In this document: positions 1-64,000 of the stretch, one piece after another
Numbering within the stretch: the first letter of the stretch is position 1
Layout: every line of letters starts with the position of its first letter
Assembly: GCA_902779075.1 (NCBI GenBank)
Contig: CACZAK010000029.1
Coordinates: 1 to 64,000, forward strand
DNA: 64,000 nucleotides
Reading direction: 5' to 3'
From: an uncultured bacterium
Lineage (GTDB): Bacteria > Verrucomicrobiota > Kiritimatiellia > RFP12 > UBA1067
The notes under the pieces: model-generated
The model's input: only the letters and a program-made list of their open reading frames with translations
Told to the model about the DNA's origin: nothing
Databases searched by the model: none
Position numbers and translations under genes: made by a program

Positions 1-621
1 GCCGGGCACGTCCGACACGACGGCGAACTTGCGCACTTTCAGCGCCTTGGCGAGCGCCGCGGCGGCGCTGTCGGCGTTGACGTTGTAAAGGTGTCCGTCC
101 CGGCCGGTGCCGAGGGGCGTCACGACGGGGACGATCCCCGCGTCGAGCATCTCGCGCACGGCGCGCGTATCGACGGCCACGGGCTCGCCCACGTAGCCGC
201 GGTCCGGCGACGTGATCTTCTCGGCCGTGAACATCCAGTTGCCGTGGAGCGGGCGCGCGTTGGTCTTGAACGACTGGAGCTTCTTGACGAGGTCGGCGTT
301 GACCACGTTGTTGAGCGTATGGCGCACGATCTCCATCGTCGGCTCGTCCGTCACGCGGAGGCCGTCCACGAACTGCGGCACGAGTCCGCTTTCCTTGAGA
401 GCCTTTGAAATGGCCTTCCCGCCGCCGTGCACCAGCACGACGCGCATGCCCACCGCGTCCATGAAGGAGATGTCGGAGAGGAGGGAGACGAGGTTTTCCT
501 CGTTCTCCATCACGCTCCCGCCCACCTTCACGAGCACGGTCGAACCGCTAAAGTCCTGAATATAAGGCAACGCTTCCGTCAGGACGGCGGCTTTCTGCAT
601 TGCCAAGTCAATTTTTTCCAT
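1..621 (-). CDS. argB: Acetylglutamate kinase, 3' end beyond the window
   Basis: ArgB phosphorylates N-acetylglutamate in the second step of arginine biosynthesis, in the cytosol. The minus strand from the ATG at 621 reads MEKIDLAMQKAAVLTEALPY and stays open to the window edge (207 codons). It carries the family signatures in order: the strand-glycine stretch VLVKVGGSVM, the substrate-binding VLVHGGGKAISKAL and the conserved LYNVNADSAAAALAKAL. The family usually has about 280-300 residues, so roughly 85 C-terminal residues lie off the left edge. It follows the lipoprotein gene by about 55 bp in the same direction. Family assignment is secure. Whether arginine inhibits it cannot be judged without the missing C-terminal part. 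Confidence 0.93.
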   Translation of the reverse strand, partial: MEKIDLAMQKAAVLTEALPYIQDFSGSTVLVKVGGSVMENEENLVSLLSDISFMDAVGMRVVLVHGGGKAISKALKESGLVPQFVDGLRVTDEPTMEIVRHTLNNVVNADLVKKLQSFKTNARPLHGNWMFTAEKITSPDRGYVGEPVAVDTRAVREMLDAGIVPVVTPLGTGRDGHLYNVNADSAAAALAKALKVRKFAVVSDVPG

Positions 622-676
622 GGAGAAGATAGTGTATCAAATCCTCCCCCCCGTTGGAAACACTAAAATTTACGGT

Positions 677-2230
677 TTAAGGAGTTTGGTGGGCCTCAAT
701 TTTTTGGCCGAACTCTTCTTTTTCAAAGGAGACCAGGGTGGATGTATGCGGTTGCATGCTCTTGTCCGTCAAGGCCAGTATCGAAATCAGTGCATTGCGT
801 TGTTTAGTTTGCGACTTCATTCGGCGGATTGATTCAATGGACAACGAACACTCGCACCAAGCCGCGCTACCATCGCAGCGAAACACAACATTGGTCGCCG
901 ATTTGTTGAGTTTCTCGACAAAATCCTCTGCAAGCCGACTCCGTTTCTCTGGTATATTCCAGACGGCATAGCGAACCGCTCGGACATCTTTCACTTCATC
1001 TTCAATGACTAATATGCTCTCGTAACCTTTCACTTTAAACCATCGTTGCTCGGCATACCCCCACTTTGCGCCCCCATCGCAGTCAAGGCCCGATGACTTT
1101 AACAGGGCCGTCAAGAAGTCTTCTGCGTCTTTTTCATGTCCGGTGACAGGCGCATCGAACATGAGCGGCCATTCAATCAACGGTCGGAGCGGCAATTTCC
1201 CTACGGCGTTCCGCCCTCTTCGCCTTGCGACGGTTCCGGCCAACTTAGACCAGGTGGCGCTCCGGGCGGTGTTTTCCTTCCTCTTGTAGTAGTATGCGAG
1301 GTTACGGCATGCCACAGGTTCACCGCCAAGTGCCGCCATTTCAAGCAATTTCACGATGTAGTTCTCGTCGGCCATGCGGCGTTCCGCCTCGTCTCTGTCA
1401 ATCATCACGGCAACGTTGTTGAGCGCTGCCGCGTTAGTCCTCGCCCGCAACACGTTCTTCATCTGCTCCTCCGACGGCGAGTAATCGAACTGCACGAGAC
1501 GGGCAAACACAACACCGTCGAACATTACCATGATGTAGTCGCGCATCTTCATCGTGCCCGAATTGTCCTCCACGAACAGCAGGTACAAATCATCACGGAC
1601 CTTCCACGCATGGTAAACAACCCTATTGTCCGAACCATCCACGACCTCGCCATTACCGGAATCGCCGACTCTACATTCCTCGCCGACATAATACTCGGCA
1701 AGGCGGAGCGTCATGTCTGCACCACAGCGTTGATAGCGGCCATCAAATGAACATTCAGCCGCCTGACCGGCTTCGACATTGACGATCGCGCAGTAACGCT
1801 CCACGGAAATGCGTTCTCCGACCGAGTTGGTGAACCAGGTGGGGTCGTCCGCGCATTCAAACCATTTTGCGGCTTCACCCGACGGTTCACGTGGTTCAAG
1901 CATCCGCCGGGGTGCCTTCCCGCCATCCAGCGAAACGTACTCCATGTCGGTCATCGCTGAAATGTTCGTGATGGCGATGGCGTCCGAGTCAAGCGCCGTC
2001 GCGGGATTTATCGTCGTGCCGCCCTGGCCCTGCACGGACGGTTGCTGCTCCACCGGAGGCTGCGCCGCTGGAGGTTGCACCACCGGAGGCTGTGCCACCT
2101 GTACATCAGGCGCGGGCTTTTCAGCCTGCTCGCTCTCTCGTCCGCATCCGCAGACCACGGCGACCAATGCCATGGCCGCTGGCCATGCCGCCACGGCCAT
2201 CATCATTCCAATGTTCATGCTCTTAGGCAT
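677..2230 (-). CDS. Large lipoprotein, paralogue of the gene at 4909-5961
   Basis: A 517-residue secreted protein of unknown function. The N terminus has a hydrophobic signal segment ending in VVCGC, which fits a lipobox with lipidated Cys near residue 29, followed by a Pro/Gln-rich linker of repeated AQPPVVQPP type. A well-ordered domain follows (about residues 80-330), ending in the Sel1-like stretch MAALGGEPVACRNLAYYYKR. The last 170 residues are absent from the paralogue. The start at 2230 is supported by AAGGAA upstream of the ATG. The shared core with 4909-5961 is nearly identical over long stretches, for example EPREPSGEAAKWFECAD, so the pair arose by recent duplication around the RNA-repair genes. 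No catalytic motif is recognised. Confidence 0.8.
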   Translation of the reverse strand: MPKSMNIGMMMAVAAWPAAMALVAVVCGCGRESEQAEKPAPDVQVAQPPVVQPPAAQPPVEQQPSVQGQGGTTINPATALDSDAIAITNISAMTDMEYVSLDGGKAPRRMLEPREPSGEAAKWFECADDPTWFTNSVGERISVERYCAIVNVEAGQAAECSFDGRYQRCGADMTLRLAEYYVGEECRVGDSGNGEVVDGSDNRVVYHAWKVRDDLYLLFVEDNSGTMKMRDYIMVMFDGVVFARLVQFDYSPSEEQMKNVLRARTNAAALNNVAVMIDRDEAERRMADENYIVKLLEMAALGGEPVACRNLAYYYKRKENTARSATWSKLAGTVARRRGRNAVGKLPLRPLIEWPLMFDAPVTGHEKDAEDFLTALLKSSGLDCDGGAKWGYAEQRWFKVKGYESILVIEDEVKDVRAVRYAVWNIPEKRSRLAEDFVEKLNKSATNVVFRCDGSAAWCECSLSIESIRRMKSQTKQRNALISILALTDKSMQPHTSTLVSFEKEEFGQKIEAHQTP

Positions 2231-2354
2231 TTCTCTGTTCCTTTCTAACCACTATTTGCAAAGCCGATGGATAGGGACCATACCAGTCCGAGCACCATTC
2301 GCCGCAGTTGCCATGCGACATCTCCAGCTCGGAGTCTGCGCGCTTCTTTGCCAT
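2223..2354 (-). pseudogene. Fragment of a formylglycine-generating-enzyme-like (SUMF1) gene
   Basis: A 43-codon reading frame from the ATG at 2354 contains SHGNCGEWCSDWYGPYPSA. This closely follows the C-terminal signature of FGE-sulfatase (SUMF1) domains, GNVWEWCSDWYG, except that the usual Val and Trp after GN are replaced. Nothing of the remaining domain is seen upstream, because the HD-Pnk gene ends at 2359. The frame runs into the start of the lipoprotein gene. This is best read as a decayed remnant whose 3' end now supplies the lipoprotein leader and its Shine-Dalgarno sequence. An expressed micropeptide cannot be excluded. Confidence 0.55.
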
Positions 2355-2358
2355 GCGG

Positions 2359-3312
2359 TTAGTATACCATAAATTCATGTGCTTCGCGCACGGACGGAGG
2401 CGTGAAGCGCCCGAGCATTGAGTCGATCACGTCCTCGGGCACCACCGCCTTTCGGCTGCGGTTGCGCCGCAGGCCCTCCTCCCACGGAACTTCAAGGACG
2501 ACGATTTCCGTGTACGCACCGTAATCTCTGAACAGCTGCAGCTCCCGCTTGCGTAGATCCGGCGTCAGGCAAGTCGCGTTCCAGACGAACGAACGGTGTG
2601 CGCGCAGATGCTCGCGCGCCCTCTCAAATGCACGCGCCACCACGGGTCCCTGCCCGTCCTCCCAGGAGACACCCAGCTCTGCGCGGATGGCGTCCAATGA
2701 CACCATCGGAACGTCCGGCAGGTTACTACGGATCCAGGTATCCTTTCCGGTTCCCGGCAACGCGCACATCATGTATACGCGGCCCCATGTGTCGTTGTAC
2801 AGCTTTTGCTCCGGATATCCCGTGCGACCTTCCAGCCACGCAAGGCGACTAAACGGGTCGGCGAAACGCGGAGGCCCGTCCAGACACCCCAGTTCTTTCG
2901 CCGTCGCGGTGAAAAGCGCGAGTTCGTCCAACAGGCGGCCGACATCGCTCGCCTTGCGTCCGAGTATGTCTGCCCGGACGAGCATGCCAAGTTTTTCCAG
3001 CGTGAATCCCTCCGTAACGCATCCCTCAGCAGCGATAGAACCGACAAAGCGCTCCGGTTCACTCTTGGACATGAAATGCGGTGGCGCGGAGTGGAACCGA
3101 ATGAGGGAACAGACCGTCTCGCGGAAGCGCCGCTTCTCTTCCGTTCCGGCCATGTCAAATACCTGCCAGAGCATCTTGCGGACGAACAGCGCCCCAGCGA
3201 TGGAGTGTCCGGGGGAAACCCATGTTCCATTCTCCATCCGCGTCTTTGAAATCTTGCCGACGTCGTGGAGAAGCGCGGCGACGAAGACCTCCGCACGACC
3301 CGTCTCGTCCAT
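2359..3312 (-). CDS. HD phosphohydrolase / P-loop polynucleotide kinase fusion (HD-Pnk-like RNA end-healing enzyme)
   Basis: Two domains. The N-terminal HD domain has AALLHDVGK and later SPGHSIAGA, as in HD phosphoesterases. The C-terminal P-loop kinase has CALPGTGKDT, the VSLDAIRAEL stretch and a lid-like RRNRSRKAVVPEDVI. Bacterial HD-Pnk enzymes combine a 2',3'-phosphoesterase HD domain with a 5'-OH polynucleotide kinase to heal broken RNA ends for a ligase, and a ligase gene lies directly upstream. The first in-frame start is the ATG at 3312. However, the same frame is open further upstream and encodes SVQHPVWHGEGDVLVHTRLV, which holds the first metal-binding His of this domain. The well-placed ATG with AGGAGG at 3419 is in a different frame. 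A one- or two-base indel near 3408-3419, or an assembly error, is therefore likely. Confidence 0.82.
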   Translation of the reverse strand: MDETGRAEVFVAALLHDVGKISKTRMENGTWVSPGHSIAGALFVRKMLWQVFDMAGTEEKRRFRETVCSLIRFHSAPPHFMSKSEPERFVGSIAAEGCVTEGFTLEKLGMLVRADILGRKASDVGRLLDELALFTATAKELGCLDGPPRFADPFSRLAWLEGRTGYPEQKLYNDTWGRVYMMCALPGTGKDTWIRSNLPDVPMVSLDAIRAELGVSWEDGQGPVVARAFERAREHLRAHRSFVWNATCLTPDLRKRELQLFRDYGAYTEIVVLEVPWEEGLRRNRSRKAVVPEDVIDSMLGRFTPPSVREAHEFMVY

Positions 3313-3415
3313 CGCGCGAAAAGCCGGATCCCCCGTCAGCGCGTCGCATACGAGCCGCGTGTGGACGAGGACATCCCCCTCGCCATGCCAGACGGGGTGC
3401 TGAACGGAAGCGCAA

Positions 3416-4237
3416 TCATCCCGCTGCCTCCTTCGGCAACTGGGCCTCGTAGATCGCCTCCACGGGATAACGCAGGAGATTCGGCACGATGGGACGGTTC
3501 AGCCAATGCGCGTCGGGCATGGCGACGGCCTGAAGGAAAGACTGCCTCACGAACTTCATCCGCGATACGACCTGCCCTTCCTCCTCAACCTTGACGTACA
3601 GTCCTTCCATCGTCGTCGCGGGGTCGGTTTCCGCGCATCGGTCATCGGCATCCCCGCACCGGCCGTTCGCCACACACCATTCGCGCAGACGTTCGATGTG
3701 TCCGGGACGTATGAACGCGGACGGCCCGACAAGCGACTTCAGCTCGTCGAGCGAGTTGAATGCCCGTTTCGCGATGACCGGCGCGGACACGACGGGCAGC
3801 GATGCGAGCAGCGCGCGCCGCGCGGACGTATCGAGAAACACTCCGCGCTCGCGGTCGAACACGTCGAACTCGAGGAAATAGTGCGGCAGGGCATCGTAGT
3901 AGATCGCGTGCTTGGCGTACATCCATTCCCCATACATGACGTAGCGGGAACCGAGAACGGAATGAAACGCGCGCTGGTGTACGGACGCCCACTTCTTGAG
4001 AAGGTCGTAGTGCTTCTCGCGCGCGCCGCCGGTGAGGTAATGTCCGCGCGACTGAAGGAGTAGCGCCCCATCCGCATCGAAGGAGACGGCGCTGTTCGCG
4101 CCGTCGCACTTCTCCTCGACGACGATACTCCGTCCGGCGATGACGCGGAACGGGATCTGGGACAGGTCCTCGTCGCCCGGCTGGATGCGCGATCCCTGAA
4201 TGTGAGGAGTTCTCGGATATTTCAGTATTTTCAGCAT
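3416..4237 (-). CDS. ATP-dependent RNA ligase family protein
   Basis: A 273-residue nucleotidyltransferase of the T4 Rnl-like RNA_ligase group, which seals 5'-phosphate and 3'-OH RNA ends through a lysyl-AMP intermediate. Motif I is VEEKCDGAN, with Lys43 as the predicted nucleophile. Motif III-like VMYGEWMYAKHAI, motif IIIa-like HYFLEFDVFDRE, motif IV-like TMEGLYVKVE and motif V-like VVSRMKFVR follow in the expected order. The start at 4237 was chosen over an upstream ATG because it gives a 7-nt overlap with the methyltransferase stop and has GGTGG just upstream. The next gene, HD-Pnk, follows immediately, so kinase, phosphoesterase and ligase activities are encoded together. The natural substrate (broken tRNA or other RNA) is unknown. 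Confidence 0.88.
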   Translation of the reverse strand: MLKILKYPRTPHIQGSRIQPGDEDLSQIPFRVIAGRSIVVEEKCDGANSAVSFDADGALLLQSRGHYLTGGAREKHYDLLKKWASVHQRAFHSVLGSRYVMYGEWMYAKHAIYYDALPHYFLEFDVFDRERGVFLDTSARRALLASLPVVSAPVIAKRAFNSLDELKSLVGPSAFIRPGHIERLREWCVANGRCGDADDRCAETDPATTMEGLYVKVEEEGQVVSRMKFVRQSFLQAVAMPDAHWLNRPIVPNLLRYPVEAIYEAQLPKEAAG

Positions 4238-4860
4238 GTCGCCACCATGAACGTATGCCCCGGGACACCCCCGAAGTTCAGCTTGCCGCACCTGGCGGCG
4301 CCGAACAGCTCGCGAAGCCGTTCCTTTGTAAGAAGATGGATGTGCTCCGGATTGTCGTCCCGCTGCGACGGAACCGTGACGACCACGTGCTGGCGTGCCA
4401 TCCGAACCGCGTTTCGGACCGCTCCGGCGACGTCGGGGATGTGCTCGAGGACCTCCAGCATGGTCACCACGTCCACGGACTTGTCCGGAAGCGCCAGCGA
4501 CCTGACGTCACCCTCGTGTACCTGGAGGTTGAACGTTCCGCCCGCCGCCACGGCGCGGTGGAGCGCGACACGCTGTGGCAGCAGATCGACCACGTGCGTC
4601 TCCTTGTCCGGGAACTCATCGAGGAACGGCCACAGGAACGCGCCGCGTCCGCTCCCCACGTCAAGGAGCGAGTCGAACTCGATTCCGCGCAAGAACCCCA
4701 GCACGAGCCCGACGCGCGGCAAAAGCGCGGAGCGCTTGAAGTAATGCACCTTCAACCCCGCCGCCTTGCCTGCCGCGTAAGTATCCGGGCAGCCCGCCGC
4801 CGTTTCGCAGCCACTCCCCCTGAGATACGCCTCCAAGGGCCTTTCATAGTATTCGTTCAT
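4231..4860 (-). CDS. Class I SAM-dependent methyltransferase, first gene of the RNA-repair cluster
   Basis: A 209-residue Rossmann-fold methyltransferase. It shows motif I LLDVGSGRGAFLW, the acidic end of strand 2 VVDLLP, motif II-like DVVTMLEVLEHIPD and a later EHIHLLTKERLREL. It is a single domain without a signal peptide, so it acts in the cytosol. It overlaps the RNA ligase start by 7 nt and is therefore translationally coupled to it. Bacterial Pnkp systems pair end-healing enzymes with the 2'-O-methyltransferase Hen1, so a role in modifying repaired RNA is attractive. The EVLEH motif alone does not prove this, because it is common in small-molecule methyltransferases, and the Hen1-specific motifs could not be recognised with confidence. 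Confidence 0.85.
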   Translation of the reverse strand: MNEYYERPLEAYLRGSGCETAAGCPDTYAAGKAAGLKVHYFKRSALLPRVGLVLGFLRGIEFDSLLDVGSGRGAFLWPFLDEFPDKETHVVDLLPQRVALHRAVAAGGTFNLQVHEGDVRSLALPDKSVDVVTMLEVLEHIPDVAGAVRNAVRMARQHVVVTVPSQRDDNPEHIHLLTKERLRELFGAARCGKLNFGGVPGHTFMVATC

Positions 4861-4908
4861 GAACTTTCACGCCCCTCAATCCCTCACGGCACGTATCCCG
4901 TCAAACGA

Positions 4909-5961
4909 TCAGTTCGACTTAGGTCCGTCAATGGGCTCGCCGTTCATACACGGCCATTTAGCCAACGGTCGAAGCGGCATGTCCAATTTGGACCCCTTTC
5001 CCCTTCGCCTTGCGACGGTTCCGGCCAACTTAGACCAGGTGCCGCTCCTAGCGGCGTTCCCATTCCTCTTGTAGTAGTATGCGAGATTACGGCATGCCAC
5101 AGGTTCGCCGCCAAGTGCCGCCATTTCAAGCAATTGCACGACATAGCTCTCTACGGCGGAACGACGATCCGCTTCATCACGGTCTATCATCGCCGCGATG
5201 TTGTTGAGCGCCGCCGCGTTCGTCCGCGCCATCAACACGTTCTTCATCTGCGCCTCCGACGGCGAGCCATCAAACTGCACGAGACGGGCAAAGGCAGAGC
5301 CGTCGAACATGACAATGATGTAATCACGCATCCTCATCGTACCCGCATTGTTCACCTCGAACAGCAGGTACAAATCATCACGAACCTTCCACGCGCGGTA
5401 AACGATCCTCTCGTCCGAACCATCCATGACGTCACCATTTCCAGAATCAGACACCTTGCATTTCTTGCCGACATAAAACTCGGCAAGGCGGAGCGTCATG
5501 TCCACGCCACAGCGTTGATAGCGGCCGTCAAATGAACATTCAGCCTCCTGACCGTCTTCGACATTGGCAATCGCGCAATAGCGCTCCACGGAGATGCGTT
5601 CTCCGACCGAGTTGGTGAACCAGGTGGGGGCGTCCGCGCATTCAAACCACTTTGCGGCTTCGCCCGACGGTTCACGTGGTTCAAGCATCCGCAGTGGCGC
5701 CGGCCCGCCGTCCAGCGAAGCGTACTCCATGTCCGTCATCGCGGAAATGTTCGTCATGGCGTCCATATCATAAGCCGGCGCAGAATTTGTCGCCGTTCCG
5801 CTCTGACCATGCACGGACGCTTGTTGCGCCGCCGGAGGCTGCGCCCGCGCATCAGGCGCGGGCGTTTCACCCTGCCCGCCCTCTCGTCCGCATCCGCATA
5901 TTACGACGGCCACGCCGACAATAGCAATCGCCAGCCGTACCATTTCCTCGTTGATGTCCAT
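4909..5961 (-). CDS. Lipoprotein, shorter paralogue of the gene at 677-2230
   Basis: A 350-residue secreted lipoprotein. The leader MDINEEMVRLAIAIVGVAVV is followed by ICGCGREGG, a likely lipobox, then a short Pro/Gln linker. The core domain is nearly the same as in the paralogue, including TNSVGERISVERYCAI, VRDDLYLLF and the Sel1-like MAALGGEPVACRNLAYYYKR. It stops about 150 residues earlier than the longer copy, ending EPIDGPKSN, so it may be a truncated duplicate. It lies upstream of the methyltransferase-ligase-HD-Pnk genes with about 48 bp between. A sequence element shared with the TPR gene's upstream region lies just before its start. Function unknown. Confidence 0.78.
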   Translation of the reverse strand: MDINEEMVRLAIAIVGVAVVICGCGREGGQGETPAPDARAQPPAAQQASVHGQSGTATNSAPAYDMDAMTNISAMTDMEYASLDGGPAPLRMLEPREPSGEAAKWFECADAPTWFTNSVGERISVERYCAIANVEDGQEAECSFDGRYQRCGVDMTLRLAEFYVGKKCKVSDSGNGDVMDGSDERIVYRAWKVRDDLYLLFEVNNAGTMRMRDYIIVMFDGSAFARLVQFDGSPSEAQMKNVLMARTNAAALNNIAAMIDRDEADRRSAVESYVVQLLEMAALGGEPVACRNLAYYYKRNGNAARSGTWSKLAGTVARRRGKGSKLDMPLRPLAKWPCMNGEPIDGPKSN

Positions 5962-5988
5962 TCTCCATTTCTCCTTCTTTTATGCACA

Positions 5989-6036
5989 CCTGTTCAACCA
6001 CATACTCTTACATTGTGCCGAAATCTTACACGTTAA
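5989..6036 (-). promoter_or_regulatory. Conserved upstream element, copy 1
   Basis: Read on the minus strand, this region carries CGTGTAAGATT, then 13 variable bases, then AGAGTATGTGGTTGAAC. The same two blocks at the same 13-base spacing recur at 7667-7713, while the spacer differs completely. Each copy lies 28-40 bp upstream of a secreted-protein gene. This fits a promoter or regulator site. Because each copy also follows the stop of the preceding gene, a 3'-end role cannot be excluded. Confidence 0.5.
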
Positions 6037-6569
6037 TTTTCATTGTGTCGCTTGTTGTTTTCAACAAGGCGTTCAAGCGTGGCGGGAACATAGTCGTTCA
6101 ATGACGCAGCCGCATTGAGCGCATGGTCAAGCGTACGCATGAACTCCCACGTTCTATTTTTCCTGGTGTGGATATGGCCATACACCAGCCATGTGCCATG
6201 CCTTGAATTGTGCCACTCCGCCATCGGGTAATGACAAAGGACCACATGACGTCCGTCATCTTCAATCTCCAGAAGACTGTCAACCGACGCGAACATCGCC
6301 ATGGCTTTTTCGTTTTTGAGAGCACACCAGTCGTGGTTGCCGACAACGAGATGCTTGCGTCCTTTCAGCCGTGCGAGATACCAATCCGCCGTCTTCCCGG
6401 AACGATAGCAGAAGTCGCCGACGACATAGACATCGTCATCCTCGTCGACCACGCCGTTCCATCGTTCGATCATGGCACAGTCCATCGCCTCAACGTTCTC
6501 GAACGGACGCTCATCGTGCTTGATCACGTTCGCGTGACCAAAATGCATATCGCTAATGTAATAGTTCAT
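6033..6569 (-). CDS. Calcineurin-like metallophosphoesterase
   Basis: A 178-residue single-domain phosphoesterase. The dimetal motifs are all present in order: DMHFGH near the N terminus, VVGDF, VGNHDW, a histidine in VVLCHYPM and the final GHIHTR. No signal peptide is visible, so it should be cytosolic. The start at 6569 (MNYYISDMHFGH) was preferred to an ATG five codons upstream because family members begin immediately before the first metal motif. Small proteins of this type are usually phosphodiesterases of broad or unknown specificity. Nothing in the sequence fixes the substrate. Confidence 0.88.
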   Translation of the reverse strand: MNYYISDMHFGHANVIKHDERPFENVEAMDCAMIERWNGVVDEDDDVYVVGDFCYRSGKTADWYLARLKGRKHLVVGNHDWCALKNEKAMAMFASVDSLLEIEDDGRHVVLCHYPMAEWHNSRHGTWLVYGHIHTRKNRTWEFMRTLDHALNAAASLNDYVPATLERLVENNKRHNEN

Positions 6570-6638
6570 ATACGCCAATACCAATTTATCAATTTTTCAC
6601 TTATCTAACGCCTGAAATTTTGAGATTCTCCGTGGCAA

Positions 6639-6767
6639 CTACGCCCCCGGCTCTTCCCGGTCGAACGGCCCGTCATCGTATTCCTCCGTAAACCTGCAAC
6701 CGGAGGTCTCCGTAATGGCGAACAAAAGCATCCAAATACAACTTGCCGCCATATTATGCAGATTCAT
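6639..6767 (-). CDS. Possible small lipoprotein, 42 residues
   Basis: A short frame starting at the ATG at 6767, with GAGGGG eight bases upstream. It reads MNLHNMAASCIWMLLFAITE, then TSGCRFTEEYDDGPFDREEP. A hydrophobic stretch followed by SGC resembles a lipoprotein signal, and the mature part is very acidic. It follows the TPR gene by 25 bp in the same direction. No family is recognised. Its reality rests on the ribosome-binding site and the signal-like composition only. Confidence 0.4.
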   Translation of the reverse strand: MNLHNMAASCIWMLLFAITETSGCRFTEEYDDGPFDREEPGA

Positions 6768-6792
6768 TTCCTAACCCCTCCATTATATTCCC

Positions 6793-7626
6793 TCAAAGAC
6801 TTCGCTGGATTTCCGACAAGTAGAGCCTATACACCTTGGCCTCATCTTCACGTCCAACTTTATGAAGCACCCCAATCAAGGCCTCAATGGCCATAATGTT
6901 CTGCGGAAGCACCGCAACTGCACGGGAAAACACATCTTCCGCTATGGCAAACTTGCCCTGCCTCATAGCCAATCGTCCAGCCTTGGAAACGGTGGCCGTC
7001 GAGTATGGACGTAGGTAACTTGCAATACAATAGTATTTCAACGCATCCTTTTCATTGCCGCTTGATTCGAGCGCTTGCGCCAAGTCCAAAACAGTGTCTA
7101 ACAAAAGCGGATCTGCCTCATAAGCAGCCTTGTAACGCCTTGCAACGTCATCCAGTTCTCCTTTCTTCATAAACCCATCGGCCTTTTTAAGTTCCGCCGC
7201 ACCATTGGCACTGTCACGGGAATTGATGCCGGGCAAGGCAGCCGCAGACATGCTGACTTTTTTCCTCAATTCCGGCAAAACTTTGTCCCGCACTTGTTTC
7301 CACCGACCGTCAGACTCGTTGGACAAACGCAAGAACATCTCGAACTGTTCCATCGCCTGTTCAGTGTGGCCAAAGACATCCCTGTACAAACATCCAAGTT
7401 GATAATACGCCTCTGAATTGCGCCGATCCGACTTTAACGCAAGCATGAATTCTATCCTTGCCCGCGCCGCCATAAGCCCAGCGCCTTTGCCGCCATCGCG
7501 TAACTGTTCACAGTATGCCAAGCCACGTGCAACGTGTTCAGAAGCACACGATACGCGGCTCTCTCCGGCAGCATGCGCAATCAACACTTGCACAGCCATG
7601 ATTCCAACTACTATTGCCTTTTTCAT
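6793..7626 (-). CDS. Secreted TPR-repeat protein
   Basis: A 277-residue exported protein. The leader MKKAIVVGIMAVQVLIAHAA is a normal signal peptide, and the start at 7626 has AAGGA nearby; an in-frame start nine codons upstream would only extend the leader. The rest is helical with TPR-type spacing. Examples are NSEAYYQLGCLYRDVFGHTE, the stretch around LLDTVLDLAQALESSGNEKD and the last repeat around FAIAEDVFSRAVAVLPQNI. TPR proteins are protein-interaction scaffolds. The partner is unknown. The gene lies between the giant surface protein and a putative small lipoprotein, and shares its upstream element with the lipoprotein at 4909-5961. Confidence 0.82.
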   Translation of the reverse strand: MKKAIVVGIMAVQVLIAHAAGESRVSCASEHVARGLAYCEQLRDGGKGAGLMAARARIEFMLALKSDRRNSEAYYQLGCLYRDVFGHTEQAMEQFEMFLRLSNESDGRWKQVRDKVLPELRKKVSMSAAALPGINSRDSANGAAELKKADGFMKKGELDDVARRYKAAYEADPLLLDTVLDLAQALESSGNEKDALKYYCIASYLRPYSTATVSKAGRLAMRQGKFAIAEDVFSRAVAVLPQNIMAIEALIGVLHKVGREDEAKVYRLYLSEIQRSL

Positions 7627-7666
7627 TTCCTTGTCCTTTCTTGACTTTTGCATCAGGGCACCATAC

Positions 7667-7713
7667 CCCGTTCAACCACATACTCTCGCCCTGATTCAAA
7701 ATCTTACACGCAG
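7667..7713 (-). promoter_or_regulatory. Conserved upstream element, copy 2
   Basis: Second copy of the two-block element: CGTGTAAGATT, 13 variable bases, then AGAGTATGTGGTTGAAC on the minus strand. It lies about 40 bp upstream of the TPR gene start and just after the stop of the giant surface protein. The shared spacing with copy 1 and the unrelated spacer sequence argue that the blocks are conserved by function rather than by recent copying. Confidence 0.5.
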
Positions 7714-7732
7714 AAATGAAGAAATTTGAACC

Positions 7733-10700
7733 CTACTCCACCGTCACGGATACGCCTCCAACCTTCTTGATCGTGGCCGCGCCGTAGCCGATGCCGTCAA
7801 TCAACACACCAGTGACGTTCACCGCAGTCGCCTTAGGCTTGCCATTCACGTCCAAATACGCCTTGAAAGACCCCTTGAACGTGCCGTCCTTCGCCTTGTA
7901 CGTCAGTTTCAGCGCAGACGGATTGTCCAGCAACTTCGCCACATCAACGGATCCGTCCTTGCCGAACTGCACCTTGCCCGCCTTCGGTAACACCCACTTC
8001 GCGCCACCGGTAACGGTTACGCCGTCCGGCAAGTACGGGAGGGTTGCGCGCCCCCAAGCCGCCGCAAACGCATCTGCGTCGATGTGGAACTTGGCACCGG
8101 CCTTCAGCGAACCCGGCTTGCCGACAACAGCATCCGCAAGACCAGTGACGACGGCACTTTCGCCATTTTTCGGCAACCACAGTGCAAACGCCAGTTTGAC
8201 GCCCTTCTTCGCGTACACCACCGGCACACAGTTCCACTCCCGACCCACTATCAACTGGCCGTTCGCCGTCACCTTCGTTCCATCCATAAGATTGCCCGTT
8301 ACCTTAGCCTTGCCCTTTTTATTGATCGTTGTCGTCAACGTGCCACCTTCCCACGCCACGTTTACAACAGGCCATTTGGCCGCCATCCAACTTGCATAGG
8401 ATGCCTCGTTTTTGATTTTAGAAGAAAACATGTTTCGCGCACCCTCAATCTTGTAATTGTGGTATTCACCAGTCAGTGCATAACTATATATTGCATTTAC
8501 GCTGTTATCCATTGCCTTCTCAGATTTACCCTTGGTGGTTTTCTTCGTGCCATCAAGTGTCCAAATAGTAACATTGGCAGTACGAGTCTTAGTCCTGTCA
8601 TTCCACTTGCCCAACTTAATCTGGAATGTCCCCTGTATGTTCCCAGCATCATCATACAGCCATCCATCATACACACACGCAGCTATGGGCGGACCGCCGA
8701 CATGTTCCCAAAACTCTGGCGGCCAGTCAGGCACAGGGGGAACTAGAGCATCCCAAGCCGCAAAGAGCGTCACGACATCATTCTCATTCGATGCCAAATT
8801 AGTCACCGATTGTCCATCCTCGTACACCACTTGTCCGTTGGCACTCAACGCCCATCCTGCAAAAACATGATTCGTTTTGGTAAAACCATTGGCCGTGAGA
8901 TTCTGCGGAGTATCGTATGTGAATCGCTGATCGGGCATACTGCCCGTACCTCCGTTCGCATCGAACTTAACAGCATAAACGTTCGCCGTCCATTGTGCAT
9001 ACAACGTCACGTCCGAAGGCACATACACACTCTGTCCGTTCACATAAACCACCGTGCCGTTTTGATTCGTCGCCCAGCCAGCGAACGTATAACCTGTTCG
9101 TGTGAACATATTCGTGCTCAACACTTGTGCAACGCCATTTGTGAACTCCTGCGGCACCATCGTCCCCTCGCCGCCGTTGGCGTTAAACGTCACAGTACTA
9201 ATACGTATTATGTGCACATCTTTCCATCCGTCAAAGGCCCCCATCCCAACGTGGCACGCAGAAGAGATTAACACATAAACATTCGAGAAGGAATATCCCC
9301 GCATATATACAAACGGCATGTTCATGAAAAGATCGAAAGCGTTGTTCGCTATCCCACGGAATCGCGTGAAATCCAATGTCCCTGACGGTTGCTCGCCATT
9401 ACCCAAGCTATCCAACTCCAAAGGCGGATTGTCGCGGTCCATCACCATAATCCAGCCATCGCACGTAAACATCCCGTCTTCCTTCTGGAATGCCTCCGGC
9501 AACGCCCCATACCCAAAGAAACCAATTTCCCGTACGGAATTAGGTATCTTGATATTCGAAAGCCGGGACCTTCCAGAAAACACATTGGAATCTATTACCT
9601 CGGTACCGTCCTCTATGATGGCTGATGTTGCGCTATAAAGGATGAACACGGCGGCCTTTCGAGGCAACACGTACAACACGCCGTCTTTCATGGTGAGATT
9701 CTCGTTCCCCTCGGCAATGACAATCTCGGTGAGGTTGGTGCAGCCATCGAATGCACCGGTCTCAATCTCAGCCACACCGGTTCCAATAGTCACGCGTGTC
9801 AAACCGTCGCAATCCCCGAATGCACTAGATGCTATTTTCGTCACGTTGTCGGGAATCGTCACCTCCGTACACCCATTCAAATCAACAGCAATCAAGACGC
9901 CATATTCATCAATCGTCAACACGGGCCCAACGTTGAGCCAGTTGGCGTAGAGCGAGAAATTGCCCGTCGGCACAATGGCTTCAGGCGTTGCCTTTATTCC
10001 CGTGCCATTCACCCCCGTATACCAGGCGTCGAATTTGTACCCCTTCGGTCCCGTACTCGGCCTAGGCAAATCGCCAAACGGTTTGCCAGCAATCAATGTC
10101 AGGTTCGTCGTCACGCCGTCGATTTCAATCGGTACTTCATGGATCGTCGCCACCGTGTTCCACCACGCCGGGTCTGTCTCAATCGGTTCATTGTAATCAA
10201 ATACAATAACCGCACTATTCGATATCACCACATCTGACGGAGCGTCATCGCGTACCTTGATGCGGTATGTGAGGTGTCCTTCACCACAGTGCGTTTCAGG
10301 ATCGTTGGGAGGAAGGAAGCCTGTCAGATCGTCAGCATAAGGCCAACCCTCGCTGTCACCATACGGCGATACGATGCGCATGAACCATGAGACAACACCA
10401 CGCTCCGTATCCAACGTCACCTCAGAACGGACGACAAGATTTGTGCCTTCCATCGTCGCCTCGCTTGTACCATTCTTGACACCAACCAACCCTGTATCAA
10501 TCTGCGTGCCGAAACCGACATCACCCATCTCGAATGTTGACCAATCAAGATACGGCGAAAGTGGATTGTCAACTGTCACGAACTGCGCCGGAGCCTTGGC
10601 ACCTGCCTTATTCTCAAAGAACACTGTGTACGTCATCCATTCGCCGGGCTTGACGTACCGCGCCTCGCCCACGCCCTCCGGCCCGACCATCTCGTTAGGG

Positions 10701-13700
10701 TCGCACGACTGCGGCACGTATGAAATCCCGTCGCCACTCGGTTCACCCGTGGGTTCTTTAGGTTTGCGCACAAGGCGAACGCGAACAGAAACAGGATTGA
10801 GCATTAGAGTTGTATTCGACTCCCTAGATGTAATCGAGCGTGTAAGCACCAATTCAGTCTCCATCGAATCCTTATCTACAGGAAACGATAATGTCCAAGT
10901 GGTGTACTGACTATCTTTACTAGAAAACTTGCCGTCTTTCGATTCCCAATCATGATTACAGACCTCCTCTATGGAACTTTGCGCCGAAACAGAAAGAGGA
11001 ACAGATGTTTGATCTTCGGCAATGAGAATGTTTGCCGTGTCGTCATCTTCGTACTCGTTTCCGTTTATGACAATTACCGCAGATTGCGTAGGTTTCACCT
11101 TAATCTTCTTTATGTACCAGTTGTTGGTTTGGCACAAATCACCAAAGTAATCCTGTGGCACAGCTTTGTCATTCCCCTTCGATGAAACACCCGCGCCAAT
11201 GACGAGAAGAAAATCCTCGCCATCCTTGTTTATCGACTCTCCGCGGAACTGGGAAACGTTCAATGAGAACTGCCTAACGTTCCTTTGCAACGGCTGAGTG
11301 AACCTTTCCAAACTCTCGATCTTCCAGTTCTTGATGCGCTGGAACTGGTATCCGCCATCATCTCTTAATTGCTTGATGGTTTTCACATCAGCCGGAACCT
11401 CACCACCATCCTTCCGGCACAGCCACACGCCGATGCCAATGCCTTGCTGCCACGGTGCATGTGCCTCGTTCCTTGACGCCATCCATTTCTTGTTTACGTC
11501 ATTATAGTTGATGCTAAGGTTATCGGCCGCATTCGTCACCGTGAAACTTATCGTGTGATTCTTCTCGTCTATCTCATCTGGAATGGTTACGGACTCGTCC
11601 GGAATGCCATACTCGATCGCCTGCGTCACATTGTCCTGAAGGATATCGAGTGGAGGCGTATTCAAAAACTGTCCGTCCGCCCCTTTTAACACTTGCTCCT
11701 CATAGCGCCATTCGCCATCACCCCAATCTTTAGGTTGCGCAAGTTCGAGTCTTTTTTCCTTTATATTGATGACGCCATGGTATTGATGTACATAATCACA
11801 TAACTTGGCTTTCATGCCCGCATTCAACATATTAAAACTATCAGCGGATGATTCCCCTGACCAATTATAACCCAAATTACCCCATTCACGATCATTGTTA
11901 ATCGTATCAATAAACCATTCCTGGACCGTGTCATGTCGTTTGGCACCAAAACGCCCCTCATTGTTGTTTGCGTCAGTATAACGCAAAAACTGGGCTAATG
12001 CATGTCTCCAATTGCCAGCATCACCAAGCCCAACAAGCCACTGATGTTCAAAGTAATCGCTCTTTACTTCTTTCGTCGTTCCATCTATGATGCCTACAAG
12101 CATGAAATTGTAGTTCGCCCACACCTGATCGTCATCACCTCCAAACGCGCCGAAACTCATCCAGTAACTCGTCTTGTAGAATTCGGAAATTTCAGCACTT
12201 GAATTACTCCATGCATTAGGGTACTTCAAATCGTTGGGAACCAGAAGATGCGATGTCAAATTACTTGTTTCAAGGCCAATGAGTCGACGGACTTTACCAA
12301 AATGTCTTGCAAAATGTCCCGCAATAGTTCCAGCAACATGACTTCCATGACTATGTCCGATTATAGTGAGTTTAGCCGGGGTGTCCACGGCATTAGTCAA
12401 AATGGAATACCCACGTGCCGCCACAGCAGGTATGGCTATCGCCGTAGCGAATGCACGCTCAGGATTCTGCATCTCAGTTCCTGCCTGTGTCGAAAAGAGC
12501 AAAGTATATCCATCAATAGGACTCAACGTGAATCGCCTATGAGCATATTTAGCATCAAACCATGGCTCACTTGCTTGCTCTTGCAACTTCAACCAAGCGA
12601 TGTTTTCTCCATATTTTGCAGTCGCGGAATCACCCCAATCTATCGCAAGAATGTTATTGCCCTTCTCCTTTGTTTTCCATGCCGTTGCCATTTCGATAAC
12701 CCATGGCGAATGAACAGAATGCAAATTGCCGTGGCAAATCAGAACGGAATCTGCCTCTTTTTTGAAATATTTGGAAACAGTCCCATCGGGCCTGATAAGT
12801 CTATACCATCTTGTACCACTCCAAACCCAAATATCACCTTGTATGGAGTTGTCTTGTGCAAGTATGGTGTTGTGGCGTTGTATACGCTCAGAAAGTTCTT
12901 TTGTGGATGATGCCGCAGACCAATCCCCTTTTCTATTCTCAAGGGCATTATGATCAAGGGGTTCTTCTCCATCTTCATCCAATGCATTTCCGAGAAGCCT
13001 TTTTGATAATTTTGGCTTTACAGTTGACACTTGTCTCATTGGCGATGGCACAATGGATGATTCCGTAGTCTCCTTCGTCTCCGTCACGCAATGCCATGCG
13101 AAGGACTGCGACATCTGCTCGTAGTCCGGCGTCGCTAGACCGTAGGCCCCCATGTCGGTGATGTAGCCGCCGAAGTTCCGGTAGAAGTCGCCCCACGTCG
13201 CGCCCATCTTTGCAGCGATGGCGTCAAACTCCTCTTGTTCGTCCTCTCCGTGCCAATACGTCCAGTCCTCCGAGAAGAACGATGCGAGCGGTAACTTCCC
13301 TTCCGCACCGTTCGCACCCACCCAAGAGGACGAGAAGGAATAGTGGACGCTTGTGCGCGAGGAAGCAGTTGTCTTGATCTGCGCCTTAACCGCCATGCGG
13401 AACGATTCGCCCGGCTTCAGCACCCCCACCGAACCTTCCGCGCCAAGACCAATCACCTTCACGCTGTTGGTGTAAACGCCATAATCCGTCGTGAAGATCA
13501 TCGCATCCGACTTCACGGTGAAGATCGGAGCAGGCATGTCGATGTTGCCCGTGTTCGCATAGTCGATGTAGAACACAAACGACCGCCCCTGACGGAGAGA
13601 CCCCGGCATGTCGAGCTTCGCCTCAAGTTTCGGCGCGCCCTTCACGCCAGACACCGTGACGGCGTTATGGAGAGCCGCCGTCTCGGCGGCTTGCGACGAC

Positions 13701-16700
13701 GAGGTCGTCGTCGCCACGACGAGGTCGTACGTCGTGCCCGCCGCGAGTTTCGAGCAGTCGAACTTCGCAGTCAACGATTCGGAGGATTCAACGCGCACGG
13801 ATTCGGACGCGACAAGCGCGTTTTTCCCGCTCTCCTTGAGCGACACGGTACAACCACTCTCGAAATGCAGTCCCGCCACTTTCAGCGTCACTTCACCCGA
13901 CTGCGGCAGCGTCGCAGGAGAAACCGTCTGCACGGCCAACCCCGCCTCAAACGGACGCATCGTGACCACCCCCTGCCCATCGCCGGAGACCTCCACGTAA
14001 ACCGTCTCTCCGGCGGGGATGCTGACGTAGGCAATGCCAGAGTTGACGGTCGCGACGGAGCGCGACCCTCCCGTGGACGGCATCGCGCCAATGCCGTATG
14101 AGACCGTTGCCCCAGCCGGCATGGTGATTTCAAGGGCGTAGCTATGATCCGTCGGCGCGGTGAACTTGCCAACGACAGGTACGCCCCTCGCCAGCGTGCC
14201 GCTGAACGTCTCAGAAAGCGAGGCGGACGGCAGAGCGACCAGAATCGTGCCCTCGGAAACGCCACTGTTGTTGTCCTCGCTGGACTGCTCGAAAATGTCA
14301 TGGTATGGATTCACGTTCACGCGGATGTACCAATCGCCCTCGTTCAGTGCGGGCACATTCAAAGTCTTATTCACGGCCATGGCGGGGCCGTTCGACGGAA
14401 GCGAAGCGGAAGTTGCGGACAGCATGACCTGTACTTCAGCACCTGCGTCATTGAAAAAAGTCGCAGTATCGCGCCACGTTCCGCTTGCGCTATCGCCGCG
14501 ATTGGTTATCGTGTAAACGAGCGTAATCTTGTCGCCGGGGGCGACACCGCCATTTGGCACGTTAAGGGCAACGCGTCCTCCTACCACAGCCAGATCGGCG
14601 GCTCCTATCGGTATCCCCTCAACCTCGTAAATGCCGATATCCGGGCATACGCCATCGGTGTTGGGCTTGCCGGTGTCTTTCACCTGTTCAACATCCATAC
14701 GAGGACGCCCGTAGAAATCCATCTCCGGCGCAACCGTCCCGTCGCCCGCATCGACGCACGGGGAGTTGACGGCAATGCGGAAATCGCCGTTCGCCGCGTC
14801 AACGAAGAGAGGGTCGTCCCAGATGTTGCCATTTCTTCCAATCTTTGAACCAGCTTTGTCGCCACTCGCTTCTGGACTCCAGAAACAGCAATTACGGAAC
14901 TGCGAAGCTGCACCGCTCATACTCGGATCAAGGATGTCCTTTGTGATAAGACTGAAGATACAGTTGTAGAAGTTGCCGCTACCCCAACGCACAGCAGTCT
15001 GCAATCCATAAAACACGCAATTATTGAAAACAACAGAACCACCTGACGGAGCCGCACCAATCGATGCGTCGGTGAATATTGAATTGTTAGCCGTAAACGT
15101 TCCGCCATAACTGCGCATACAATCGTAAGCGCAATGAGCAACCGTTGAATTGTTAAACTGCCAAGTGCCGCCATTCGCGTAAAGACCACCAGCGTTGTTC
15201 TGCGAACTACACCAAAGCACCTCGCAATATTGGAAATTCAGACTTCCCGAACCTGTTATATACACCCAGTCTCCAGCCTGTGCATACGTTTTATTATCAT
15301 CCCCATTCGTGTCCCCGCCATGTTCATCATCCTTGAGAGAAGTAAATACTATCGGCGCAGCGCGGGTGCCCTGCGCGTCGAGCGTGCCGTTCACCGTGAG
15401 CGAGCAGCCACTCGCAAACTTGATGACCGTACCGGGCTTGATCGTAAGCGTCGCACCATTCGCTACCGTAACCGAATTGGAAACGACATAAACAGCACCA
15501 CGCTTCAATTCAGTCGATTTTTGAATTGTTCCGCTCAACAATTTCGGGACAAAGAATTGCAAAGCACTCCTACCAATCTCGATATCAGTCTCAGGTTTTG
15601 GCAATTCAAATGATTCTACATCCATGCTTTCACATCCGTAAAATGCCAGATCGCCAATTCGTGTCAGCAATGAGGGCGTGGCAAACGTGACCTTGGTCAA
15701 GTTTTCGCAGTAAGCGAATACATAGTTCCCTATGGCCTTCACGGAAGCAGGTATCACGACTTCCGTCAAGGCATCACATTCAAAAAAGGCATAGGCGGCA
15801 ATGTTCGTCACCGTATCGGGGATATTAATCTTAGTTACGTTACCCAACTCGGCAAATGCCGAACAGCCAATTCCCACCACGGGATATCCACCAAGTGTTT
15901 CCGGTATTGACAGTTCTCCATCCGATACAGGCGAAACAGCCGCACCATACCCACCAGAACAGATTATCGCCCCTCCGTTGTCCACATAGTATTGCCATGT
16001 GTTCCCACCAATGGTGGTACTGCTTATCGGTTCAATCGGTAATAACTCTTTAACATTGTACTTTTTAAAATACGGCATCCAGTTATCGGCGTATGGCAAC
16101 GAATAATAGACACGTTCCAATTTGTTCCAAGGCAGATCTTCCACACCTAGAAACACATCGCCCTGCAATGTCAAACTCGTCACTGCAGTTAAATAGCTAA
16201 ACGTGCGGCTTGCAACATTCGTCACTCCAGATGGAATATTCAGATCTGTCAAACTACCACATCCAGAAAATGCAGATGCCCCTATATGCGTGATGGTTGA
16301 AGAATAGGAAACATTCGTAATGGCTGCCCCCCAAAAGACATTCCCTATTCCCTGATCAAGGACATACTGTGACACCATCACGTCCTTAATGCCACTACAG
16401 TAATGAAATGCAGCTTGTCCGATATTCGTTACGCTAGCGGGAATCATCACACTTGTGAGGCCACTATAATCAAATGCTCCATCACCAATGCTCGTCACGC
16501 TGTTCGGTATCGTCACGCTTCTAAGGCCACTGCAACCGTAAAATGTATCTGGAGCAATCCTCGTCACACCGTCTGGAATTGAAATGCTTTTAAGCCCAGT
16601 GCAAAACTCAAACGCACGTTCACCGATATTCGTCACACTGTTTGGAATCGTTACACTCGTCAGCCCTCTGCAATCATAAAATGCATCGGGATTAATACGT

Positions 16701-18280
16701 GTCACACAATCAGGGATAACAATTTCTGGCGATTCCCCGAAGTAGCCATACAATGTACCTCCCAAAATGACAAATCCATCCGCATCAACTAACCGGCTAC
16801 AACCGGAAAAAGCGCTGGAACCGATACTTGTCACATTGCCGGAAATTACCACGTTCGTAAGGCCACTACAATACTCAAAAGCTCTCTCACCAATGTTCGT
16901 CACGCTATTCGGAATCGTCACGCTCGTAAGGTTGCCGCAATTCCGAAACGCATACGCCCTGATACTCGTCACGCCATCAGGTATCACCAAGTCAGTAAGC
17001 AGAGAATTTCCGAAATATAAGTCATGGGCGTAACTAAGCGGATCTGAAGCGTTCCCTAATGAAATCTTACACCATGCCGCTATGTCTGCAATGTGAACAG
17101 TTGTCAAACCTTTGCACCCATCAAACGCATAATGCCCAATGTCCGTCACGCCACTACCTATTGCCAAGCTCGTAAGGTTAGTGCAATTTCTATACGCATA
17201 ATCTCCGATACTAGTCACGCCATCAGGTATTATAATGCTCGTAAGGCCGTTACAATACTGGAACGCATACGCCCCGATGTTAGTCACGCCGTTACCTATC
17301 GTCATGCTTGTAAGACCAGAACAAATGGAAAACGAAAAATCCCCGATGCTCGTCACGCTGTCGGGAATCGTGATGCTCGTAAGGCCGCTACGACCGAGGA
17401 ATGCATAATCACCAATGCTCGTCACGCTGTCGGGAATCGTGACCTCGCCATTAATCCCTGCGACAAGTTTTTTTGCATCTTTTGATAATAGCAAACCATT
17501 GACAGCGCGGTAATTGATGTTATTTTCGCTAACAGTAAATTGCTCAACCCCACTCTGTCCAAACGCATTAGTGATGTTCGTCAAACCGCTACCTATCGTT
17601 ACACTCGTAAGGCTGGTACAATCTTTAAAAGCATATGAGCCGATGTCCGTTACACTGTCTGGAATTGTTATGCTCTCAAGACCTTTACAATATTCAAACG
17701 CCATTTGGCTGATGCTCGTCACGCCATCTGGTATCGTAATATTTGCCGGGCAAGATCCCTTTATTTTGTATACAACTTTCCCTAGAATAACAAGTCCATT
17801 CGGTTGATTATTGTAGAATGGAGTACCGTCAAACGCAAGATTTTCGATGTGCATAATGCTAGCGGGAATCGTTACGGCCGTAAGTGCCCTACAATAGTAA
17901 AATGCCGCATCACCGATACTTGTCACTCCGCTACCTATCGTCACATTCGTAAGATTGTTGCATTCATAAAACGCCACCCTCCCAATACTTGTCACATTAC
18001 TGGGTATTGTCACGCTCGTAATACCGTTACATTTGTAAAACGCATAAGGCCCGATACTCGTCACCGGCTTGCCGCCAATGGCGGATGGTATTGTTATTGC
18101 CCCAAATGTGGATGTGGAAATGGCTGGAGAGGAACTACCACCGCCGCCAAGTGACACTTCGCCATTCGAAACAGTGTACGTCCACGTAATCCCGTTGACG
18201 GTTTCCGTTTCGGCAAAGAGCCGCGTTACTAGGGCAAGCGTTATCGCAACAACTGCCATGGTTCTATGCATCATGTTCAT
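7733..18280 (-). CDS. Giant BspA-like LRR surface protein with beta-helix, hydrolase-like and InlB-repeat regions
   Basis: About 3,515 residues. The start at 18280 (MNMMHRTMAVVAITLALVTR) was chosen because it begins a signal peptide and has AAAGG upstream. Approximate order: LRR_5/BspA repeats of about 23 residues (LTSVTIPNSVTSIGDGAF type, residues 40-930), a beta-helix-like stretch with Asn-rich turns (930-1190), a CARDB-like domain around ITLVYTITNRGD (1230-1350), an IPT-like region, then an alpha/beta-hydrolase-like segment with the nucleophile elbow IIGHSHGSHVAG near 1980. Next come a QSCDPNEMVGPEG domain near 2530, more LRR, InlB-type repeats (VTFNANGGEGTM) near 3030-3140, and a C-terminal domain (about 3210 to the end) shared with the giants at 33.8-45.9 kb. 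Likely exported and anchored through that domain. Adhesin or glycan-binding roles are known for BspA-type repeats; the role here is inferred. Confidence 0.9.
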   Translation of the reverse strand: MNMMHRTMAVVAITLALVTRLFAETETVNGITWTYTVSNGEVSLGGGGSSSPAISTSTFGAITIPSAIGGKPVTSIGPYAFYKCNGITSVTIPSNVTSIGRVAFYECNNLTNVTIGSGVTSIGDAAFYYCRALTAVTIPASIMHIENLAFDGTPFYNNQPNGLVILGKVVYKIKGSCPANITIPDGVTSISQMAFEYCKGLESITIPDSVTDIGSYAFKDCTSLTSVTIGSGLTNITNAFGQSGVEQFTVSENNINYRAVNGLLLSKDAKKLVAGINGEVTIPDSVTSIGDYAFLGRSGLTSITIPDSVTSIGDFSFSICSGLTSMTIGNGVTNIGAYAFQYCNGLTSIIIPDGVTSIGDYAYRNCTNLTSLAIGSGVTDIGHYAFDGCKGLTTVHIADIAAWCKISLGNASDPLSYAHDLYFGNSLLTDLVIPDGVTSIRAYAFRNCGNLTSVTIPNSVTNIGERAFEYCSGLTNVVISGNVTSIGSSAFSGCSRLVDADGFVILGGTLYGYFGESPEIVIPDCVTRINPDAFYDCRGLTSVTIPNSVTNIGERAFEFCTGLKSISIPDGVTRIAPDTFYGCSGLRSVTIPNSVTSIGDGAFDYSGLTSVMIPASVTNIGQAAFHYCSGIKDVMVSQYVLDQGIGNVFWGAAITNVSYSSTITHIGASAFSGCGSLTDLNIPSGVTNVASRTFSYLTAVTSLTLQGDVFLGVEDLPWNKLERVYYSLPYADNWMPYFKKYNVKELLPIEPISSTTIGGNTWQYYVDNGGAIICSGGYGAAVSPVSDGELSIPETLGGYPVVGIGCSAFAELGNVTKINIPDTVTNIAAYAFFECDALTEVVIPASVKAIGNYVFAYCENLTKVTFATPSLLTRIGDLAFYGCESMDVESFELPKPETDIEIGRSALQFFVPKLLSGTIQKSTELKRGAVYVVSNSVTVANGATLTIKPGTVIKFASGCSLTVNGTLDAQGTRAAPIVFTSLKDDEHGGDTNGDDNKTYAQAGDWVYITGSGSLNFQYCEVLWCSSQNNAGGLYANGGTWQFNNSTVAHCAYDCMRSYGGTFTANNSIFTDASIGAAPSGGSVVFNNCVFYGLQTAVRWGSGNFYNCIFSLITKDILDPSMSGAASQFRNCCFWSPEASGDKAGSKIGRNGNIWDDPLFVDAANGDFRIAVNSPCVDAGDGTVAPEMDFYGRPRMDVEQVKDTGKPNTDGVCPDIGIYEVEGIPIGAADLAVVGGRVALNVPNGGVAPGDKITLVYTITNRGDSASGTWRDTATFFNDAGAEVQVMLSATSASLPSNGPAMAVNKTLNVPALNEGDWYIRVNVNPYHDIFEQSSEDNNSGVSEGTILVALPSASLSETFSGTLARGVPVVGKFTAPTDHSYALEITMPAGATVSYGIGAMPSTGGSRSVATVNSGIAYVSIPAGETVYVEVSGDGQGVVTMRPFEAGLAVQTVSPATLPQSGEVTLKVAGLHFESGCTVSLKESGKNALVASESVRVESSESLTAKFDCSKLAAGTTYDLVVATTTSSSQAAETAALHNAVTVSGVKGAPKLEAKLDMPGSLRQGRSFVFYIDYANTGNIDMPAPIFTVKSDAMIFTTDYGVYTNSVKVIGLGAEGSVGVLKPGESFRMAVKAQIKTTASSRTSVHYSFSSSWVGANGAEGKLPLASFFSEDWTYWHGEDEQEEFDAIAAKMGATWGDFYRNFGGYITDMGAYGLATPDYEQMSQSFAWHCVTETKETTESSIVPSPMRQVSTVKPKLSKRLLGNALDEDGEEPLDHNALENRKGDWSAASSTKELSERIQRHNTILAQDNSIQGDIWVWSGTRWYRLIRPDGTVSKYFKKEADSVLICHGNLHSVHSPWVIEMATAWKTKEKGNNILAIDWGDSATAKYGENIAWLKLQEQASEPWFDAKYAHRRFTLSPIDGYTLLFSTQAGTEMQNPERAFATAIAIPAVAARGYSILTNAVDTPAKLTIIGHSHGSHVAGTIAGHFARHFGKVRRLIGLETSNLTSHLLVPNDLKYPNAWSNSSAEISEFYKTSYWMSFGAFGGDDDQVWANYNFMLVGIIDGTTKEVKSDYFEHQWLVGLGDAGNWRHALAQFLRYTDANNNEGRFGAKRHDTVQEWFIDTINNDREWGNLGYNWSGESSADSFNMLNAGMKAKLCDYVHQYHGVINIKEKRLELAQPKDWGDGEWRYEEQVLKGADGQFLNTPPLDILQDNVTQAIEYGIPDESVTIPDEIDEKNHTISFTVTNAADNLSINYNDVNKKWMASRNEAHAPWQQGIGIGVWLCRKDGGEVPADVKTIKQLRDDGGYQFQRIKNWKIESLERFTQPLQRNVRQFSLNVSQFRGESINKDGEDFLLVIGAGVSSKGNDKAVPQDYFGDLCQTNNWYIKKIKVKPTQSAVIVINGNEYEDDDTANILIAEDQTSVPLSVSAQSSIEEVCNHDWESKDGKFSSKDSQYTTWTLSFPVDKDSMETELVLTRSITSRESNTTLMLNPVSVRVRLVRKPKEPTGEPSGDGISYVPQSCDPNEMVGPEGVGEARYVKPGEWMTYTVFFENKAGAKAPAQFVTVDNPLSPYLDWSTFEMGDVGFGTQIDTGLVGVKNGTSEATMEGTNLVVRSEVTLDTERGVVSWFMRIVSPYGDSEGWPYADDLTGFLPPNDPETHCGEGHLTYRIKVRDDAPSDVVISNSAVIVFDYNEPIETDPAWWNTVATIHEVPIEIDGVTTNLTLIAGKPFGDLPRPSTGPKGYKFDAWYTGVNGTGIKATPEAIVPTGNFSLYANWLNVGPVLTIDEYGVLIAVDLNGCTEVTIPDNVTKIASSAFGDCDGLTRVTIGTGVAEIETGAFDGCTNLTEIVIAEGNENLTMKDGVLYVLPRKAAVFILYSATSAIIEDGTEVIDSNVFSGRSRLSNIKIPNSVREIGFFGYGALPEAFQKEDGMFTCDGWIMVMDRDNPPLELDSLGNGEQPSGTLDFTRFRGIANNAFDLFMNMPFVYMRGYSFSNVYVLISSACHVGMGAFDGWKDVHIIRISTVTFNANGGEGTMVPQEFTNGVAQVLSTNMFTRTGYTFAGWATNQNGTVVYVNGQSVYVPSDVTLYAQWTANVYAVKFDANGGTGSMPDQRFTYDTPQNLTANGFTKTNHVFAGWALSANGQVVYEDGQSVTNLASNENDVVTLFAAWDALVPPVPDWPPEFWEHVGGPPIAACVYDGWLYDDAGNIQGTFQIKLGKWNDRTKTRTANVTIWTLDGTKKTTKGKSEKAMDNSVNAIYSYALTGEYHNYKIEGARNMFSSKIKNEASYASWMAAKWPVVNVAWEGGTLTTTINKKGKAKVTGNLMDGTKVTANGQLIVGREWNCVPVVYAKKGVKLAFALWLPKNGESAVVTGLADAVVGKPGSLKAGAKFHIDADAFAAAWGRATLPYLPDGVTVTGGAKWVLPKAGKVQFGKDGSVDVAKLLDNPSALKLTYKAKDGTFKGSFKAYLDVNGKPKATAVNVTGVLIDGIGYGAATIKKVGGVSVTVE

Positions 18281-18322
18281 CAATTTGCCTTTCTGTTTAA
18301 GCATTCGCAAACTCTTACTTTG

Positions 18323-18589
18323 TCACTTCCCGAAGATGTCGTAGATGCGCTTGGCGGCGTCCCAGTGTTCGCGGGCGGACGTGCCGCGCTCTGGCGGGTC
18401 GTCGGGATCGAAAGTCCGATGCGTCGCATTCTGATACTCCTGCCTCGCGTAGAACTTCGACGACTTCTCGAACCAGCGGCCCTCCGCCTCGTATATGCCT
18501 CTCTGCGCATCGGCCATACCGCCAATGGCTTCGTAGCGCGCAATGCTCGCTCTTATCGTCTTGTTGAATTTCGCGTTAGGCAATTCCAT
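18323..18589 (-). CDS. Small hydrophilic protein of unknown function
   Basis: An 88-residue charged protein, MELPNAKFNKTIRASIARYE to REHWDAAKRIYDIFGK, with no signal peptide, membrane segment or known motif. It overlaps the last 37 bp of the preceding lipoprotein gene in another frame and lacks a good Shine-Dalgarno site at normal spacing (the nearest, GGAG, is about 14 bases from the ATG). The two genes may have been one reading frame split by an indel, with this part as the original C terminus. The overlap and the protein-like composition fit that reading, but neither proves it. Confidence 0.5.
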   Translation of the reverse strand: MELPNAKFNKTIRASIARYEAIGGMADAQRGIYEAEGRWFEKSSKFYARQEYQNATHRTFDPDDPPERGTSAREHWDAAKRIYDIFGK

Positions 18590-19242
18590 GATGTACGATT
18601 GAATTCTCCTGTGCTTCCCATGATGTCTTTAACTGTAAACCGTCGAGGAAGTGCTCCTTCCAACATTTTCTTCTTGAACGCCACAGCCCTAGCCTCGCAT
18701 CCGCCACCAAGGTTCTCACCCGTCCTCATAAGCCGTATGGATTTATCCAGAAACTCACGAGCTTTCACTTGCCTGTCAGTATTCCAACTCAATAGAGATG
18801 CGTAGAGAAAATTCTGCGCCCTGTTCACATCAGCTTCCAACGAGGAGTTTCGCGTTGCATTAATGTAGGCAACGGTCTTGTCAAGCGCATCCTCCCAATC
18901 GCACGACTCTATTGCCGAATACATGGCTTTCATCATTTCGCCTGCCTTCTCGCCGGACAGCGTACCCTCCTCGGCAGAACCGGAAGACCTCACAGTCCCA
19001 ATGTTCGCCAGTTGATTGCGAATCATCGTGTCGCTGGCATCGAGGCCAGACGTAGGTGCTGGTGCCGGTGCCGGCGCTACATTGACATCCGTTGCCATGT
19101 TCATCAACTGGTTCCGCATCCAGATGTCGCTTGCGTCAGGTCCCGGCACAGGAGAGAAAAACTGTGCACATGCCGTCATTGACACGACAACACACCCCAG
19201 TGCAAGAACGATTGAACCGCGATTATTCGTATTGTTTGACAT
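18553..19242 (-). CDS. Putative lipoprotein with TPR-like helical domain
   Basis: A 229-residue protein starting at 19242 (MSNNTNNRGSIVLALGCVVV), with AGGA eight bases upstream. The leader ends SMTAC, a plausible lipobox. Two related segments follow, DASDIWMRNQLMNMATDV and DASDTMIRNQLANIGTV, separated by an Ala-Pro run, so an internal duplication is visible. The rest is helical (SAIESCDWEDALDKTVAYIN, NRAQNFLYASLLSWNTDRQV), reminiscent of TPR units. It is followed, with a 37-bp overlap, by the 88-residue gene. The poly-Ala-Pro linker and internal repeat are its only distinctive features. Function unknown. Confidence 0.68.
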   Translation of the reverse strand: MSNNTNNRGSIVLALGCVVVSMTACAQFFSPVPGPDASDIWMRNQLMNMATDVNVAPAPAPAPTSGLDASDTMIRNQLANIGTVRSSGSAEEGTLSGEKAGEMMKAMYSAIESCDWEDALDKTVAYINATRNSSLEADVNRAQNFLYASLLSWNTDRQVKAREFLDKSIRLMRTGENLGGGCEARAVAFKKKMLEGALPRRFTVKDIMGSTGEFNRTSWNCLTRNSTRR

Positions 19243-19872
19243 TGTTTTTTCCTTTCTTTCTTGTTCGCCAACATTTTTCCAATACAACACCCGTTGTACT
19301 GTCAATGCTGACTGTTCTTTGTTCATTGCAATACTGCGCTCCGGATTTCAGACTTTTGCCAAATCACTATTCAATTTTTCCATTTGATCAATCCGTTCCG
19401 CTGCTTTGGAGTCCGACAAGAACGCCCACAAACATGACAAAACGCACCCCTCATGACATTGCGACCATGGCGGTTATCCGCATCTGACAATTCTACTTCT
19501 ATGCTTTTCCTTTCACTTTTTTCCCGTAGCACAAGATATAATACCACATTCTGTTCCGTCGCACAATGGAAAATAAACCTGGAAAGAAAAGAATCCTGCT
19601 GGACTATGCCCAAACTGTAAAACAGCTGACGAGAGAATCCCGCACCAAGCTGGCGCGCAGGTGCTTGTTGCCATTTGGTTCGTCGTACTGCGGTATTCCC
19701 GGGCGAGTCGGGGAGCGCCCCTTCCGAAACGCTCATATTGTAAAACTTTCGCGAGTACGGGCGAGACGGGCTCTTTATATATAAGGTCGCGCGCGCGCGA
19801 GGAGGTTGGAAGCAGCCGTCACAACCATGACACAATCCAGACGTTTAAACGCTGCGAACCGTCGAAGGTTTT

Positions 19873-19904
19873 GGTGCGCACCATTTGATGCTTTGGTGCG
19901 CACC
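19873..19904. repeat. Two GGTGCGCACC palindromes with 22-bp spacing
   Basis: The perfect 10-bp palindrome GGTGCGCACC occurs at 19873 and again at 19895, each preceded by TTT. The start-to-start distance is exactly 22 bp, the same period as the downstream array. Two palindromes about two helical turns apart suggest a paired operator. Confidence 0.65.
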
Positions 19905-19941
19905 TAGGGAGAATATTTTGTAAATTCTCCTAAACTCCCTA
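19905..19941. repeat. Nested inverted repeat
   Basis: The outer arms TAGGGAG and CTCCCTA enclose inner arms GGAGAAT and ATTCTCC around a nine-base AT-rich loop. The outer and inner arms overlap on the left side, so they are alternative pairings. It starts immediately after the second GGTGCGCACC box. Either a hairpin in a transcript or a regulator site. Confidence 0.45.
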
Positions 19942-20076
19942 CAGCGAAAGCATCTAAGAGAGTTCACAATAGAGGCAATTGCAAAAACATGCGTGTACGG
20001 TGTGGCAACTACTCCCACCATGCACGGCGAAATACGAAGATCAGCTTGCATAGCACTACTGTTCATTCAACAATCT

Positions 20077-20230
20077 GGTCTGACGATATTATCATTTTGC
20101 TCAGACCAAATAGATAATAAGGTCTGACGAAATATATTAAAAGGTCTGACCAAATACATAATAAGGTCTGACCAAATGTATTAAAAGGTCTGACCAAATA
20201 CATTAAAAGGTCTGACAATAAAAACAAATG
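20077..20230. repeat. Seven-unit 22-bp tandem array of near-palindromic GGTCTGACC boxes
   Basis: Units begin at 20077, 20099, 20121, 20143, 20165, 20187 and 20209, so the period is exactly 22 bp throughout. The core is GGTCTGACC, an inverted repeat of GGTC and GACC around a central T, followed by an AT-rich tail of AAATACATTAAAA type. The second unit is diverged (GCTCAGACC) yet keeps the period. Two helical turns per unit would place all boxes on one face of the DNA. This looks like an iteron or multi-site operator. Spacing is too short for a CRISPR array. Confidence 0.85.
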
Positions 20231-20380
20231 GTCCATAAGCAAGAGATGAACCACTGCCGAGCAAGACTCAGAATGGAGTGAATGACGCATTTCTCATCTG
20301 CATTCCTCATAAGCGTTTCGGGAGGGGCGCGCCCCGTCGCGCCCGCAGTAGCGATCACAGCGGATTATGTAGCATTACTT

Positions 20381-20528
20381 GAGGTAGTTGCTAAACCTAT
20401 TGAAGGATGGTTTTATCTACGCAGAACTTGTAAAACACGCAATCATGCTGTTCTTTATGTGTTTTGCATGTTCGACATGGACAATCAAAAGAGGTTCTGC
20501 AATTGGTTCAGAGTTTTGCAACTACCTC
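20381..20528. repeat. Inverted pair of GAGGTAGTTGC bounding a 148-bp segment
   Basis: GAGGTAGTTGC at 20381-20391 is matched by its exact complement GCAACTACCTC at 20518-20528. The enclosed AT-rich segment has no recognisable gene. It could be a small MITE-like element. No target-site duplication was recognised. Confidence 0.35.
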
Positions 20529-20576
20529 GTCAATATACTCAAGGGCACCCTCCTTGCTACTGAGGTCTCCCTAGTA

Positions 20577-20597
20577 GAACGGGCTGCCAGCCCGTTC
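20577..20597. repeat. Perfect 21-bp inverted repeat
   Basis: The arms GAACGGGCTG and CAGCCCGTTC are perfectly complementary around a single C. A partial relative lies about 15 bases downstream (GGCTGCCCGTT). It resembles the short interspersed palindromes found inside genes elsewhere in the window. Confidence 0.55.
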
Positions 20598-20646
20598 ATC
20601 CCCAACGCGCCGGCTGCCCGTTGTACTACGTACAGCTCCTTTCGTT

Positions 20647-20673
20647 GAGAAAACAGGTCAGACCTGTTTTCTC
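20647..20673. repeat. Perfect 27-bp palindrome containing GGTCAGACC
   Basis: Two 13-bp arms, GAGAAAACAGGTC and its exact complement, flank one A. The centre, GGTCAGACC, is the reverse complement of the core of the 22-bp array about 420 bp upstream. It lies about 110 bp before the SurA-like gene start. There is no T-run after it, so a protein-binding site is more likely than a terminator. Confidence 0.7.
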
Positions 20674-20785
20674 CGAAGCTGTCGTTGCTCCACGGGAAAG
20701 GGGGCCACAGGGGTTATGGATGGCCACTTAAAAAAAATTCCGAATGACTTGCGCAGAGGATGAGGAAAATGATATACTGGACGCC

Positions 20786-21739
20786 ATGAAACTAGCGATT
20801 CTATCTATTGCACTTCTCGCCGGCGCTTGTGCGCACGGCGTGGTTCTCGACGGCCTGGCCGCCAAAGTCAACGACGCGGTGATTACCGTGGACGACGTGG
20901 GCACGGCCATTGGCGACATGCGGCGCAGCGGCGCGTCCATCGTGAAGGGCGACGACTTCAAGGCCGTCTACAGCAACACCGTGGAGTTCCTCATCGAACG
21001 CCGCCTAATCCTCCAGCTCGCCGCCGAGAAGAAGGTGACATTCCCGGAATGGGTGGTCGACAACCGAATCCGCGACATCGTTAGGGAGAAGTTCGATGGC
21101 GACATGAACAAGCTCAACGCCATGCTCACCCAGATCAAGACGCCACTCTCCGAATGGCGCAACATGATCCGCGACGACATGATCGTCACCTCCATGCGCC
21201 AGCAGTTCGTTGATAAATACGTCGTGGCCACGCCAGCGGACATGCAGCGCGAGTACCGCGAGAACAAGTCCCTGTACCGCCAGGAGGCCAAGACGACTGT
21301 GAGCGTGATTCTGCTCAAGCCAGCCGGAGACAAGAAGACGCCGCCCGTCTCCACTCGCGGCGATGAGATACTCGCGCGCCTCGACAAGGGCGAGAATTTC
21401 TCCGACCTCGCCCGCAAGTACTCCTCCGACTCCCATGCAAAGGACGGCGGCAAGTGGAAGAATGTCAATCCGCAGGAGGCGTTCCGCCCAGAAATCGCCA
21501 AGGCAATCGCCGCGCTCAAGGTCGGCGAGGTCTCCAAGCTCGTCAACCTCGACGGCTGGGGCTTCATCGTACGCAAGGACTCTGAAACAGGCGTCAAGGA
21601 ACGTTCGTTCGCCGAAGCATACGACGAAGTCGAGCGCAACGTGAAGAAGCGGCTCGGACAGGAAGCCTACCGGCAGTGGATACAGCGTCTGCGCGCCGCC
21701 GCATTCATCAAGGTCTATCCCTTCCCCGAAGACAAGTGA
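20786..21739 (+). CDS. SurA/PpiC-type peptidyl-prolyl isomerase, periplasmic
   Basis: A 317-residue exported chaperone/isomerase. The start at 20786 gives the signal peptide MKLAILSIALLAGACAHG. A SurA-like N-terminal helical region follows (VNDAVITVDDVGTAIGDMRR, FLIERRLILQLAAEKKV), then one parvulin domain. That domain is marked by LDKGENFSDLARKYSSDSHA, DGGKWKNVN and LKVGEVSKLVNLDGWGFIVR. SurA has two parvulin domains and about 430 residues, so this is a shorter one-domain form. It acts in outer-membrane protein folding in relatives. Its TGA overlaps the rsmA ATG by one base, as in surA-rsmA neighbourhoods of other bacteria. Confidence 0.88.
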   Translation: MKLAILSIALLAGACAHGVVLDGLAAKVNDAVITVDDVGTAIGDMRRSGASIVKGDDFKAVYSNTVEFLIERRLILQLAAEKKVTFPEWVVDNRIRDIVREKFDGDMNKLNAMLTQIKTPLSEWRNMIRDDMIVTSMRQQFVDKYVVATPADMQREYRENKSLYRQEAKTTVSVILLKPAGDKKTPPVSTRGDEILARLDKGENFSDLARKYSSDSHAKDGGKWKNVNPQEAFRPEIAKAIAALKVGEVSKLVNLDGWGFIVRKDSETGVKERSFAEAYDEVERNVKKRLGQEAYRQWIQRLRAAAFIKVYPFPEDK

Positions 21740-22533
21740 TGAACCTGACAAGCCCCAGCCAGGTCAAGTCGTGGTGCATTGAACACGGTTTCCACCCGAA
21801 CAAGGTGCTGGGGCAGAATTTCCTCGTCGACCGCAACGCCCTTGAGGCGATTGTGGACGCCGCAGCCCTTCCCGCCGGCACGTCCGTACTGGAAATCGGC
21901 CCCGGCCTCGGCGTGCTCACCGAGGAAATGCTCCGCCGCGGCCTCACGGTGACCGCCATCGAAAAAGACCCCGTTCTCGCCGAACGCCTCGCCGAGGCGC
22001 TCGGCAACCCGCCCAACCTCACCGTCCGCGCCGGCGACGCGCTCGACCTCATCAAGGACGGTTCCTGCGACGGTTTCCCCGCCCTCGTCTCGAACCTTCC
22101 CTACCAGGCCGGCACGCGCATTCTCCTTGAACTCACCCAGCGCACGGCGAGCGCATCGGAAGCAATCGTCGTCCTCGTCCAGACGGAAGTCGCGGAACGC
22201 CTCGCGGCCGGCCCCGGCTCGAAGACGCGCGGCCTCGCGGGCGTATGGGTGCAGCTCGACTACGATGTACAGCTCGTGCGCGCCATCAAGGCATCCTGTT
22301 TCTGGCCGCGTCCCGAAATCGGATCCACGGTGGTACGCCTCTCGCGACACCACCGCAACGACGCGCTCTCCCCCGACTGGCGCGCGCGCTTCCGCCAGAT
22401 CACGAAACAGGCCTTCGAGCACCGCCGCAAGCAACTCGGCGCAATCTTCAAGGGCCAAGTCCAGTCGACCGCCCGTGCCGAACAACTATCAAACGATGAT
22501 TGGCTTGCGCTGGTAGATGCGTTTCCCGGATAA
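21739..22533 (+). CDS. rsmA: 16S rRNA dimethyladenosine transferase
   Basis: RsmA (KsgA) dimethylates two adjacent adenosines near the 3' end of 16S rRNA during small-subunit assembly. The 264-residue protein begins MNLTSPSQVKSWCIEHGFHP; the ATG at 21739 overlaps the upstream stop. Family motifs are in order: KVLGQNFLVDRN, motif I LEIGPGLGVLTEEML, IEKDPVLAERL, motif IV VSNLPYQAG and the C-terminal region around FWPRPEIGSTVVRL and FEHRRKQLGAIFK. Length is typical. It converges with rpsG, and a shared hairpin lies between them. Confidence 0.95.
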   Translation: MNLTSPSQVKSWCIEHGFHPNKVLGQNFLVDRNALEAIVDAAALPAGTSVLEIGPGLGVLTEEMLRRGLTVTAIEKDPVLAERLAEALGNPPNLTVRAGDALDLIKDGSCDGFPALVSNLPYQAGTRILLELTQRTASASEAIVVLVQTEVAERLAAGPGSKTRGLAGVWVQLDYDVQLVRAIKASCFWPRPEIGSTVVRLSRHHRNDALSPDWRARFRQITKQAFEHRRKQLGAIFKGQVQSTARAEQLSNDDWLALVDAFPG

Positions 22534-22554
22534 TCCGGATATTCCGGAAACGAA

Positions 22555-22582
22555 AGAAGCCGAGGCTTTGGCCCCGGCTTCT
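22555..22582. terminator. Hairpin between convergent rsmA and rpsG
   Basis: The arms AGAAGCCG and CGGCTTCT enclose a GC-rich loop. Read on the minus strand the stem is followed by a T-rich stretch (TTCGTTT), which suits termination after rpsG. On the plus strand the trailing bases are less T-rich, so termination of rsmA is less certain. Confidence 0.55.
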
Positions 22583-22610
22583 TCGCTGTTCTGGAAAAGT
22601 GCCTTTTGGC

Positions 22611-23132
22611 TTACCACGCGTAATGCGCGAAAGCCTTGTTGGCGGCCGCCATCTTGTGGACGTCGTCGCGCTTCTTGATGACGTTACCCTGGCCCTGGAA
22701 GGCATCCACGATCTCGGCGGCGACGGCGGCGGGCATGCCCATGCCGTGACGGCCGGCGGCGAACGTGGTCATCCAGCGGAGCGCGAGCGAAAGCTGGCGC
22801 ACTTCGTTGATCGGCACAGGAACCGGATACGTGGTGCCGCCCACGCGACGGGTCTTCACCTCGACCTTCGGCTTCATGTTCTCGATCGCGGCCGAAATGA
22901 TCTCCAGCGGCTCGGTGACAGGGGCCTTCTGGTCGCCCTCGCCTGCCATGAACTTGTCCGGGCTCTTCTCAACCTCTGCCTTGATCTTCTCAATGGCACC
23001 GTACACGATCTTCTCTGCCGTCGTCTTCTTGCCATCCTTCATGATGATCCGGATGATGTGGGCGATCAGCTCAGAATTGTACTTGGGGTCAACTGTGACC
23101 CGCTTCTCAATCTTCTTTGCGCGTCTGGACAT
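22611..23132 (-). CDS. rpsG: 30S ribosomal protein S7
   Basis: S7 binds the 3' major domain of 16S rRNA and nucleates head assembly. The protein (173 residues) carries the conserved stretches IMKDGKKTTAEKIVYGA, MKPKVEVKTRRVGGTTYPVP, LALRWM and the C-terminal KKRDDVHKMAAANKAFAHY. It is about 15 residues longer than usual because of an acidic insertion (FMAGEGDQKAPVTEP) between the second and third conserved segments. It follows rpsL by 10 bp. Unusually, fusA and tuf do not follow; the unit ends against rsmA. Confidence 0.95.
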   Translation of the reverse strand: MSRRAKKIEKRVTVDPKYNSELIAHIIRIIMKDGKKTTAEKIVYGAIEKIKAEVEKSPDKFMAGEGDQKAPVTEPLEIISAAIENMKPKVEVKTRRVGGTTYPVPVPINEVRQLSLALRWMTTFAAGRHGMGMPAAVAAEIVDAFQGQGNVIKKRDDVHKMAAANKAFAHYAW

Positions 23133-23142
23133 GGCTTATCCC

Positions 23143-23526
<384 letters not shown>

Positions 23527-23577
23527 GAATGTTTTTTTCCTTACTTTTCCAAAACGGAGCGAATAATATACCAAAAA

Positions 23578-24354
23578 TTAGACGCCAGCGCAAGCGGATA
23601 TTTGAAAATCGCACAATTCGTCCACAACGGGGTCGTCCGTCAGCTCATGGAGGAAGTTCCGACGGAAGTCCAGATGTCCCCGTTCCGCGCTGATACGGCG
23701 GCTCGTGGCGTAGTGGAGGCCGCTCCGCATCCACCCCACCTGGATGAGCACGAAGTCGGCGAGGGTCTTGATGTCCTGGTAGTCCACGGGACGCTCCTCG
23801 CGTATGGCCACAACCACGGCTAGACTGGGGCGCGCCGTCGTGGGAAGGTTCCAGAACGCCGTGCAGTCGTGCCGCCAGTCGGTCGTGGCAATTTGGTGTT
23901 CCAACACGCGGAAGATGTCTAGTTTGTCCGCGTCGCGAACCGTGTGGACAGCAGCCTCGGTGAGCGGGTCGAGTCCTTCCGGCACGTCGCGGCGGTTGTG
24001 GACGAGCACGGCGGTGAGAATCGCCTCGCGCTGCGGATCGCCGTCCAGCCACCCCTTATCCTTCACTATGTCGTGCGAGAACACGGCGTGGTCTACGCTG
24101 TCGGAGTCGCGGAAGGTGTTGTAGCGCTTCAGTTGCTCGTAGCGTCCCGTATCGTGCAGAAGAGCCGCCGCGTCGCACGCGCGCACCGTCTCGGCGTCGA
24201 AGCCCTCGCCCTTGGCAATGAGCCGCGCGTTCGCCACCACATGCGCCGTGTGGATGCGCTTTAGCTCCATCATCGGCGGCAAATTGCCGTCCGCTCCGCG
24301 GAACGTATCCACGTAGGCGTTGTAAAGGTCAATCAACATTTGAATGGTAATCAT
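23578..24354 (-). CDS. HD-domain phosphohydrolase
   Basis: A 258-residue single-domain HD hydrolase. The metal ligands appear as RIHTAHVVAN, AALLHDTGRYEQ and later VRDADKLDIFRVLEH, with the extra histidines SHDIV and LVHNRRD between, as in HD proteins of the YfbR/uncharacterised type. There is no signal peptide or sensor domain. It lies between rpsL and the fused ABC transporter gene, about 50 bp downstream of the latter. Nucleotide phosphatase or phosphodiesterase activity is likely; the substrate cannot be named. Confidence 0.85.
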   Translation of the reverse strand: MITIQMLIDLYNAYVDTFRGADGNLPPMMELKRIHTAHVVANARLIAKGEGFDAETVRACDAAALLHDTGRYEQLKRYNTFRDSDSVDHAVFSHDIVKDKGWLDGDPQREAILTAVLVHNRRDVPEGLDPLTEAAVHTVRDADKLDIFRVLEHQIATTDWRHDCTAFWNLPTTARPSLAVVVAIREERPVDYQDIKTLADFVLIQVGWMRSGLHYATSRRISAERGHLDFRRNFLHELTDDPVVDELCDFQISACAGV

Positions 24355-24404
24355 GTTTTTTCCTTTTCATTGCGGTATATTGTCAATGGACATCTCTCCG
24401 GCAC

Positions 24405-26903
24405 TCAGTTCGCGGCGGCCTGGCGGAACTCGACGCGGCGGAGGAAGCGGATCTGGAGGTAGGTAAATGCTATTAAGGCCGTGCCGAGGAACCACGCCAT
24501 CGTCGTAGCGGTGGAGAAACGCAGGTTGTTGTAGGCTTCCTTCCAGATCACGAGCGAGAGCACGTTCGTCGCGTCGCCCGGACCGCCGAAGGTGAGGAGG
24601 AATATCGACCCCATGCCCTGAAACGCCGCGATGAACGCCCCCACAAAGTTGATCACCATGAGCGGCAGTAGCTGCGGCAGCGTGACGTGGCGGAACCGCG
24701 CGAAGATGCCGGCACCATCAATCGCCGCCGCCTCATAGTAGTCCGGCGGCAGCGCCCCAAGCGCCGCGATGTAGATGAGCGACGCCGTGCCCATCCCTGC
24801 CCACACGCCCGGCAGGATGCAGCATGTCATCGCCCACGCCGGATCCTGCAGCCACGCATGCCGTCCCACGCCGAACCACGCAAGCATCTGGTTGAGCATG
24901 CCGTTCTCCGTGGGATCGAACATCATCTTCCACATAAGCGTGACCACAAGCGCGCTCGTGAGGTGCGGCAGAAAGTACACCGTTCGGAAGAACACCTTCC
25001 CGTGCGGAATCTCGCTCAGCAGGAGCGCAAGTATCACGGGCGAGACGAATCCAAGCGCCAGCGTGATCGCCACGTACTGGAGCGTGCGCCCCCAAGCCTT
25101 CCAGAAACCGGGATCGGAAGCTACGCGGATGAAGTTGTCCAGCCCCTCCCATGTGCCCGTACCCACGATGCGGTAGTCCTGAAACGCCATCAGCGCACCG
25201 CGGATGAGCGGCCAGTAGCTCCACAGCGCGATGGAAAGGATTGCGGGCAAGAGGAAGAGCCAAGGGAGGTAGCGTTGGCGGCCGCCTCGGCGAGGCGGCC
25301 CTACCATGTCGTCCTTCGTCTTTCGTCCTCCGTCCTCAACCCTTTGTCCTTTGTCCTCTGTCCTCTGTCCTTTCACCCTCATCACCAACCACACGCACAC
25401 GAGCACGCAGATCACCACAACGCCCAGCACCACGCGTGCCACGGGACGCGCCTCCTCGATGCGCGCCTTGTCGGCGTCGAACATCAGTCCTCGATTCGCG
25501 TCGTCCGAAATCGACTTCAGCGCGGCGGCGCAGTCGAGATCCTTCCCCGCGTCGCTGAGCAGAATGCCAAGGAACCTGCGGCTCACGAGGTCGCTCGCCG
25601 CCTGCCAGAATCCCATGTACGGCTCCGTCACCGCGCGGATCTTGCCCGCCGCGAGGTCGTCGTACATCTGGCGGATACCCGGCGGAACCTCCGCGAGATG
25701 CTCGTCGAAGCCGAGGCGCTTGAGGTCAGCGGGTAGACACCACCGCGCGCGCCCTTCCGCCACGTTCTTGCGCACCGTCTCGTCGTACACCTCGCCGGAC
25801 GCAAGTTGTTCCACGCACGCCCACACCGCGTCGCGTTCTTCTTTCGAACGCCGCCCCACGCCCTCCGTCATCGCATAGAAGTGCTTGTGCGCCTGAAGCA
25901 CCGGACGGCAGTTCTCGTCCGCCGCCGGGAACGGCATGAGGCCGATCTGGTCGGAGGAAAAGTTCAGCCGCTCGGTGAGATACACCACGAGGTCCTCGCC
26001 GCCGAACACGCTCACGATCTCGCCGTTCACGAACATGTCCGCCACTTCGTTCGACATCGAGAGCTGCGGCAACGCGCGCACTACGCCGTCTGCGATCAGA
26101 CTTTGCAAGAACTTCGCCGCACGCAGAGACTCCGGCGAATCAAAGCACGCCTCCCATTTCTGATTCCCGTTTGACATTCGACTTTCGACATCCGGCATCC
26201 GGGATTCGACTTTCGACATGCGGATCACATCTCCGCCGGCGGCGCCGACCCACGGGAGGAAGCCCCACGGACGATTCTCAATCGCGAATGCGCGCTGACC
26301 ACGCTGTACGGTCGCACCGGGAATGTTTTTGTCCGCAAACGTGAGCTTGCGGCACCAGTCGGCGAATGCATCCCATGTGCGCGGCGGCTTCTCGGGGTCG
26401 AGTCCTGCCGCCTTCACGAGGTCCTTGCGGTAGACGATGCCGTAGTAGGCAAAACCCGGCGTGGGGACGGCATAGACCTTGCCGTCCTTCGTCGCCACAT
26501 CACGCCAGAGCTGTGGCACATCCTTCCAGCCCGGCCACTTCGCCTCGGCATCGGAGAGTTTGCCGTCGCCGTCCGTATCCTCGCCGAGCCATTCGTTAAG
26601 GGAGTAGCAGAACCCCTCGTCGATGTCGTGGCGGAGAATGTGGAACCAAGCCTTGTAGACGTCCGGTGCCGTGCCGCCTGCAAGCGCGAGCATGAACGCG
26701 GCACGTCCGCCGCCGCCGGGCAGGGTGAGTCCGCCCCACTGGAAGGGACGGATTTCCGGATGCGCCGCCGTGAAGCGGAGAATCTGCTTTGTGGACGGAT
26801 CCTCCGGGTGGTCCGGGCGGTAGCACATGAGAAACGTCACGTCCGTTGCACACGCGGCGTATGCCGCGGCGGCCATGAATGCAGCTATCAACACTTTTCT
26901 CAT
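24405..26903 (-). CDS. Fused sugar ABC transporter: solute-binding protein plus MalF-like permease
   Basis: An 832-residue fusion of two subunits that are normally separate. Residues 1-18 are a signal peptide (MRKVLIAAFMAAAAYAACA). Residues 20-480 are a family-1 solute-binding protein (VPTPGFAYYGIVYRKDLVKA, GEIVSVFGGEDLVVYL). A membrane segment near 487-508 and a low-complexity linker follow. Residues 545-832 are the permease, with LFLLPAILSIALWSYWPLIR and the EAAAIDGAGIFARFRHVTLP loop that contacts the ATPase. The binding domain would be tethered to the periplasmic face. The start at 26903 has no clear Shine-Dalgarno site but lies 8 bp after the ATPase stop, so coupling is likely. No second permease or ATPase subunit is adjacent. 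The linker contains a palindromic repeat and RTEDKGQRVED-type filler. Confidence 0.87.
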   Translation of the reverse strand: MRKVLIAAFMAAAAYAACATDVTFLMCYRPDHPEDPSTKQILRFTAAHPEIRPFQWGGLTLPGGGGRAAFMLALAGGTAPDVYKAWFHILRHDIDEGFCYSLNEWLGEDTDGDGKLSDAEAKWPGWKDVPQLWRDVATKDGKVYAVPTPGFAYYGIVYRKDLVKAAGLDPEKPPRTWDAFADWCRKLTFADKNIPGATVQRGQRAFAIENRPWGFLPWVGAAGGDVIRMSKVESRMPDVESRMSNGNQKWEACFDSPESLRAAKFLQSLIADGVVRALPQLSMSNEVADMFVNGEIVSVFGGEDLVVYLTERLNFSSDQIGLMPFPAADENCRPVLQAHKHFYAMTEGVGRRSKEERDAVWACVEQLASGEVYDETVRKNVAEGRARWCLPADLKRLGFDEHLAEVPPGIRQMYDDLAAGKIRAVTEPYMGFWQAASDLVSRRFLGILLSDAGKDLDCAAALKSISDDANRGLMFDADKARIEEARPVARVVLGVVVICVLVCVWLVMRVKGQRTEDKGQRVEDGGRKTKDDMVGPPRRGGRQRYLPWLFLLPAILSIALWSYWPLIRGALMAFQDYRIVGTGTWEGLDNFIRVASDPGFWKAWGRTLQYVAITLALGFVSPVILALLLSEIPHGKVFFRTVYFLPHLTSALVVTLMWKMMFDPTENGMLNQMLAWFGVGRHAWLQDPAWAMTCCILPGVWAGMGTASLIYIAALGALPPDYYEAAAIDGAGIFARFRHVTLPQLLPLMVINFVGAFIAAFQGMGSIFLLTFGGPGDATNVLSLVIWKEAYNNLRFSTATTMAWFLGTALIAFTYLQIRFLRRVEFRQAAAN
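25277..25305. repeat. GGTAGGG palindromic element inside the ABC transporter gene
   Basis: The stem GGCCGCCTC pairs with GAGGCGGCC and the element ends CCTACC on the plus strand. In the gene frame it encodes VGPPRRGGRQRYLP, within the linker between binding protein and permease. Confidence 0.75.
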
Positions 26904-26910
26904 GTTAAAA

Positions 26911-28338
26911 CTACGATTTAAGCACCGATTCGAGGGGAACAACGGCATCAAAGTATCCATCACCCTCTACCGCCGGGGCAAGGTGTCCGTCGTAAATGAG
27001 CGCCGTACGCACCGAAAGGCCACGACGCACGGGAAGTCTCGCGACCTTTTCCTCAACTTCACGTATGATCTCCCGTCCAATCTCCCTGCGTCGCTTGATT
27101 TCTACGACCATCGCCGATTTCTTTGTCTGGACCAGGAGATCGATTTGGCATCCCGGCCCTTTTGCGTCGCTCTTTTTGCAGAACGGCGCCGCAGAAAGAA
27201 CGAGCGAACGCCCAAGTCCGAGCTTTGGAAGAAATTCTGTTAGATGGTTGAGAACAAGGTTCTCCATCTGGAGGCCGAGAATCGCGTCCCATCCGTCAAG
27301 CTGTTCCATCGTCGCGATGGCGAAACGCCCCTTCTCAATCGTCTCACGGTTAGGCTCGATGTAACGCAGGAAAAAACGAGCGTAATTGTCGGAAAGTCGG
27401 TACTGGATGGCTTGCGCAGAGCGTCCGGTCGCGGGATTCAATCCGCGTTCCGAAGATATGAAGCCGGCCGTTTTGAGTTCTTCAAGACTGCCGGTGAGAT
27501 GGCCATTGTTGAGCAGTCCCGTTTCAGATGCGAGTTCAGAGGCAGTCTTGGCACCACCCACAAGCGCAGCGAGCAACCGACGCTTCTCAACAGCCTCGTC
27601 TCCGAACACGTCTGAGAAGATTTCGTCGAAGTCCTCGGCGAGAACGCCGCCTGGAAGGAAACATGCCCGGCGAAGGTTCTCGTCTGCGGAAAGGGAGGGG
27701 TCGATTTCTTCAAGATATTTCGGGACGCCGCCCGTAACGGACAACACGTCGAGGATTTCGCGCGCCGCCACGCGCCCTCCCGACTTTCCCCAAAACTTGG
27801 TACAGTCCGCAAGCGGAAGCTCACGGACGACCATGTCCAAGGCACGTCGCCCGACGAAACCGGTATTCTTGAGGATTTTTTCGGTGATCCACGTCGAAAC
27901 GGATCCACAGAGAAACAACACGAGTCGGTCGTGTTTTTTGAACGCCCTGTCCCAGACGATCTTGAGGTCTCCGGGAAAACCTCGGTCGAACTTGCCCATC
28001 CATGAGATTTCGTCCAGCAGCACGACGGTCTTACGTCCTTTTATTCGCTTGTCGAGTTGAACGAATGCCTCGAACCACGACGCGAGCGTAGGGACTTCTG
28101 TCCCCGTCTGCTCGGCGAGCTGCTCCCGGAATGATTCAAGCTGGTCGCGGTTGGTCATTCCGGGTTCTGGAGCCTTGCCCTCTATGGCAATGAAACGCGC
28201 GCCGCTCACACGCGCAAACTCGGCCACAAGAGAACTCTTGCCGATGCGACGGCGCCCCCTGCACGTTACAAGAGAAGCTACGGGTCTGCGCCACAGCCCC
28301 GCCAGCGTTTCCAATTCCTCTTTGCGTCCAATGAACAT
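26911..28338 (-). CDS. AAA-type ATPase with PD-(D/E)XK-like C-terminal domain
   Basis: A 475-residue protein of the archaeal-ATPase/DUF234 type. The ATPase begins MFIGRKEELETLAGLWRR and has the Walker A loop GRRRIGKSSL and Walker B VVLLDEISWMG. A winged-helix-like middle follows (TASELASETGLLNNGHLTGS), then a C-terminal nuclease-like core QIDLLVQTKKSAMVVEIKRR with the D...EIK arrangement. Proteins of this type are scattered in archaea and anaerobic bacteria, often in mobile or defence-like settings; their role is poorly defined. Here it sits upstream of the ABC transporter with an 8-bp gap. A partial relative lies at the right edge of the window. Confidence 0.85.
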   Translation of the reverse strand: MFIGRKEELETLAGLWRRPVASLVTCRGRRRIGKSSLVAEFARVSGARFIAIEGKAPEPGMTNRDQLESFREQLAEQTGTEVPTLASWFEAFVQLDKRIKGRKTVVLLDEISWMGKFDRGFPGDLKIVWDRAFKKHDRLVLFLCGSVSTWITEKILKNTGFVGRRALDMVVRELPLADCTKFWGKSGGRVAAREILDVLSVTGGVPKYLEEIDPSLSADENLRRACFLPGGVLAEDFDEIFSDVFGDEAVEKRRLLAALVGGAKTASELASETGLLNNGHLTGSLEELKTAGFISSERGLNPATGRSAQAIQYRLSDNYARFFLRYIEPNRETIEKGRFAIATMEQLDGWDAILGLQMENLVLNHLTEFLPKLGLGRSLVLSAAPFCKKSDAKGPGCQIDLLVQTKKSAMVVEIKRRREIGREIIREVEEKVARLPVRRGLSVRTALIYDGHLAPAVEGDGYFDAVVPLESVLKS

Positions 28339-28410
28339 GCAAATGAAATCCTCTTAACTGAAGACGCGGGGAATTTTACCATGAAACCGTTTTCGAGGCA
28401 ATGAGAATCT

Positions 28411-28445
28411 GGGCGAAAGATTGCAAAAAAAACAATCTTTCGCCC
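28411..28445. terminator. Strong hairpin downstream of asd
   Basis: The perfect arms GGGCGAAAGATTG and CAATCTTTCGCCC enclose a loop rich in A on the plus strand (T on the minus strand). It lies about 95 bp after the asd stop and 70 bp before the ATPase gene. There is no T-run after the stem on either strand, so factor-independent termination is only a possibility; a transcript-stabilising hairpin is the alternative. Confidence 0.45.
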
Positions 28446-28538
28446 ATGATTCAATTCGCCTTCGTGGCGGATTTCCGAGCGACTTTCCTCAAGCGGCTAC
28501 GGACAGAAACGCCGAATGTTACTTCGCACGCTCACGGC

Positions 28539-29508
28539 TCAGACGAGACCGCGCTTGATGAGGTGTTCGGCTATTTCGACGGCATTGAGGGCCGCGCCGC
28601 GCAGCAGCTGGTCGCCGCTCACGAACATGTCGAGCCCCTTCTTGTCGTTGCGCGAGATGTCCTGGCGAATGCGTCCCGCTAGCACGTCGTACTTCGCCGT
28701 CGCGTCCAGCGGCATTGGATACCCGCCGTTGAGCGGATCGTCCACCACCTTCACGCCCTCGGCCTTCGCGAGGATCTCGCGCGCCTCTTCGGGCGTGACG
28801 TCCTCTTCGAACTCGAGGTTGAGCGACTCGGAGTGCGCGCGCGGAATCGGCACGCGCACGCTCGTGCAGCTCAGCATGAGGTCCGGCGCGTGCAGCATCT
28901 TGCGCGCCTCGTTGCGCATCTTCAGCTCTTCGAGCGTATACCAGTTGGTCTCGTCGAACTTGTCGATGTGCGGAATGAGGTTGTAGGTGAGCTGGTGCTG
29001 GAACGCCTTGACGGTCAGGGGCTTGCCCTCCACCATCTCCTTCATCTGCAGCTCCAGCTCGGCGAGGCCGGGCGCACCCGCGCCCGACGCCGCCTGATAG
29101 GTGGAGGCGATGAGGCGTTTCAGCTTCTTCGCCTTGTGGAGCGGGGCCACGGCCTCGAGCATGATCGCCGTCGTGCAGTTCGGGTTGGCGATCACGCCCT
29201 TGTTCCAGTCGAGGTCCTCCGCGTTCACCTGCGGTGTCGATCATCTTCGCGCCGGACTTCACCACGGCATCCTTAAGCTGGATCGCCACGTCCGTCTTGC
29301 CGGCAAAGAGCACAATGTCAAGGCCGTTGAAGCTGTCTTCTCCGGCCTTGAGAACGTGGTAAGTCTCGCCGTTGATCACCTCGTCGCGCTCGCGGCTGGC
29401 GAACACCTGCACCTTTCCGCAGGGGAACTGGCGGTCCTTCAGGACCTTGATCATCTCGGCCCCGACGGCGCCCACGCCGACGAGACCCACGTTGTATTGC
29501 TTGCTCAT
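28539..29508 (-). pseudogene. asd: Aspartate-semialdehyde dehydrogenase, broken by an internal deletion
   Basis: Asd makes aspartate semialdehyde for lysine/diaminopimelate, threonine and methionine synthesis. The N-terminal part from the ATG at 29508 (MSKQYNVGLVGVGAVGAEMI) is in one frame and the C-terminal part from about 29228 (NAEDLDWNKGVIANPNCTTA, with the active-site Cys) is in another. Between them the usual stretch after MID, which holds the SSAFR motif and about 17 residues, is missing and the frame shifts near 29230-29236. The C-terminal half is otherwise complete to KRGLV. The N-terminal part is also in frame with the lipoprotein upstream, with no stop between. Loss of asd would be unexpected in a cell-wall-making bacterium, so an assembly deletion is the first suspect. 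Confidence 0.85.
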
Positions 29509-30546
29509 GTTGATGAGATCGTCGGCGGGGCAGGCGGCGGACAGGCTGGCAACCTTGCCCTTGCCCTCGACCTTGACGGACTTGAGCACGCCGGCGGCCA
29601 GCTTCATGCCGTCGTCCTTGGCGTCCTTGACCATCATCGTCAGGGGCGTCAGGCTGCCCTTCGCGAGTTCCACGAGCTTCGTGGCCTCAGCGTCGGAAGC
29701 CGTCTCCACGGCCAGATCAAGCTTGACGTCCTTGCCGTCGGCCGATGCGCTGAGGGCGAGGTCCAAGGATCCGAGGCCGAGTACGAGCTTGTCGCCGTCC
29801 GGCAAGAAGCTGGTGAGCCCCTTGAGCATCTCTTGGTCAGGGATGGACTTCTTCACGTTCTCGCCCACCTTCACGGCCTTGACGCGGATTGCGTCGTTGG
29901 CACCGAGCGCGAACGTGCCAAAGTCGGCACTCGCACCCTTGCCGTCGCGGTAGAGAGCGATCTGCTTCTCGAGAACGGCCTTGGACGATGTGATGATGAT
30001 CAGCTGGCCGTCGAGCGACGCGACAAACGGCACAACCGTCTTTTCGCCGACCTTGAATTCCTTGGAGTTGATCGAGTAGGCGGACACTCCGGCGACCGTC
30101 TCCTTCTTGAACTCAGGCTTGCCCGCGTCCTTGTCGTCCTTCAGCTTCTTCTCGCATGCGGCAACGGCCTTGTCGAGGCTGAGCGTGGTGGCGAACGCAA
30201 TGGCGACGTCGGGAGCGTCCTTCCCCTGCACGGCGGCGGACACGTCACCGACGGTCAGGACCATCCACTTGCAGTCGGTCTTGTCAAGTTCGAGTTCCTT
30301 GACGACATCCTTCATCTCGGCCGGCATCTGCTTCAGGTTGTCCTCGGAAGTCCAGCCACCATCCATCTTGTACTTTTTGAGAACCGGCGCGAGGGAGGTG
30401 TCAGTGCCAGACCGGGAAGCCAGTGCGAGGACCGTACCCTCGGCGACTTTCGGCTTGGAATAGTCACCGCTGGATCCGCAGCCGGTAATACCGACCGCAA
30501 CGGCGGCGGCCAGAGCACCGCACGCCAGATGTTTCATCATTTTCAT
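29509..30546 (-). CDS. Lipoprotein of unknown function, fused in frame to asd
   Basis: About 346 residues from the start at 30546 (MKMMKHLACGALAAAVAVGI), which has AAGGA upstream. The signal ends GITGCGSS, a clear lipobox, so the protein is lipid-anchored. The mature part alternates beta-rich and Lys-rich helical segments, for example VVPFVASLDGQLIIITSS and LPDGDKLVLGLGSLDLAL. No catalytic motif is seen. No stop codon is found: after PADDLIN the frame runs directly into the asd start. The natural C terminus and the intergenic region were probably lost in the same kind of deletion that affects asd, rpsI and the helicase. Confidence 0.75.
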
Positions 30547-30547
30547 T

Positions 30548-32566
30548 TCATTCATCCTTTTGGGTTGTTTGTTCGTTTTTGGCTTGTTCGCCGTTTTGCT
30601 GGACCGGACCACCCGATCCTTCAATTTGTTGTTGCGGTACCCACTCCTCCAGGCGGGCCGTCTGCTCGATGGGCTTGACGTATGCGTCAGACTCGTCGGC
30701 GAGCGGCTTGGGGTCGAGGGCGTTTTCGAGATTGGGCTCCTTGCGCGTGATTGCGTCGTCGCGTACGAAGCCCGTCTTCCCGGAAGCCGTCTTGACGGCT
30801 AGCCCGCCCACCATCGCGGCGGCGGCGGCCTTCTGCTCCTCGGTAACGGCCTCGCGCGCGTCCACTGCGGCCTTGGCGGCCTCGTCCACGGGCTTGAGCG
30901 TGCTCGTCTGGCCGCGTGCGAGCTTCTCGAGCGGCTTCAAGAGCGGATCGTCGTCCTGGATGATCGTACACTTGAGGGGTTCGTTGATGTACTCCTCGAT
31001 CTCGGGGATCGCGAAGGACTCGTCCTCGTCCGCGAAGGAGATCGCGATGCCGGTGTTGCCGGCACGGCCCGTGCGGCCGATGCGGTGTACGTAGTCTTCG
31101 GCCTCGTAGGGGAAGTCGAAGTTGATCACGTACTCGATGTCGTCCACGTGGATGCCGCGTCCCGCAACGTCCGTGGCGACGACGATCTTGATCTTGCCGG
31201 CGCGGAAACCCTCGAGCACCTGGAGGCGCTTGTTCTGGCTCACGTCGCCGGAGAGCATCTCGCACTTCACGCCGCGGCGCTTGAGCGACTCGTAGACGTC
31301 CTCGGTCGTGGACTTGCGGTTGCAGAACACGATCGCGCGGGCGTCAGGATGGAGGGAGATGTGGTTGAACAGGACCTTGAACTTGTCCTCGGAGCGGATC
31401 ACGTACACGACCTGGCGGACGGTGTCCGTGGCGTTGTGCTCGCTCTCCACCTCGGCCTTGACGGGCTCTTCCATCCACTGCGATGCGAGACGCATCACGT
31501 CGTCGGTAAGAGTGGCTGAGTAGAGCATCGTGGCGCGCTTGTCCTTCTGCGGCAGGTGCGACATGATGCGGCGCACGTCGGGGATGAAGCCCATGTCGAG
31601 CATGCGGTCCGCCTCGACGCTCTTGAGGTCCACGACGTGGCGCTGGCAGAAGTCCAGCAGACGTCCCGGCGTCGCGACGAGCAGATCGACGGGAGCTTCC
31701 TGAAGTTCCTCGCGCTGGCGGTCCATGTCCATGCCGCCGTATACGGCGAGCGAACGGAGGCCGCAGTATTTGCCGATCGCGTCGGCGTCCTTGCAAATCT
31801 GGATGACGAGTTCGCGCGTGGGCGCGATTACGAGGGCGCGCGGCGTGCCGCCCGTCTTCGCGCGCGACTCGGGCGTGCGGAGGTAGCGGGTGAGGATCGC
31901 CACGAGGAACGCAGCCGTTTTGCCGCTGCCGGTCTGCGCCTTGCCGGCGATGTTCTTGCCGTCGAGGGCGTTCTGGAGCGACAGCGCCTGGATCTCGGTG
32001 CAGTACTGGAAACCTAGGTCGGCGATGCCGTGCAGCACCTCCGAAGGAAGGTCGAAGTCCTGGAAGCGCATCTTGCCTTCCATGGGTTCGACGGCGAAGG
32101 ACGCGGGGTCCCACGCCGCATGTGCCGCCTTGCGAGCGGCCATCTCCTCGGGGGATACGACGCCGCCCGGACGCATCTCGCTCGCGGCGGTGTTGACGGA
32201 CCGAGGACGGCGGTCGCCGCCACGTTCGCTACGTCCGCCACGGCGCGCGCCTTCACGTCCGCGCGAGCCGCGTTCGCCGCGTCGTTCGCCCGACGCACCG
32301 TCCTTGCGGGGCGGGCGCTGCTGCTGTTGCTGTCCTGACGGACGCTGAGGTTGCTGACCAGCAGGACGCTGCCCTGCGGGACGCTGTTGCTGCTGGGGTT
32401 GTCCGCTACCGTTTCCGTGGCGGCCATGCTTGCCCCGCCGACCGCGCCCGTTGCCGGATCCTTCCTTTTTTCCGGCGCCAGTAGGCGCGCCCTTCCCGCC
32501 CTTGGGCGCCGAAGGGGATTTGCCGATCAATTTCTGGACCAGCTTCTTAAGAAATCCAAATGCCAT
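30548..32566 (-). CDS. DEAD-box RNA helicase with altered motif II
   Basis: A 672-residue RhlE/CsdA-type RNA helicase. The first 120 residues are basic and Gln/Gly/Arg-rich, followed by a Q-motif region and the Walker A segment AGKAQTGSGKTAAFL near residue 212. Next come APTRELVIQI, the SAT motif LYSATL and the second RecA domain with AIVFCNRKSTTEDVY, VATDVAGRGIHVDD and VHRIGRTGRAGN. Motif II should read VLDEADRMLDMGF but here is LKSVEADRMLDMGF: about six residues including the catalytic Asp-Glu context are missing in frame near 31611-31616. The start at 32566 (MAFGFLKKLVQKL) has AAGAAGG upstream. As sequenced, ATPase activity would be doubtful; an assembly collapse between short repeats is plausible. 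Confidence 0.88.
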   Translation of the reverse strand: MAFGFLKKLVQKLIGKSPSAPKGGKGAPTGAGKKEGSGNGRGRRGKHGRHGNGSGQPQQQQRPAGQRPAGQQPQRPSGQQQQQRPPRKDGASGERRGERGSRGREGARRGGRSERGGDRRPRSVNTAASEMRPGGVVSPEEMAARKAAHAAWDPASFAVEPMEGKMRFQDFDLPSEVLHGIADLGFQYCTEIQALSLQNALDGKNIAGKAQTGSGKTAAFLVAILTRYLRTPESRAKTGGTPRALVIAPTRELVIQICKDADAIGKYCGLRSLAVYGGMDMDRQREELQEAPVDLLVATPGRLLDFCQRHVVDLKSVEADRMLDMGFIPDVRRIMSHLPQKDKRATMLYSATLTDDVMRLASQWMEEPVKAEVESEHNATDTVRQVVYVIRSEDKFKVLFNHISLHPDARAIVFCNRKSTTEDVYESLKRRGVKCEMLSGDVSQNKRLQVLEGFRAGKIKIVVATDVAGRGIHVDDIEYVINFDFPYEAEDYVHRIGRTGRAGNTGIAISFADEDESFAIPEIEEYINEPLKCTIIQDDDPLLKPLEKLARGQTSTLKPVDEAAKAAVDAREAVTEEQKAAAAAMVGGLAVKTASGKTGFVRDDAITRKEPNLENALDPKPLADESDAYVKPIEQTARLEEWVPQQQIEGSGGPVQQNGEQAKNEQTTQKDE

Positions 32567-32682
32567 AGTGCCTTCTTCAAATCTGTGAACGCAAAGGGCC
32601 GCTGGAAGCAGAACTTCCACGGCGGCCCAATGCAAGCTTCGCCCTGCGCGCGCGGACGCGCGGCAGGACGGAGGATTCCGAA

Positions 32683-33073
32683 TTAACGCTTCGAGAACTG
32701 GAAGCGCTTGCGGGCGCCGGGCTGACCGGGCTTCTTGCGCTCCTTCATGCGGCTGTCGCGCGTCATGCAGCCGGCCTGCGCGCAGGTTGCCGTCCGCCGC
32801 CACGAGGGCGCGGGCGAGGCCGTGGCGGATCGCGCCCGCCTGGCCGCTGCAGCCGCCGCCCTTCGCGAACACGATCACGTCCACGGCGGACGCGTCGAAT
32901 CCGGAGATCGCGATCGGCTGCTTGAGGTAGTCACGCAGCGCCTCTGAGGTGATGTACTCCTCGAGTGCCACGTTGTTGACGGTCCACTTGCCGTCGCCCT
33001 GGGCGAGCGTCACGCGCGCGCAGGCGGTCTTACGACGACCGGTTCCGGCGGAAATCACTTTCTTGGTAGCCAT
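32683..33073 (-). pseudogene. rpsI: 30S ribosomal protein S9, frameshifted by a small deletion
   Basis: S9 reaches into the P site of the 30S subunit and is essential. The N-terminal part from 33073 reads MATKKVISAGTGRRKTACAR through [20 protein letters not shown] in one frame. The C-terminal part [19 protein letters not shown] and RKRFQFSKR ends at 32683 in another. At the junction, near 32775-32785, about four residues (PALK in relatives) are missing and the frame is off by one, which fits an 11-bp deletion in a GC-rich repeat. Without the correction the first frame runs on into the helicase gene. It follows rplM by 13 bp as usual. Confidence 0.88.
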
Positions 33074-33086
33074 TCCTAAAATCTCC

Positions 33087-33518
33087 TTAGAGCGTGATCA
33101 CTTCCGGCTTCTGAGCCGCGTGGGTGTGTTCGGGGCCCGCAAACACTTTCAGGCGCGTCATCATCTTGCGCGCGATGGTGTTCTTGGGGAGCATGCCCCA
33201 GACGGCTTCCTTGATCATACGGTCGGGATGCTTCGCGCGCATCGTGGCGGCCGTGAAGTGCTTCAGGCCGTCCCGGTAACCGGAATAGCGCTGGTAGTCC
33301 TTCTGCGTTTCCTTCTTGCCGGTGAGCTTCACCTGGGCGGCGTTGACCACGATCACGAACGCGCCGGCGTCCACGGAGGGGTCGAACGAGGGGGAGTCTT
33401 TCGCGCGAAGCTTGTTCGCGATCACGACGGCGAGACGACCAAGAACCTGGTCCTTCGCGTCCACCAGCAACCACTTCCGGCTGTCGCCGGGGTTCGCTGG
33501 ACGAGTGCTTTTCTGCAT
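33087..33518 (-). CDS. rplM: 50S ribosomal protein L13
   Basis: L13 is an early-assembly protein of the large subunit. The 143-residue protein is complete, with KWLLVDAKDQVLGRLAVVIA, FVIVVNAAQVKLTGKK, the conserved AVWGMLPKNTIARKMM and the C-terminal KVFAGPEHTHAAQKPE. Length is normal and it is followed by rpsI, the standard rplM-rpsI operon order. The intergenic region upstream holds the promoter, which was not resolved to a specific motif. Confidence 0.96.
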   Translation of the reverse strand: MQKSTRPANPGDSRKWLLVDAKDQVLGRLAVVIANKLRAKDSPSFDPSVDAGAFVIVVNAAQVKLTGKKETQKDYQRYSGYRDGLKHFTAATMRAKHPDRMIKEAVWGMLPKNTIARKMMTRLKVFAGPEHTHAAQKPEVITL

Positions 33519-33739
33519 GTTTCTTTCCTTTTCGTGTGGCTTTGTGCCCCGCCGCGGCGAGGTTTTGTCCGTTTGCGCAGACGGAACTCCCGCCTGCGGA
33601 GAACCGACTTCGTCAGCCGATTCCGCGTGTGAGCAGTATAGTTAATCAAAAAAACCGTGCGCCGTCAAGACGGCAAATTAACTTTTTTGAAAATTCCGGA
33701 CAGCGCGCGGAACGAGACACGCGACTCCCTTTCTAGTGC

Positions 33740-33759
33740 GACCGCGCTAAAGCGCGGTC
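33740..33759. terminator. Hairpin between the giant LRR gene and rplM
   Basis: The arms GACCGCGC and GCGCGGTC enclose a four-base loop. The hairpin begins eight bases after the stop of the giant gene at 33767. The T-rich flank lies on the plus-strand side, so it is not a textbook minus-strand terminator, though its position just after a stop favours a 3'-end role. Confidence 0.5.
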
Positions 33760-33766
33760 CTTAATT

Positions 33767-36700
33767 TTATTCAACCGTCACGGGCCAAGTGATAGCAGGA
33801 CGCTTGCACGTCGCCTGACCGTAGCCGACGCCTTCGACGACCACGCCGCTCACCTTGAAGGTGTACTTCTTGAGCTTCGTCGCATTGCCCTCGCCTTCCA
33901 GCGCGTAGACCTTGAATGAACCCTTGAACGTACCCTTCTTCGGCGTATAGGTGAGCTTCATGGCGGAGAGATTCGATCCCTTCGACTTATCCACCAGAAG
34001 CCCCTTTCCGGACGCCGCATTGTAGATTTCCGGCAGCGCCGCGCCCCTCTTCGGCTTCGCCCACTTGACGCTCGCGGCCTTGGCGAACTGCCACTTGCCA
34101 CCCGACGCCGTCACCGGCACTTCATTCGGCAGGAGATCCGCAAGGACGGTGCCAGTAAAGGCCGAAATACCGTCCACGCCAACGGACACCGTCGTACCAG
34201 ACTTGGTCCAGTTGCCGCCCACGTCCGCAGACTGCACGTGCCATGTGCCAAGCGAACCTGCGAACTTCTCGCCGCCAATGGTAACCGTCATAGTGCCCAC
34301 CTTCTTGACCTCTAGCGTGACCGTCAGCGGAGCTGCGGCGCTCACGAGGCCCTGCACGCCCCTTATGGTGTACCTCTTGCCGTCAAGGAGCGTCACGTAT
34401 CCGGACACCTTGCTCGTACCTCTCCTGATGTTCACCTTACCTAGTTTGAGTTCCACCACTCCAACCACGTCATATCCGGAATACACCGCGCCGCGCAGCG
34501 TCTTCCCTGCGGAGTAGGCAGCCTTGATGTTACTCGGGGAAAGGAACACGTAACCACTCCCGCCGGATGGCGTGGTGCCGGAACCAGAACCAGCGCCGGA
34601 GCCAGAACCGGAACCAGAGCCAGCGCCGGAACCAGAGTCAGCGCCAGAGCCGGAGCCAGAACCAGAGCCAGGTGCAGACGGATCATCCCCGGCGGGATGC
34701 GAACTCACCCAGTGTGCATAAAACGTCACATCTGCCGTCACCACTGTGGAAGCGTCAATCCGCGAACCGGCGTCTTTCTCCGTGAACCAACCGTCGAACG
34801 TGAAACCCGCATACGTAGCCGAAGGCAGTTTCCCGACCGCAGAGCCGGACTCCACGTCGCGCGTCGCATCCGCACACGTACCGCCATTTGCGTCGAAAGT
34901 CACAGTGAAGATATCCGACGGCTCCACGAACGTGACCTTGTCGACATCATCATAGGAACCTGCAAACAACCCTTTGACGCGCTCCTTGTCGCCCTTCTCG
35001 ACATAGACCGTCACCAGCCCCGTTCCATCGAACGCATGCTCGCCGATCACAGTCACGCTCGCCGGGATCCTCACGCCGGTCAATGTGGTGTGGCCGTAGA
35101 ACGCGCTGACGCCGATGGAGGTAACGCCATTCGGAACCGTCACCTCGGCGTCAGACCCCACGTAGAAGTATATAACGTTGCGAACTTTGACAAATCCCTC
35201 CGCGTCCGCCATCCCCTTGCATCCCCAAAACGTCATATCCCCGATGCTCGTCACGCCTTTCGGAATCGTAACGCCAGTCAATGCCGCGCACTTGTAAAAC
35301 GCCCTGTCACCGATTCTCACCACGGGACAGCCACCGAGCGAGGAAGGCACAGTGATTTTGCCCTCTACCGTCTTGTAGGGGACAGCCGGCTTACCGTCAT
35401 TGTAGATTTCCGCCTCTCCATCAACGATCCGGTAGGTCCAGTTTACGCCGTCTGCGTCCGTCCACGTCTCGTATTCCATGTCCACGAACGTGAGCCCGCT
35501 CGTGTCGAGATTCGCCTTCTCAAGCATCTCCTTGACGCGCTCCTTGTCCCCCTTCGAGACATAGACGGTCGTCAATTCGGTGCAGCTTTGAAACGCATAC
35601 TCCCCGATGCCCTCCACGCTCTTCGGTATCGACACTTCCGTCATTCCCCTGCAGTTCATGAACGAGCTTAACCCGATGAGCTTCACGCCATACTCGATTG
35701 TCATGCTAGTGAGGCCGGAGCAGCCAGTGAACGCGAAATCGCCGATGTCCTCAACGCCGCCGGCAAACGTGACGTTCGTGAGCGACGAGCAGTTTAAGAA
35801 TGTGCGACTCTTTATGCTCGTCACGGCCGGCGGGATCAAGATGCTCTTCAGGGATTCGCATTCGCAAAAAGCGTATTCCCAAATGCTCGTTATGCTATTG
35901 GGCAGATTGACGGAAGGCAGCTTCTGGCAGCCGGAGAACGCCTTGTAGCCGATGCTCTCCAGGCCATCGGGCAACTCGACGTTCTCCAGCGATGCGCAGT
36001 CGCAGAACGCACCCCACCCAATGGTCTTCACGCCAGGCTGGAGCACCACGTCCTTCAGGGACGTGCACTCCTGGAACGCATCTTTTCCGATGTCAACAAC
36101 GCTGCCCGGAATCACAACGGCCGACAGGGCGGTGCAACCGCTGAACGCGGACTCGCCGATCACCTCCAAGCCCTCGTTGAGGCGCAAGGCGCTTAGAGAC
36201 GTGCATTCGCAGAACGCATATTCGCCGATGGTCTTCACCGTTTTCGGCACCGACACCTTCGCCAGCGAGCGGCACTTCCCGAATGCCCATTTGCCAATGC
36301 TCGTCACGGTATCAGGTATCGTCACTTTCTCCAAGGCGGTGTTGCTGAAGGTATCGTCTTCAATGGTTGTCACACCGTTAGGAATGTTCACGTACTTCAA
36401 AGCGGAACAGTCTTCAAATGCGGACTCACCGATGCTCGTCACGGTATCAGGTATCGTCACGCTCGTCAATGCGTCGCAGTCCTCAAACGCAAAATCGCCG
36501 ATCCTCGTCACAGGGTGCCCGCCGAGCGTAGATGGAACGGTGATCTCGCCTGCCGTGGCGTCGGGGATCGCGGCCTCGTCGTCATTGTAGATCTCGGCCT
36601 CGCCCGCGTCATTGACCCGGTAGCACCAGACAATGCCGTCGACCGTTTCTTTAAGTGCTCCTTCTTCATCAATTGAACCTTCCAGGTCTTCCTTGAAACT

Positions 36701-39535
36701 GAGGCCGGCCGTGTCATACCCGGAATCCTCAATCATCTGCCTCACGCGCTCCTTGTCGCCCTTCACAACATGAACAGTCGTCCATGCCGTGTCGTTGCGG
36801 AACGCATCGTGGCCGATGCTCTTCACGTTCGGCGGTATCGTCACGCTCGTCAAGGACGTCTTGCCCACGAAAGCGCCGCTGCCGATGCGCGCCACGGTAT
36901 TCGGTATCGTAACCTCGGCGGTGGAACCGGCATAGTAATGGAGAACGTCGCGGACGATGACGAAACCGGAGTCGTCCGCCATGCCCTTGCAACCCCAGAA
37001 CGCCCAGTCGCCGATGGCCGTAACGGCATCGGGGACCGTCACGCTAGTCAGCTTGTCGCAGCCATAGAACGCGGAACCGCTGATCTCGGTCACGCCCGCC
37101 GGTATCGTCAAGCTCGTTGCCGAACCGTCGTAGTAGTAGATGACACCGCGGACGATGACAAAACCATCCTCGTCCGCCATGCCCGTGCAACCCCAGAACG
37201 CCTCGTTGCCGATGCTCGTCACGGTGTCGGGTATCGTCACGCCTGTCAGCGAACTGCAGTCGGTGAATGCATAATCGCCGATGCGCGTAACGGGGCAGCC
37301 GCCGAGCATGGCGGGGACCGTGATGCTGCCGCGCGTCGCCTCCGGAATCGCGGGCTCCTCCTCGTCGTTGTATATCTCCGCCTCGCCGTCGACGATCCGG
37401 TACTGCCATTCGACACCGTATTCATCCACCTCCATTTCGGTCCCCTCGGGCATCCAGTGCGCATAGCATGTCATATCGTCCGTCACGACGGTCGCAGGCG
37501 TGATCAGGATGCCTTCGTCTTCATCCACTTCCGTGTACCAGCCCTTGAACACCCACCCTGCGCGCGTAGGAGTGGGAAGCGCCCCCACCGCCGCGCCGCT
37601 CGCGACAATGCGGGGGGTGGTCTCCGACACGTCGCCGTAATTCGCGTCAAACTCAACTTCGAAGCTCGTGTCCAGTCCGTCGCTGAATATGATTCCGGTC
37701 GTATCGAGTTTCGAATCCTGAAGCATCTTCTTCACACGCGCCTCGTCGCCCGGCTCGACCTCGACCATGGCCAGCACCGTATCGGCGAAGGCGTAATCGT
37801 CGATGCGCCTCACGCTCTTCGGCACTTCTACAGTGTCCAGCTTCCCACAACCCCTGAACGCTTCATAACCGATCCTCTTCACGCTGGAAGGGAATTTCAC
37901 TTCATCAAGCGACGTGCAGTATCCGAACGCCCTCTCCTCAATGAACGTAAGGCCACCGCTAATCGTAACGACATAGAGGTCGGTGCATTGGTAGAACGCC
38001 GCGCGCCCAATGCTACAAACGGTCGCAGGCACCGTCACATGCCATAGTGAACCACAGTGGTCGAACGCATACTCCCCTATGCGTGTCACGCCTTCCGGAA
38101 CATCCACCTCATCTTCGGAACCGGCGTAGTGGTGGAGAACTCCGCGAACGATGACGAAGCCGTCATCGTCCGCCATGGCGTCGCAGCCGGAAAACGCGTC
38201 GGCGAGGCTCGTCACGGTGGCGGGCACCGTCATCCTAAGTGACGAACAGCCGGCGAACGCCTGTCTTCCTATGCTAGTCACGCTCGCAGGCAGCGTAACG
38301 CCGGTTATGCGCTCGCAGCCCTTGAACGCCTCGCGCCCGATGCGCGTGACGGGGCAGCCGCCGAGCGTGGCGGGAACCGTGACGTCTCCTGCCGTGTCAA
38401 GCGGAATCGCGCTGTCACCGGTACCGCCATATATCTCCGCCTCTACGCCGTTGGTCTTAAAACGCCATTCAACGCCGTTGACCGTTTGCTTGTTGATGGT
38501 TCCGTGGTCTTCCTTGAACTCCAGCCCGCTCGTGTCAAGGCCCGATGCCTCGAGCCGCGGCTGCACGGTGGCCGTATCGCCACTAAATACATGCACCGTT
38601 TTCAAGGCGGAGCAGTCCTTGAAGGCGTTATAGCCGATCGTAGCCAAGCCAGGAATAGTCATGTGCTTCAGGGACGTACACCCTTTGAACGCCTCGGTTT
38701 CGATGCTCGTCAAATAGGTGGGAGTGATGAAATTCACGCTCTTCAACGCCAAACATCCGGCGAAAGCCTCCAATTCAATGATCTCCACGAATTCGGGCAT
38801 CGTCACGCTCGTCAAGGCGGAACATTGGTGGAACGCACGAGACCCTATGCTCTTCACTTTGCAGCCGCCGAGCCACGAGGGAATGTCTATGTGGCCTGCC
38901 GTAGTCTTGGGGATCACGGGATGGTAATTGTTAGACAACTGCGCCACGCCGTCTTTGGCCTGGAATTGCCAGACGACACCACCGGCCTTCTCGTGGTACA
39001 TTACTTCCAACACCGGGTCGCAACCCTCGAAGACATCTGAATCCCTGCCCAACACGTCGATGAACCTCGAAGGCAGGGACGCCGTGCGCAACGCCGGACA
39101 ATTAGCGAACACCTTCCCTTCGATACTCACAACGCTGTCAGGCACAAACACGTCTTCCAGGGCGCTGCATCCCATGAACGCGCCCCATCGAATGCGCGTC
39201 ACGGCGTCCGGTATCGTCACGTCGGTGAGGCCGATACACTGGTAGAACGCGTAACTACCGATGCTCGTAACGAGTTTTCCGTTTATTTTGGACGGGATCT
39301 TCAAAGTGCCCGTGGGCTTTGGATCAATGGCGGCCCCCGGCGAAGTCTTGTATATCTCCACGCCTCCGGAAGTCAATTCATTATAGGACCACGTGTACAT
39401 GCCATCATTCCAGGTCTCGATGTCGGCCTGCGCCGTGCCTGCAAGCGCGAACGCGGCCGTTGCGGCAACCGCCCGTGCGGCACCGCCAAACCAGCTACAG
39501 CATGAACGCAATGGTTTCTTCAAACTCTTTTTCAT
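33767..39535 (-). CDS. Giant BspA-like LRR surface protein with GS-rich linker
   Basis: A 1,922-residue exported protein. The start at 39535 (MKKSLKKPLRSCCSWFGGAA) has AAGGA upstream and opens a signal peptide ending AGTAQAD. Most of the protein is LRR_5/BspA repeats (LTGVTIPDTVTSIGNEAFWG), arranged in several blocks. Each block restarts with a module of the form VEWQYRIVDGEAEIYNDEEE. InlB-type repeats (FDANGGTCADATRDVESG) punctuate the blocks. Residues about 1618-1656 are a Gly-Ser-Ala linker, and the last about 250 residues are the C-terminal domain shared with the other giants (KLGKVNIRRGTSKVSG, KKGTFKGSFKVYALEG). It follows its paralogue by 23 bp, so the two are co-transcribed. Surface adhesion or glycan binding is inferred from the repeat type. 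Confidence 0.9.
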   Translation of the reverse strand: MKKSLKKPLRSCCSWFGGAARAVAATAAFALAGTAQADIETWNDGMYTWSYNELTSGGVEIYKTSPGAAIDPKPTGTLKIPSKINGKLVTSIGSYAFYQCIGLTDVTIPDAVTRIRWGAFMGCSALEDVFVPDSVVSIEGKVFANCPALRTASLPSRFIDVLGRDSDVFEGCDPVLEVMYHEKAGGVVWQFQAKDGVAQLSNNYHPVIPKTTAGHIDIPSWLGGCKVKSIGSRAFHQCSALTSVTMPEFVEIIELEAFAGCLALKSVNFITPTYLTSIETEAFKGCTSLKHMTIPGLATIGYNAFKDCSALKTVHVFSGDTATVQPRLEASGLDTSGLEFKEDHGTINKQTVNGVEWRFKTNGVEAEIYGGTGDSAIPLDTAGDVTVPATLGGCPVTRIGREAFKGCERITGVTLPASVTSIGRQAFAGCSSLRMTVPATVTSLADAFSGCDAMADDDGFVIVRGVLHHYAGSEDEVDVPEGVTRIGEYAFDHCGSLWHVTVPATVCSIGRAAFYQCTDLYVVTISGGLTFIEERAFGYCTSLDEVKFPSSVKRIGYEAFRGCGKLDTVEVPKSVRRIDDYAFADTVLAMVEVEPGDEARVKKMLQDSKLDTTGIIFSDGLDTSFEVEFDANYGDVSETTPRIVASGAAVGALPTPTRAGWVFKGWYTEVDEDEGILITPATVVTDDMTCYAHWMPEGTEMEVDEYGVEWQYRIVDGEAEIYNDEEEPAIPEATRGSITVPAMLGGCPVTRIGDYAFTDCSSLTGVTIPDTVTSIGNEAFWGCTGMADEDGFVIVRGVIYYYDGSATSLTIPAGVTEISGSAFYGCDKLTSVTVPDAVTAIGDWAFWGCKGMADDSGFVIVRDVLHYYAGSTAEVTIPNTVARIGSGAFVGKTSLTSVTIPPNVKSIGHDAFRNDTAWTTVHVVKGDKERVRQMIEDSGYDTAGLSFKEDLEGSIDEEGALKETVDGIVWCYRVNDAGEAEIYNDDEAAIPDATAGEITVPSTLGGHPVTRIGDFAFEDCDALTSVTIPDTVTSIGESAFEDCSALKYVNIPNGVTTIEDDTFSNTALEKVTIPDTVTSIGKWAFGKCRSLAKVSVPKTVKTIGEYAFCECTSLSALRLNEGLEVIGESAFSGCTALSAVVIPGSVVDIGKDAFQECTSLKDVVLQPGVKTIGWGAFCDCASLENVELPDGLESIGYKAFSGCQKLPSVNLPNSITSIWEYAFCECESLKSILIPPAVTSIKSRTFLNCSSLTNVTFAGGVEDIGDFAFTGCSGLTSMTIEYGVKLIGLSSFMNCRGMTEVSIPKSVEGIGEYAFQSCTELTTVYVSKGDKERVKEMLEKANLDTSGLTFVDMEYETWTDADGVNWTYRIVDGEAEIYNDGKPAVPYKTVEGKITVPSSLGGCPVVRIGDRAFYKCAALTGVTIPKGVTSIGDMTFWGCKGMADAEGFVKVRNVIYFYVGSDAEVTVPNGVTSIGVSAFYGHTTLTGVRIPASVTVIGEHAFDGTGLVTVYVEKGDKERVKGLFAGSYDDVDKVTFVEPSDIFTVTFDANGGTCADATRDVESGSAVGKLPSATYAGFTFDGWFTEKDAGSRIDASTVVTADVTFYAHWVSSHPAGDDPSAPGSGSGSGSGADSGSGAGSGSGSGSGAGSGSGTTPSGGSGYVFLSPSNIKAAYSAGKTLRGAVYSGYDVVGVVELKLGKVNIRRGTSKVSGYVTLLDGKRYTIRGVQGLVSAAAPLTVTLEVKKVGTMTVTIGGEKFAGSLGTWHVQSADVGGNWTKSGTTVSVGVDGISAFTGTVLADLLPNEVPVTASGGKWQFAKAASVKWAKPKRGAALPEIYNAASGKGLLVDKSKGSNLSAMKLTYTPKKGTFKGSFKVYALEGEGNATKLKKYTFKVSGVVVEGVGYGQATCKRPAITWPVTVE
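34567..34680 (-). repeat. Gly-Ser-rich coding repeat
   Basis: A degenerate hexamer-like tract encoding GSGSGSGSGADSGSGAGSGS and similar. It forms the flexible linker before the C-terminal domain, at the position occupied by the PDPVT repeats in the neighbouring paralogue. Confidence 0.75.
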
Positions 39536-39558
39536 CGCTTTGTTCCTTTTTGGGAGCC

Positions 39559-42500
39559 TCACTTGACCAGCACCGCCCAGGTCACGGCGGGCCTCTTGCA
39601 CGTCGCCTGTCCATAGCCGACGCCGTCGGCGACCACGCCACTCATCTTGAAGGTGTACTTCTTGAGCTTCGTCGCCTTGCCCACGCCATCCAGCGCATAG
39701 ACCTTGAACGAACCCTTGAAAGTACCCTTCTTCGGCGTGTAGGTGAGCTTCATGGCGGAAAGGTTCGGCCCCTTCGCCATATCCACCAGAAGTCCCTTGC
39801 CGGACATCGCGTCGTAGATTTCCGGCAGCGCCGCCGAGCCCCTCTTCGGCTTCGCCCACTTTACGCCCGTTGCCTTGGCACACTTCCACTTGCCGCCCGC
39901 CAACATCACCGGCACGTCCTTAGGCAGAAGATCCGCAAGTACCGTGCCCGTAAAGGCCGAGAGTCCTCCCACGTCAACGGACACCGTCGTGCCCGACTTG
40001 GTCCAGTTGCCGCCCACGTCAGCAGACTGCACGTGCCAGGCGCCGAGCGAGCCCGCGAACCTCTCGCCGCCGATGGTGACCGTCATCGTGCCCACATTCT
40101 TGACCACGAGCGAGACGGTCACGGGCGCCGTTCCGTTCACACTTGTGGCGGTAGTCGCCTTGATGGTACACTTCTTCCCGTCCAGCCCGATGAACGAACC
40201 GGACACCTTGCTTGTCAGCTTCTTGGGGTTCACCTTACCGAGCTTCAGCTCCACGACACCCACCACGTCGCAGCCGCTGTACGCGACACCATGTAGCTTC
40301 ACGACCTTCGGCGCGCTGTATGGTTCAACAATGTCGCCCGCTTCCCGAGACACGTAGCAGGGCCCATCGGGTGTCACGGGATCGGGTGTCACGGGATCGG
40401 GTGTTACGGGATCGGGCGTCACGGGATCGGGTGTCACGGGATCGGGCGTGACCGGATCGGGTGTCACGGGATCGGGCGTCACGGGATCGGGTGTTACGGG
40501 ATCGGGCGTGACCGGATCGGGCGTCACGGGATCGGGCGTCACGGGATCGGGTGTCACGGGATCGGGCGTGACCGGATCGGGCGTCACGGGATCGGGTGTC
40601 ACGGGATCGGGTGTCACGGGATCGGGCGTCACGGGATCGGGATCAACAGGATCGGGCTCCACAATCTCCTCCGTCCAGTGCGCGTAGTACGTCACGTCTT
40701 CCGACACTGTGGTGGATGCGCTGATCTGCGTCCCGCCGCTCACCGCCGTGAACCAGCCGTCGAACGTGTGTCCCGCCCACTCCGGCGTGGGCAGAGTCCC
40801 GATCGCCTCGTCAATCTCGACATGGCGATAGGTTTCAAACACGGTTCCGCCGTTCGGATCGAAGGTGACGATGCGCGTATCAACCGGGTCCTCGATGTAT
40901 GTGACAGGCTTATCGTACCCCGAACCTTCGACAAGCCCCTTCACGCGCGCAGTATCGCCCGCCTCGACATACACGACCGCCAAAGCGCTGTCGGTGAAAG
41001 CATCTATTCCAATGCTCGTGACCGTCTTCGGGATCCGCATGGAGGACAGATTGGCACAGTTCACGAATGCACTGTCCGCAATGGTCGCGATGCAGTCAGC
41101 GAACGCGCACTCCGTAATGATCAGCAACGCCGCCGGGATGTTCACTTGTGCCAGGGCCTGACAATCGGAGAACACGGTGCTTCCGATAGTCGTGACGCTG
41201 GCAGGAAGCGAAATGCCCTCAAGGGCCGTGCAGCCGGAGAACGCCTGGTCGCCGAGGTCCGTCACGCCGGCCGGGATCGACACACCCTTCAGCGACGGGC
41301 TGTCCTGGAAGCACCAGTCACCGATGCTCGTCACGCCGGGCTGGATCGTCACGCGTTCAAGATTGGGGCATTCCAGGAAGGCGCAGTCCCCGATGCGCGT
41401 GACGGGGCAGCCGCCGAGCGTGGCGGGAACGGTGATGGAACCCGCCACCGTGGCCGGTGAGATGGCCGCTTTGTCATCATTGTAAAGCTCTGCCTTGCCG
41501 TCGTCGATGCGGTAAATCCACGTGAGGCCGTTGGCGTCCGTCCAGGTGCTGTAGCCGGACGCAAGCCACTGTGCGTAGAACGTCGCGTTTGCGGAGACGA
41601 CGGTGGATGCGTCCACCTGCGTGCCGCCGCTCGCAGCCGTGAACCAGCCCTGGAAGACGTGGTCTTCCCTCGTCGGCGTGGGGAGATCGCCAACTGCCGA
41701 ATCGACTGCGACGGACTTGGTGGCAGGCGTCACCGTGCCGCCGTTGGCGTCGAAGGTGACGGTGACGGTCGCGGAGTCGGACTTCCAGTGCGCGTAGAAC
41801 GTCACGTCTGAATCGACCGTGGTGGACTCGCTGACCTGCGTGCCGCCGCTCGCGGCCGTGAACCAGCCCTGGAAGGTGTTGCCAGCCCATGCGGGCGTGG
41901 GCAGGGCGCCCACCGCCGCGCCGTTCGCGACGGTGCTGGTATTCGGCGAAACGGTACCGCCGTTCGCGTCGAACGTAACGGTGAAGTTTGTCTTCTTCCA
42001 GTGCGCGTAGTACGTCACATCCCCCATCACCGTGGTGGACGCGCTGATCTCGCTGCCGCTACTCGCGGCGGTGAACCAGCCAAGGAACGTCCAGTCCGGG
42101 CGCTCCGGCGTGGGCAAGTCGCCCACCGCCTCGCCGCTCGCGACGGTGCGGGTGGTCGACGCCGGCGTGCCGCCCGCCGCGTTGAACGTGACGGTGAAGA
42201 GCTGCGTCCAGTGGGCATAGAACGTCACGCTGTTGCGCACGCCCCTGTTAGCGGATACCTGTTCCCCGCCGGTCTTTTCCGTCCACCAGCCGTCGAACCG
42301 ATAACCATTCCTTGTCGGCTCGGGCAAATCCCCCACCTTTGAATTGACGGGAACTGTTATGCTCTCCGGAGACACCGTCCCTCCGTTCGGATCCAAAGTG
42401 ACGGTAGCCGTCGTAGGAGGAGCCCAGCGTGCGTAGAGCGTATGCGCCGTACTGTTCTGGACCTGTGTATCCGCGAACACCTCCGTGCCGTCGCTTTTAG

Positions 42501-45500
42501 CGGTAAACCACCCCAGGAACCGCTGGTTGGGACGGGTCGGGGTCGGAAGCACTCCGTAGACGCCGCCGTATGTCAAATCCTTTGTCGTGGGCGACACGCT
42601 ACCGCCCGTCGGATCAAAGGTGACGGTGACGACCTGCGCCGCCGCACGGATTTTACGGCCCTGCCACGTGCCCGCCGCCAGCGCAGCCTCCCATCCCGTC
42701 GCCGTCGCCGACACGATGGACTCGAGGAGAGTCTCGCTCGTGCCCGTGTAAATCATCTTACCTGCCTCCGTCGGTGCAGCAGGGCAGTTGCCGACGTAGG
42801 TCACGGTCTTAAGCCCCGTGCATCGCAGGAACGCATAGTTCCTGATGTCATCCACCGACGCGGGGATCGTCATGTCGGTCAATCCGGTGCAATCCGAGAA
42901 CGCGCTGTCAAAGATAGTCGTCAAGCCGTCAGGGAGCGCCAAGCTCGTCAAGCCGGAGCACTTGTAGAAAGCACTCGACGCAATCGTCGCAACGGTGGCC
43001 GGAATCACGACCCCGGTCATGCCGGAACATTCGTAGAAAGCATCTCCGCCGATGGTCGTAACGTCCACGCCGCCGAGCGTTGCCGGGATCGTAATCAAAC
43101 CGGTCGGCGCGGGTTCAACGGCGGGAGATTTCGCGCCTTTGTAGATTCTCGCGGTGCCAGCACCTTCGAGGACGTAATACCACGTATAGCCGCCAACCTC
43201 CTCGGTCAGGAATTGCTGTTTCCACTGCGCAAAGAAAGTGACTTCCGCAGTCACCTGGAAGGACGCATCAACCTGAGTTCCATCGCTCGGCAGAGTGAAC
43301 CAACCGACAAAGTCGTAATTGTCCCGTGACGGCGTGGGCAACTCACCGATTGTATTGCCGATCCCGATGACGCGCGTGGGCTCTTCGACACTGCCGCCGT
43401 TCGGTTCGAAGGTGACCGTGACGGTGTTCAGCGTCCAGTGCGCATAGTACGTGACGTTCTCCGTGACCGTCTGGTCAGGGGCAATCTGCGAGCCACCGTC
43501 CGAGGTCGTCCACCAGCCGTTGAACGTGTAGCCATCGCGCGTTGGCGGCGCGGGCAGTTTGCCGACCGTGCTGCCGTGCACGACGACGCGGGTGGTCGTC
43601 GCAGGCGTCCCGCCGTTCGCGTTGAACGTCACCGTGTGGTTCTCCAGCCAGTTCGCGTAGAAGGTGACGTCTGCGTTTATCGTCTGGGTCTCGGAAATCT
43701 TCTGGCCGCCGATGAACGGCGACGTCCACCAGCCGTTGCACGTGTAGCCGTCACGCGTAGGCGTGGGCAGCGTCCCCACCTGTCCACCCTTCACGACGAG
43801 GCGGGTGGTCGGCGACACGGTGCCGCCGTTCGCGTTGAACGTGACCTTGCAGGGGGTCTGCGTATAATGCGCATAGAAAGTGACGTCCGCATTTATGATG
43901 TAGGCCGTGGTGACGCGCTCGCCGCCGCTCGCGGCCGTGAACCACCCCGTGAACGAATATCCGGACGGCGGATTCGGCGTTGGCATGCTGCCCACCGCCG
44001 CCCCGTGCGCGACGTTTTTGGCGCGATCCGCCAATGGTAGTGCGGTGCCGCCGTTGGCGGTAGCGTTGAACGTCACCTTGTGGGTGAGGCCGCGGTAGGT
44101 AACCGTAACGTCCGGGCAATTGAGAAACCACGTATTCGCACCCGACGTATTGTAGAGGGATCCCGGCAGGGATGCCGTCTTCAGTGACTCACAGTTCTTA
44201 AACGCATAGGCGCCGAGTTTCTCCACACTGTCGGGGACATACACGTTTTCAAGGTTTGTGCATTTTCCAAATGCATAGCTGCCGATGTTCTTCACGGCTG
44301 CGCCGATCGTCACCGCCGTCAAGTTCGCACAGTTGTAAAACGCATAGTCGCCGATGCTCTTCACCGCCGTGCCACCCGTGACCGTCGTCAGGTTCGTACA
44401 GTTGTAAAAGGCCTGATTGCCGATGTTCGTCACCGTGCTGGGAATCTCCACCTCCGTAACGCCGCTCCCTGAGAAGACTTGAGTGTCCAAGGATTTCACG
44501 GTAAACGTGTCCCCTTTATACGAAAACGAGGAGGGGATGGTCACTTTACCCGTCTGCTTCGCGGCGACCACGAGAGGACTCACCAACTGCACGGACGAAA
44601 GGTCATAGGGGTCCTGGAATTGGAGTCTGTAGTACCAAGCCTGCCCGTCTTTTATCTGCGCAATGACGTGTTTTGAATTGTCCCAATAGAATACCATCAG
44701 ATCTGACGCACACCTGGAGAAAGCCAACGCATCCCTAACGTAACCCAGCCGACTTATAGGCAGACTGACATAATTCAGTTTCTCGCAACCGTAGAAAGCA
44801 TAATTTGCTATGGTTGACGAAGAGCTTGAATCGAATTCAACTTTCTCCAGACCCGAGCAGTAATAGAATGCATATTTGCCGACTGTTTTCACGTTTTTGG
44901 GGATGCTGACGGATTTTAACGAATAGCACTGCGAAAATGCGCAGTAGTCAATGTTCGTCACGGAATCCGGAATCTTCACGCTTGCCAATTTAGTGCATTG
45001 AGAGAAGGCATATTGCCCAAGGCTTTTCACCGCATAGCCGTTGATCGTGGATGGAATGTCCAAAGAGGTGGCTGTCGTCCTCGTGACAGCCGGGCGGAGA
45101 TCTTCGATATTTCTCAGTTCTGCGCAATAGCCGCTCCCGTTCTTTATCACTTGATAGAGCCAGGTGTTGTAACCATTTCTTGCCTTCCCGCAGTACCGAG
45201 GCTGCAGCGCCGGGGCTGCCGAGAAATAATCCGTGCTGGAATCAATGAACGATATCGGGAGGCACACCGTCTCCAGATTTGAGCAATTCTTGAACGCAGT
45301 AGCAGAAATGGTGGTCACGTCATACGGAAGCTTCAGCGTTTTCAGGCTTGAACAGGATCCGAATGTATAGTCATTAATGGTCGTCACACGGGACGGAACC
45401 GTTATGGACGTGAGCGACGAACAGTTGTTGAACGCATACTCACCGAGTGTCAGCAGACTCGAGGGAAGCGTCACGTTGTCCAGTTTGCTGCAAAATTGGA

Positions 45501-45921
45501 ATGTATGCCCGTCAATCTCGGTCACCGTACTTGGGAAATACACCCTTGCCAGATTGGAACACTGGTAAAACGCATGATCGCCGATAGATGTAACGGTACT
45601 GGGGATCGTCACCTTCGTGACGGCGGTGCAGTTGTAGAACGCATACTGGCCGATGCGCCTTACCGTGTAGCCGCCCAGCTTGGAGGGAACGGTCACTTCG
45701 CCCGTCGCACCGGAGACGGCCGGTTGGGATTCGCCCTTGACGATGGACACGTCTGAGCTGTCGGGAATGAATTTGTAGTTCCACGTAACTCCGTCAATCG
45801 TCTGCGAGAAGCCCCACGCCGTGCCTGCAAGCGCGATCATGGCGGTTGCGACAAGCGCCTTCACGGCACCGCCGAACTTTTTACATACTGTGCCCGCTTT
45901 GGAAGAAAAGTTGTTTTTCAT
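39559..45921 (-). CDS. Giant BspA-like LRR / InlB-repeat surface protein with PDPVT linker
   Basis: A 2,120-residue exported protein. The start at 45921 (MKNNFSSKAGTVCKKFGGAV) has AAAGGA upstream, and the signal ends AGTAWGF. It alternates LRR_5/BspA blocks (residues about 40-610, 915-1080 and 1470-1675) with runs of InlB/Listeria-Bacteroides B-repeats. The B-repeat unit has the form VTFNANGGTVSPTTRLV, then GYTFNGWWT and DVTFYAHW. About ten B-repeats are visible. Residues about 1754-1852 are tandem PDPVT, followed by the shared C-terminal domain (TSKVSGSFIGLDGKKC, TIGGERFAGSLGAWHVQSAD, KKGTFKGSFKVYALDG). It lies directly upstream of its paralogue. The pentapeptide repeat probably spans the cell envelope as a rigid stalk; this is inference. 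Confidence 0.9.
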   Translation of the reverse strand: MKNNFSSKAGTVCKKFGGAVKALVATAMIALAGTAWGFSQTIDGVTWNYKFIPDSSDVSIVKGESQPAVSGATGEVTVPSKLGGYTVRRIGQYAFYNCTAVTKVTIPSTVTSIGDHAFYQCSNLARVYFPSTVTEIDGHTFQFCSKLDNVTLPSSLLTLGEYAFNNCSSLTSITVPSRVTTINDYTFGSCSSLKTLKLPYDVTTISATAFKNCSNLETVCLPISFIDSSTDYFSAAPALQPRYCGKARNGYNTWLYQVIKNGSGYCAELRNIEDLRPAVTRTTATSLDIPSTINGYAVKSLGQYAFSQCTKLASVKIPDSVTNIDYCAFSQCYSLKSVSIPKNVKTVGKYAFYYCSGLEKVEFDSSSSSTIANYAFYGCEKLNYVSLPISRLGYVRDALAFSRCASDLMVFYWDNSKHVIAQIKDGQAWYYRLQFQDPYDLSSVQLVSPLVVAAKQTGKVTIPSSFSYKGDTFTVKSLDTQVFSGSGVTEVEIPSTVTNIGNQAFYNCTNLTTVTGGTAVKSIGDYAFYNCANLTAVTIGAAVKNIGSYAFGKCTNLENVYVPDSVEKLGAYAFKNCESLKTASLPGSLYNTSGANTWFLNCPDVTVTYRGLTHKVTFNATANGGTALPLADRAKNVAHGAAVGSMPTPNPPSGYSFTGWFTAASGGERVTTAYIINADVTFYAHYTQTPCKVTFNANGGTVSPTTRLVVKGGQVGTLPTPTRDGYTCNGWWTSPFIGGQKISETQTINADVTFYANWLENHTVTFNANGGTPATTTRVVVHGSTVGKLPAPPTRDGYTFNGWWTTSDGGSQIAPDQTVTENVTYYAHWTLNTVTVTFEPNGGSVEEPTRVIGIGNTIGELPTPSRDNYDFVGWFTLPSDGTQVDASFQVTAEVTFFAQWKQQFLTEEVGGYTWYYVLEGAGTARIYKGAKSPAVEPAPTGLITIPATLGGVDVTTIGGDAFYECSGMTGVVIPATVATIASSAFYKCSGLTSLALPDGLTTIFDSAFSDCTGLTDMTIPASVDDIRNYAFLRCTGLKTVTYVGNCPAAPTEAGKMIYTGTSETLLESIVSATATGWEAALAAGTWQGRKIRAAAQVVTVTFDPTGGSVSPTTKDLTYGGVYGVLPTPTRPNQRFLGWFTAKSDGTEVFADTQVQNSTAHTLYARWAPPTTATVTLDPNGGTVSPESITVPVNSKVGDLPEPTRNGYRFDGWWTEKTGGEQVSANRGVRNSVTFYAHWTQLFTVTFNAAGGTPASTTRTVASGEAVGDLPTPERPDWTFLGWFTAASSGSEISASTTVMGDVTYYAHWKKTNFTVTFDANGGTVSPNTSTVANGAAVGALPTPAWAGNTFQGWFTAASGGTQVSESTTVDSDVTFYAHWKSDSATVTVTFDANGGTVTPATKSVAVDSAVGDLPTPTREDHVFQGWFTAASGGTQVDASTVVSANATFYAQWLASGYSTWTDANGLTWIYRIDDGKAELYNDDKAAISPATVAGSITVPATLGGCPVTRIGDCAFLECPNLERVTIQPGVTSIGDWCFQDSPSLKGVSIPAGVTDLGDQAFSGCTALEGISLPASVTTIGSTVFSDCQALAQVNIPAALLIITECAFADCIATIADSAFVNCANLSSMRIPKTVTSIGIDAFTDSALAVVYVEAGDTARVKGLVEGSGYDKPVTYIEDPVDTRIVTFDPNGGTVFETYRHVEIDEAIGTLPTPEWAGHTFDGWFTAVSGGTQISASTTVSEDVTYYAHWTEEIVEPDPVDPDPVTPDPVTPDPVTPDPVTPDPVTPDPVTPDPVTPDPVTPDPVTPDPVTPDPVTPDPVTPDPVTPDPVTPDPVTPDPVTPDPVTPDPVTPDGPCYVSREAGDIVEPYSAPKVVKLHGVAYSGCDVVGVVELKLGKVNPKKLTSKVSGSFIGLDGKKCTIKATTATSVNGTAPVTVSLVVKNVGTMTVTIGGERFAGSLGAWHVQSADVGGNWTKSGTTVSVDVGGLSAFTGTVLADLLPKDVPVMLAGGKWKCAKATGVKWAKPKRGSAALPEIYDAMSGKGLLVDMAKGPNLSAMKLTYTPKKGTFKGSFKVYALDGVGKATKLKKYTFKMSGVVADGVGYGQATCKRPAVTWAVLVK
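40366..40650 (-). repeat. 15-bp tandem repeat encoding PDPVT
   Basis: About 18 nearly identical 15-bp units; four units fill each 60 bp exactly between 40381 and 40620. Variation is confined mostly to third codon positions (gtc/gtt, acg/acc pattern), and the last units before 40665 degenerate to PDPVD and EPDPV. The length is likely to vary between strains by slippage. Confidence 0.92.
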
Positions 45922-46042
45922 TTCATGAGTCCTTTTTTGGCCTGTAAGCGTATGCTAGTATAGCACAGCGAAATCGCGACGGTGGGAAATTCTTCTGCCT
46001 TTTTCGGGCAAAATGGGCAAAATCAGATAAAAGGGTGAAGGC

Positions 46043-47428
46043 TCAGGAAGCGCTTCGGGACGCGATCTCGCGGTTGAGGCGTTCCACCGCCACGTCGTCC
46101 AGCGGATAGCGGGCGAGGGCGAACGCCGCGACGGCCAGGAACAGCGCGGGGACTACGCAGACAAGCCAGCGGATGCCCTCTTGTGCAAGCGGCGTCTGCA
46201 TTTCGAGCCCGTTCATGAAATACGCGCCCGCCGCATTGCCCACCGACATCATGGCGAACGCCGCGACAAAAAAGAGAGCGAGAAGCCGCAAGGGCGCGTT
46301 CCGCCGGAACTCCCGCCAGAGATCGCCCGCCTTCATCTGCGCGGCGCCCGACGCATCCATCACCACGCGCTCCTTCGTCTGCATGAAGGAAAAGACGAGC
46401 AGCGCGACGGCGACCACGGCAACGGCAACCATCGTCCACAGCCATGCGCGCGGTTCCGTCGGAAGGACGTCGGCGGACGCGCAGGGGCGCGTCCCTCCCC
46501 GGTCGGCCTGATAGCCGGTTCCGGCGAGCACGAGCCCCGCCGCGGTCTTCCCCAACGCCATCCCCGCCTTGAAGAACACGCCGATCACGCCGTTCACGAT
46601 TCCCGAGACGCGCCTCCCCGTCATGCGTTCGGAATACGAAACCACCTCTGGAACGAACGCCCACATGTAACCCGTCGACACGATGATGCCCGTCGCCTTC
46701 ACGAACTGCGCGGCGTACATGCGGCTCAACACATACAGGGCTGCCATACCGAAAAAGGCTATGGCCGCAAAGACGTAGAACAGCCCCTTCTTCCCCAGTC
46801 TCCGCCGCAGCCACGGCAGCAGCGGCATGAACACGAATGACGGCAGCATCCCGCACGCCATGAAAAGCGCCATCCGCCATGGTAGGGCCCGCTCGCAGAG
46901 CGGGCCGCCCAAGGCGGCCACGAGGATCGGCACGCCCGCCATGGCCACGAGACATCCGGCGTTCGCAAGGAAAATCCGCACGGCGGTCAGCACCGTGATC
47001 TCCTCCGCGTCACGCGTAAGCGAGGCGCTGAGCGCGCCGTAGGCGACGTTCGCAAGCGTAAATAGCAGCGTAAACCCCGCATACGCCGCGCATGCGTAGA
47101 GCATCTTCCACACGCCGCCGAACGGATTGGCGAAGCACAGCACTGAAAAGACGGCAAGCGGAATGCCCGCAAGAATGAGATATGACCTATACTTGCCACA
47201 CGGCGGATGACGCCGGTCGATGAACACACCCGCCAACGGGTTCCACAGTATATCTACAAACTGCACGAAGAGGAACATCGTCGCCGCCGCCGACGGTGCG
47301 AGACCAATGACGTCGGTGTAGAAAAAGAGCAGGTACGTGCCTACCGCGGCGACCAGGAGATTCTGCGCGAAGTCCCCCACGCCGAACCCGATGCGTTCCG
47401 CCCAGACCAATCCATCATCCTGCTTCAT
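46043..47428 (-). CDS. GPH-family sugar:cation symporter (MelB-like)
   Basis: A 461-residue polytopic membrane protein of the glycoside-pentoside-hexuronide symporter group in the MFS superfamily. Family marks are ERIGFGVGDFAQNLLVAAVG in the first helix, NPLAGVFIDRRHPPCGKYRS in the cytoplasmic loop between helices 2 and 3, and about 12 hydrophobic segments. The start at 47428 (MKQDDGLVWAERIGFG) fits the family better than an earlier in-frame codon. It is the last gene of the GntR-DUF4838 operon and probably imports a sugar released by its enzymes. One palindromic repeat is translated inside it as GGPLCERALPW. The substrate is not predictable from sequence alone. Confidence 0.9.
   Translation of the reverse strand: MKQDDGLVWAERIGFGVGDFAQNLLVAAVGTYLLFFYTDVIGLAPSAAATMFLFVQFVDILWNPLAGVFIDRRHPPCGKYRSYLILAGIPLAVFSVLCFANPFGGVWKMLYACAAYAGFTLLFTLANVAYGALSASLTRDAEEITVLTAVRIFLANAGCLVAMAGVPILVAALGGPLCERALPWRMALFMACGMLPSFVFMPLLPWLRRRLGKKGLFYVFAAIAFFGMAALYVLSRMYAAQFVKATGIIVSTGYMWAFVPEVVSYSERMTGRRVSGIVNGVIGVFFKAGMALGKTAAGLVLAGTGYQADRGGTRPCASADVLPTEPRAWLWTMVAVAVVAVALLVFSFMQTKERVVMDASGAAQMKAGDLWREFRRNAPLRLLALFFVAAFAMMSVGNAAGAYFMNGLEMQTPLAQEGIRWLVCVVPALFLAVAAFALARYPLDDVAVERLNREIASRSAS
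46881..46910. repeat. GGTAGGG palindromic element inside the symporter gene
   Basis: GGTAGGGCCCGCTC, a short loop, then GAGCGGGCCGCC on the plus strand. Translated on the minus strand as GGPLCERALPW in a loop of the transporter. Confidence 0.8.
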
Positions 47429-47485
47429 TCTTGAAATTCCAATCAGCCAAGCCGACAGCAAGCGTACGACAGCAAGGCCGGTACG

Positions 47486-48574
47486 TCAATACGGAAACGT
47501 CCTCCCGAACACGTAGTGCGGCGTGATCGCAGGAGGCGAGGGCAGCCGCCCCTTCGCTAGGAGCGCTAGCGCGAAGGCGGCGACCTTCTCGCCGGCCTCG
47601 GAGGCGTCGCACTCAATTCGCGTGAGCGCCTCCGAGTAGACGGGGCCGAGGCCCCGGTTCGACAGCGACACCACCTTGACGTCGCCGGGGATACGGAGTC
47701 CCCGCCCGAGAAACGCCGTGAGCGCGCCCTGCGCGACGAAGTCGTCCCAGAAGAGGAACACGTCGGGGAAACTGGCCCGCAGGACGTTCATGAATGTGTT
47801 GTAGGCCGACCGCTCGATGCCCTCGTAGCGGCCCAGCCCGTCCATGTGCGGAACCGTCATCCAGCCGCTTTTGATCCCCTTGGCCTCAAGCGCAGCCTTT
47901 GCGTCAGGCGTCTCGTTACCGTCGAAACGCACCTGCGTAACGCGCTTCACGTTGGCTCGGACGCAATGCCGCACAAAATTCCCGATTGCCTCTTCGGCGG
48001 AAAAGCGTATCCAGCGGCCCTCTTCCTTCGCGGGAGGTTCGCCGTAGATGAACACGCTCTTCACGCCTGCATCGCGGAGGCATTTGCGCACGGTCGGCGT
48101 GCCGTATATCACGATCGCCACGTCGGGCGTGCGCTCAAGCTCGTGCTTCAGAAACGAAAGACCGATCTGCCCGTCATGCGAGAACACCACCGTGGAGAAT
48201 GCGTACCCCGCCGCGCCCAGCCGGCGGCGAAGCGCGTCGGCGATCATGGTCACGTGGTAGCTGCAGGCGTCCACGTCCGGAAGAACGAACAGCACGCGCC
48301 CGCGCAGCGCCGTGATGTCGCGTGACAGAACAACCGTGCCGACACGCGGGCGCGATCGCACATACCCTTCCCGCGCCAGCTGTTCGACGACGCCGCGCGA
48401 GACGCGGAACGTGAGGCCGCTCGACTCCGCCAGCTCCTTGATCGTCGGGATCGGCGTACCCGCCTTTAGCCGCCCGTAGACGATCTCGTCCTTGATGAAG
48501 GCGCACAGCGCATCCGCACGGGTCGTCGCCCCGTCGGCGGTGTAGTGGAAGTTTTTCAGGAAATCGGTGCTCAT
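47486..48574 (-). CDS. GntR-type transcriptional regulator with LacI-like sugar-sensing domain
   Basis: A 362-residue repressor-type regulator. The N-terminal winged helix is a GntR domain (KDEIVYGRLKAGTPIPTIKE, VSRGVVEQLAREGYVRSRPR). It is followed by a periplasmic-binding-protein-like sensor as in LacI and AraR proteins (GRVLFVLPDVDACSYHVTMI, the VFLFWDDFVAQGALTAFLGR region and DVKVVSLSNRG). It overlaps the DUF4838 gene end by 4 bp and precedes the symporter gene, so it is part of the operon it probably controls, with a sugar as ligand. No operator was identified. Confidence 0.9.
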   Translation of the reverse strand: MSTDFLKNFHYTADGATTRADALCAFIKDEIVYGRLKAGTPIPTIKELAESSGLTFRVSRGVVEQLAREGYVRSRPRVGTVVLSRDITALRGRVLFVLPDVDACSYHVTMIADALRRRLGAAGYAFSTVVFSHDGQIGLSFLKHELERTPDVAIVIYGTPTVRKCLRDAGVKSVFIYGEPPAKEEGRWIRFSAEEAIGNFVRHCVRANVKRVTQVRFDGNETPDAKAALEAKGIKSGWMTVPHMDGLGRYEGIERSAYNTFMNVLRASFPDVFLFWDDFVAQGALTAFLGRGLRIPGDVKVVSLSNRGLGPVYSEALTRIECDASEAGEKVAAFALALLAKGRLPSPPAITPHYVFGRTFPY

Positions 48575-51300
48575 GGGAGGTTCTCTGGTTGTTCAAAGTG
48601 TTTTTCGGGGCGGACGGCGCGGGGCGCCGTCCCTACCAGATGGATGTCAGGGGCGATTTTCCCGCCCGTGCATACGTCGAGACGTTCGACGACGATGCAG
48701 TCCGGAGCGGCAACCATAAAGAGTGCCTGATGCGAATCATGGTCGCCCTTCGGCCGCGGCAGCCACGTCTCAATCTGGTAGAAGAGCGAAGGTATCGCAA
48801 TCGCGGCGAAGCCCCCCGACACGAACGACGTGTCGTTGGTGGCGGAGATGTGGGCATGTCCGCAGACGGCGATCGTATTCGGCGTGTTCGTGAGGAATGC
48901 GAGCGATACGCCGTCGTCCCACGAGATTTCGTCACCGCATCCGAGCCGTGCGAACAGCCCGCGATACGCGCGATGTTGCGAAAACACGTGCAGCCACGGT
49001 TTGCGGGCCGCCCGGTGGTCGGCCCCTACCGGTTCGCACGGTAGGGCGCGACCACCGGGCGCGCCGCCATCTGGCAAGAAATGCACAAGCGTGAACTCGC
49101 ATCCCTTTACCGTGCGCCGCACTACCGGCTCGAACGGCTCGCCAAAGGCGAGCCGCCACGCGACGTCCGGCCCGATGTGCGGAATGTAATCCGCCCAGCG
49201 CCCCTTTGCGACAACCTCGCGTTGCCGCACCTTGAAGTTGAGCGCCGTATCGTGGTCGCCGTAGTGAAAGAGGCGCACGACCGGCTCGCCGTCGGAGCGA
49301 CGGTTTCCGGGAAATACCTCGTTCCACGCGGTTGCGACCTGCTTCAGCTCGGAGAGAAGCCCTAGGTCGGTCAAGTCTCCGGCGGCGATTACGGCGTCGG
49401 CCCTCTTCACGTTGAAGAGCCGCAACGCACGCTTGAGATCGGAGGCGTCGTTGTCGTCGCCGACGTGGACGTCGGCGATCAGACCGATGCGGACGGCGCG
49501 GGGCGCCGTCCCTACCGGTTCGCACGGTATGGCGGTCGCCCCGCGATCGCCGAATTTCCGGAACAGCGGCTCCACATACTCGCGCTGGAAGAGCGTGATG
49601 CGCCGCGCCTCGAGCGAGCCGACGGCGACCTTCGCCTCCGCCGCGCGGAGAAGCGCGGCGAGGCGCGAGAGCACCTCCGGCGAATAGATCTTCGTACGCA
49701 GCTCATCCTCTGTCGGCGCCTTGCACACACCGGGACCGAGCGGCGTGTCGTAGGGATGGGCGACGACCTTCATCCAGCAGCTTTCCAGCGTATCGAAGAA
49801 CTCAGCCATCTCCGCCGCCGCCGCGCCGAACATGAGCCGGTGGTGTTCTGCGAGGATTGCCTCGACGTCGGTCTCGGGATTCCAGCAGACGCGCGAAAAG
49901 ACGTAGTAGTTGAGGTAATTGTATAGCCATCTGTCGCTTTCGCTCTCTGCGAACGCGCCCGTCACGTGCGGCGCGACGGCGCGGTAGTACGCCGCCCACG
50001 CGCGCGGCGCAAACTGCGGGATGTCCTTCATCTCGAGGTTCCAGCAATCCACCTTGTCGGGATAGTTCCAGAGAGAGACCTTGCGTCCGAGCTTTTCGTG
50101 CCAGCGGCGTACTTCGTCCCGTTCGCGCGCGCCGATTGCCGTGCCTTCGGCCCAGGGGCCACGCCGCGCCACGAACACGTCCACGTTTCCGGGAATATCG
50201 TTCGTGGGAATGCGCGCGTAGGGAATGTACGACATCTGCGAGACGCGCGCGCGGGTGAAGCGGGCTGCGAGGCGGTTCGCAAGTTCGGCGGTGCGCCGCC
50301 AGACGAGGTCGGTAGCGAAACCTGTATCCGTTTTCGAAAATGGAATGTTATTGGCGCACCAGTCGCATTTGCAGTGCCGCGCCCACGTGAAACCGTCCTT
50401 CGGCATGGCGTCAAAGACGGGAGGCCACGCCGGTAGGGCGGTTTCGATGAAACCGCCGCCCGGTAGGGCGCGACCACCGGGCGCGCCGCCAATGATCGCA
50501 CAGGCGTTGGTGTAAATCGCGTCCCAGGTCTCCGGTGAGAGGCAATGCGTCTTCGCGCCGTGGCAACACCTGAGGTGATAGGTTTCCATCCGGAGGCGAT
50601 ACCAGTTGAGTCGCTTGAAGGCGGTTTCATCCATCCCGCCGAGCAAGTCACGCGCGACGGGTCCGTCGGCATAGCCGTAACGGCGCACGGAGAAGGCGGG
50701 GGCTTCTTCGATGCGGTCTTCGGGCACGGCGATGCGCGCCGCCTTCGGAATGCATGTGCCGAGTTCGCCGGGGAAATACATGCGCACGCCTGCGAAGCGT
50801 TCGAGGAAGGCATACACGCCGAAGAGCGTGCCGCGTCGGAAACAGGGCTGCCACGGGGCCTCGTCGGGCAGCGCGGCGGTGGCGGCGGGATCTGGGGGAT
50901 CGTCGTCGTTTCCGACGATGCGCACAACATTCGAGCACGCCTCGATGACGTAGGCATCATCTGGCCCCGCCGGTAAGGCGGTTTCGATGAAACCGCCACC
51001 TGGTAGGGCCCGCTCGCCGAGCGGGCCGCCGCCCAGCACGATTGCCGTCTTGCCGGATGTGCGTTGCGCGACAACCGGCAGCGGCGCGCCGAGGATGCGC
51101 GCGAGGAAGCAATTCAGCTCCTCGGCCGCGATCCGAGTGGCCGAGGGCGCACCGGCCGACAAAACGATTTCTGAGGAGCGGTCGATTATAATCACCGGAT
51201 TTTCCGCAAAGGCCGCAAAAAAGGCAAAAAGAGCAAGGCGAGGCAGGCAAAACCCGAACCGCTTTGTGACCTTTGTAATCTCTGTGGCTGAAAACATCAT
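48571..51300 (-). CDS. Secreted DUF4838 (GH67-like) protein fused to a calcineurin-like phosphoesterase
   Basis: About 909 residues from the ATG at 51300, which overlaps the upstream TGA. A signal-like segment (CLPRLALFAFFAAFAEN) precedes an alpha-glucuronidase-like N-terminal fold (IAAEELNCFLARILGAPLPV) and a DUF4838 region (RRGTLFGVYAFLERFAGVRM, MYFPGELGTC). From about residue 600 a metallophosphoesterase follows: RIGLIADVHVGDDND, VIAAGDLTDLG, FHYGDHDT and VCGHAHISA. In the third of these the usual GNHD is GDHD. Five palindromic repeat insertions are translated in frame, as GGRALPGGGFIETALPA twice, VGTAPRAVR twice and GGRALPCEPVGADHRAAR once. The protein probably acts on a host or plant glycan outside the cytoplasm; the substrate is unknown. 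Confidence 0.85.
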   Translation of the reverse strand: MMFSATEITKVTKRFGFCLPRLALFAFFAAFAENPVIIIDRSSEIVLSAGAPSATRIAAEELNCFLARILGAPLPVVAQRTSGKTAIVLGGGPLGERALPGGGFIETALPAGPDDAYVIEACSNVVRIVGNDDDPPDPAATAALPDEAPWQPCFRRGTLFGVYAFLERFAGVRMYFPGELGTCIPKAARIAVPEDRIEEAPAFSVRRYGYADGPVARDLLGGMDETAFKRLNWYRLRMETYHLRCCHGAKTHCLSPETWDAIYTNACAIIGGAPGGRALPGGGFIETALPAWPPVFDAMPKDGFTWARHCKCDWCANNIPFSKTDTGFATDLVWRRTAELANRLAARFTRARVSQMSYIPYARIPTNDIPGNVDVFVARRGPWAEGTAIGARERDEVRRWHEKLGRKVSLWNYPDKVDCWNLEMKDIPQFAPRAWAAYYRAVAPHVTGAFAESESDRWLYNYLNYYVFSRVCWNPETDVEAILAEHHRLMFGAAAAEMAEFFDTLESCWMKVVAHPYDTPLGPGVCKAPTEDELRTKIYSPEVLSRLAALLRAAEAKVAVGSLEARRITLFQREYVEPLFRKFGDRGATAIPCEPVGTAPRAVRIGLIADVHVGDDNDASDLKRALRLFNVKRADAVIAAGDLTDLGLLSELKQVATAWNEVFPGNRRSDGEPVVRLFHYGDHDTALNFKVRQREVVAKGRWADYIPHIGPDVAWRLAFGEPFEPVVRRTVKGCEFTLVHFLPDGGAPGGRALPCEPVGADHRAARKPWLHVFSQHRAYRGLFARLGCGDEISWDDGVSLAFLTNTPNTIAVCGHAHISATNDTSFVSGGFAAIAIPSLFYQIETWLPRPKGDHDSHQALFMVAAPDCIVVERLDVCTGGKIAPDIHLVGTAPRAVRPEKHFEQPENLP
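48612..48637. repeat. GGTAGGG palindromic element near the 3' end of the DUF4838 gene
   Basis: GGACGGCGC pairs with GCGCCGTCC and is followed by CTACC on the plus strand. Translated as VGTAPRAVRP. Confidence 0.8.
49005..49068. repeat. Head-to-head pair of GGTAGGG palindromic elements
   Basis: An element ending CCCCTACC and one starting GGTAGGGCGCG face each other across GGTTCGCAC. Their loops, CCCGGTGGT and ACCACCGGG, are exact complements. Both are translated inside the phosphoesterase domain as GGAPGGRALPCEPVGADHRA. Confidence 0.85.
49491..49516. repeat. GGTAGGG palindromic element with degenerate partner
   Basis: The same GGACGGCGC/GCGCCGTCC stem as at 48612, followed by CTACC, the recurrent GGTTCGCAC linker and a decayed partner beginning GGTATGGCGGTCGCC. 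Translated as VGTAPRAVRIG at the start of the phosphoesterase domain. Confidence 0.8.
50431..50490. repeat. Two tandem 30-bp palindromic elements
   Basis: Two exact 30-bp units, each beginning CGGTAGGGCG and ending CCGCCGCC or CGCGCCGCC, abut at 50460/50461. The first has the loop TTTCGATGAAA and the second ACCACCGGG. They are translated as GGAPGGRALPGGGFIETALP. Confidence 0.88.
50971..51030. repeat. Two tandem 30-bp palindromic elements
   Basis: A 30-bp unit beginning CGGTAAGGCG, with the TTTCGATGAAA loop, is followed directly by one beginning TGGTAGGGCC and ending GGGCCGCC. The arrangement repeats the one at 50431-50490. Translated as GGPLGERALPGGGFIETALP. Confidence 0.88.
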
Positions 51301-52547
51301 TCGCCCTCGAACGTGAGCGAGCCAAGCGGCTTGAGGTGGATGCAGAAGCGCGTGGAGTAGAGCGCTGAATCTGGTGCCGCCATCTGCCGACGGCACGGCA
51401 GAAGGTCGTAGATTGCCGTCTTATTGCCATCCCCGTTGGCGCTCTTAATTATTCTCCACGTACCGCCCGAAACGCCCACGGGATCGGTACTGGCGTCAGG
51501 CAGTCCATAGTCTGGGAATGTATATGTTCCCGTGTTCTTCGCCGTATCGAGCGTCCATTCGCCCGCAAGTCCCGAAGCGTCGAAGATTCCCCAAGCGTTG
51601 GCGGATTTTCTGCCTACCGTACCCTGCGGCGCGGGGCCAGGATTGCCGTACCAGGCGACGATCTCATTCACATGGTTACTGATGGTTGAAAGGTCTTCCT
51701 CCATCGTACCACCCGTCGGCCAGAAGGTCGTGGTGTTAGCACGGGCGGCCACTTCCCACTGCTCCTCCTCGCAGAGATCGACAAGCAGACCCTCGCCGAC
51801 CTTCGCGCGCAGCTTTGCGACAACGGAATCCGGCGCAACCTTGTATCCCGTCGTCGGCCAATCACCATGATCTGCGGTCTTCTCGCCACGTAGCGCGTTG
51901 TACGCGAGAGTCTTGGGAATGTAGCTCTCGCTCTGCGTTACCCCCACAAGGCAGGCATGTTGCGCCTCCGTATACTTGTAGATGCCGACGTAGAAATCAC
52001 TCGTGAAAGTCACCGTCCGGCGATTGCAGTTGGTCGTCGTCACAGAACCTGGATTGTAGTGTTTCAGGTGCCTGAACGTCTCCAGCGGCTCCCCCAGCGT
52101 GTACGTTCCCGCGGGAATCCGCCTGAACACCATCTTCGACGACTTGTGCTCGGCGGTCCAGCCGCCGGCGGGCACATCTGGAAGAAACTCGTAGCCGCCA
52201 TTCACGAGATTGACGACGATGTAATTATGCGCAGCAGCCGAGGCGTTCGAGACCGCCACGGTGAAGCCCGTCAGCGTCTTGCCGGCGAACGGCGAGGTGG
52301 CGGGATCCCACGTGAAACGGCGCTGCCCGGGCGCACAATCGAAGAGCGTGCCGAGGCGGTAAGGCGTGGGATGCGCATCCCACGTCGCCGTCACCTCGAC
52401 ATCGCTCGTTTCGCCGGATAGTACGAAATCCACGTCCACCTTCTCGTTCCACGGCCACCGCTGGTTCACGAGTACCTGCGAGACTGCAGATTCGGCAAAC
52501 GTGCCAAGAACCACAGAAAAGGCCAACAATCCAATCACGTTCTTCAT
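51297..52547 (-). CDS. Secreted SUMF1/formylglycine-generating-enzyme-like protein
   Basis: A 416-residue exported protein with the signal MKNVIGLLAFSVVLGTFAES. Residues 20-130 form a beta-rich domain (VDVDFVLSGETSDVEVTATW). The rest is an FGE-sulfatase/SUMF1-type fold: KMVFRRIPAGTYTLGEP, FYVGIYKYTEAQHACLVG, a variant of the usual GLCEEAQWEYAAR region (VDLCEEEQWEVAARANTTTF) and SGLAGEWTLDTAK. True sulfatase activators use a pair of cysteines in the active site; that pair is not evident, so a C-type-lectin-like or structural role is as likely as catalysis. It overlaps the DUF4838 gene by 4 bp and follows the HTH-fusion gene by 3 bp. Confidence 0.86.
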   Translation of the reverse strand: MKNVIGLLAFSVVLGTFAESAVSQVLVNQRWPWNEKVDVDFVLSGETSDVEVTATWDAHPTPYRLGTLFDCAPGQRRFTWDPATSPFAGKTLTGFTVAVSNASAAAHNYIVVNLVNGGYEFLPDVPAGGWTAEHKSSKMVFRRIPAGTYTLGEPLETFRHLKHYNPGSVTTTNCNRRTVTFTSDFYVGIYKYTEAQHACLVGVTQSESYIPKTLAYNALRGEKTADHGDWPTTGYKVAPDSVVAKLRAKVGEGLLVDLCEEEQWEVAARANTTTFWPTGGTMEEDLSTISNHVNEIVAWYGNPGPAPQGTVGRKSANAWGIFDASGLAGEWTLDTAKNTGTYTFPDYGLPDASTDPVGVSGGTWRIIKSANGDGNKTAIYDLLPCRRQMAAPDSALYSTRFCIHLKPLGSLTFEGE

Positions 52548-52550
52548 AGT

Positions 52551-53321
52551 CTACCTCAAGAAGATTTTCAAGCCAATGTACAGCGGCCAGGCGATGTCAT
52601 AGCCCGAATCGCCCGATTCGCCTAGCCATGCCGGATCGAACGCATACACGCGCGGCGTCTGCAACTTCGCCAGCTCGCGCTCTGGCGTGTCCATCGCCGC
52701 GCGCACCGTAATCGGCTCGCCGCCCACGCCGGCGACGTAGGCAAGCGTCGCCGTCTCGCGCGCAACCTCGCGCCCGCCACCCGACTGTACGAGCGTCACG
52801 TCGACGAGAGTTTCGCCGCCCGGTCGGGCGCGATCACCGAGCGCACCGAGAGAACCACGGACCGCCCGGTGGTCGGCCCCTACCGTGCCGCGCGCAACCT
52901 CGACCGTCGAAGTCGTGCGCAACATACGGTTGGAGAATGTTAGCGTCGCAGAGTCCGCGCCTTCCTCCCACGACCATTCAAGGGGCGCAGCGCGGTCGTG
53001 GACGGTCTGCCAGAGTCGCATGTCGGATTTCGATCTGATCGTCGTCCCGGCGAAGGCCGAAAGACCACACAGCAGCACGAGCGGCAGGTACTTCTTCACC
53101 ATGTTGCGCGCGACTTTCAGGGCCTGCGCGGCGCGGCTGAGGTTCCGCCCGTACTTGTCGAACACGCGTCGGACGTGTCGGCGGACCGCCGCGTCGAGCT
53201 CGTCGGGGAGCGCGCTGTCGGCGACCGATTTCATGAGCGGAAGCACTTTCTGCTGCTGCGACTCGCTCGCCGCCACAGCATACTCGGTCCAGCCGTAACC
53301 CGTCAAAATTAGGTTGTCCAT
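52551..53321 (-). CDS. Fis-type HTH segment fused to a signal-peptide-bearing protein
   Basis: A 256-residue frame with two incompatible halves. Residues 1-78 resemble a small DNA-binding protein with a Fis-like helix-turn-helix (RRVFDKYGRNLSRAAQALKV, then ARNMVKKYL). Starting at Met73, MVKKYLPLVLLCGLSAFAGT looks like a normal signal peptide, followed by a beta-rich secreted domain (LWQTVHDRAAPLEWSWEEGA, LTFSNRMLRTTSTVEVARG) ending GLKIFLR. The segment MVKKYL serves both readings. Either two genes were joined by a deletion, or translation restarts at 53105, although no Shine-Dalgarno site is seen there. A translated palindromic repeat (GTVGADHRAVRGSLGALGD) lies in the second half. It is the first gene of the operon. 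Confidence 0.7.
   Translation of the reverse strand: MDNLILTGYGWTEYAVAASESQQQKVLPLMKSVADSALPDELDAAVRRHVRRVFDKYGRNLSRAAQALKVARNMVKKYLPLVLLCGLSAFAGTTIRSKSDMRLWQTVHDRAAPLEWSWEEGADSATLTFSNRMLRTTSTVEVARGTVGADHRAVRGSLGALGDRARPGGETLVDVTLVQSGGGREVARETATLAYVAGVGGEPITVRAAMDTPERELAKLQTPRVYAFDPAWLGESGDSGYDIAWPLYIGLKIFLR
52821..52884. repeat. Degenerate and intact palindromic element pair
   Basis: A decayed unit starting CGGTCGGGCGCG and an intact one ending GGTGGTCGGCCCCTACC lie about 10 bp apart. Both are translated in the secreted half of the fusion protein. Confidence 0.7.
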
Positions 53322-53399
53322 CGTTCTTCCTTTCCTGATCCGAAAGAGATTGTATCAAAATCAGACCACCGAGGTCAAATTGTGGTTGTAATCAATCAG

Positions 53400-53621
53400 T
53401 AAAATGCAGTCCTGCCCTGCGTGCGTGAGGCGCAGGTGCCTGTACGTCAGGAAGAGGGACATCGGGAGGCGCTTCTTGCCGTTGCGCGCATCCTCCAGGA
53501 CTTACGCCTTGACCGAGCCTTTGAAGACATCTGTCTTCGTCGCGTAGTTGATCTTCAGGTAAGAGAGGTTGGTCTTATTTCTGGACGCCGCTGCAAGCAA
53601 TACCGTGAACCTCTTCGACAT
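53400..53621 (-). pseudogene. Decayed C-terminal domain of a giant LRR-type surface protein
   Basis: From the ATG at 53621 the minus strand reads MSKRFTVLLAAASRNKTNLS and continues YLKINYATKTDVFKGSVKA, then a TAA, then VLEDARNGKKRLP. This matches the C-terminal domain of the giant proteins (KLTYTPKKGTFKGSFKVYAL), with the stop exactly where Tyr is expected. Sequence after the stop drifts out of alignment. It sits two bases after the pyrD stop, in the gap between pyrD and the HTH-fusion operon. It is the remnant of a former surface-protein gene. Confidence 0.75.
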
Positions 53622-53623
53622 TT

Positions 53624-54538
53624 CTACTCCGTGGATAGCGCACCGGTGAGCTGCGAGACGGACTCAAACCCATGCCGCTCGCAGTAGTCCACGAGGCCAT
53701 CGTAGACGGCGGCGACAACGCCCGGATCGGTAAAGGTCGCGGTGCCCACGGCCACCGCCGTCGCGCCCGCGAGGAAGAACTCGATAGCGTCCTTCGCCTC
53801 GTAGATGCCGCCCATCGCGAGGATTGGGAGCTTCGTGACATTGTGCGCGTCGTAGACGAGCTTCACCGCCGCCGGATGCACGCAGCGTCCGGAAAGCCCG
53901 CCCGTACGGTTCGCAAGCACGGGCCGACGCGTCTCGACGTCGATCACCATCGCGGGAATCGTGTTGATGAGCGAGAGGGCGTTAGCCCCCCCGTCCTCGC
54001 ACGCCCTGACATACGGCGTAATGGACGGCACGTTCGGCGCGAGCTTTACGAGAAGCGGACGCTTCGTCGCCGCGCGCACGGCAGAGACAACCTTGCACAG
54101 CACCTCCGGATCCTGCCCGAAGGTGTGTCCGCCCGCCTTGACGTTGGGACAGCTCACGTTCATCTCAATCGCGTCCACCGCGTCGCCCATCCGCGCGGCG
54201 ACCTCCGCGTACTCCTCGATCGTGCCGCCCCAGATGTTGGCGATCATGGGGACGTCAGGTACCTGCTTCCGGTACCACGGCACGGTGTACTTGAGGAAAT
54301 GCTCCACGCCCGTCCCCTGTAGGCCGATGGCGTTCACGAGCCCACCCGGCACCTCCGCGTGACGCGGCATCTGGTTGCCGGGCCAGGGGTCGAGTCGAAT
54401 GCCCTTCGCCGTCACCGCGCCGAGCTTTGAGTAGTCGACCGCGCCAACGTATTCGAAACCGTAGCCGAACGTGCCGCTCGCCGTGGCGACGGGGGAGCGC
54501 ATCTTCAGTCCGCCGAGATCGACTTCCATGTTCACCAT
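53624..54538 (-). CDS. pyrD: Dihydroorotate dehydrogenase, class 1B catalytic subunit
   Basis: Oxidises dihydroorotate to orotate in pyrimidine synthesis, using FMN and passing electrons to PyrK. The 304-residue protein starts at 54538 (MVNMEVDLGGLKMRSPVATA), where GGAGG lies seven bases upstream and the ATG overlaps the pyrK stop. Class 1B marks: SGTFGYGFEYV, GNQMPRHAEVPGGLVNAIGL, the catalytic-loop NVSCPNVKAGG with the active-site Cys of class 1B enzymes, LVKLAPNV and the FMN-phosphate site ILAMGGIYEAKDAIEFFLAG. It forms an operon with pyrK and ileS. Confidence 0.95.
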   Translation of the reverse strand: MVNMEVDLGGLKMRSPVATASGTFGYGFEYVGAVDYSKLGAVTAKGIRLDPWPGNQMPRHAEVPGGLVNAIGLQGTGVEHFLKYTVPWYRKQVPDVPMIANIWGGTIEEYAEVAARMGDAVDAIEMNVSCPNVKAGGHTFGQDPEVLCKVVSAVRAATKRPLLVKLAPNVPSITPYVRACEDGGANALSLINTIPAMVIDVETRRPVLANRTGGLSGRCVHPAAVKLVYDAHNVTKLPILAMGGIYEAKDAIEFFLAGATAVAVGTATFTDPGVVAAVYDGLVDYCERHGFESVSQLTGALSTE

Positions 54539-55302
54539 ACGAGGTCCTCCGCCCTGAACACCGGTCCTTCCACACAGCAGCGCGAGTTTCCGCGCACCGT
54601 CTTCTGTATGCAGGCGTAACACGCTCCGACGCCGCAGACCATGTGCCGGTCCATCGAGATCCAGCCCGGCATCTTCGCAGCCACGGCGCGGTCGGCGACG
54701 GCCTTCAGGAGGCCATCCGGACCACACGTGAAGAGTTCAAAAGTTTCGCCCCGCGCGCGCAAGCCGTCCAACACCGCGTCGAGCGGCCCCGTCACGAAAC
54801 CCTTCTCGCCCGCGCTGCCGTCATTCGTCGCGATGCGCACATCCACGTCGAGTGCGGCGAAGCGGTCGAGCGCGAGCAGGTCGTCCTTAGTGCGTCCACC
54901 CACGAACAGAATCGCGCGCGGATCATTCAGGCGCTTCGCGAGAAAGTGGAGCGGCGCCACGCCGTAGCCGCCGCCCACAAGAAGCGGCACGCCCTTCGAC
55001 GACGAGGGGAAGCCGTGTCCGAGCGGCCCCATAACCTCCACCGTATCGCCCACAAGCACCTTTGAGAGCGCCGCCGTACCGCGGCCCACGACCTTGTAGA
55101 GCAGCGTCACGCGGCCCGCGTCAGCGTCGAACACGCTGAAGGGACGCCGCAGGGCGGTCGACTCCAGACCCGGCACGCGCACATGAACGAACTGCCCCGG
55201 CGTGAGATCTGCCGCGAGACGTGGCGCCTCCAGTACGAGGAAACGGTACCCCGGCCCGGCATCCTCGTGTGAGGCTACAACTGATTTTTCATTGATTGCC
55301 AT
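54532..55302 (-). CDS. pyrK: Dihydroorotate dehydrogenase electron-transfer subunit
   Basis: The FAD and [2Fe-2S] partner of class 1B PyrD, linking orotate formation to NAD+. The 256-residue protein shows the FAD-binding RRPFSVFDADAGRVTLLYKV, the NAD-binding PLLVGGGYGVAPLHFLAKRL and CGPDGLLKAV. The iron-sulfur cysteines are in MVCGVGACYACIQK plus a later RCCVEGP. It overlaps pyrD by 7 bp and the ileS stop by one base, so the three genes are translationally coupled. Confidence 0.95.
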   Translation of the reverse strand: MAINEKSVVASHEDAGPGYRFLVLEAPRLAADLTPGQFVHVRVPGLESTALRRPFSVFDADAGRVTLLYKVVGRGTAALSKVLVGDTVEVMGPLGHGFPSSSKGVPLLVGGGYGVAPLHFLAKRLNDPRAILFVGGRTKDDLLALDRFAALDVDVRIATNDGSAGEKGFVTGPLDAVLDGLRARGETFELFTCGPDGLLKAVADRAVAAKMPGWISMDRHMVCGVGACYACIQKTVRGNSRCCVEGPVFRAEDLVW

Positions 55303-58300
55303 TACGCCTCAGCCTTCCCCACAAGGATCTTCGCGGCGTGTCCGTTGAGGTCAACTGACTTCGCCTCGCCGCATGCGGCGAAATCAAGCGCGACGGCAAG
55401 CGTCTCGGCCGTCACGTAGTCGCGATGCGCCTCAATCGCCGCCTTCAGCTCGTCGTCCGCCTCCACCGTCACGCGGATGCGCTGCGTGACCTCGTAGTCG
55501 GCTTCCTTGCGCATCGCCTGCACGTGGCTCACGAATTCGCGGGCGAGGCCCTCGGCCACAAGCTCGGGCGTGAGCGCGGTTTCAAGGCCCACCACCACGG
55601 GGCCATCGGAGGCCACCACGAGGCCGGCCTTCGGGGAGCGGGTGACGAGCACATCTTCGGGTGCGATCTCGACACCCTCGATGACCTTAGTCTCACCGTT
55701 CCCCGTTCCCCATTCCCCGTTCCCCATCGCCGCGATGGCGGCCGCCACGGCCTTCATCTTCGGGCCGCATTTCTTGCCAAGGGTCTTGAAGTTCGCCTTG
55801 TAGGAAACGTCGCAGAGCTCCGTTTCGTCGGCGACGAACTGCACGGCCTTCACGTTCAGCTCGTCCTCGATGAGCGATTCAAGACCCTTCACGTCGCCGC
55901 CGGCCACCTTCAGGACGGAGAGCGGCTGGCGCACCTTGAGGTCGTTGTCGGCGCGGAGGCGCCGTCCGAGCTCCACCACGGCCTGCACGTCGGCCATGCG
56001 GCGCTCGAGGTCGAGGTCGCGCGCGGCGGCGTTCGCCGTCGGGAAGTCGCACAGGTGCACGGATTCGGGGTCGCCCTCGCCCTTGAGGTTGCGGTAGATT
56101 TCCTCCGCGATGAACGGCGTGAACGGCGCGGCAACCTTCGCGAGTTGCACGAGCACGTAGCGGAGCGTGCGGTAGGCGCAGAGCTTGTCGCCGTCGTTCT
56201 GCGACTTCCAGAAGCGGCGGCGCGAGCGGCGGATGTACCAGTTCGTGAGATCCTCGATGAACTTCACGAACGGACGCACCGAGCGTTGCAGGTCGTAGAC
56301 GTCCATCGCCGCCGTCACGTCGGCGATCAGCGTTTCCATCGAGGAAACAATCCAGCGGTCAAGCACGTTGTCGCTTTCGGGGAAGCGCACTTCCGCGTCA
56401 GCGAATCCATCCACGTTCGCGTAGGTCACGAAGAACGAGTAGGCGTTCCAGAGCGGGATGAGGATGTCGCGCATGAGCTGCTTCACGCCGTTCTCGGAGA
56501 ACTTGAGGTTCTCGGCGCGTACGACGGGCGAGTAGATCATGTAGAGGCGGATTGCGTCGGCCCCGTACGTATCAAGCATCTTCGTGGGGTCGGGGTAGTT
56601 CTTGAGGCGCTTCGACATCTTCTTGCCGTCTTCGGCGAGCACGAGACCGTTCACGATCACGTTGCGGTACGGCGACTTGTCGAAGAGGCACGTGCCGAGC
56701 ACCATGAGCGTGTAGAACCAGCCGCGGGTCTGATCGAGGCCCTCGGCGATGAAATCGGCGGGGAAGAAATCGACAACGGACGGGGGCTCTGGCGCCCCCG
56801 AACCCCGCCCAAGGTTGCCGCCTTCGGCGGCTTCACCCATATAATGCTGCTGCGCATACGGCATCGAACCGCTCTCGAACCAGCAGTCGAGCACTTCGGG
56901 GGTGCGGTGGTAGGTCTTGCCGTCCTTCTTGATCACGATCTTGTCAATGAAGTGCTTGTGGAGGTCTGTCACCTTCTCGCCGGAGAGCGCCTCCAGCTCG
57001 GCGACGGAGCCCACGCAGATCATGTCGGAGGGGTCGGCGTCGTTCACCCACACCGGGATGCAGCTGCCCCAGAAGCGGTTGCGCGAGATGTTCCAGTCGC
57101 GCGCCTCCTCGAGCCAGTTGCCGAAACGCTTCTCGCCCACGTAGTCGGGCGTCCAGTGCACGGTGGCGTTGTTCTTCGCGAGGCGCTCGTGAAGATCCTC
57201 CACGCGCACATACCAGGCGTCGATCGCGCGATAGATGAGCGGGGTGTCGGTGCGGTCGCAGAACGGGTAGGAGTGGACGATCGTCGCCTGGTGGACGAGC
57301 TTGCCCTCGGCCTTGAGGCGCTTGATGATGTCCTTGTCGCAGTCCTTGCAGAAGCGGCCCGCGTACTCGGGCACTGCGTCCGTGAAGGCGCAAGCGTCGT
57401 CGAGCGGATCGGCGAACGCGGTGATCCCCGCCTCCTTGCACACGCGGAAGTCGTCCTCGCCGTAGGCGGGGGCGATGTGGACGAGGCCCACGCCGTCGTC
57501 CGTCGTCACGTAGTCGTCGTTCAGCACCTGGAACGCGCCCTCGGCGCGCTTCTCCGCGAAGTACGGGAACATCGGCTCGTACTGCACGCCTTTCAGCGCA
57601 CTGCCCTTGAACTCGACCACAACCTCGTACTGCTCTGGTTTCTTGAAGATGTGAGGCAGACGGGCCTTGGCCATCACGTAGATCGGGCGCGCGTCGTCAG
57701 TGAGGTCGCGTACGGCCACGTAGTCGATGCTCGCGCCCGCACAAATCGCAAGGTTCTCCGGGAGGGTCCAGGGGGTGGTGGTCCAGATGAGGAGGTAAAG
57801 CGGAGTGTCATCTAGCTTTTCTAGCACACCTAGCTTTTCTAGGAAGGCCTGCCCATCGATCACCTTCACCCGCACCGTCACGGTCGGGTCCTGCACGTCC
57901 TTGTAGTTGCTGCCGGCCTCGAAGTTGGAGAGCGGCGTGGAGAGCTTCCACGAATACGGCATGATGCGGTGGCTCTTGTAGACGCGTCCCTGGTTCCAGA
58001 GCTGCTTGAACACCCACCAGATCGTCTCCATGAAGTCGGGGTTCATGGTCTTGTAGTCGTTGTCGAAATCGACCCAGCGGCCCATGCGCGTGACGGTCTT
58101 GCGCCACTCGCTGACGTACTTCAGCACCATCGAGCGGCATTGCTCGTTGAACTTGTCGACTCCGATTTTCTTGATCTCGGGCGCGCCGGCGATGCCAAGC
58201 GCCTCCTGCGCGAGCGCCTCGATCGGGAGACCGTGCGTATCCCAGCCGAAGCGGCGCTCCACGTACTTGCCGCGCATCGTCTGATAGCGCGGCACGATGT

Positions 58301-58499
58301 CCTTGATCGTGCCCGCGAGCAGATGCCCGTAGTGCGGCAGGCCCGTCGCGAACGGAGGACCGTCGTAGAACGTGTAGCGTCCCTTGCCCTTGTTGCGGTC
58401 CAGCGACTTCTTGAACACGTCGCCTTCCGCCCAGTATTTCAGGATTCCTTCCTCCATCTGGGGGAACTGGACCTTGTTGGACACCGGTTTAAACATCAT
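55302..58499 (-). CDS. ileS: Isoleucyl-tRNA synthetase, type-2-like, with in-frame insertions
   Basis: Charges tRNA-Ile with isoleucine. About 1,065 residues, a length and pattern typical of the eukaryote-like type-2 group. The HIGH-type motif is GLPHYGHLLAGT, the editing domain has LLIWTTTPWTLPENL, and the KMSKS-type motif is DGKKMSKRLKNY. An ATG at 58499 or 58496 with GGAG upstream fits better than the upstream TTG. Three odd insertions break conserved regions: FLEKLGVLEKLDD near residue 217-228 before the editing core, EAAEGGNLGRGSGAPEPPS near 552-572 before FFPADFIAEGLDQT, and MGNGEWGTGNGE near 924-936. All three are in frame and lie where relatives have short loops. It is first in the ileS-pyrK-pyrD order. 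Confidence 0.95.
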   Translation of the reverse strand: MMFKPVSNKVQFPQMEEGILKYWAEGDVFKKSLDRNKGKGRYTFYDGPPFATGLPHYGHLLAGTIKDIVPRYQTMRGKYVERRFGWDTHGLPIEALAQEALGIAGAPEIKKIGVDKFNEQCRSMVLKYVSEWRKTVTRMGRWVDFDNDYKTMNPDFMETIWWVFKQLWNQGRVYKSHRIMPYSWKLSTPLSNFEAGSNYKDVQDPTVTVRVKVIDGQAFLEKLGVLEKLDDTPLYLLIWTTTPWTLPENLAICAGASIDYVAVRDLTDDARPIYVMAKARLPHIFKKPEQYEVVVEFKGSALKGVQYEPMFPYFAEKRAEGAFQVLNDDYVTTDDGVGLVHIAPAYGEDDFRVCKEAGITAFADPLDDACAFTDAVPEYAGRFCKDCDKDIIKRLKAEGKLVHQATIVHSYPFCDRTDTPLIYRAIDAWYVRVEDLHERLAKNNATVHWTPDYVGEKRFGNWLEEARDWNISRNRFWGSCIPVWVNDADPSDMICVGSVAELEALSGEKVTDLHKHFIDKIVIKKDGKTYHRTPEVLDCWFESGSMPYAQQHYMGEAAEGGNLGRGSGAPEPPSVVDFFPADFIAEGLDQTRGWFYTLMVLGTCLFDKSPYRNVIVNGLVLAEDGKKMSKRLKNYPDPTKMLDTYGADAIRLYMIYSPVVRAENLKFSENGVKQLMRDILIPLWNAYSFFVTYANVDGFADAEVRFPESDNVLDRWIVSSMETLIADVTAAMDVYDLQRSVRPFVKFIEDLTNWYIRRSRRRFWKSQNDGDKLCAYRTLRYVLVQLAKVAAPFTPFIAEEIYRNLKGEGDPESVHLCDFPTANAAARDLDLERRMADVQAVVELGRRLRADNDLKVRQPLSVLKVAGGDVKGLESLIEDELNVKAVQFVADETELCDVSYKANFKTLGKKCGPKMKAVAAAIAAMGNGEWGTGNGETKVIEGVEIAPEDVLVTRSPKAGLVVASDGPVVVGLETALTPELVAEGLAREFVSHVQAMRKEADYEVTQRIRVTVEADDELKAAIEAHRDYVTAETLAVALDFAACGEAKSVDLNGHAAKILVGKAEA

Positions 58500-58589
58500 T
58501 TTCTCCAAATCTGTGTAAAACGCCTATAGTATACCACAAAGACGTCCGTATACCAACACCCGCCCTTAGGGCGTTGTTGCGCCGGCACG

Positions 58590-58847
58590 TCAGTACATCT
58601 TCTCGTACTCGCCCTTCTGCACCTTCTTCAGACAGGAGAAGCCCGCGCGTTTGGCACGGTAGTGCAGGTCGGTCTGCGAATGGCCGAGCCCTGGGGCCTG
58701 TATTACGCGGAAAATCGGAGCGCCGCAATCGGGGCATACGGTGAGTTTGGGATCGTTGATCGACTGGGCGATCTCGAAACCCGCGCTGCACTTCGCGCAT
58801 CCTTTAGACCCTTCCTTCACCTCGTAGACGTACATCGGCATGGCCAC
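58590..58847 (-). CDS. FmdB-like zinc-ribbon protein
   Basis: An 85-residue protein with a single zinc ribbon: GCAKCSAGFEIAQSINDPKL followed by CPDCGAPIFRVI. That is the two-CxxC, FE..QS..D pattern of the FmdB/CxxC_CxxC_SSSS putative regulator family. The start may be at 58847 or at a Met three codons on (MYVYEV), the more usual family start. It follows folE by 4 bp in the same direction. The function of this family is not established. Confidence 0.85.
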   Translation of the reverse strand: MAMPMYVYEVKEGSKGCAKCSAGFEIAQSINDPKLTVCPDCGAPIFRVIQAPGLGHSQTDLHYRAKRAGFSCLKKVQKGEYEKMY

Positions 58848-58851
58848 ATCC

Positions 58852-59439
58852 TCACTTAGCGAGCGACAGGAACTCCTGCCGCACCTTCTCGTCCTCGCGG
58901 AAACTACCGAGCATGGCGGACGTAATCATCTCGGAATTCTGTTTCTCAACGCCCCGCATCATCATGCAGAGATGCCTGCATCGGAACACCACGCCCACGC
59001 CCTCCGCGCCGGATGCATCCTGAATCGCCTCCGCCACTTGCTCGGTCAGCCGCTCCTGTATCTGCAGACGGCGCGCGAAGCAGTCCACGATGCGGGCGAT
59101 CTTCGAGACGCCCAGCACCTTGCCGCGCGCGATGTATCCCACCGCGCACGTGCCGAAGAACGGCAGCAGATGGTGCTCGCACATCGAGTAGACCTCGATG
59201 TCCCGCAGCACGATCATGTGGTTCGCACCAGTCTCGAAGACGGCGTTGTTCAGTACGCCCCTCGGCGTCTGGCGGTAGCCGCGCGTGAGGAAAGCAAGGG
59301 ACTTCGCCACGCGCGACGGCGTCTTCAGCAGCCCTTCGCGCCCGGGATCCTCGCCCAGTTCCACGAGGAGCTGGCGCACGAGCGACGCGATTTTGCGTTC
59401 GTCCGGTTCACGGACTTCTGTCTTCTTCATTTTTCGCAT
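58852..59439 (-). CDS. folE: GTP cyclohydrolase I
   Basis: Converts GTP to dihydroneopterin triphosphate, the entry step of folate or tetrahydropterin synthesis. The 195-residue protein has the zinc and catalytic motifs [15 protein letters not shown] and [18 protein letters not shown], with [20 protein letters not shown] between them. The usual VEAEHLCM is CRHLCM here, which keeps the active-site His and Cys. Length is typical. A start three codons in is possible. It lies 12 bp after the kinase stop and 4 bp before the zinc-ribbon gene. Confidence 0.95.
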
Positions 59440-59451
59440 GGCGGTATTCTA

Positions 59452-60954
59452 TCAAACGTCCGCCCGCGCCGCAACTGCCCACTCGCCGAGCTTTTCGGTG
59501 AGCGCGCACCAGCGGACGTAGCGGCGGGCGTAGTCGGCGGCGGATTCGGCGTCCGGCGAGGCCTCCGCATCGGCGCGCGAAATCGTCTCGAGGATCGAGA
59601 AGTCGTCCCACACGCCCGCGCCAACGCCCGCCACGAGAGCCGCGCCGAGTGCGGCCGCCTGCTGCCCGATCGCGGCACGCGCCACGCGGCGGCCGTAGAC
59701 GTCCGCATAGATCTGACGCCACAGCGGCGAGTTCGCGCCGCCGCCCACGAGCGTAAGCGGCTCTGCGACCGGCGCAAGACGCGCCAACTCGTCAAGCGCG
59801 TTACGGAGCCCGAACGCCACCCCCTCCATCACGGCGCGGATCACGTCGCCGCGCGTGTGCCGGAGGTCGAGGTTCGCGAACGCGCCGCGCAGCGCCGGCG
59901 TCGGGTCGAGCGAACTGCCGCCCGCGAGCGACGGGTTGAAGTAGAGGTCGTGCGCGCCGCGGCCCGCCTTCTCCGCCTCGGCGTCCATCGCCACGAAGTC
60001 CATCCCGCCGCACAGCACGTCGCGACACCACGTGTGCGACGTCCCCGCCGAGAAGATGGCGAGCGCGGAGGCGTACTGTCCCGGCACCACGTGGTCGAAC
60101 ACGTAGGGACGCGTCGCGACGTCGAGAAGCGGCTTCGCGGAGGAGACGGCAATCCACGCCGACGACCCGAGCGAGCAGTACGCCCGCCCTTCCCGCCACG
60201 CACCCGCACCGAGCGCCATGCAGGAGTTGTCCACGCCGCCAGCCACCACCTTCACGTCCTGCGGCAGCCCCAGCTCGCGCGCGGCGTCCGGCGTGAGCGC
60301 GCCGAGTACCTGCGTGGCGGGGACGATCTCGGGGAAGAGCTCGCGCGGCAGGCCGGAGGCGGCAATCAGCCCTTCGTCATACCGCCGCGCCGCGAGGTCG
60401 TACACGCCCGTGCCGGAGGCGTAGGAGAAATCCGTCGCCCGCACGCCGCAGAGACGGTAGTTGATGTAGTCCTTCGTACCGAGGATCGTCACGGCGCGTC
60501 CGAACCATTCCGGCTCGTGCGCGCGGAACCACATCAATTTGAACACCGAATAGAGCGCGGCCGGGAACCCGTTGCCCGTCTTCATGTACCACGCCTCCTC
60601 CGGCACCTCGCGGAAGAACGCCTGCGCCTCTGCGCCCGCGCGCGAGTCGCTCCAGATCGGCACCGTGGGACGCAACAGGTTGCCCGCCGCGTCGAGCGGG
60701 ACCACGCCGAGGGAGTGTCCGGAGATGCCGAGCGCACGCACGCGCTTCATCTTCTCCTCGCCCGCCTGTTCGGCGAGGAGACGCGTGGAACGTACAGTCG
60801 CGCGCCACCAGTCCTCGGGGGACTGCTCGTGGAAACCGCTCGCGGGATAGGTCGTCTCGTAGGCGTCGAAGCCGGACGCCACGCACGTGCCGTCCGCGCC
60901 GTACAGGGAGGCCTTGATGCCGCCCGTTCCAAAATCGTATGCGATGATGTACAT
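59452..60954 (-). CDS. FGGY-family carbohydrate kinase (xylulokinase-like)
   Basis: A 500-residue sugar kinase. It begins MYIIAYDFGTGGIKASLYGA, the phosphate-1 motif of the FGGY family, and contains GISGHSLGVVPLDAAGNLLR, VVAGGVDNSCMALGAGAWRE, the GSSAWI segment, and the adenosine motif PLTLVGGGANSPLWRQIYAD. The start at 60954 has AAGGA seven bases upstream. As sequenced, the preceding GH38-like gene reads through into it without a stop, because of an eight-base A run just before the kinase start. With one A fewer, the upstream gene would end at TGA and this gene would start independently. The sugar is not determined; xylulose, rhamnulose and related ketoses are the usual substrates. Confidence 0.88.
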   Translation of the reverse strand: MYIIAYDFGTGGIKASLYGADGTCVASGFDAYETTYPASGFHEQSPEDWWRATVRSTRLLAEQAGEEKMKRVRALGISGHSLGVVPLDAAGNLLRPTVPIWSDSRAGAEAQAFFREVPEEAWYMKTGNGFPAALYSVFKLMWFRAHEPEWFGRAVTILGTKDYINYRLCGVRATDFSYASGTGVYDLAARRYDEGLIAASGLPRELFPEIVPATQVLGALTPDAARELGLPQDVKVVAGGVDNSCMALGAGAWREGRAYCSLGSSAWIAVSSAKPLLDVATRPYVFDHVVPGQYASALAIFSAGTSHTWCRDVLCGGMDFVAMDAEAEKAGRGAHDLYFNPSLAGGSSLDPTPALRGAFANLDLRHTRGDVIRAVMEGVAFGLRNALDELARLAPVAEPLTLVGGGANSPLWRQIYADVYGRRVARAAIGQQAAALGAALVAGVGAGVWDDFSILETISRADAEASPDAESAADYARRYVRWCALTEKLGEWAVAARADV

Positions 60955-60965
60955 TTGATGATCCT

Positions 60966-63708
60966 TCATTTTTTTTGTTTCGGAAAGAATGAAACTCTTC
61001 GGCGCCCACGCGCCGAGCATAAAGGTGAAGCTGCCGTTCTTTACGGCAATTGGCTCGCCGGCGATTTCACCGCGCAGGTTCACCGGCTGCGCCGTGGCTG
61101 CCTTCATGCCCGGCGGCAACGTAACCGTGATTTCGCCGCCATTGCCCGCCTGCTCCCATACGCGCAGCACGGTTCCCTCTCCATCAGGATTCGGGCAGAA
61201 CGCCGTCACGCGCACCCCCTTCCGCGACAGCGCCACACCACTTGCAACACTGGGACAACGGGCATCTTGCCCGTTGCCCGCCGCGAACGCGGCGACGGCG
61301 GGCTGGCGGATCTCCCACGCGGGCGTGAACACCGTCTGCTCCTCGTCCGCGCCGTGGGCGACGGGATAGACGCGCAGCGAGGCCGACCATGAGCCTGGAA
61401 TCCATAGCGGGAAGTTCGTGTTCCACTGGTTGTTGTAGAGGTTCGCGAACACCTCCGACTCCGTCGGCACGTAGTCCGGCTCGTAGCGCCAGAGCCCCGG
61501 CCTTCCAAGGCTCCAGAGCGGCAAGTCGGCGGACACCACGCCCACGCCCGCGCCGCCGGGGCCGCTCCGCACTGTAATCGCACGGTCCGCGCAGAGGATG
61601 TCCTTGTTCCCGCCGAAGATGATGTCCTTCGTGGGGTCGATCGTGCCGCCGATGCGTCCGACGCGGAACGACGGCCCCTCTACGTTGAACGGAAGACACA
61701 ACCAGCCACCCTCGGGAATCGGATCGGGCGTCTTGTCTTCCACGCGCCACGTGATGTCCACGCACGGCAGATGGTCCGGAAACGAGAAGCGCATCTCATA
61801 CGCCTTGGCGAGGCCCTTTGTGTCGTCGGGCGTCATCACCACCTCCACGCCCAGCGGCGAGCACTTCATGCGCGCGCGCCAGCCGGACGGCGTGATCGCG
61901 GCATACGGCGAATGCGCGACGTCCGGCATCCCCGGCTTGCTGAGTCCGTCGTTCTTCTCGCGCTCGTTGTAGATCTTCGAGTAGCGGCCCACTTCGTTGC
62001 GGCTGAAGCGCTCGTGCAGGAACTGCCCGAGGACGTGTCCGCCCTGCTTCACGAGCTCGCGCCCGGTCGCATTCTCGACGAGCGAAGAAATGCCGCCCTT
62101 CTCCAGATCAAACTTAACGGTAAAGTGGCGGAACTTTTTGATTTGTCCATGTAGAACATGTAGATCATTTTGATTTTCTACATGTTTTACCTGTTCTCCA
62201 TGGACAACATAAGTCTTGTAGCCGCCGGCCGGAAGGCCCTTTGCAAGGAACCTCACCTTTTTACCCTCCCTCACCGCATTTGGTAGGGACGCCTCGCCGA
62301 GGCGTCCGCCCTCCGGCATCTCCACCTCTACCACGGCGTCGCGCACATACGGCAGCGGATTGAACACCACCACGCGCGGGCCTGCCACGTCAACGCTCCG
62401 CGCAAGCGCCTCCATGCGCGCCCGGATGCCGTCCTGTGCCGCCTTGCACGCACGGCGCGCGTAGTCCGCATGGTACTGGAACGATTCGTCGAACTCCTTG
62501 TATTCGCCGGAGTCGTAGCGCTGGCGCCAGCCGGGACGGTACAGCCGCGGACCGCGCACGCGGAAGCCGGCGAGCCCCCAGGTGTGTTCCGAGTAGAGGC
62601 CGGAGTCGCGGTAGGCACGTTCCAGGAGTTCCGCGACGGGCTCGGTCGCGACGCCGAACGCCCGCAGCGTGGTATCAAGCTGTCCAAGCGTGACGAGGTC
62701 GCCGACGGTGCGGCGGTGGATGGCCGTCGCCTCGGGCAGGGTCATCATGCCGTGGATCCACGTATCGGGCATGTCGCCGCGCACAACGGGCAGGGACGGA
62801 TGCGCCTTCTCCTCCGCGATGATGGCGTCCGCGAATTCGTCGGGGTTGCCAAAACGCACATTGATGCCGGGGAGCTGTTGCCTCGCCTTGCGCAGGATAT
62901 TGTCCACTTCCTTCCGCGACATCGGGCCGGCGTTGTCGCCCCGCATGTAGTAGGCGAGCCACGTCTTGTGCCGCCACCCCTTGGGCGGTGTCACGCTACC
63001 GCCGCCCATCCATCCGTATTTGGGCGAGTATCCAAGCAGAATACGTGAACCGTCAGGGCCCTCCCACCAGCAGAGCGTCGGAATCTTTTCCACCACGGAC
63101 TTGGGCTTGCTGCACGGGTTGCTGCCCAGATGCAGGAACTTCACGCCGGCGTGGGCGAGCAGCGTGGGCATCACCCATGCGTGCTCCGGCACGTCCGTCT
63201 GCTTCGCATAGCGCGGCAGATCGAAGCCGAACTTCCGCGAGAGGTTCGAACCGTATGAGAACATCCGCACCAGTTCTTCGGCATCCGAGGCCTCCGTCTC
63301 GCTCGTGAACGGCAGCGCATGCCACATCAGGCGGCGCTGGCGCACGGCATCCTCGATCTTGGCCCGACGTTCGGGGGAATACTGTCCGTTCAGGATCGCG
63401 TCGGTCAGCCAAGCCGGCAGCGTCCAGCGCACGCGGAGGTCGGGCGGCATCGTCCGGTCGGAATCGAACAGCGCCAGCGCCTTGTCCATGTATGACGTCC
63501 TGTACAGCTTGACCAGTTCGGGGACAGTGTGCGTGTAACCCACGTCGAGGTGGCACTTCGTGACGATGATCACCTCCTCGAGGTTCGGCCAGTCGGGCGA
63601 CCTGCGCTCCGCCGCCTTCTTGGCGAGATCGCTTTCAGCGCCCAGCGCCGCCGATGCGCCAAGCGCCATCGCCGCCACAATAGCTACTTGTCCAATTTTA
63701 TTCGTCAT
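60966..63708 (-). CDS. Secreted glycosyl hydrolase, GH38-like
   Basis: About 914 residues from the ATG at 63708 (MTNKIGQVAIVAAMALGASA), with AAGGA upstream and a clear signal peptide ending LGAES. The N-terminal domain starts IIVTKCHLDVGYTHTVPELV, resembling the HxD metal motif of GH38 alpha-mannosidases and of the related DUF5054 group. It continues through VMPTLLAHAGVKFLHLGSNP and DMPDTWIHGMMTLPEA. A large C-terminal beta-rich part follows (FLHERFSRNEVGRYSKIYNE, DHLPCVDITWRVEDKTPDP). Three palindromic elements are translated within it. No stop is present before the kinase gene; the eight-A run at 60969-60976 (T on the plus strand) is one base too long to give TGA at 60966-60968. Confidence 0.85.
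61256..61276. repeat. Palindrome inside the GH38-like gene
   Basis: The arms CAACGGGCA and TGCCCGTTG surround TCT. Translated in frame as GNGQDARCPS, between AAFAA and VASGVAL. Confidence 0.65.
62143..62207. repeat. AT-rich 65-bp nested palindrome inside the GH38-like gene
   Basis: Outer arms TTGTCCATG and CATGGACAA, and inner arms AACATGTAGA and TCTACATGTT. Base composition is far more AT-rich than the gene around it. Translated in frame as VVHGEQVKHVENQNDLHVLH. Confidence 0.8.
62281..62310. repeat. GGTAGGG palindromic element inside the GH38-like gene
   Basis: Exactly 30 bp: TGGTAGGGACGCCTC, GCC, then GAGGCGTCCGCC. Translated in frame as EGGRLGEASLPN. Confidence 0.85.
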
Positions 63709-63759
63709 ATCTTTGTTTCCTTTCTTTAAGAACAACCTGTGGGGACAGCCCCCGAACAT

Positions 63760-64000
63760 TTACCCCTTGAACAAATCGTCGAGCGTGACGACGGACTGAA
63801 CGTCGGATGCGTTCGCGTTGGCCTTGAGCCCATGCGCGGAGACCATCGTAAGGTGAATTGCGTCCGACGTCCCCGTCTGCTCCGCATAGACCTCACGTTT
63901 GATCTTAAGCCGCCTGTCATATTCGTCCGTTATCGCAAACGGACCGGCGGTGTACTTCATTTCACACAGGTTGATGACCTTGTCGTCACGCTCGATGACA
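63760..64000 (-). CDS. C-terminal end of an AAA-type ATPase, 5' part beyond the window
   Basis: The frame is open to the right edge and reads VIERDDKVINLCEMKYTAGP, then YDRRLKIKREVYAEQTGTSD, LTMVSAHGLKANANASDVQS and ends LDDLFKG. This is the C-terminal part typical of archaeal-ATPase family proteins, where D..INLCE-K carries the nuclease-like D...E-K pattern and the chain ends around LDDLF. The P-loop part would lie off the window. It is a relative, not a copy, of the ATPase at 26911-28338. It lies about 50 bp upstream of the GH38-like start in the same direction. Confidence 0.75.
   Translation of the reverse strand, partial: VIERDDKVINLCEMKYTAGPFAITDEYDRRLKIKREVYAEQTGTSDAIHLTMVSAHGLKANANASDVQSVVTLDDLFKG

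Follow-up and report, generated by a model that had tools for sequence, protein, structure and literature searches.

GTAG-class REP hairpins within and between genes of ruminant Kiritimatiellae

REPs are usually treated as extragenic, and most GTAG REPs, which are defined by an unpaired GTAG (degenerate in some families) ending a palindrome of 20-40 bp, are intergenic (PMC3733652). They were earlier reported in the Verrucomicrobia/PVC superphylum, some of them intragenic, these mostly in Opitutus terrae (Di Nocera et al. 2013, PMC3733652). A 1988 review cited in PMC3733652 refers in its title to REP evolution by gene conversion, and different REP classes adjoin orthologous RAYT genes, according to the relevant passages of PMC3686654. 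For REPSm, the REP of the Stenotrophomonas maltophilia group 3 REPtron, the sections of PMC8266576 concerned indicate that the most important features are GTAG, one base of the loop and intact pairing, changes of stem sequence having milder effects. Among open-licence papers, we found no report of the Kiritimatiellae family described below, or of hairpins being exchanged at fixed in-gene sites. Here we describe a GTAG REP family from these little-studied ruminant gut bacteria, in which about half of the sampled copies lie in genes, where they would add loop peptides to proteins.

The window analyzed, i.e., the whole 64-kb stretch of DNA, derives from a genus of Kiritimatiellae found in ruminants. 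It holds 14 copies of the element (Table 1), all within open frames, each consisting of a GGTAG tag and a 21-nt hairpin with a 9-bp stem and a 3-nt loop. These copies align gap-free as tag plus hairpin, with an exact GTAG in 11 and a decayed tag in three, and some of them form tail-to-tail (TT), head-to-head (HH) and head-to-tail (HT) dimers. The palindrome family put forward in the original prediction is real, although slightly under-counted (the copies at 49526-49554 and 52822-52850 were missing), while the ACCACCGGG tip, which had been read as a loop of 9 nt closed by a 6-bp stem, actually lies within the 9-bp stem, pair 7 of which is an A.G mismatch. This mismatch is conserved in a subset of elements.

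Table 1. GTAG-REP copies in the 64-kb window and the host gene that carries most of them
Feature	Position	Strand	Stem arms	Loop	Context
GTAG-REP	25277..25305	-	GGCCGCCTC/GAGGCGGCC	GCC	Sense in gene 24405-26963
GTAG-REP	46881..46909	+	GGCCCGCTC/GAGCGGGCC	GCA	Antisense in MFS gene 46043-47461; relatives with other hairpins at the same junction
GTAG-REP	48609..48637	-	GGACGGCGC/GCGCCGTCC	CCC	Near C-terminus of gene 48571-51396; G001 without it
GTAG-REP	49002..49030	-	GGGCCGACC/GGGCGGCCC	ACC	Tail-to-tail dimer with 49040
GTAG-REP	49040..49068	+	GGCGCGACC/GGGCGCGCC	ACC	A.G mismatch at pair 7
GTAG-REP	49488..49516	-	GGACGGCGC/GCGCCGTCC	CCC	Tail-to-tail dimer with 49526
Decayed GTAG-REP (GGTATGG)	49526..49554	+	GGCGGTCGC/GCGATCGCC	CCC	
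GTAG-REP	50432..50460	+	GGCGGTTTC/GAAACCGCC	GAT	First of head-to-tail pair, period 30
GTAG-REP	50462..50490	+	GGCGCGACC/GGGCGCGCC	ACC	Second of head-to-tail pair with 50432
Decayed GTAG-REP (GGTAAGG)	50972..51000	+	GGCGGTTTC/GAAACCGCC	GAT	First of second head-to-tail pair
GTAG-REP	51002..51030	+	GGCCCGCTC/GAGCGGGCC	GCC	Head-to-tail with 50972
Decayed GTAG-REP (GGTCGGG)	52822..52850	+			In gene 52551-53321
GTAG-REP	52856..52884	-	GGGCCGACC/GGGCGGTCC	ACC	Head-to-head with 52822
GTAG-REP	62282..62310	+	GGACGCCTC/GAGGCGTCC	GCC	Antisense in gene 59452-63759; G012 with another hairpin there, G001 with none
Host gene, DUF4838 + metallophosphatase, 941 aa	48571..51396	-			Carries 9 of 14 elements in 5 clusters

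The window contains the motif GGTAGGG 12 times versus 3.2 times (sd 1.6) in shuffles, none of 100 shuffles reaching 12, and all occurrences except the one at 22099 (11/12) head a family hairpin. A covariance model built from the 14 copies recovered all of them, its own training set, at E <= 1e-5; the next matches were mostly the same copies on the reverse strand (best E 0.035), and the best match elsewhere had an E of 0.22. At gathering scores, Rfam gave no match in the window. Stem cells were paired in 95.7% of cases versus 67.8% (sd 3.2) with shuffled 3' letters, and the covariation score was 0.67 versus 0.16, neither value being reached by any of 500 such shuffles. Two-sided pair changes at six of the nine stem pairs were equalled in 89/500 shuffles, and the number of stem pair types in 38/500.

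Genomes of the genus hold many further copies, on which the original prediction had depended. A strict finder retrieved 110 copies from samples of two relatives, G001 and G009, versus 2-15 for nine control tags: 91 in 697,256 nt of G001, where contigs were picked partly for matches, and 19 in 384,527 nt of G009. Likewise, GTAG directly preceded a 21-nt hairpin (0 or 1 mismatch) 50 and 58 times in the window and both samples, versus 0-1 and 0-2 times for five permuted tags. The whole G001 genome yielded at least 157 matches at E <= 0.1, and R1 matches were present in 18 of the 21 nearest genomes and in 70 of 115 genomes of the order. Since the elements agree with GTAG-class REPs in tag, length, copy number and dimer types, they are a variant of the GTAG REP superfamily: the tag sits on a palindrome end, copy number is high in the relatives' samples, and HH, TT and HT dimers and clusters occur. 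The original prediction had called the sequence unrelated to any nameable family, and the GTAG tag with its hairpin places it in this superfamily (PMC3733652).

The location of copies was evaluated with a whole-ORF gene caller, codon scoring of 66-codon flanks being too weak. Called genes contain 48/91 copies in G001 and 13/19 in G009, and the intergenic copies (43/91 and 6/19) exceed the 16% non-coding share. The original statement that all listed copies are in genes holds for the window (14/14) but not beyond it, while the predominantly intergenic location of GTAG REPs, a typical rather than strictly defining trait, was not observed either. As predicted, by analogy with the Rickettsia palindromic elements (RPEs), the palindromes in the window are inserted in frame (14/14). 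With each hairpin read once rather than on both strands, and with 14 loci of RUG10619 (another name of G001) left out of the spacing count, same-direction neighbours were spaced by a multiple of three in 25/28 cases inside genes versus 20/37 outside (p 0.003); for opposite-direction neighbours the values were 6/18 and 2/16. Many in-gene copies are antisense. A single fixed reading frame was rejected: all 14 window copies follow one frame per orientation, which had looked like selection on site or peptide, but several frames are used in G001 and at other loci. What survives is a bias of antisense copies, 36/47 of which favour one frame in G001, G009 and the window, where sense copies are split over two frames (15 and 12 of 27); antisense copies of other hairpins at other loci are distributed over the frames as 12, 1, and 14.

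The host protein encoded at 48571-51396 allowed comparison with 59 homologues. The inserts are empty or variable at all five clusters, in agreement with the empty sites that an insertion would entail, and the homologues carry at each site unrelated fillers, including non-palindromic microrepeats, or nothing. The peptide GGRALPGGGFIETALPA highlighted by the original prediction is indeed present in the window frames. Inserts of this protein lie in predicted loops: 87/97 element-coded residues are predicted coil, and 75/97 fall in stretches of pLDDT < 50 versus 297/940 overall, a value reached by 2/939 circular shifts; low pLDDT is expected in variable columns whatever the cause. We also considered that the encoded peptides are maintained since their residues matter to the host proteins. 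A VGTAPRAV-like peptide, encoded by the sense copy of the pair 49488-49554, recurs in 16/59 homologues, and the frame bias of antisense copies points in the same direction, but the two frames of sense copies, the frame distribution at other loci, the unrelated or missing fillers and the predominance of coil make such a function very unlikely.

Next, copies at the same site were compared between genomes. The 51 aligned element pairs blend orthologues, arrays and paralogues, are non-independent and miss hairpins decayed past two mismatches. Among them, 16 had one-sided changes of stem, loop or tag only and 12 had compensated pairs; 11 of these 12 also altered the loop, and the flanks of the twelfth (L182/L196) failed to align on inspection. 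The original prediction had taken compensation to suggest a hairpin under selection or a mobilization mechanism acting on hairpins. The pairs do not demonstrate selection on each hairpin, as this single pair of 51 is the only one compensated in an otherwise unchanged hairpin. Structured RNA would mean that the hairpins act in the mRNA (stability, attenuation), paired changes being selected singly; action of REPs on mRNA has been proposed (PMC3733652), and the covariation score of the window copies is strong. We regard it as highly improbable in view of the pair comparisons above, the absence of Rfam matches at gathering scores in the window, the many antisense copies within genes, and the copies lost or different between relatives.

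Ten pairs were inspected, and three loci were kept at which a different hairpin or tip occupies the same junction. At 46881 some relatives have other hairpins and G003 and G059 have no element; the second locus is 62282; and at G001 C56:10066 the difference is confined to the tip (TCGCCCCGCGA vs TTTCGATGAAA), with tag, outer arms, 3' GC, and near flanks common to G012 and G057. The other inspected candidates, such as L034/L036, L031/L035, L023/window, and L182/L196, were discarded as shifted, in arrays or poorly aligned. Outer arms are paired in 344 elements, which together show 55 combinations of 18 different outer arms with 35 different inner modules; among those listed, the outer arm GGCGCG has six partners and the inner module CTCGCCGAG has seven. 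Since aligned sites show mostly one-sided decay and a whole hairpin or tip differs at three junctions, stem covariation looks like the product of exchange rather than of stepwise compensation.

Insertion of IS200/IS605-type elements is site- and orientation-specific (IS608, ISDra2). Repeated events with such targeting would share one junction, so that different REPs could have entered a preferred target independently in each species with no exchange in place. The absence of the element in some relatives (G003 and G059 at 46881, G001 at 62282) fits these independent insertions, which we consider a serious possibility, though short of probable, because the tip alone differs at C56:10066 and there is partial mixing between outer arms and inner modules. 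Clean insertion junctions are rare, since many of the aligned sites fall within arrays or hotspots mixing several repeat kinds. In the C43 region (minus one sub-block) the window and G001 show only two 30-nt differences with elements, both in existing arrays, and the cleanest gap (27 nt, L063:7077 vs G012) has GCC(A/G)CC microhomology flanks and could be a deletion.

As to the candidate transposase, PF01797 was detected in 17/21 relatives and Y1_Tnp in 86/115 genomes of the order, namely in 64/70 R1-positive versus 22/45 R1-negative genomes (Fisher p 5e-7), and within family f1 in 47/49 versus 13/19 (p 0.005), an association that may reflect phylogeny and genome size. Six R1-positive genomes gave no Y1 match, including G014 (24 R1 matches) and G079 (56% complete, 17 R1 matches). 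The best match for 9/9 chosen Y1 proteins was NF047646, 'REP-associated tyrosine transposase', with all scores below the cut-off of 80 (best 79.7). The TnpA-REP-like transposase suggested earlier therefore occurs in the majority of carrier genomes but does not adjoin the elements: only 5/40 Y1 loci of the genus (covering 42 Y1 matches of G001-G013, several loci stopping at contig ends) have an element within 1 kb, no more than would be estimated from element density. Thus, genomes hold a RAYT-like transposase, but the flanking by cognate REPs that marks a REPtron was generally not found; at one locus (G005 L124) an element lies on each side of the Y1 gene, at 13 and 92 nt. Several of 16 RAYT-like ORFs carry other palindromes in frame, generally outside the GTAG hairpin family. 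The general lack of a linked RAYT gene would suit hairpins that are not REPs but termini of some other insertion sequence or MITE family, moved by a DDE transposase. We find this origin distinctly unlikely, since conservation around 282 single copies ends near -2 and +3, leaving no longer terminal repeat, and a GTAG tag suits single-strand transposition. CT at -3/-2 is enriched (54/282 single copies) because of a conserved Y at -2, for which reason we do not claim a CT cleavage site like that of E. coli REPs.

Taken together, we think it probable that these GTAG REPs are mobilized in trans, tolerated in genes, and exchange their hairpins in place. Non-autonomous mobile elements of about 29-30 nt would have spread through ruminant Kiritimatiellae genomes, most likely by means of a RAYT-like single-strand transposase (HUH/Y1) whose gene lies elsewhere in the genome, as the distance between Y1 genes and elements suggests; we infer transposition from comparisons rather than observed movement. 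The enzyme would recognize GTAG in its unpaired state, the GG/CC pairs at the base of the stem and, at its apex, the C-G pair together with the loop, but little of the middle stem, which could therefore differ freely while pairing. Copies would land both in intergenic DNA and in genes, persisting in the latter if they lengthen the gene by a multiple of three and encode a peptide that a loop of the protein can accommodate, so that inserts would be translated as largely neutral filler. A placed hairpin or tip might then be replaced with the one from a different copy, through strand transfer or template switching that uses the GGTAGGG and CCGC common to copies, and stems would consequently appear to covary. 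This exchange in place is the new and unproven part of the finding. A doubtful extension is a hairpin exchange system in which fixed GGTAGGG/CCGC sockets are filled with interchangeable cartridges, each a copy of another socket's hairpin made by template switching or by strand transfer through the transposase, and protein loops are reshuffled genome-wide.

The same-site comparisons suggest that many perfectly paired yet different REP stems could be explained by exchange of whole hairpins or tips. Such exchange is an alternative to compensatory mutation and a caution against treating covarying repeats as proof of a structured RNA. If true, each socket exchange would rewrite a surface peptide of 9-10 residues with the frame kept, because many sockets sit in protein loops, and the outcome would be a slow genome-wide reshuffling of these loops. 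The family also offers many sites where insertion, loss, and exchange could be timed between strains.

Among known systems, RPEs are likewise palindromes in frame within genes; compared by tag alone, RPE-4 and RPE-6 are grouped with CGTC-tagged REPs (PMC3733652), whereas the tag here is GTAG. The inverted pairs 49002/49040, 49488/49526, and 52822/52856 resemble REPINs as outlined in part of Bertels and Rainey (2011, PMC3116915), from which the common single copies and head-to-tail tandems differ. REPSm, in the portion of PMC8266576 that describes it, is a 23-nt REP with GTAG, an 8-bp perfect stem, and a 3-nt loop, compared with GTAG, 9 bp, and 3 nt (25 nt) here; no cognate flanking transposase was found in our genomes, unlike in that system, and the A.G mismatch at pair 7 of some elements is nearer to the bulge seen in group 2 REPs of E. 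coli. On the one hand, GTAG REPs are mostly intergenic with RAYT genes often close (PMC3733652), while here called genes contain about half of the copies and most Y1 genes are unflanked. On the other hand, our elements, assigned at superfamily level by tag and hairpin rather than to one of the 24 family consensuses (PMC3733652), share with this superfamily the unpaired end GTAG, a stem mostly of 6-9 bp, a short loop, subfamilies with alternative complementary stems, HH, TT, and HT dimers, clusters, presence in PVC bacteria, and intragenic copies (PMC3733652).

Fourteen copies of the element, a GTAG-class REP hairpin, were found in the window, each consisting of GGTAG and a 21-nt hairpin (9-bp stem, 3-nt loop), usually followed by GCC. 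GGTAGGG, the tag with the start of the stem, occurs 12 times against 3.2 expected, a count reached in 0 of 100 shuffles; 11 of these 12 head a hairpin of the element, and in three more copies the tag is decayed. A covariance model trained on the 14 copies regained all of them at E <= 1e-5, the next matches being mostly the same copies read on the reverse strand and the best elsewhere having an E of 0.22. Stem pairing (95.7% versus 67.8% shuffled) and the covariation score (0.67 versus 0.16) were each matched by 0 of 500 shuffles, and the both-sided change seen at six of nine stem pairs was equalled in 89 of 500. Three stem pairs are invariant, namely two basal G-C and the apical C-G.

Further copies in related genomes had been expected, and they were abundant. 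The relatives' genomes are fragmentary bins, and the nearest (G001) has 34% of sampled 31-letter words in common with the window. R1, the model used to scan genomes for the element, matched 18 of the 21 nearest genomes at E <= 0.1 (up to 150 candidates scored per genome) and, at E <= 0.001, 70 of the 115 examined in the order. An exact 28-nt form is present in at least 116 stretches of species genomes. The titles among 80 listed stretches name Kiritimatiellae, Lentisphaerae, Verrucomicrobia or "uncultured bacterium", except for two bins, one Bacteroidales and one Saccharofermentans, possibly the result of binning errors. Judged by title, many of the listed stretches come from the gut of goat, sheep, roe deer or yak; the source is thus a Kiritimatiellae genus known from ruminants. 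In 697,256 nt of G001, an uneven sample whose contigs were picked partly for having matches, a strict finder detected 91 elements built on 32 distinct hairpins; in 384,527 nt of another relative (G009) it detected 19, with 12 distinct hairpins. In these two samples nine control tags gave 2-15 versus 110 for the real tag. With the window included, GTAG was followed by 50 hairpins with no mismatch and 58 with one, versus 0-1 and 0-2 after five permuted tags. Of 388 copies from all loci then collected, part of which had been selected by one hairpin type, 268 paired perfectly, and a single mismatch at pair 7 accounted for 58 of the remaining 120. Non-coding arrays of elements were also observed, at L063:14061-14239 and L070:14831-15039 (fetched loci; periods 50 nt and 36 nt) and elsewhere with periods of 31, 32 and 34 nt.

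The original prediction placed all copies in genes and in frame. This holds for the window, where 14 of 14 lie inside open frames and none adds a stop or shifts the frame, but it does not extend to the relatives: by unannotated calls from our own codon-usage caller, 43 of 91 copies in the G001 sample and 6 of 19 in the G009 sample are intergenic (48 and 13 in genes), against none intergenic and 13 in genes by the strict finder in the window, which misses the copy at 52822. The intergenic share exceeds the approximately 16% of non-coding DNA in the sample (p 4e-12, on an earlier count of 43/93). Over the window and both samples, antisense copies fall 36, 4 and 7 by frame, favouring one, and sense copies 15, 0 and 12, using two; in the third the TAG of the tag would be read as a stop. 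Among the 80 listed loci with the exact 28-nt form, the queried hairpin fell 30, 5 and 7 over the antisense frames and other hairpins 12, 1 and 14, so the antisense frame is a bias and not a lock. Within genes, 25 of 28 spacings between same-direction neighbours were divisible by three, versus 20 of 37 outside (p 0.003), indicating that same-direction copies in genes respect the frame; for opposite-direction neighbours the counts were 6/18 and 2/16.

Host genes of the window copies and sites with differing hairpins
Feature	Position	Observation
Host gene	24405-26963	Carries window element copy
Host gene	46043-47461	Carries window element copy
Host gene, 941 aa, DUF4838 + metallophosphatase	48571-51396	Nine copies in five clusters
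Host gene	52551-53321	Two window copies
Host gene	59452-63759	Carries window element copy
Junction gccatccgcca	46881	GGCCCGCTC hairpin in window and G001
Element site	62282	Window GGACGCCTC, G012 GGCGGTCGC, G001 without element
Element site in G001	C56:10066	Tip CGCCCCGCG in G001, TTCGATGAA in G012, G057 and L200

The last of the host genes in the window also contains other palindromes. One at 61246-61282 (core CAACGGGC-atctt-GCCCGTTG, antisense in-frame reading GNGQDARCPS) belongs to a second family with 20 copies in the window and G001 sample, 18 of them in called genes, and with many near-exact matches in G001, G004, G006 and G012. A longer, A+T-rich imperfect palindrome at 62142-62208 (ACATGTAGA..TCTACATGT) is represented in G001 and G012 by copies of 75-90% similarity.

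Comparison of the 941-aa gene with the DNA of G001, G003 and G009 revealed extra or missing 30-nt units, with sites filled in one genome and empty in another. When the first 59 of 330 homologous proteins were aligned, the five insert clusters varied in length between a few and dozens of residues, and in many homologues only a short link (AALP or FPVRPSVRI, for example) takes the place of the window's 20-23 residues. A VGTAPRAV-like peptide is present in 16 of the 59 and some inserts are common to near relatives; no distant orthologue among those aligned carries the same residues, in agreement with the insertions originally proposed. The loop at residues 303-322 has non-palindromic microrepeats (TNYQLPT, NNPNNT and similar) in other species, so this site takes several kinds of repeat. 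Between G001 and G012 or G057 (approximately 95% identity over best blocks), script labels scored elements as identical (8), point-changed (5), absent (6) or different (9), counts in which one site recurs in duplicate rows and some alignments are noisy. Two absences were clean. With G012 the length differs by 27 nt and with G057, where two elements are involved, by 63 nt, each divisible by three; the first of these gaps is flanked by microhomology and may be a deletion. In a moderate AlphaFold2 model of the protein with the 59 homologues (mean pLDDT 65; residue 1 missing, counts corrected accordingly), 75 of 97 element-coded residues lie in stretches under pLDDT 50 versus 297 of 940 overall (reached by 2 of 939 circular shifts), and 87 are coil versus 451 of 940. 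The inserts would fall in predicted loops; as variable columns should be modelled with low confidence anyway, the pLDDT result is supporting evidence only.

Fifty-one element pairs with matching flanks, not independent of one another, were drawn from all loci then collected. Tag and hairpin were identical in 23, changes were one-sided only (stem, loop or tag) in 16, and compensated pairs occurred in 12. Eleven of these 12 also change the loop, and the twelfth (L182/L196), with two compensated pairs and nothing else, has flanks that fail to align on inspection. Three loci among ten inspected pairs were convincing as hairpin differences at one junction. At C56:10066 the tag, outer arms, 3' end and adjacent flanks are common to G001, G012, G057 and L200 (a named contig, perhaps of the same genome as G057), and in-place exchange of the tip is the simpler reading of these sequences than independent insertion; the same place has an untagged other palindrome in G011, G013 and G022 and none in G010. 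The junction at 46881 has other hairpins or arrays in G057, G006, G005 and G009 (the last with a run of Ns), a remnant in G004 and no element in G003 and G059. Independent insertion at a preferred target is a possible explanation for 46881 and 62282. Among 344 copies, 18 outer arms and 35 inner modules form 55 combinations and are partly mixed. As far as sequence comparison goes, the stem differences look like exchange rather than stepwise compensation.

The search for a TnpA-REP-like transposase was successful in part. The RAYT-like Y1_Tnp domain (PF01797) was detected in 17 of 21 near relatives and 86 of 115 genomes of the order, but an element lay within 1 kb at only 5 of 40 loci (covering 42 Y1 matches of the genus). 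In a cross-table compiled by hand from listings and ignoring phylogeny, Y1 was found in 64 of 70 R1-positive versus 22 of 45 R1-negative genomes of the order (p 5e-7), and in 47 of 49 versus 13 of 19 within family f1 (p 0.005). The best match of all nine chosen Y1 proteins was the NCBIfam REP-associated tyrosine transposase, in each case below cut-off. RAYT-like genes themselves carry other short palindromes in frame, examples being CCGGGGCG-tct-CGCCCCGG after GTAA/GTAT in G002 (L115), and GGCGGGC-gcggag-GCCCGCC in G001 (L112) and G012 (L144).

The element had been considered unrelated to any family, a view that we revise, as its tag and anatomy are those of GTAG REPs. These were defined by Di Nocera et al. 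2013, are reported there in Verrucomicrobia and inside genes, and have alternative complementary stems within families (PMC3733652). In studied REPtrons, GTAG, a loop or bulge, and pairing outweigh most of the stem sequence (PMC8266576), in keeping with the positions that are constant or free to vary in the window element. Orthologous RAYT genes are reported to be adjoined by different REP classes (PMC3686654), REP pairs have been proposed as the mobile unit (PMC3116915), and overlap of REPs with coding regions is described as rare (PMC12306157). Compared with other GTAG REPs, the present family stands apart by its unusual share in genes and by indications that hairpins are exchanged at fixed sites, and no linked transposase was found for it.
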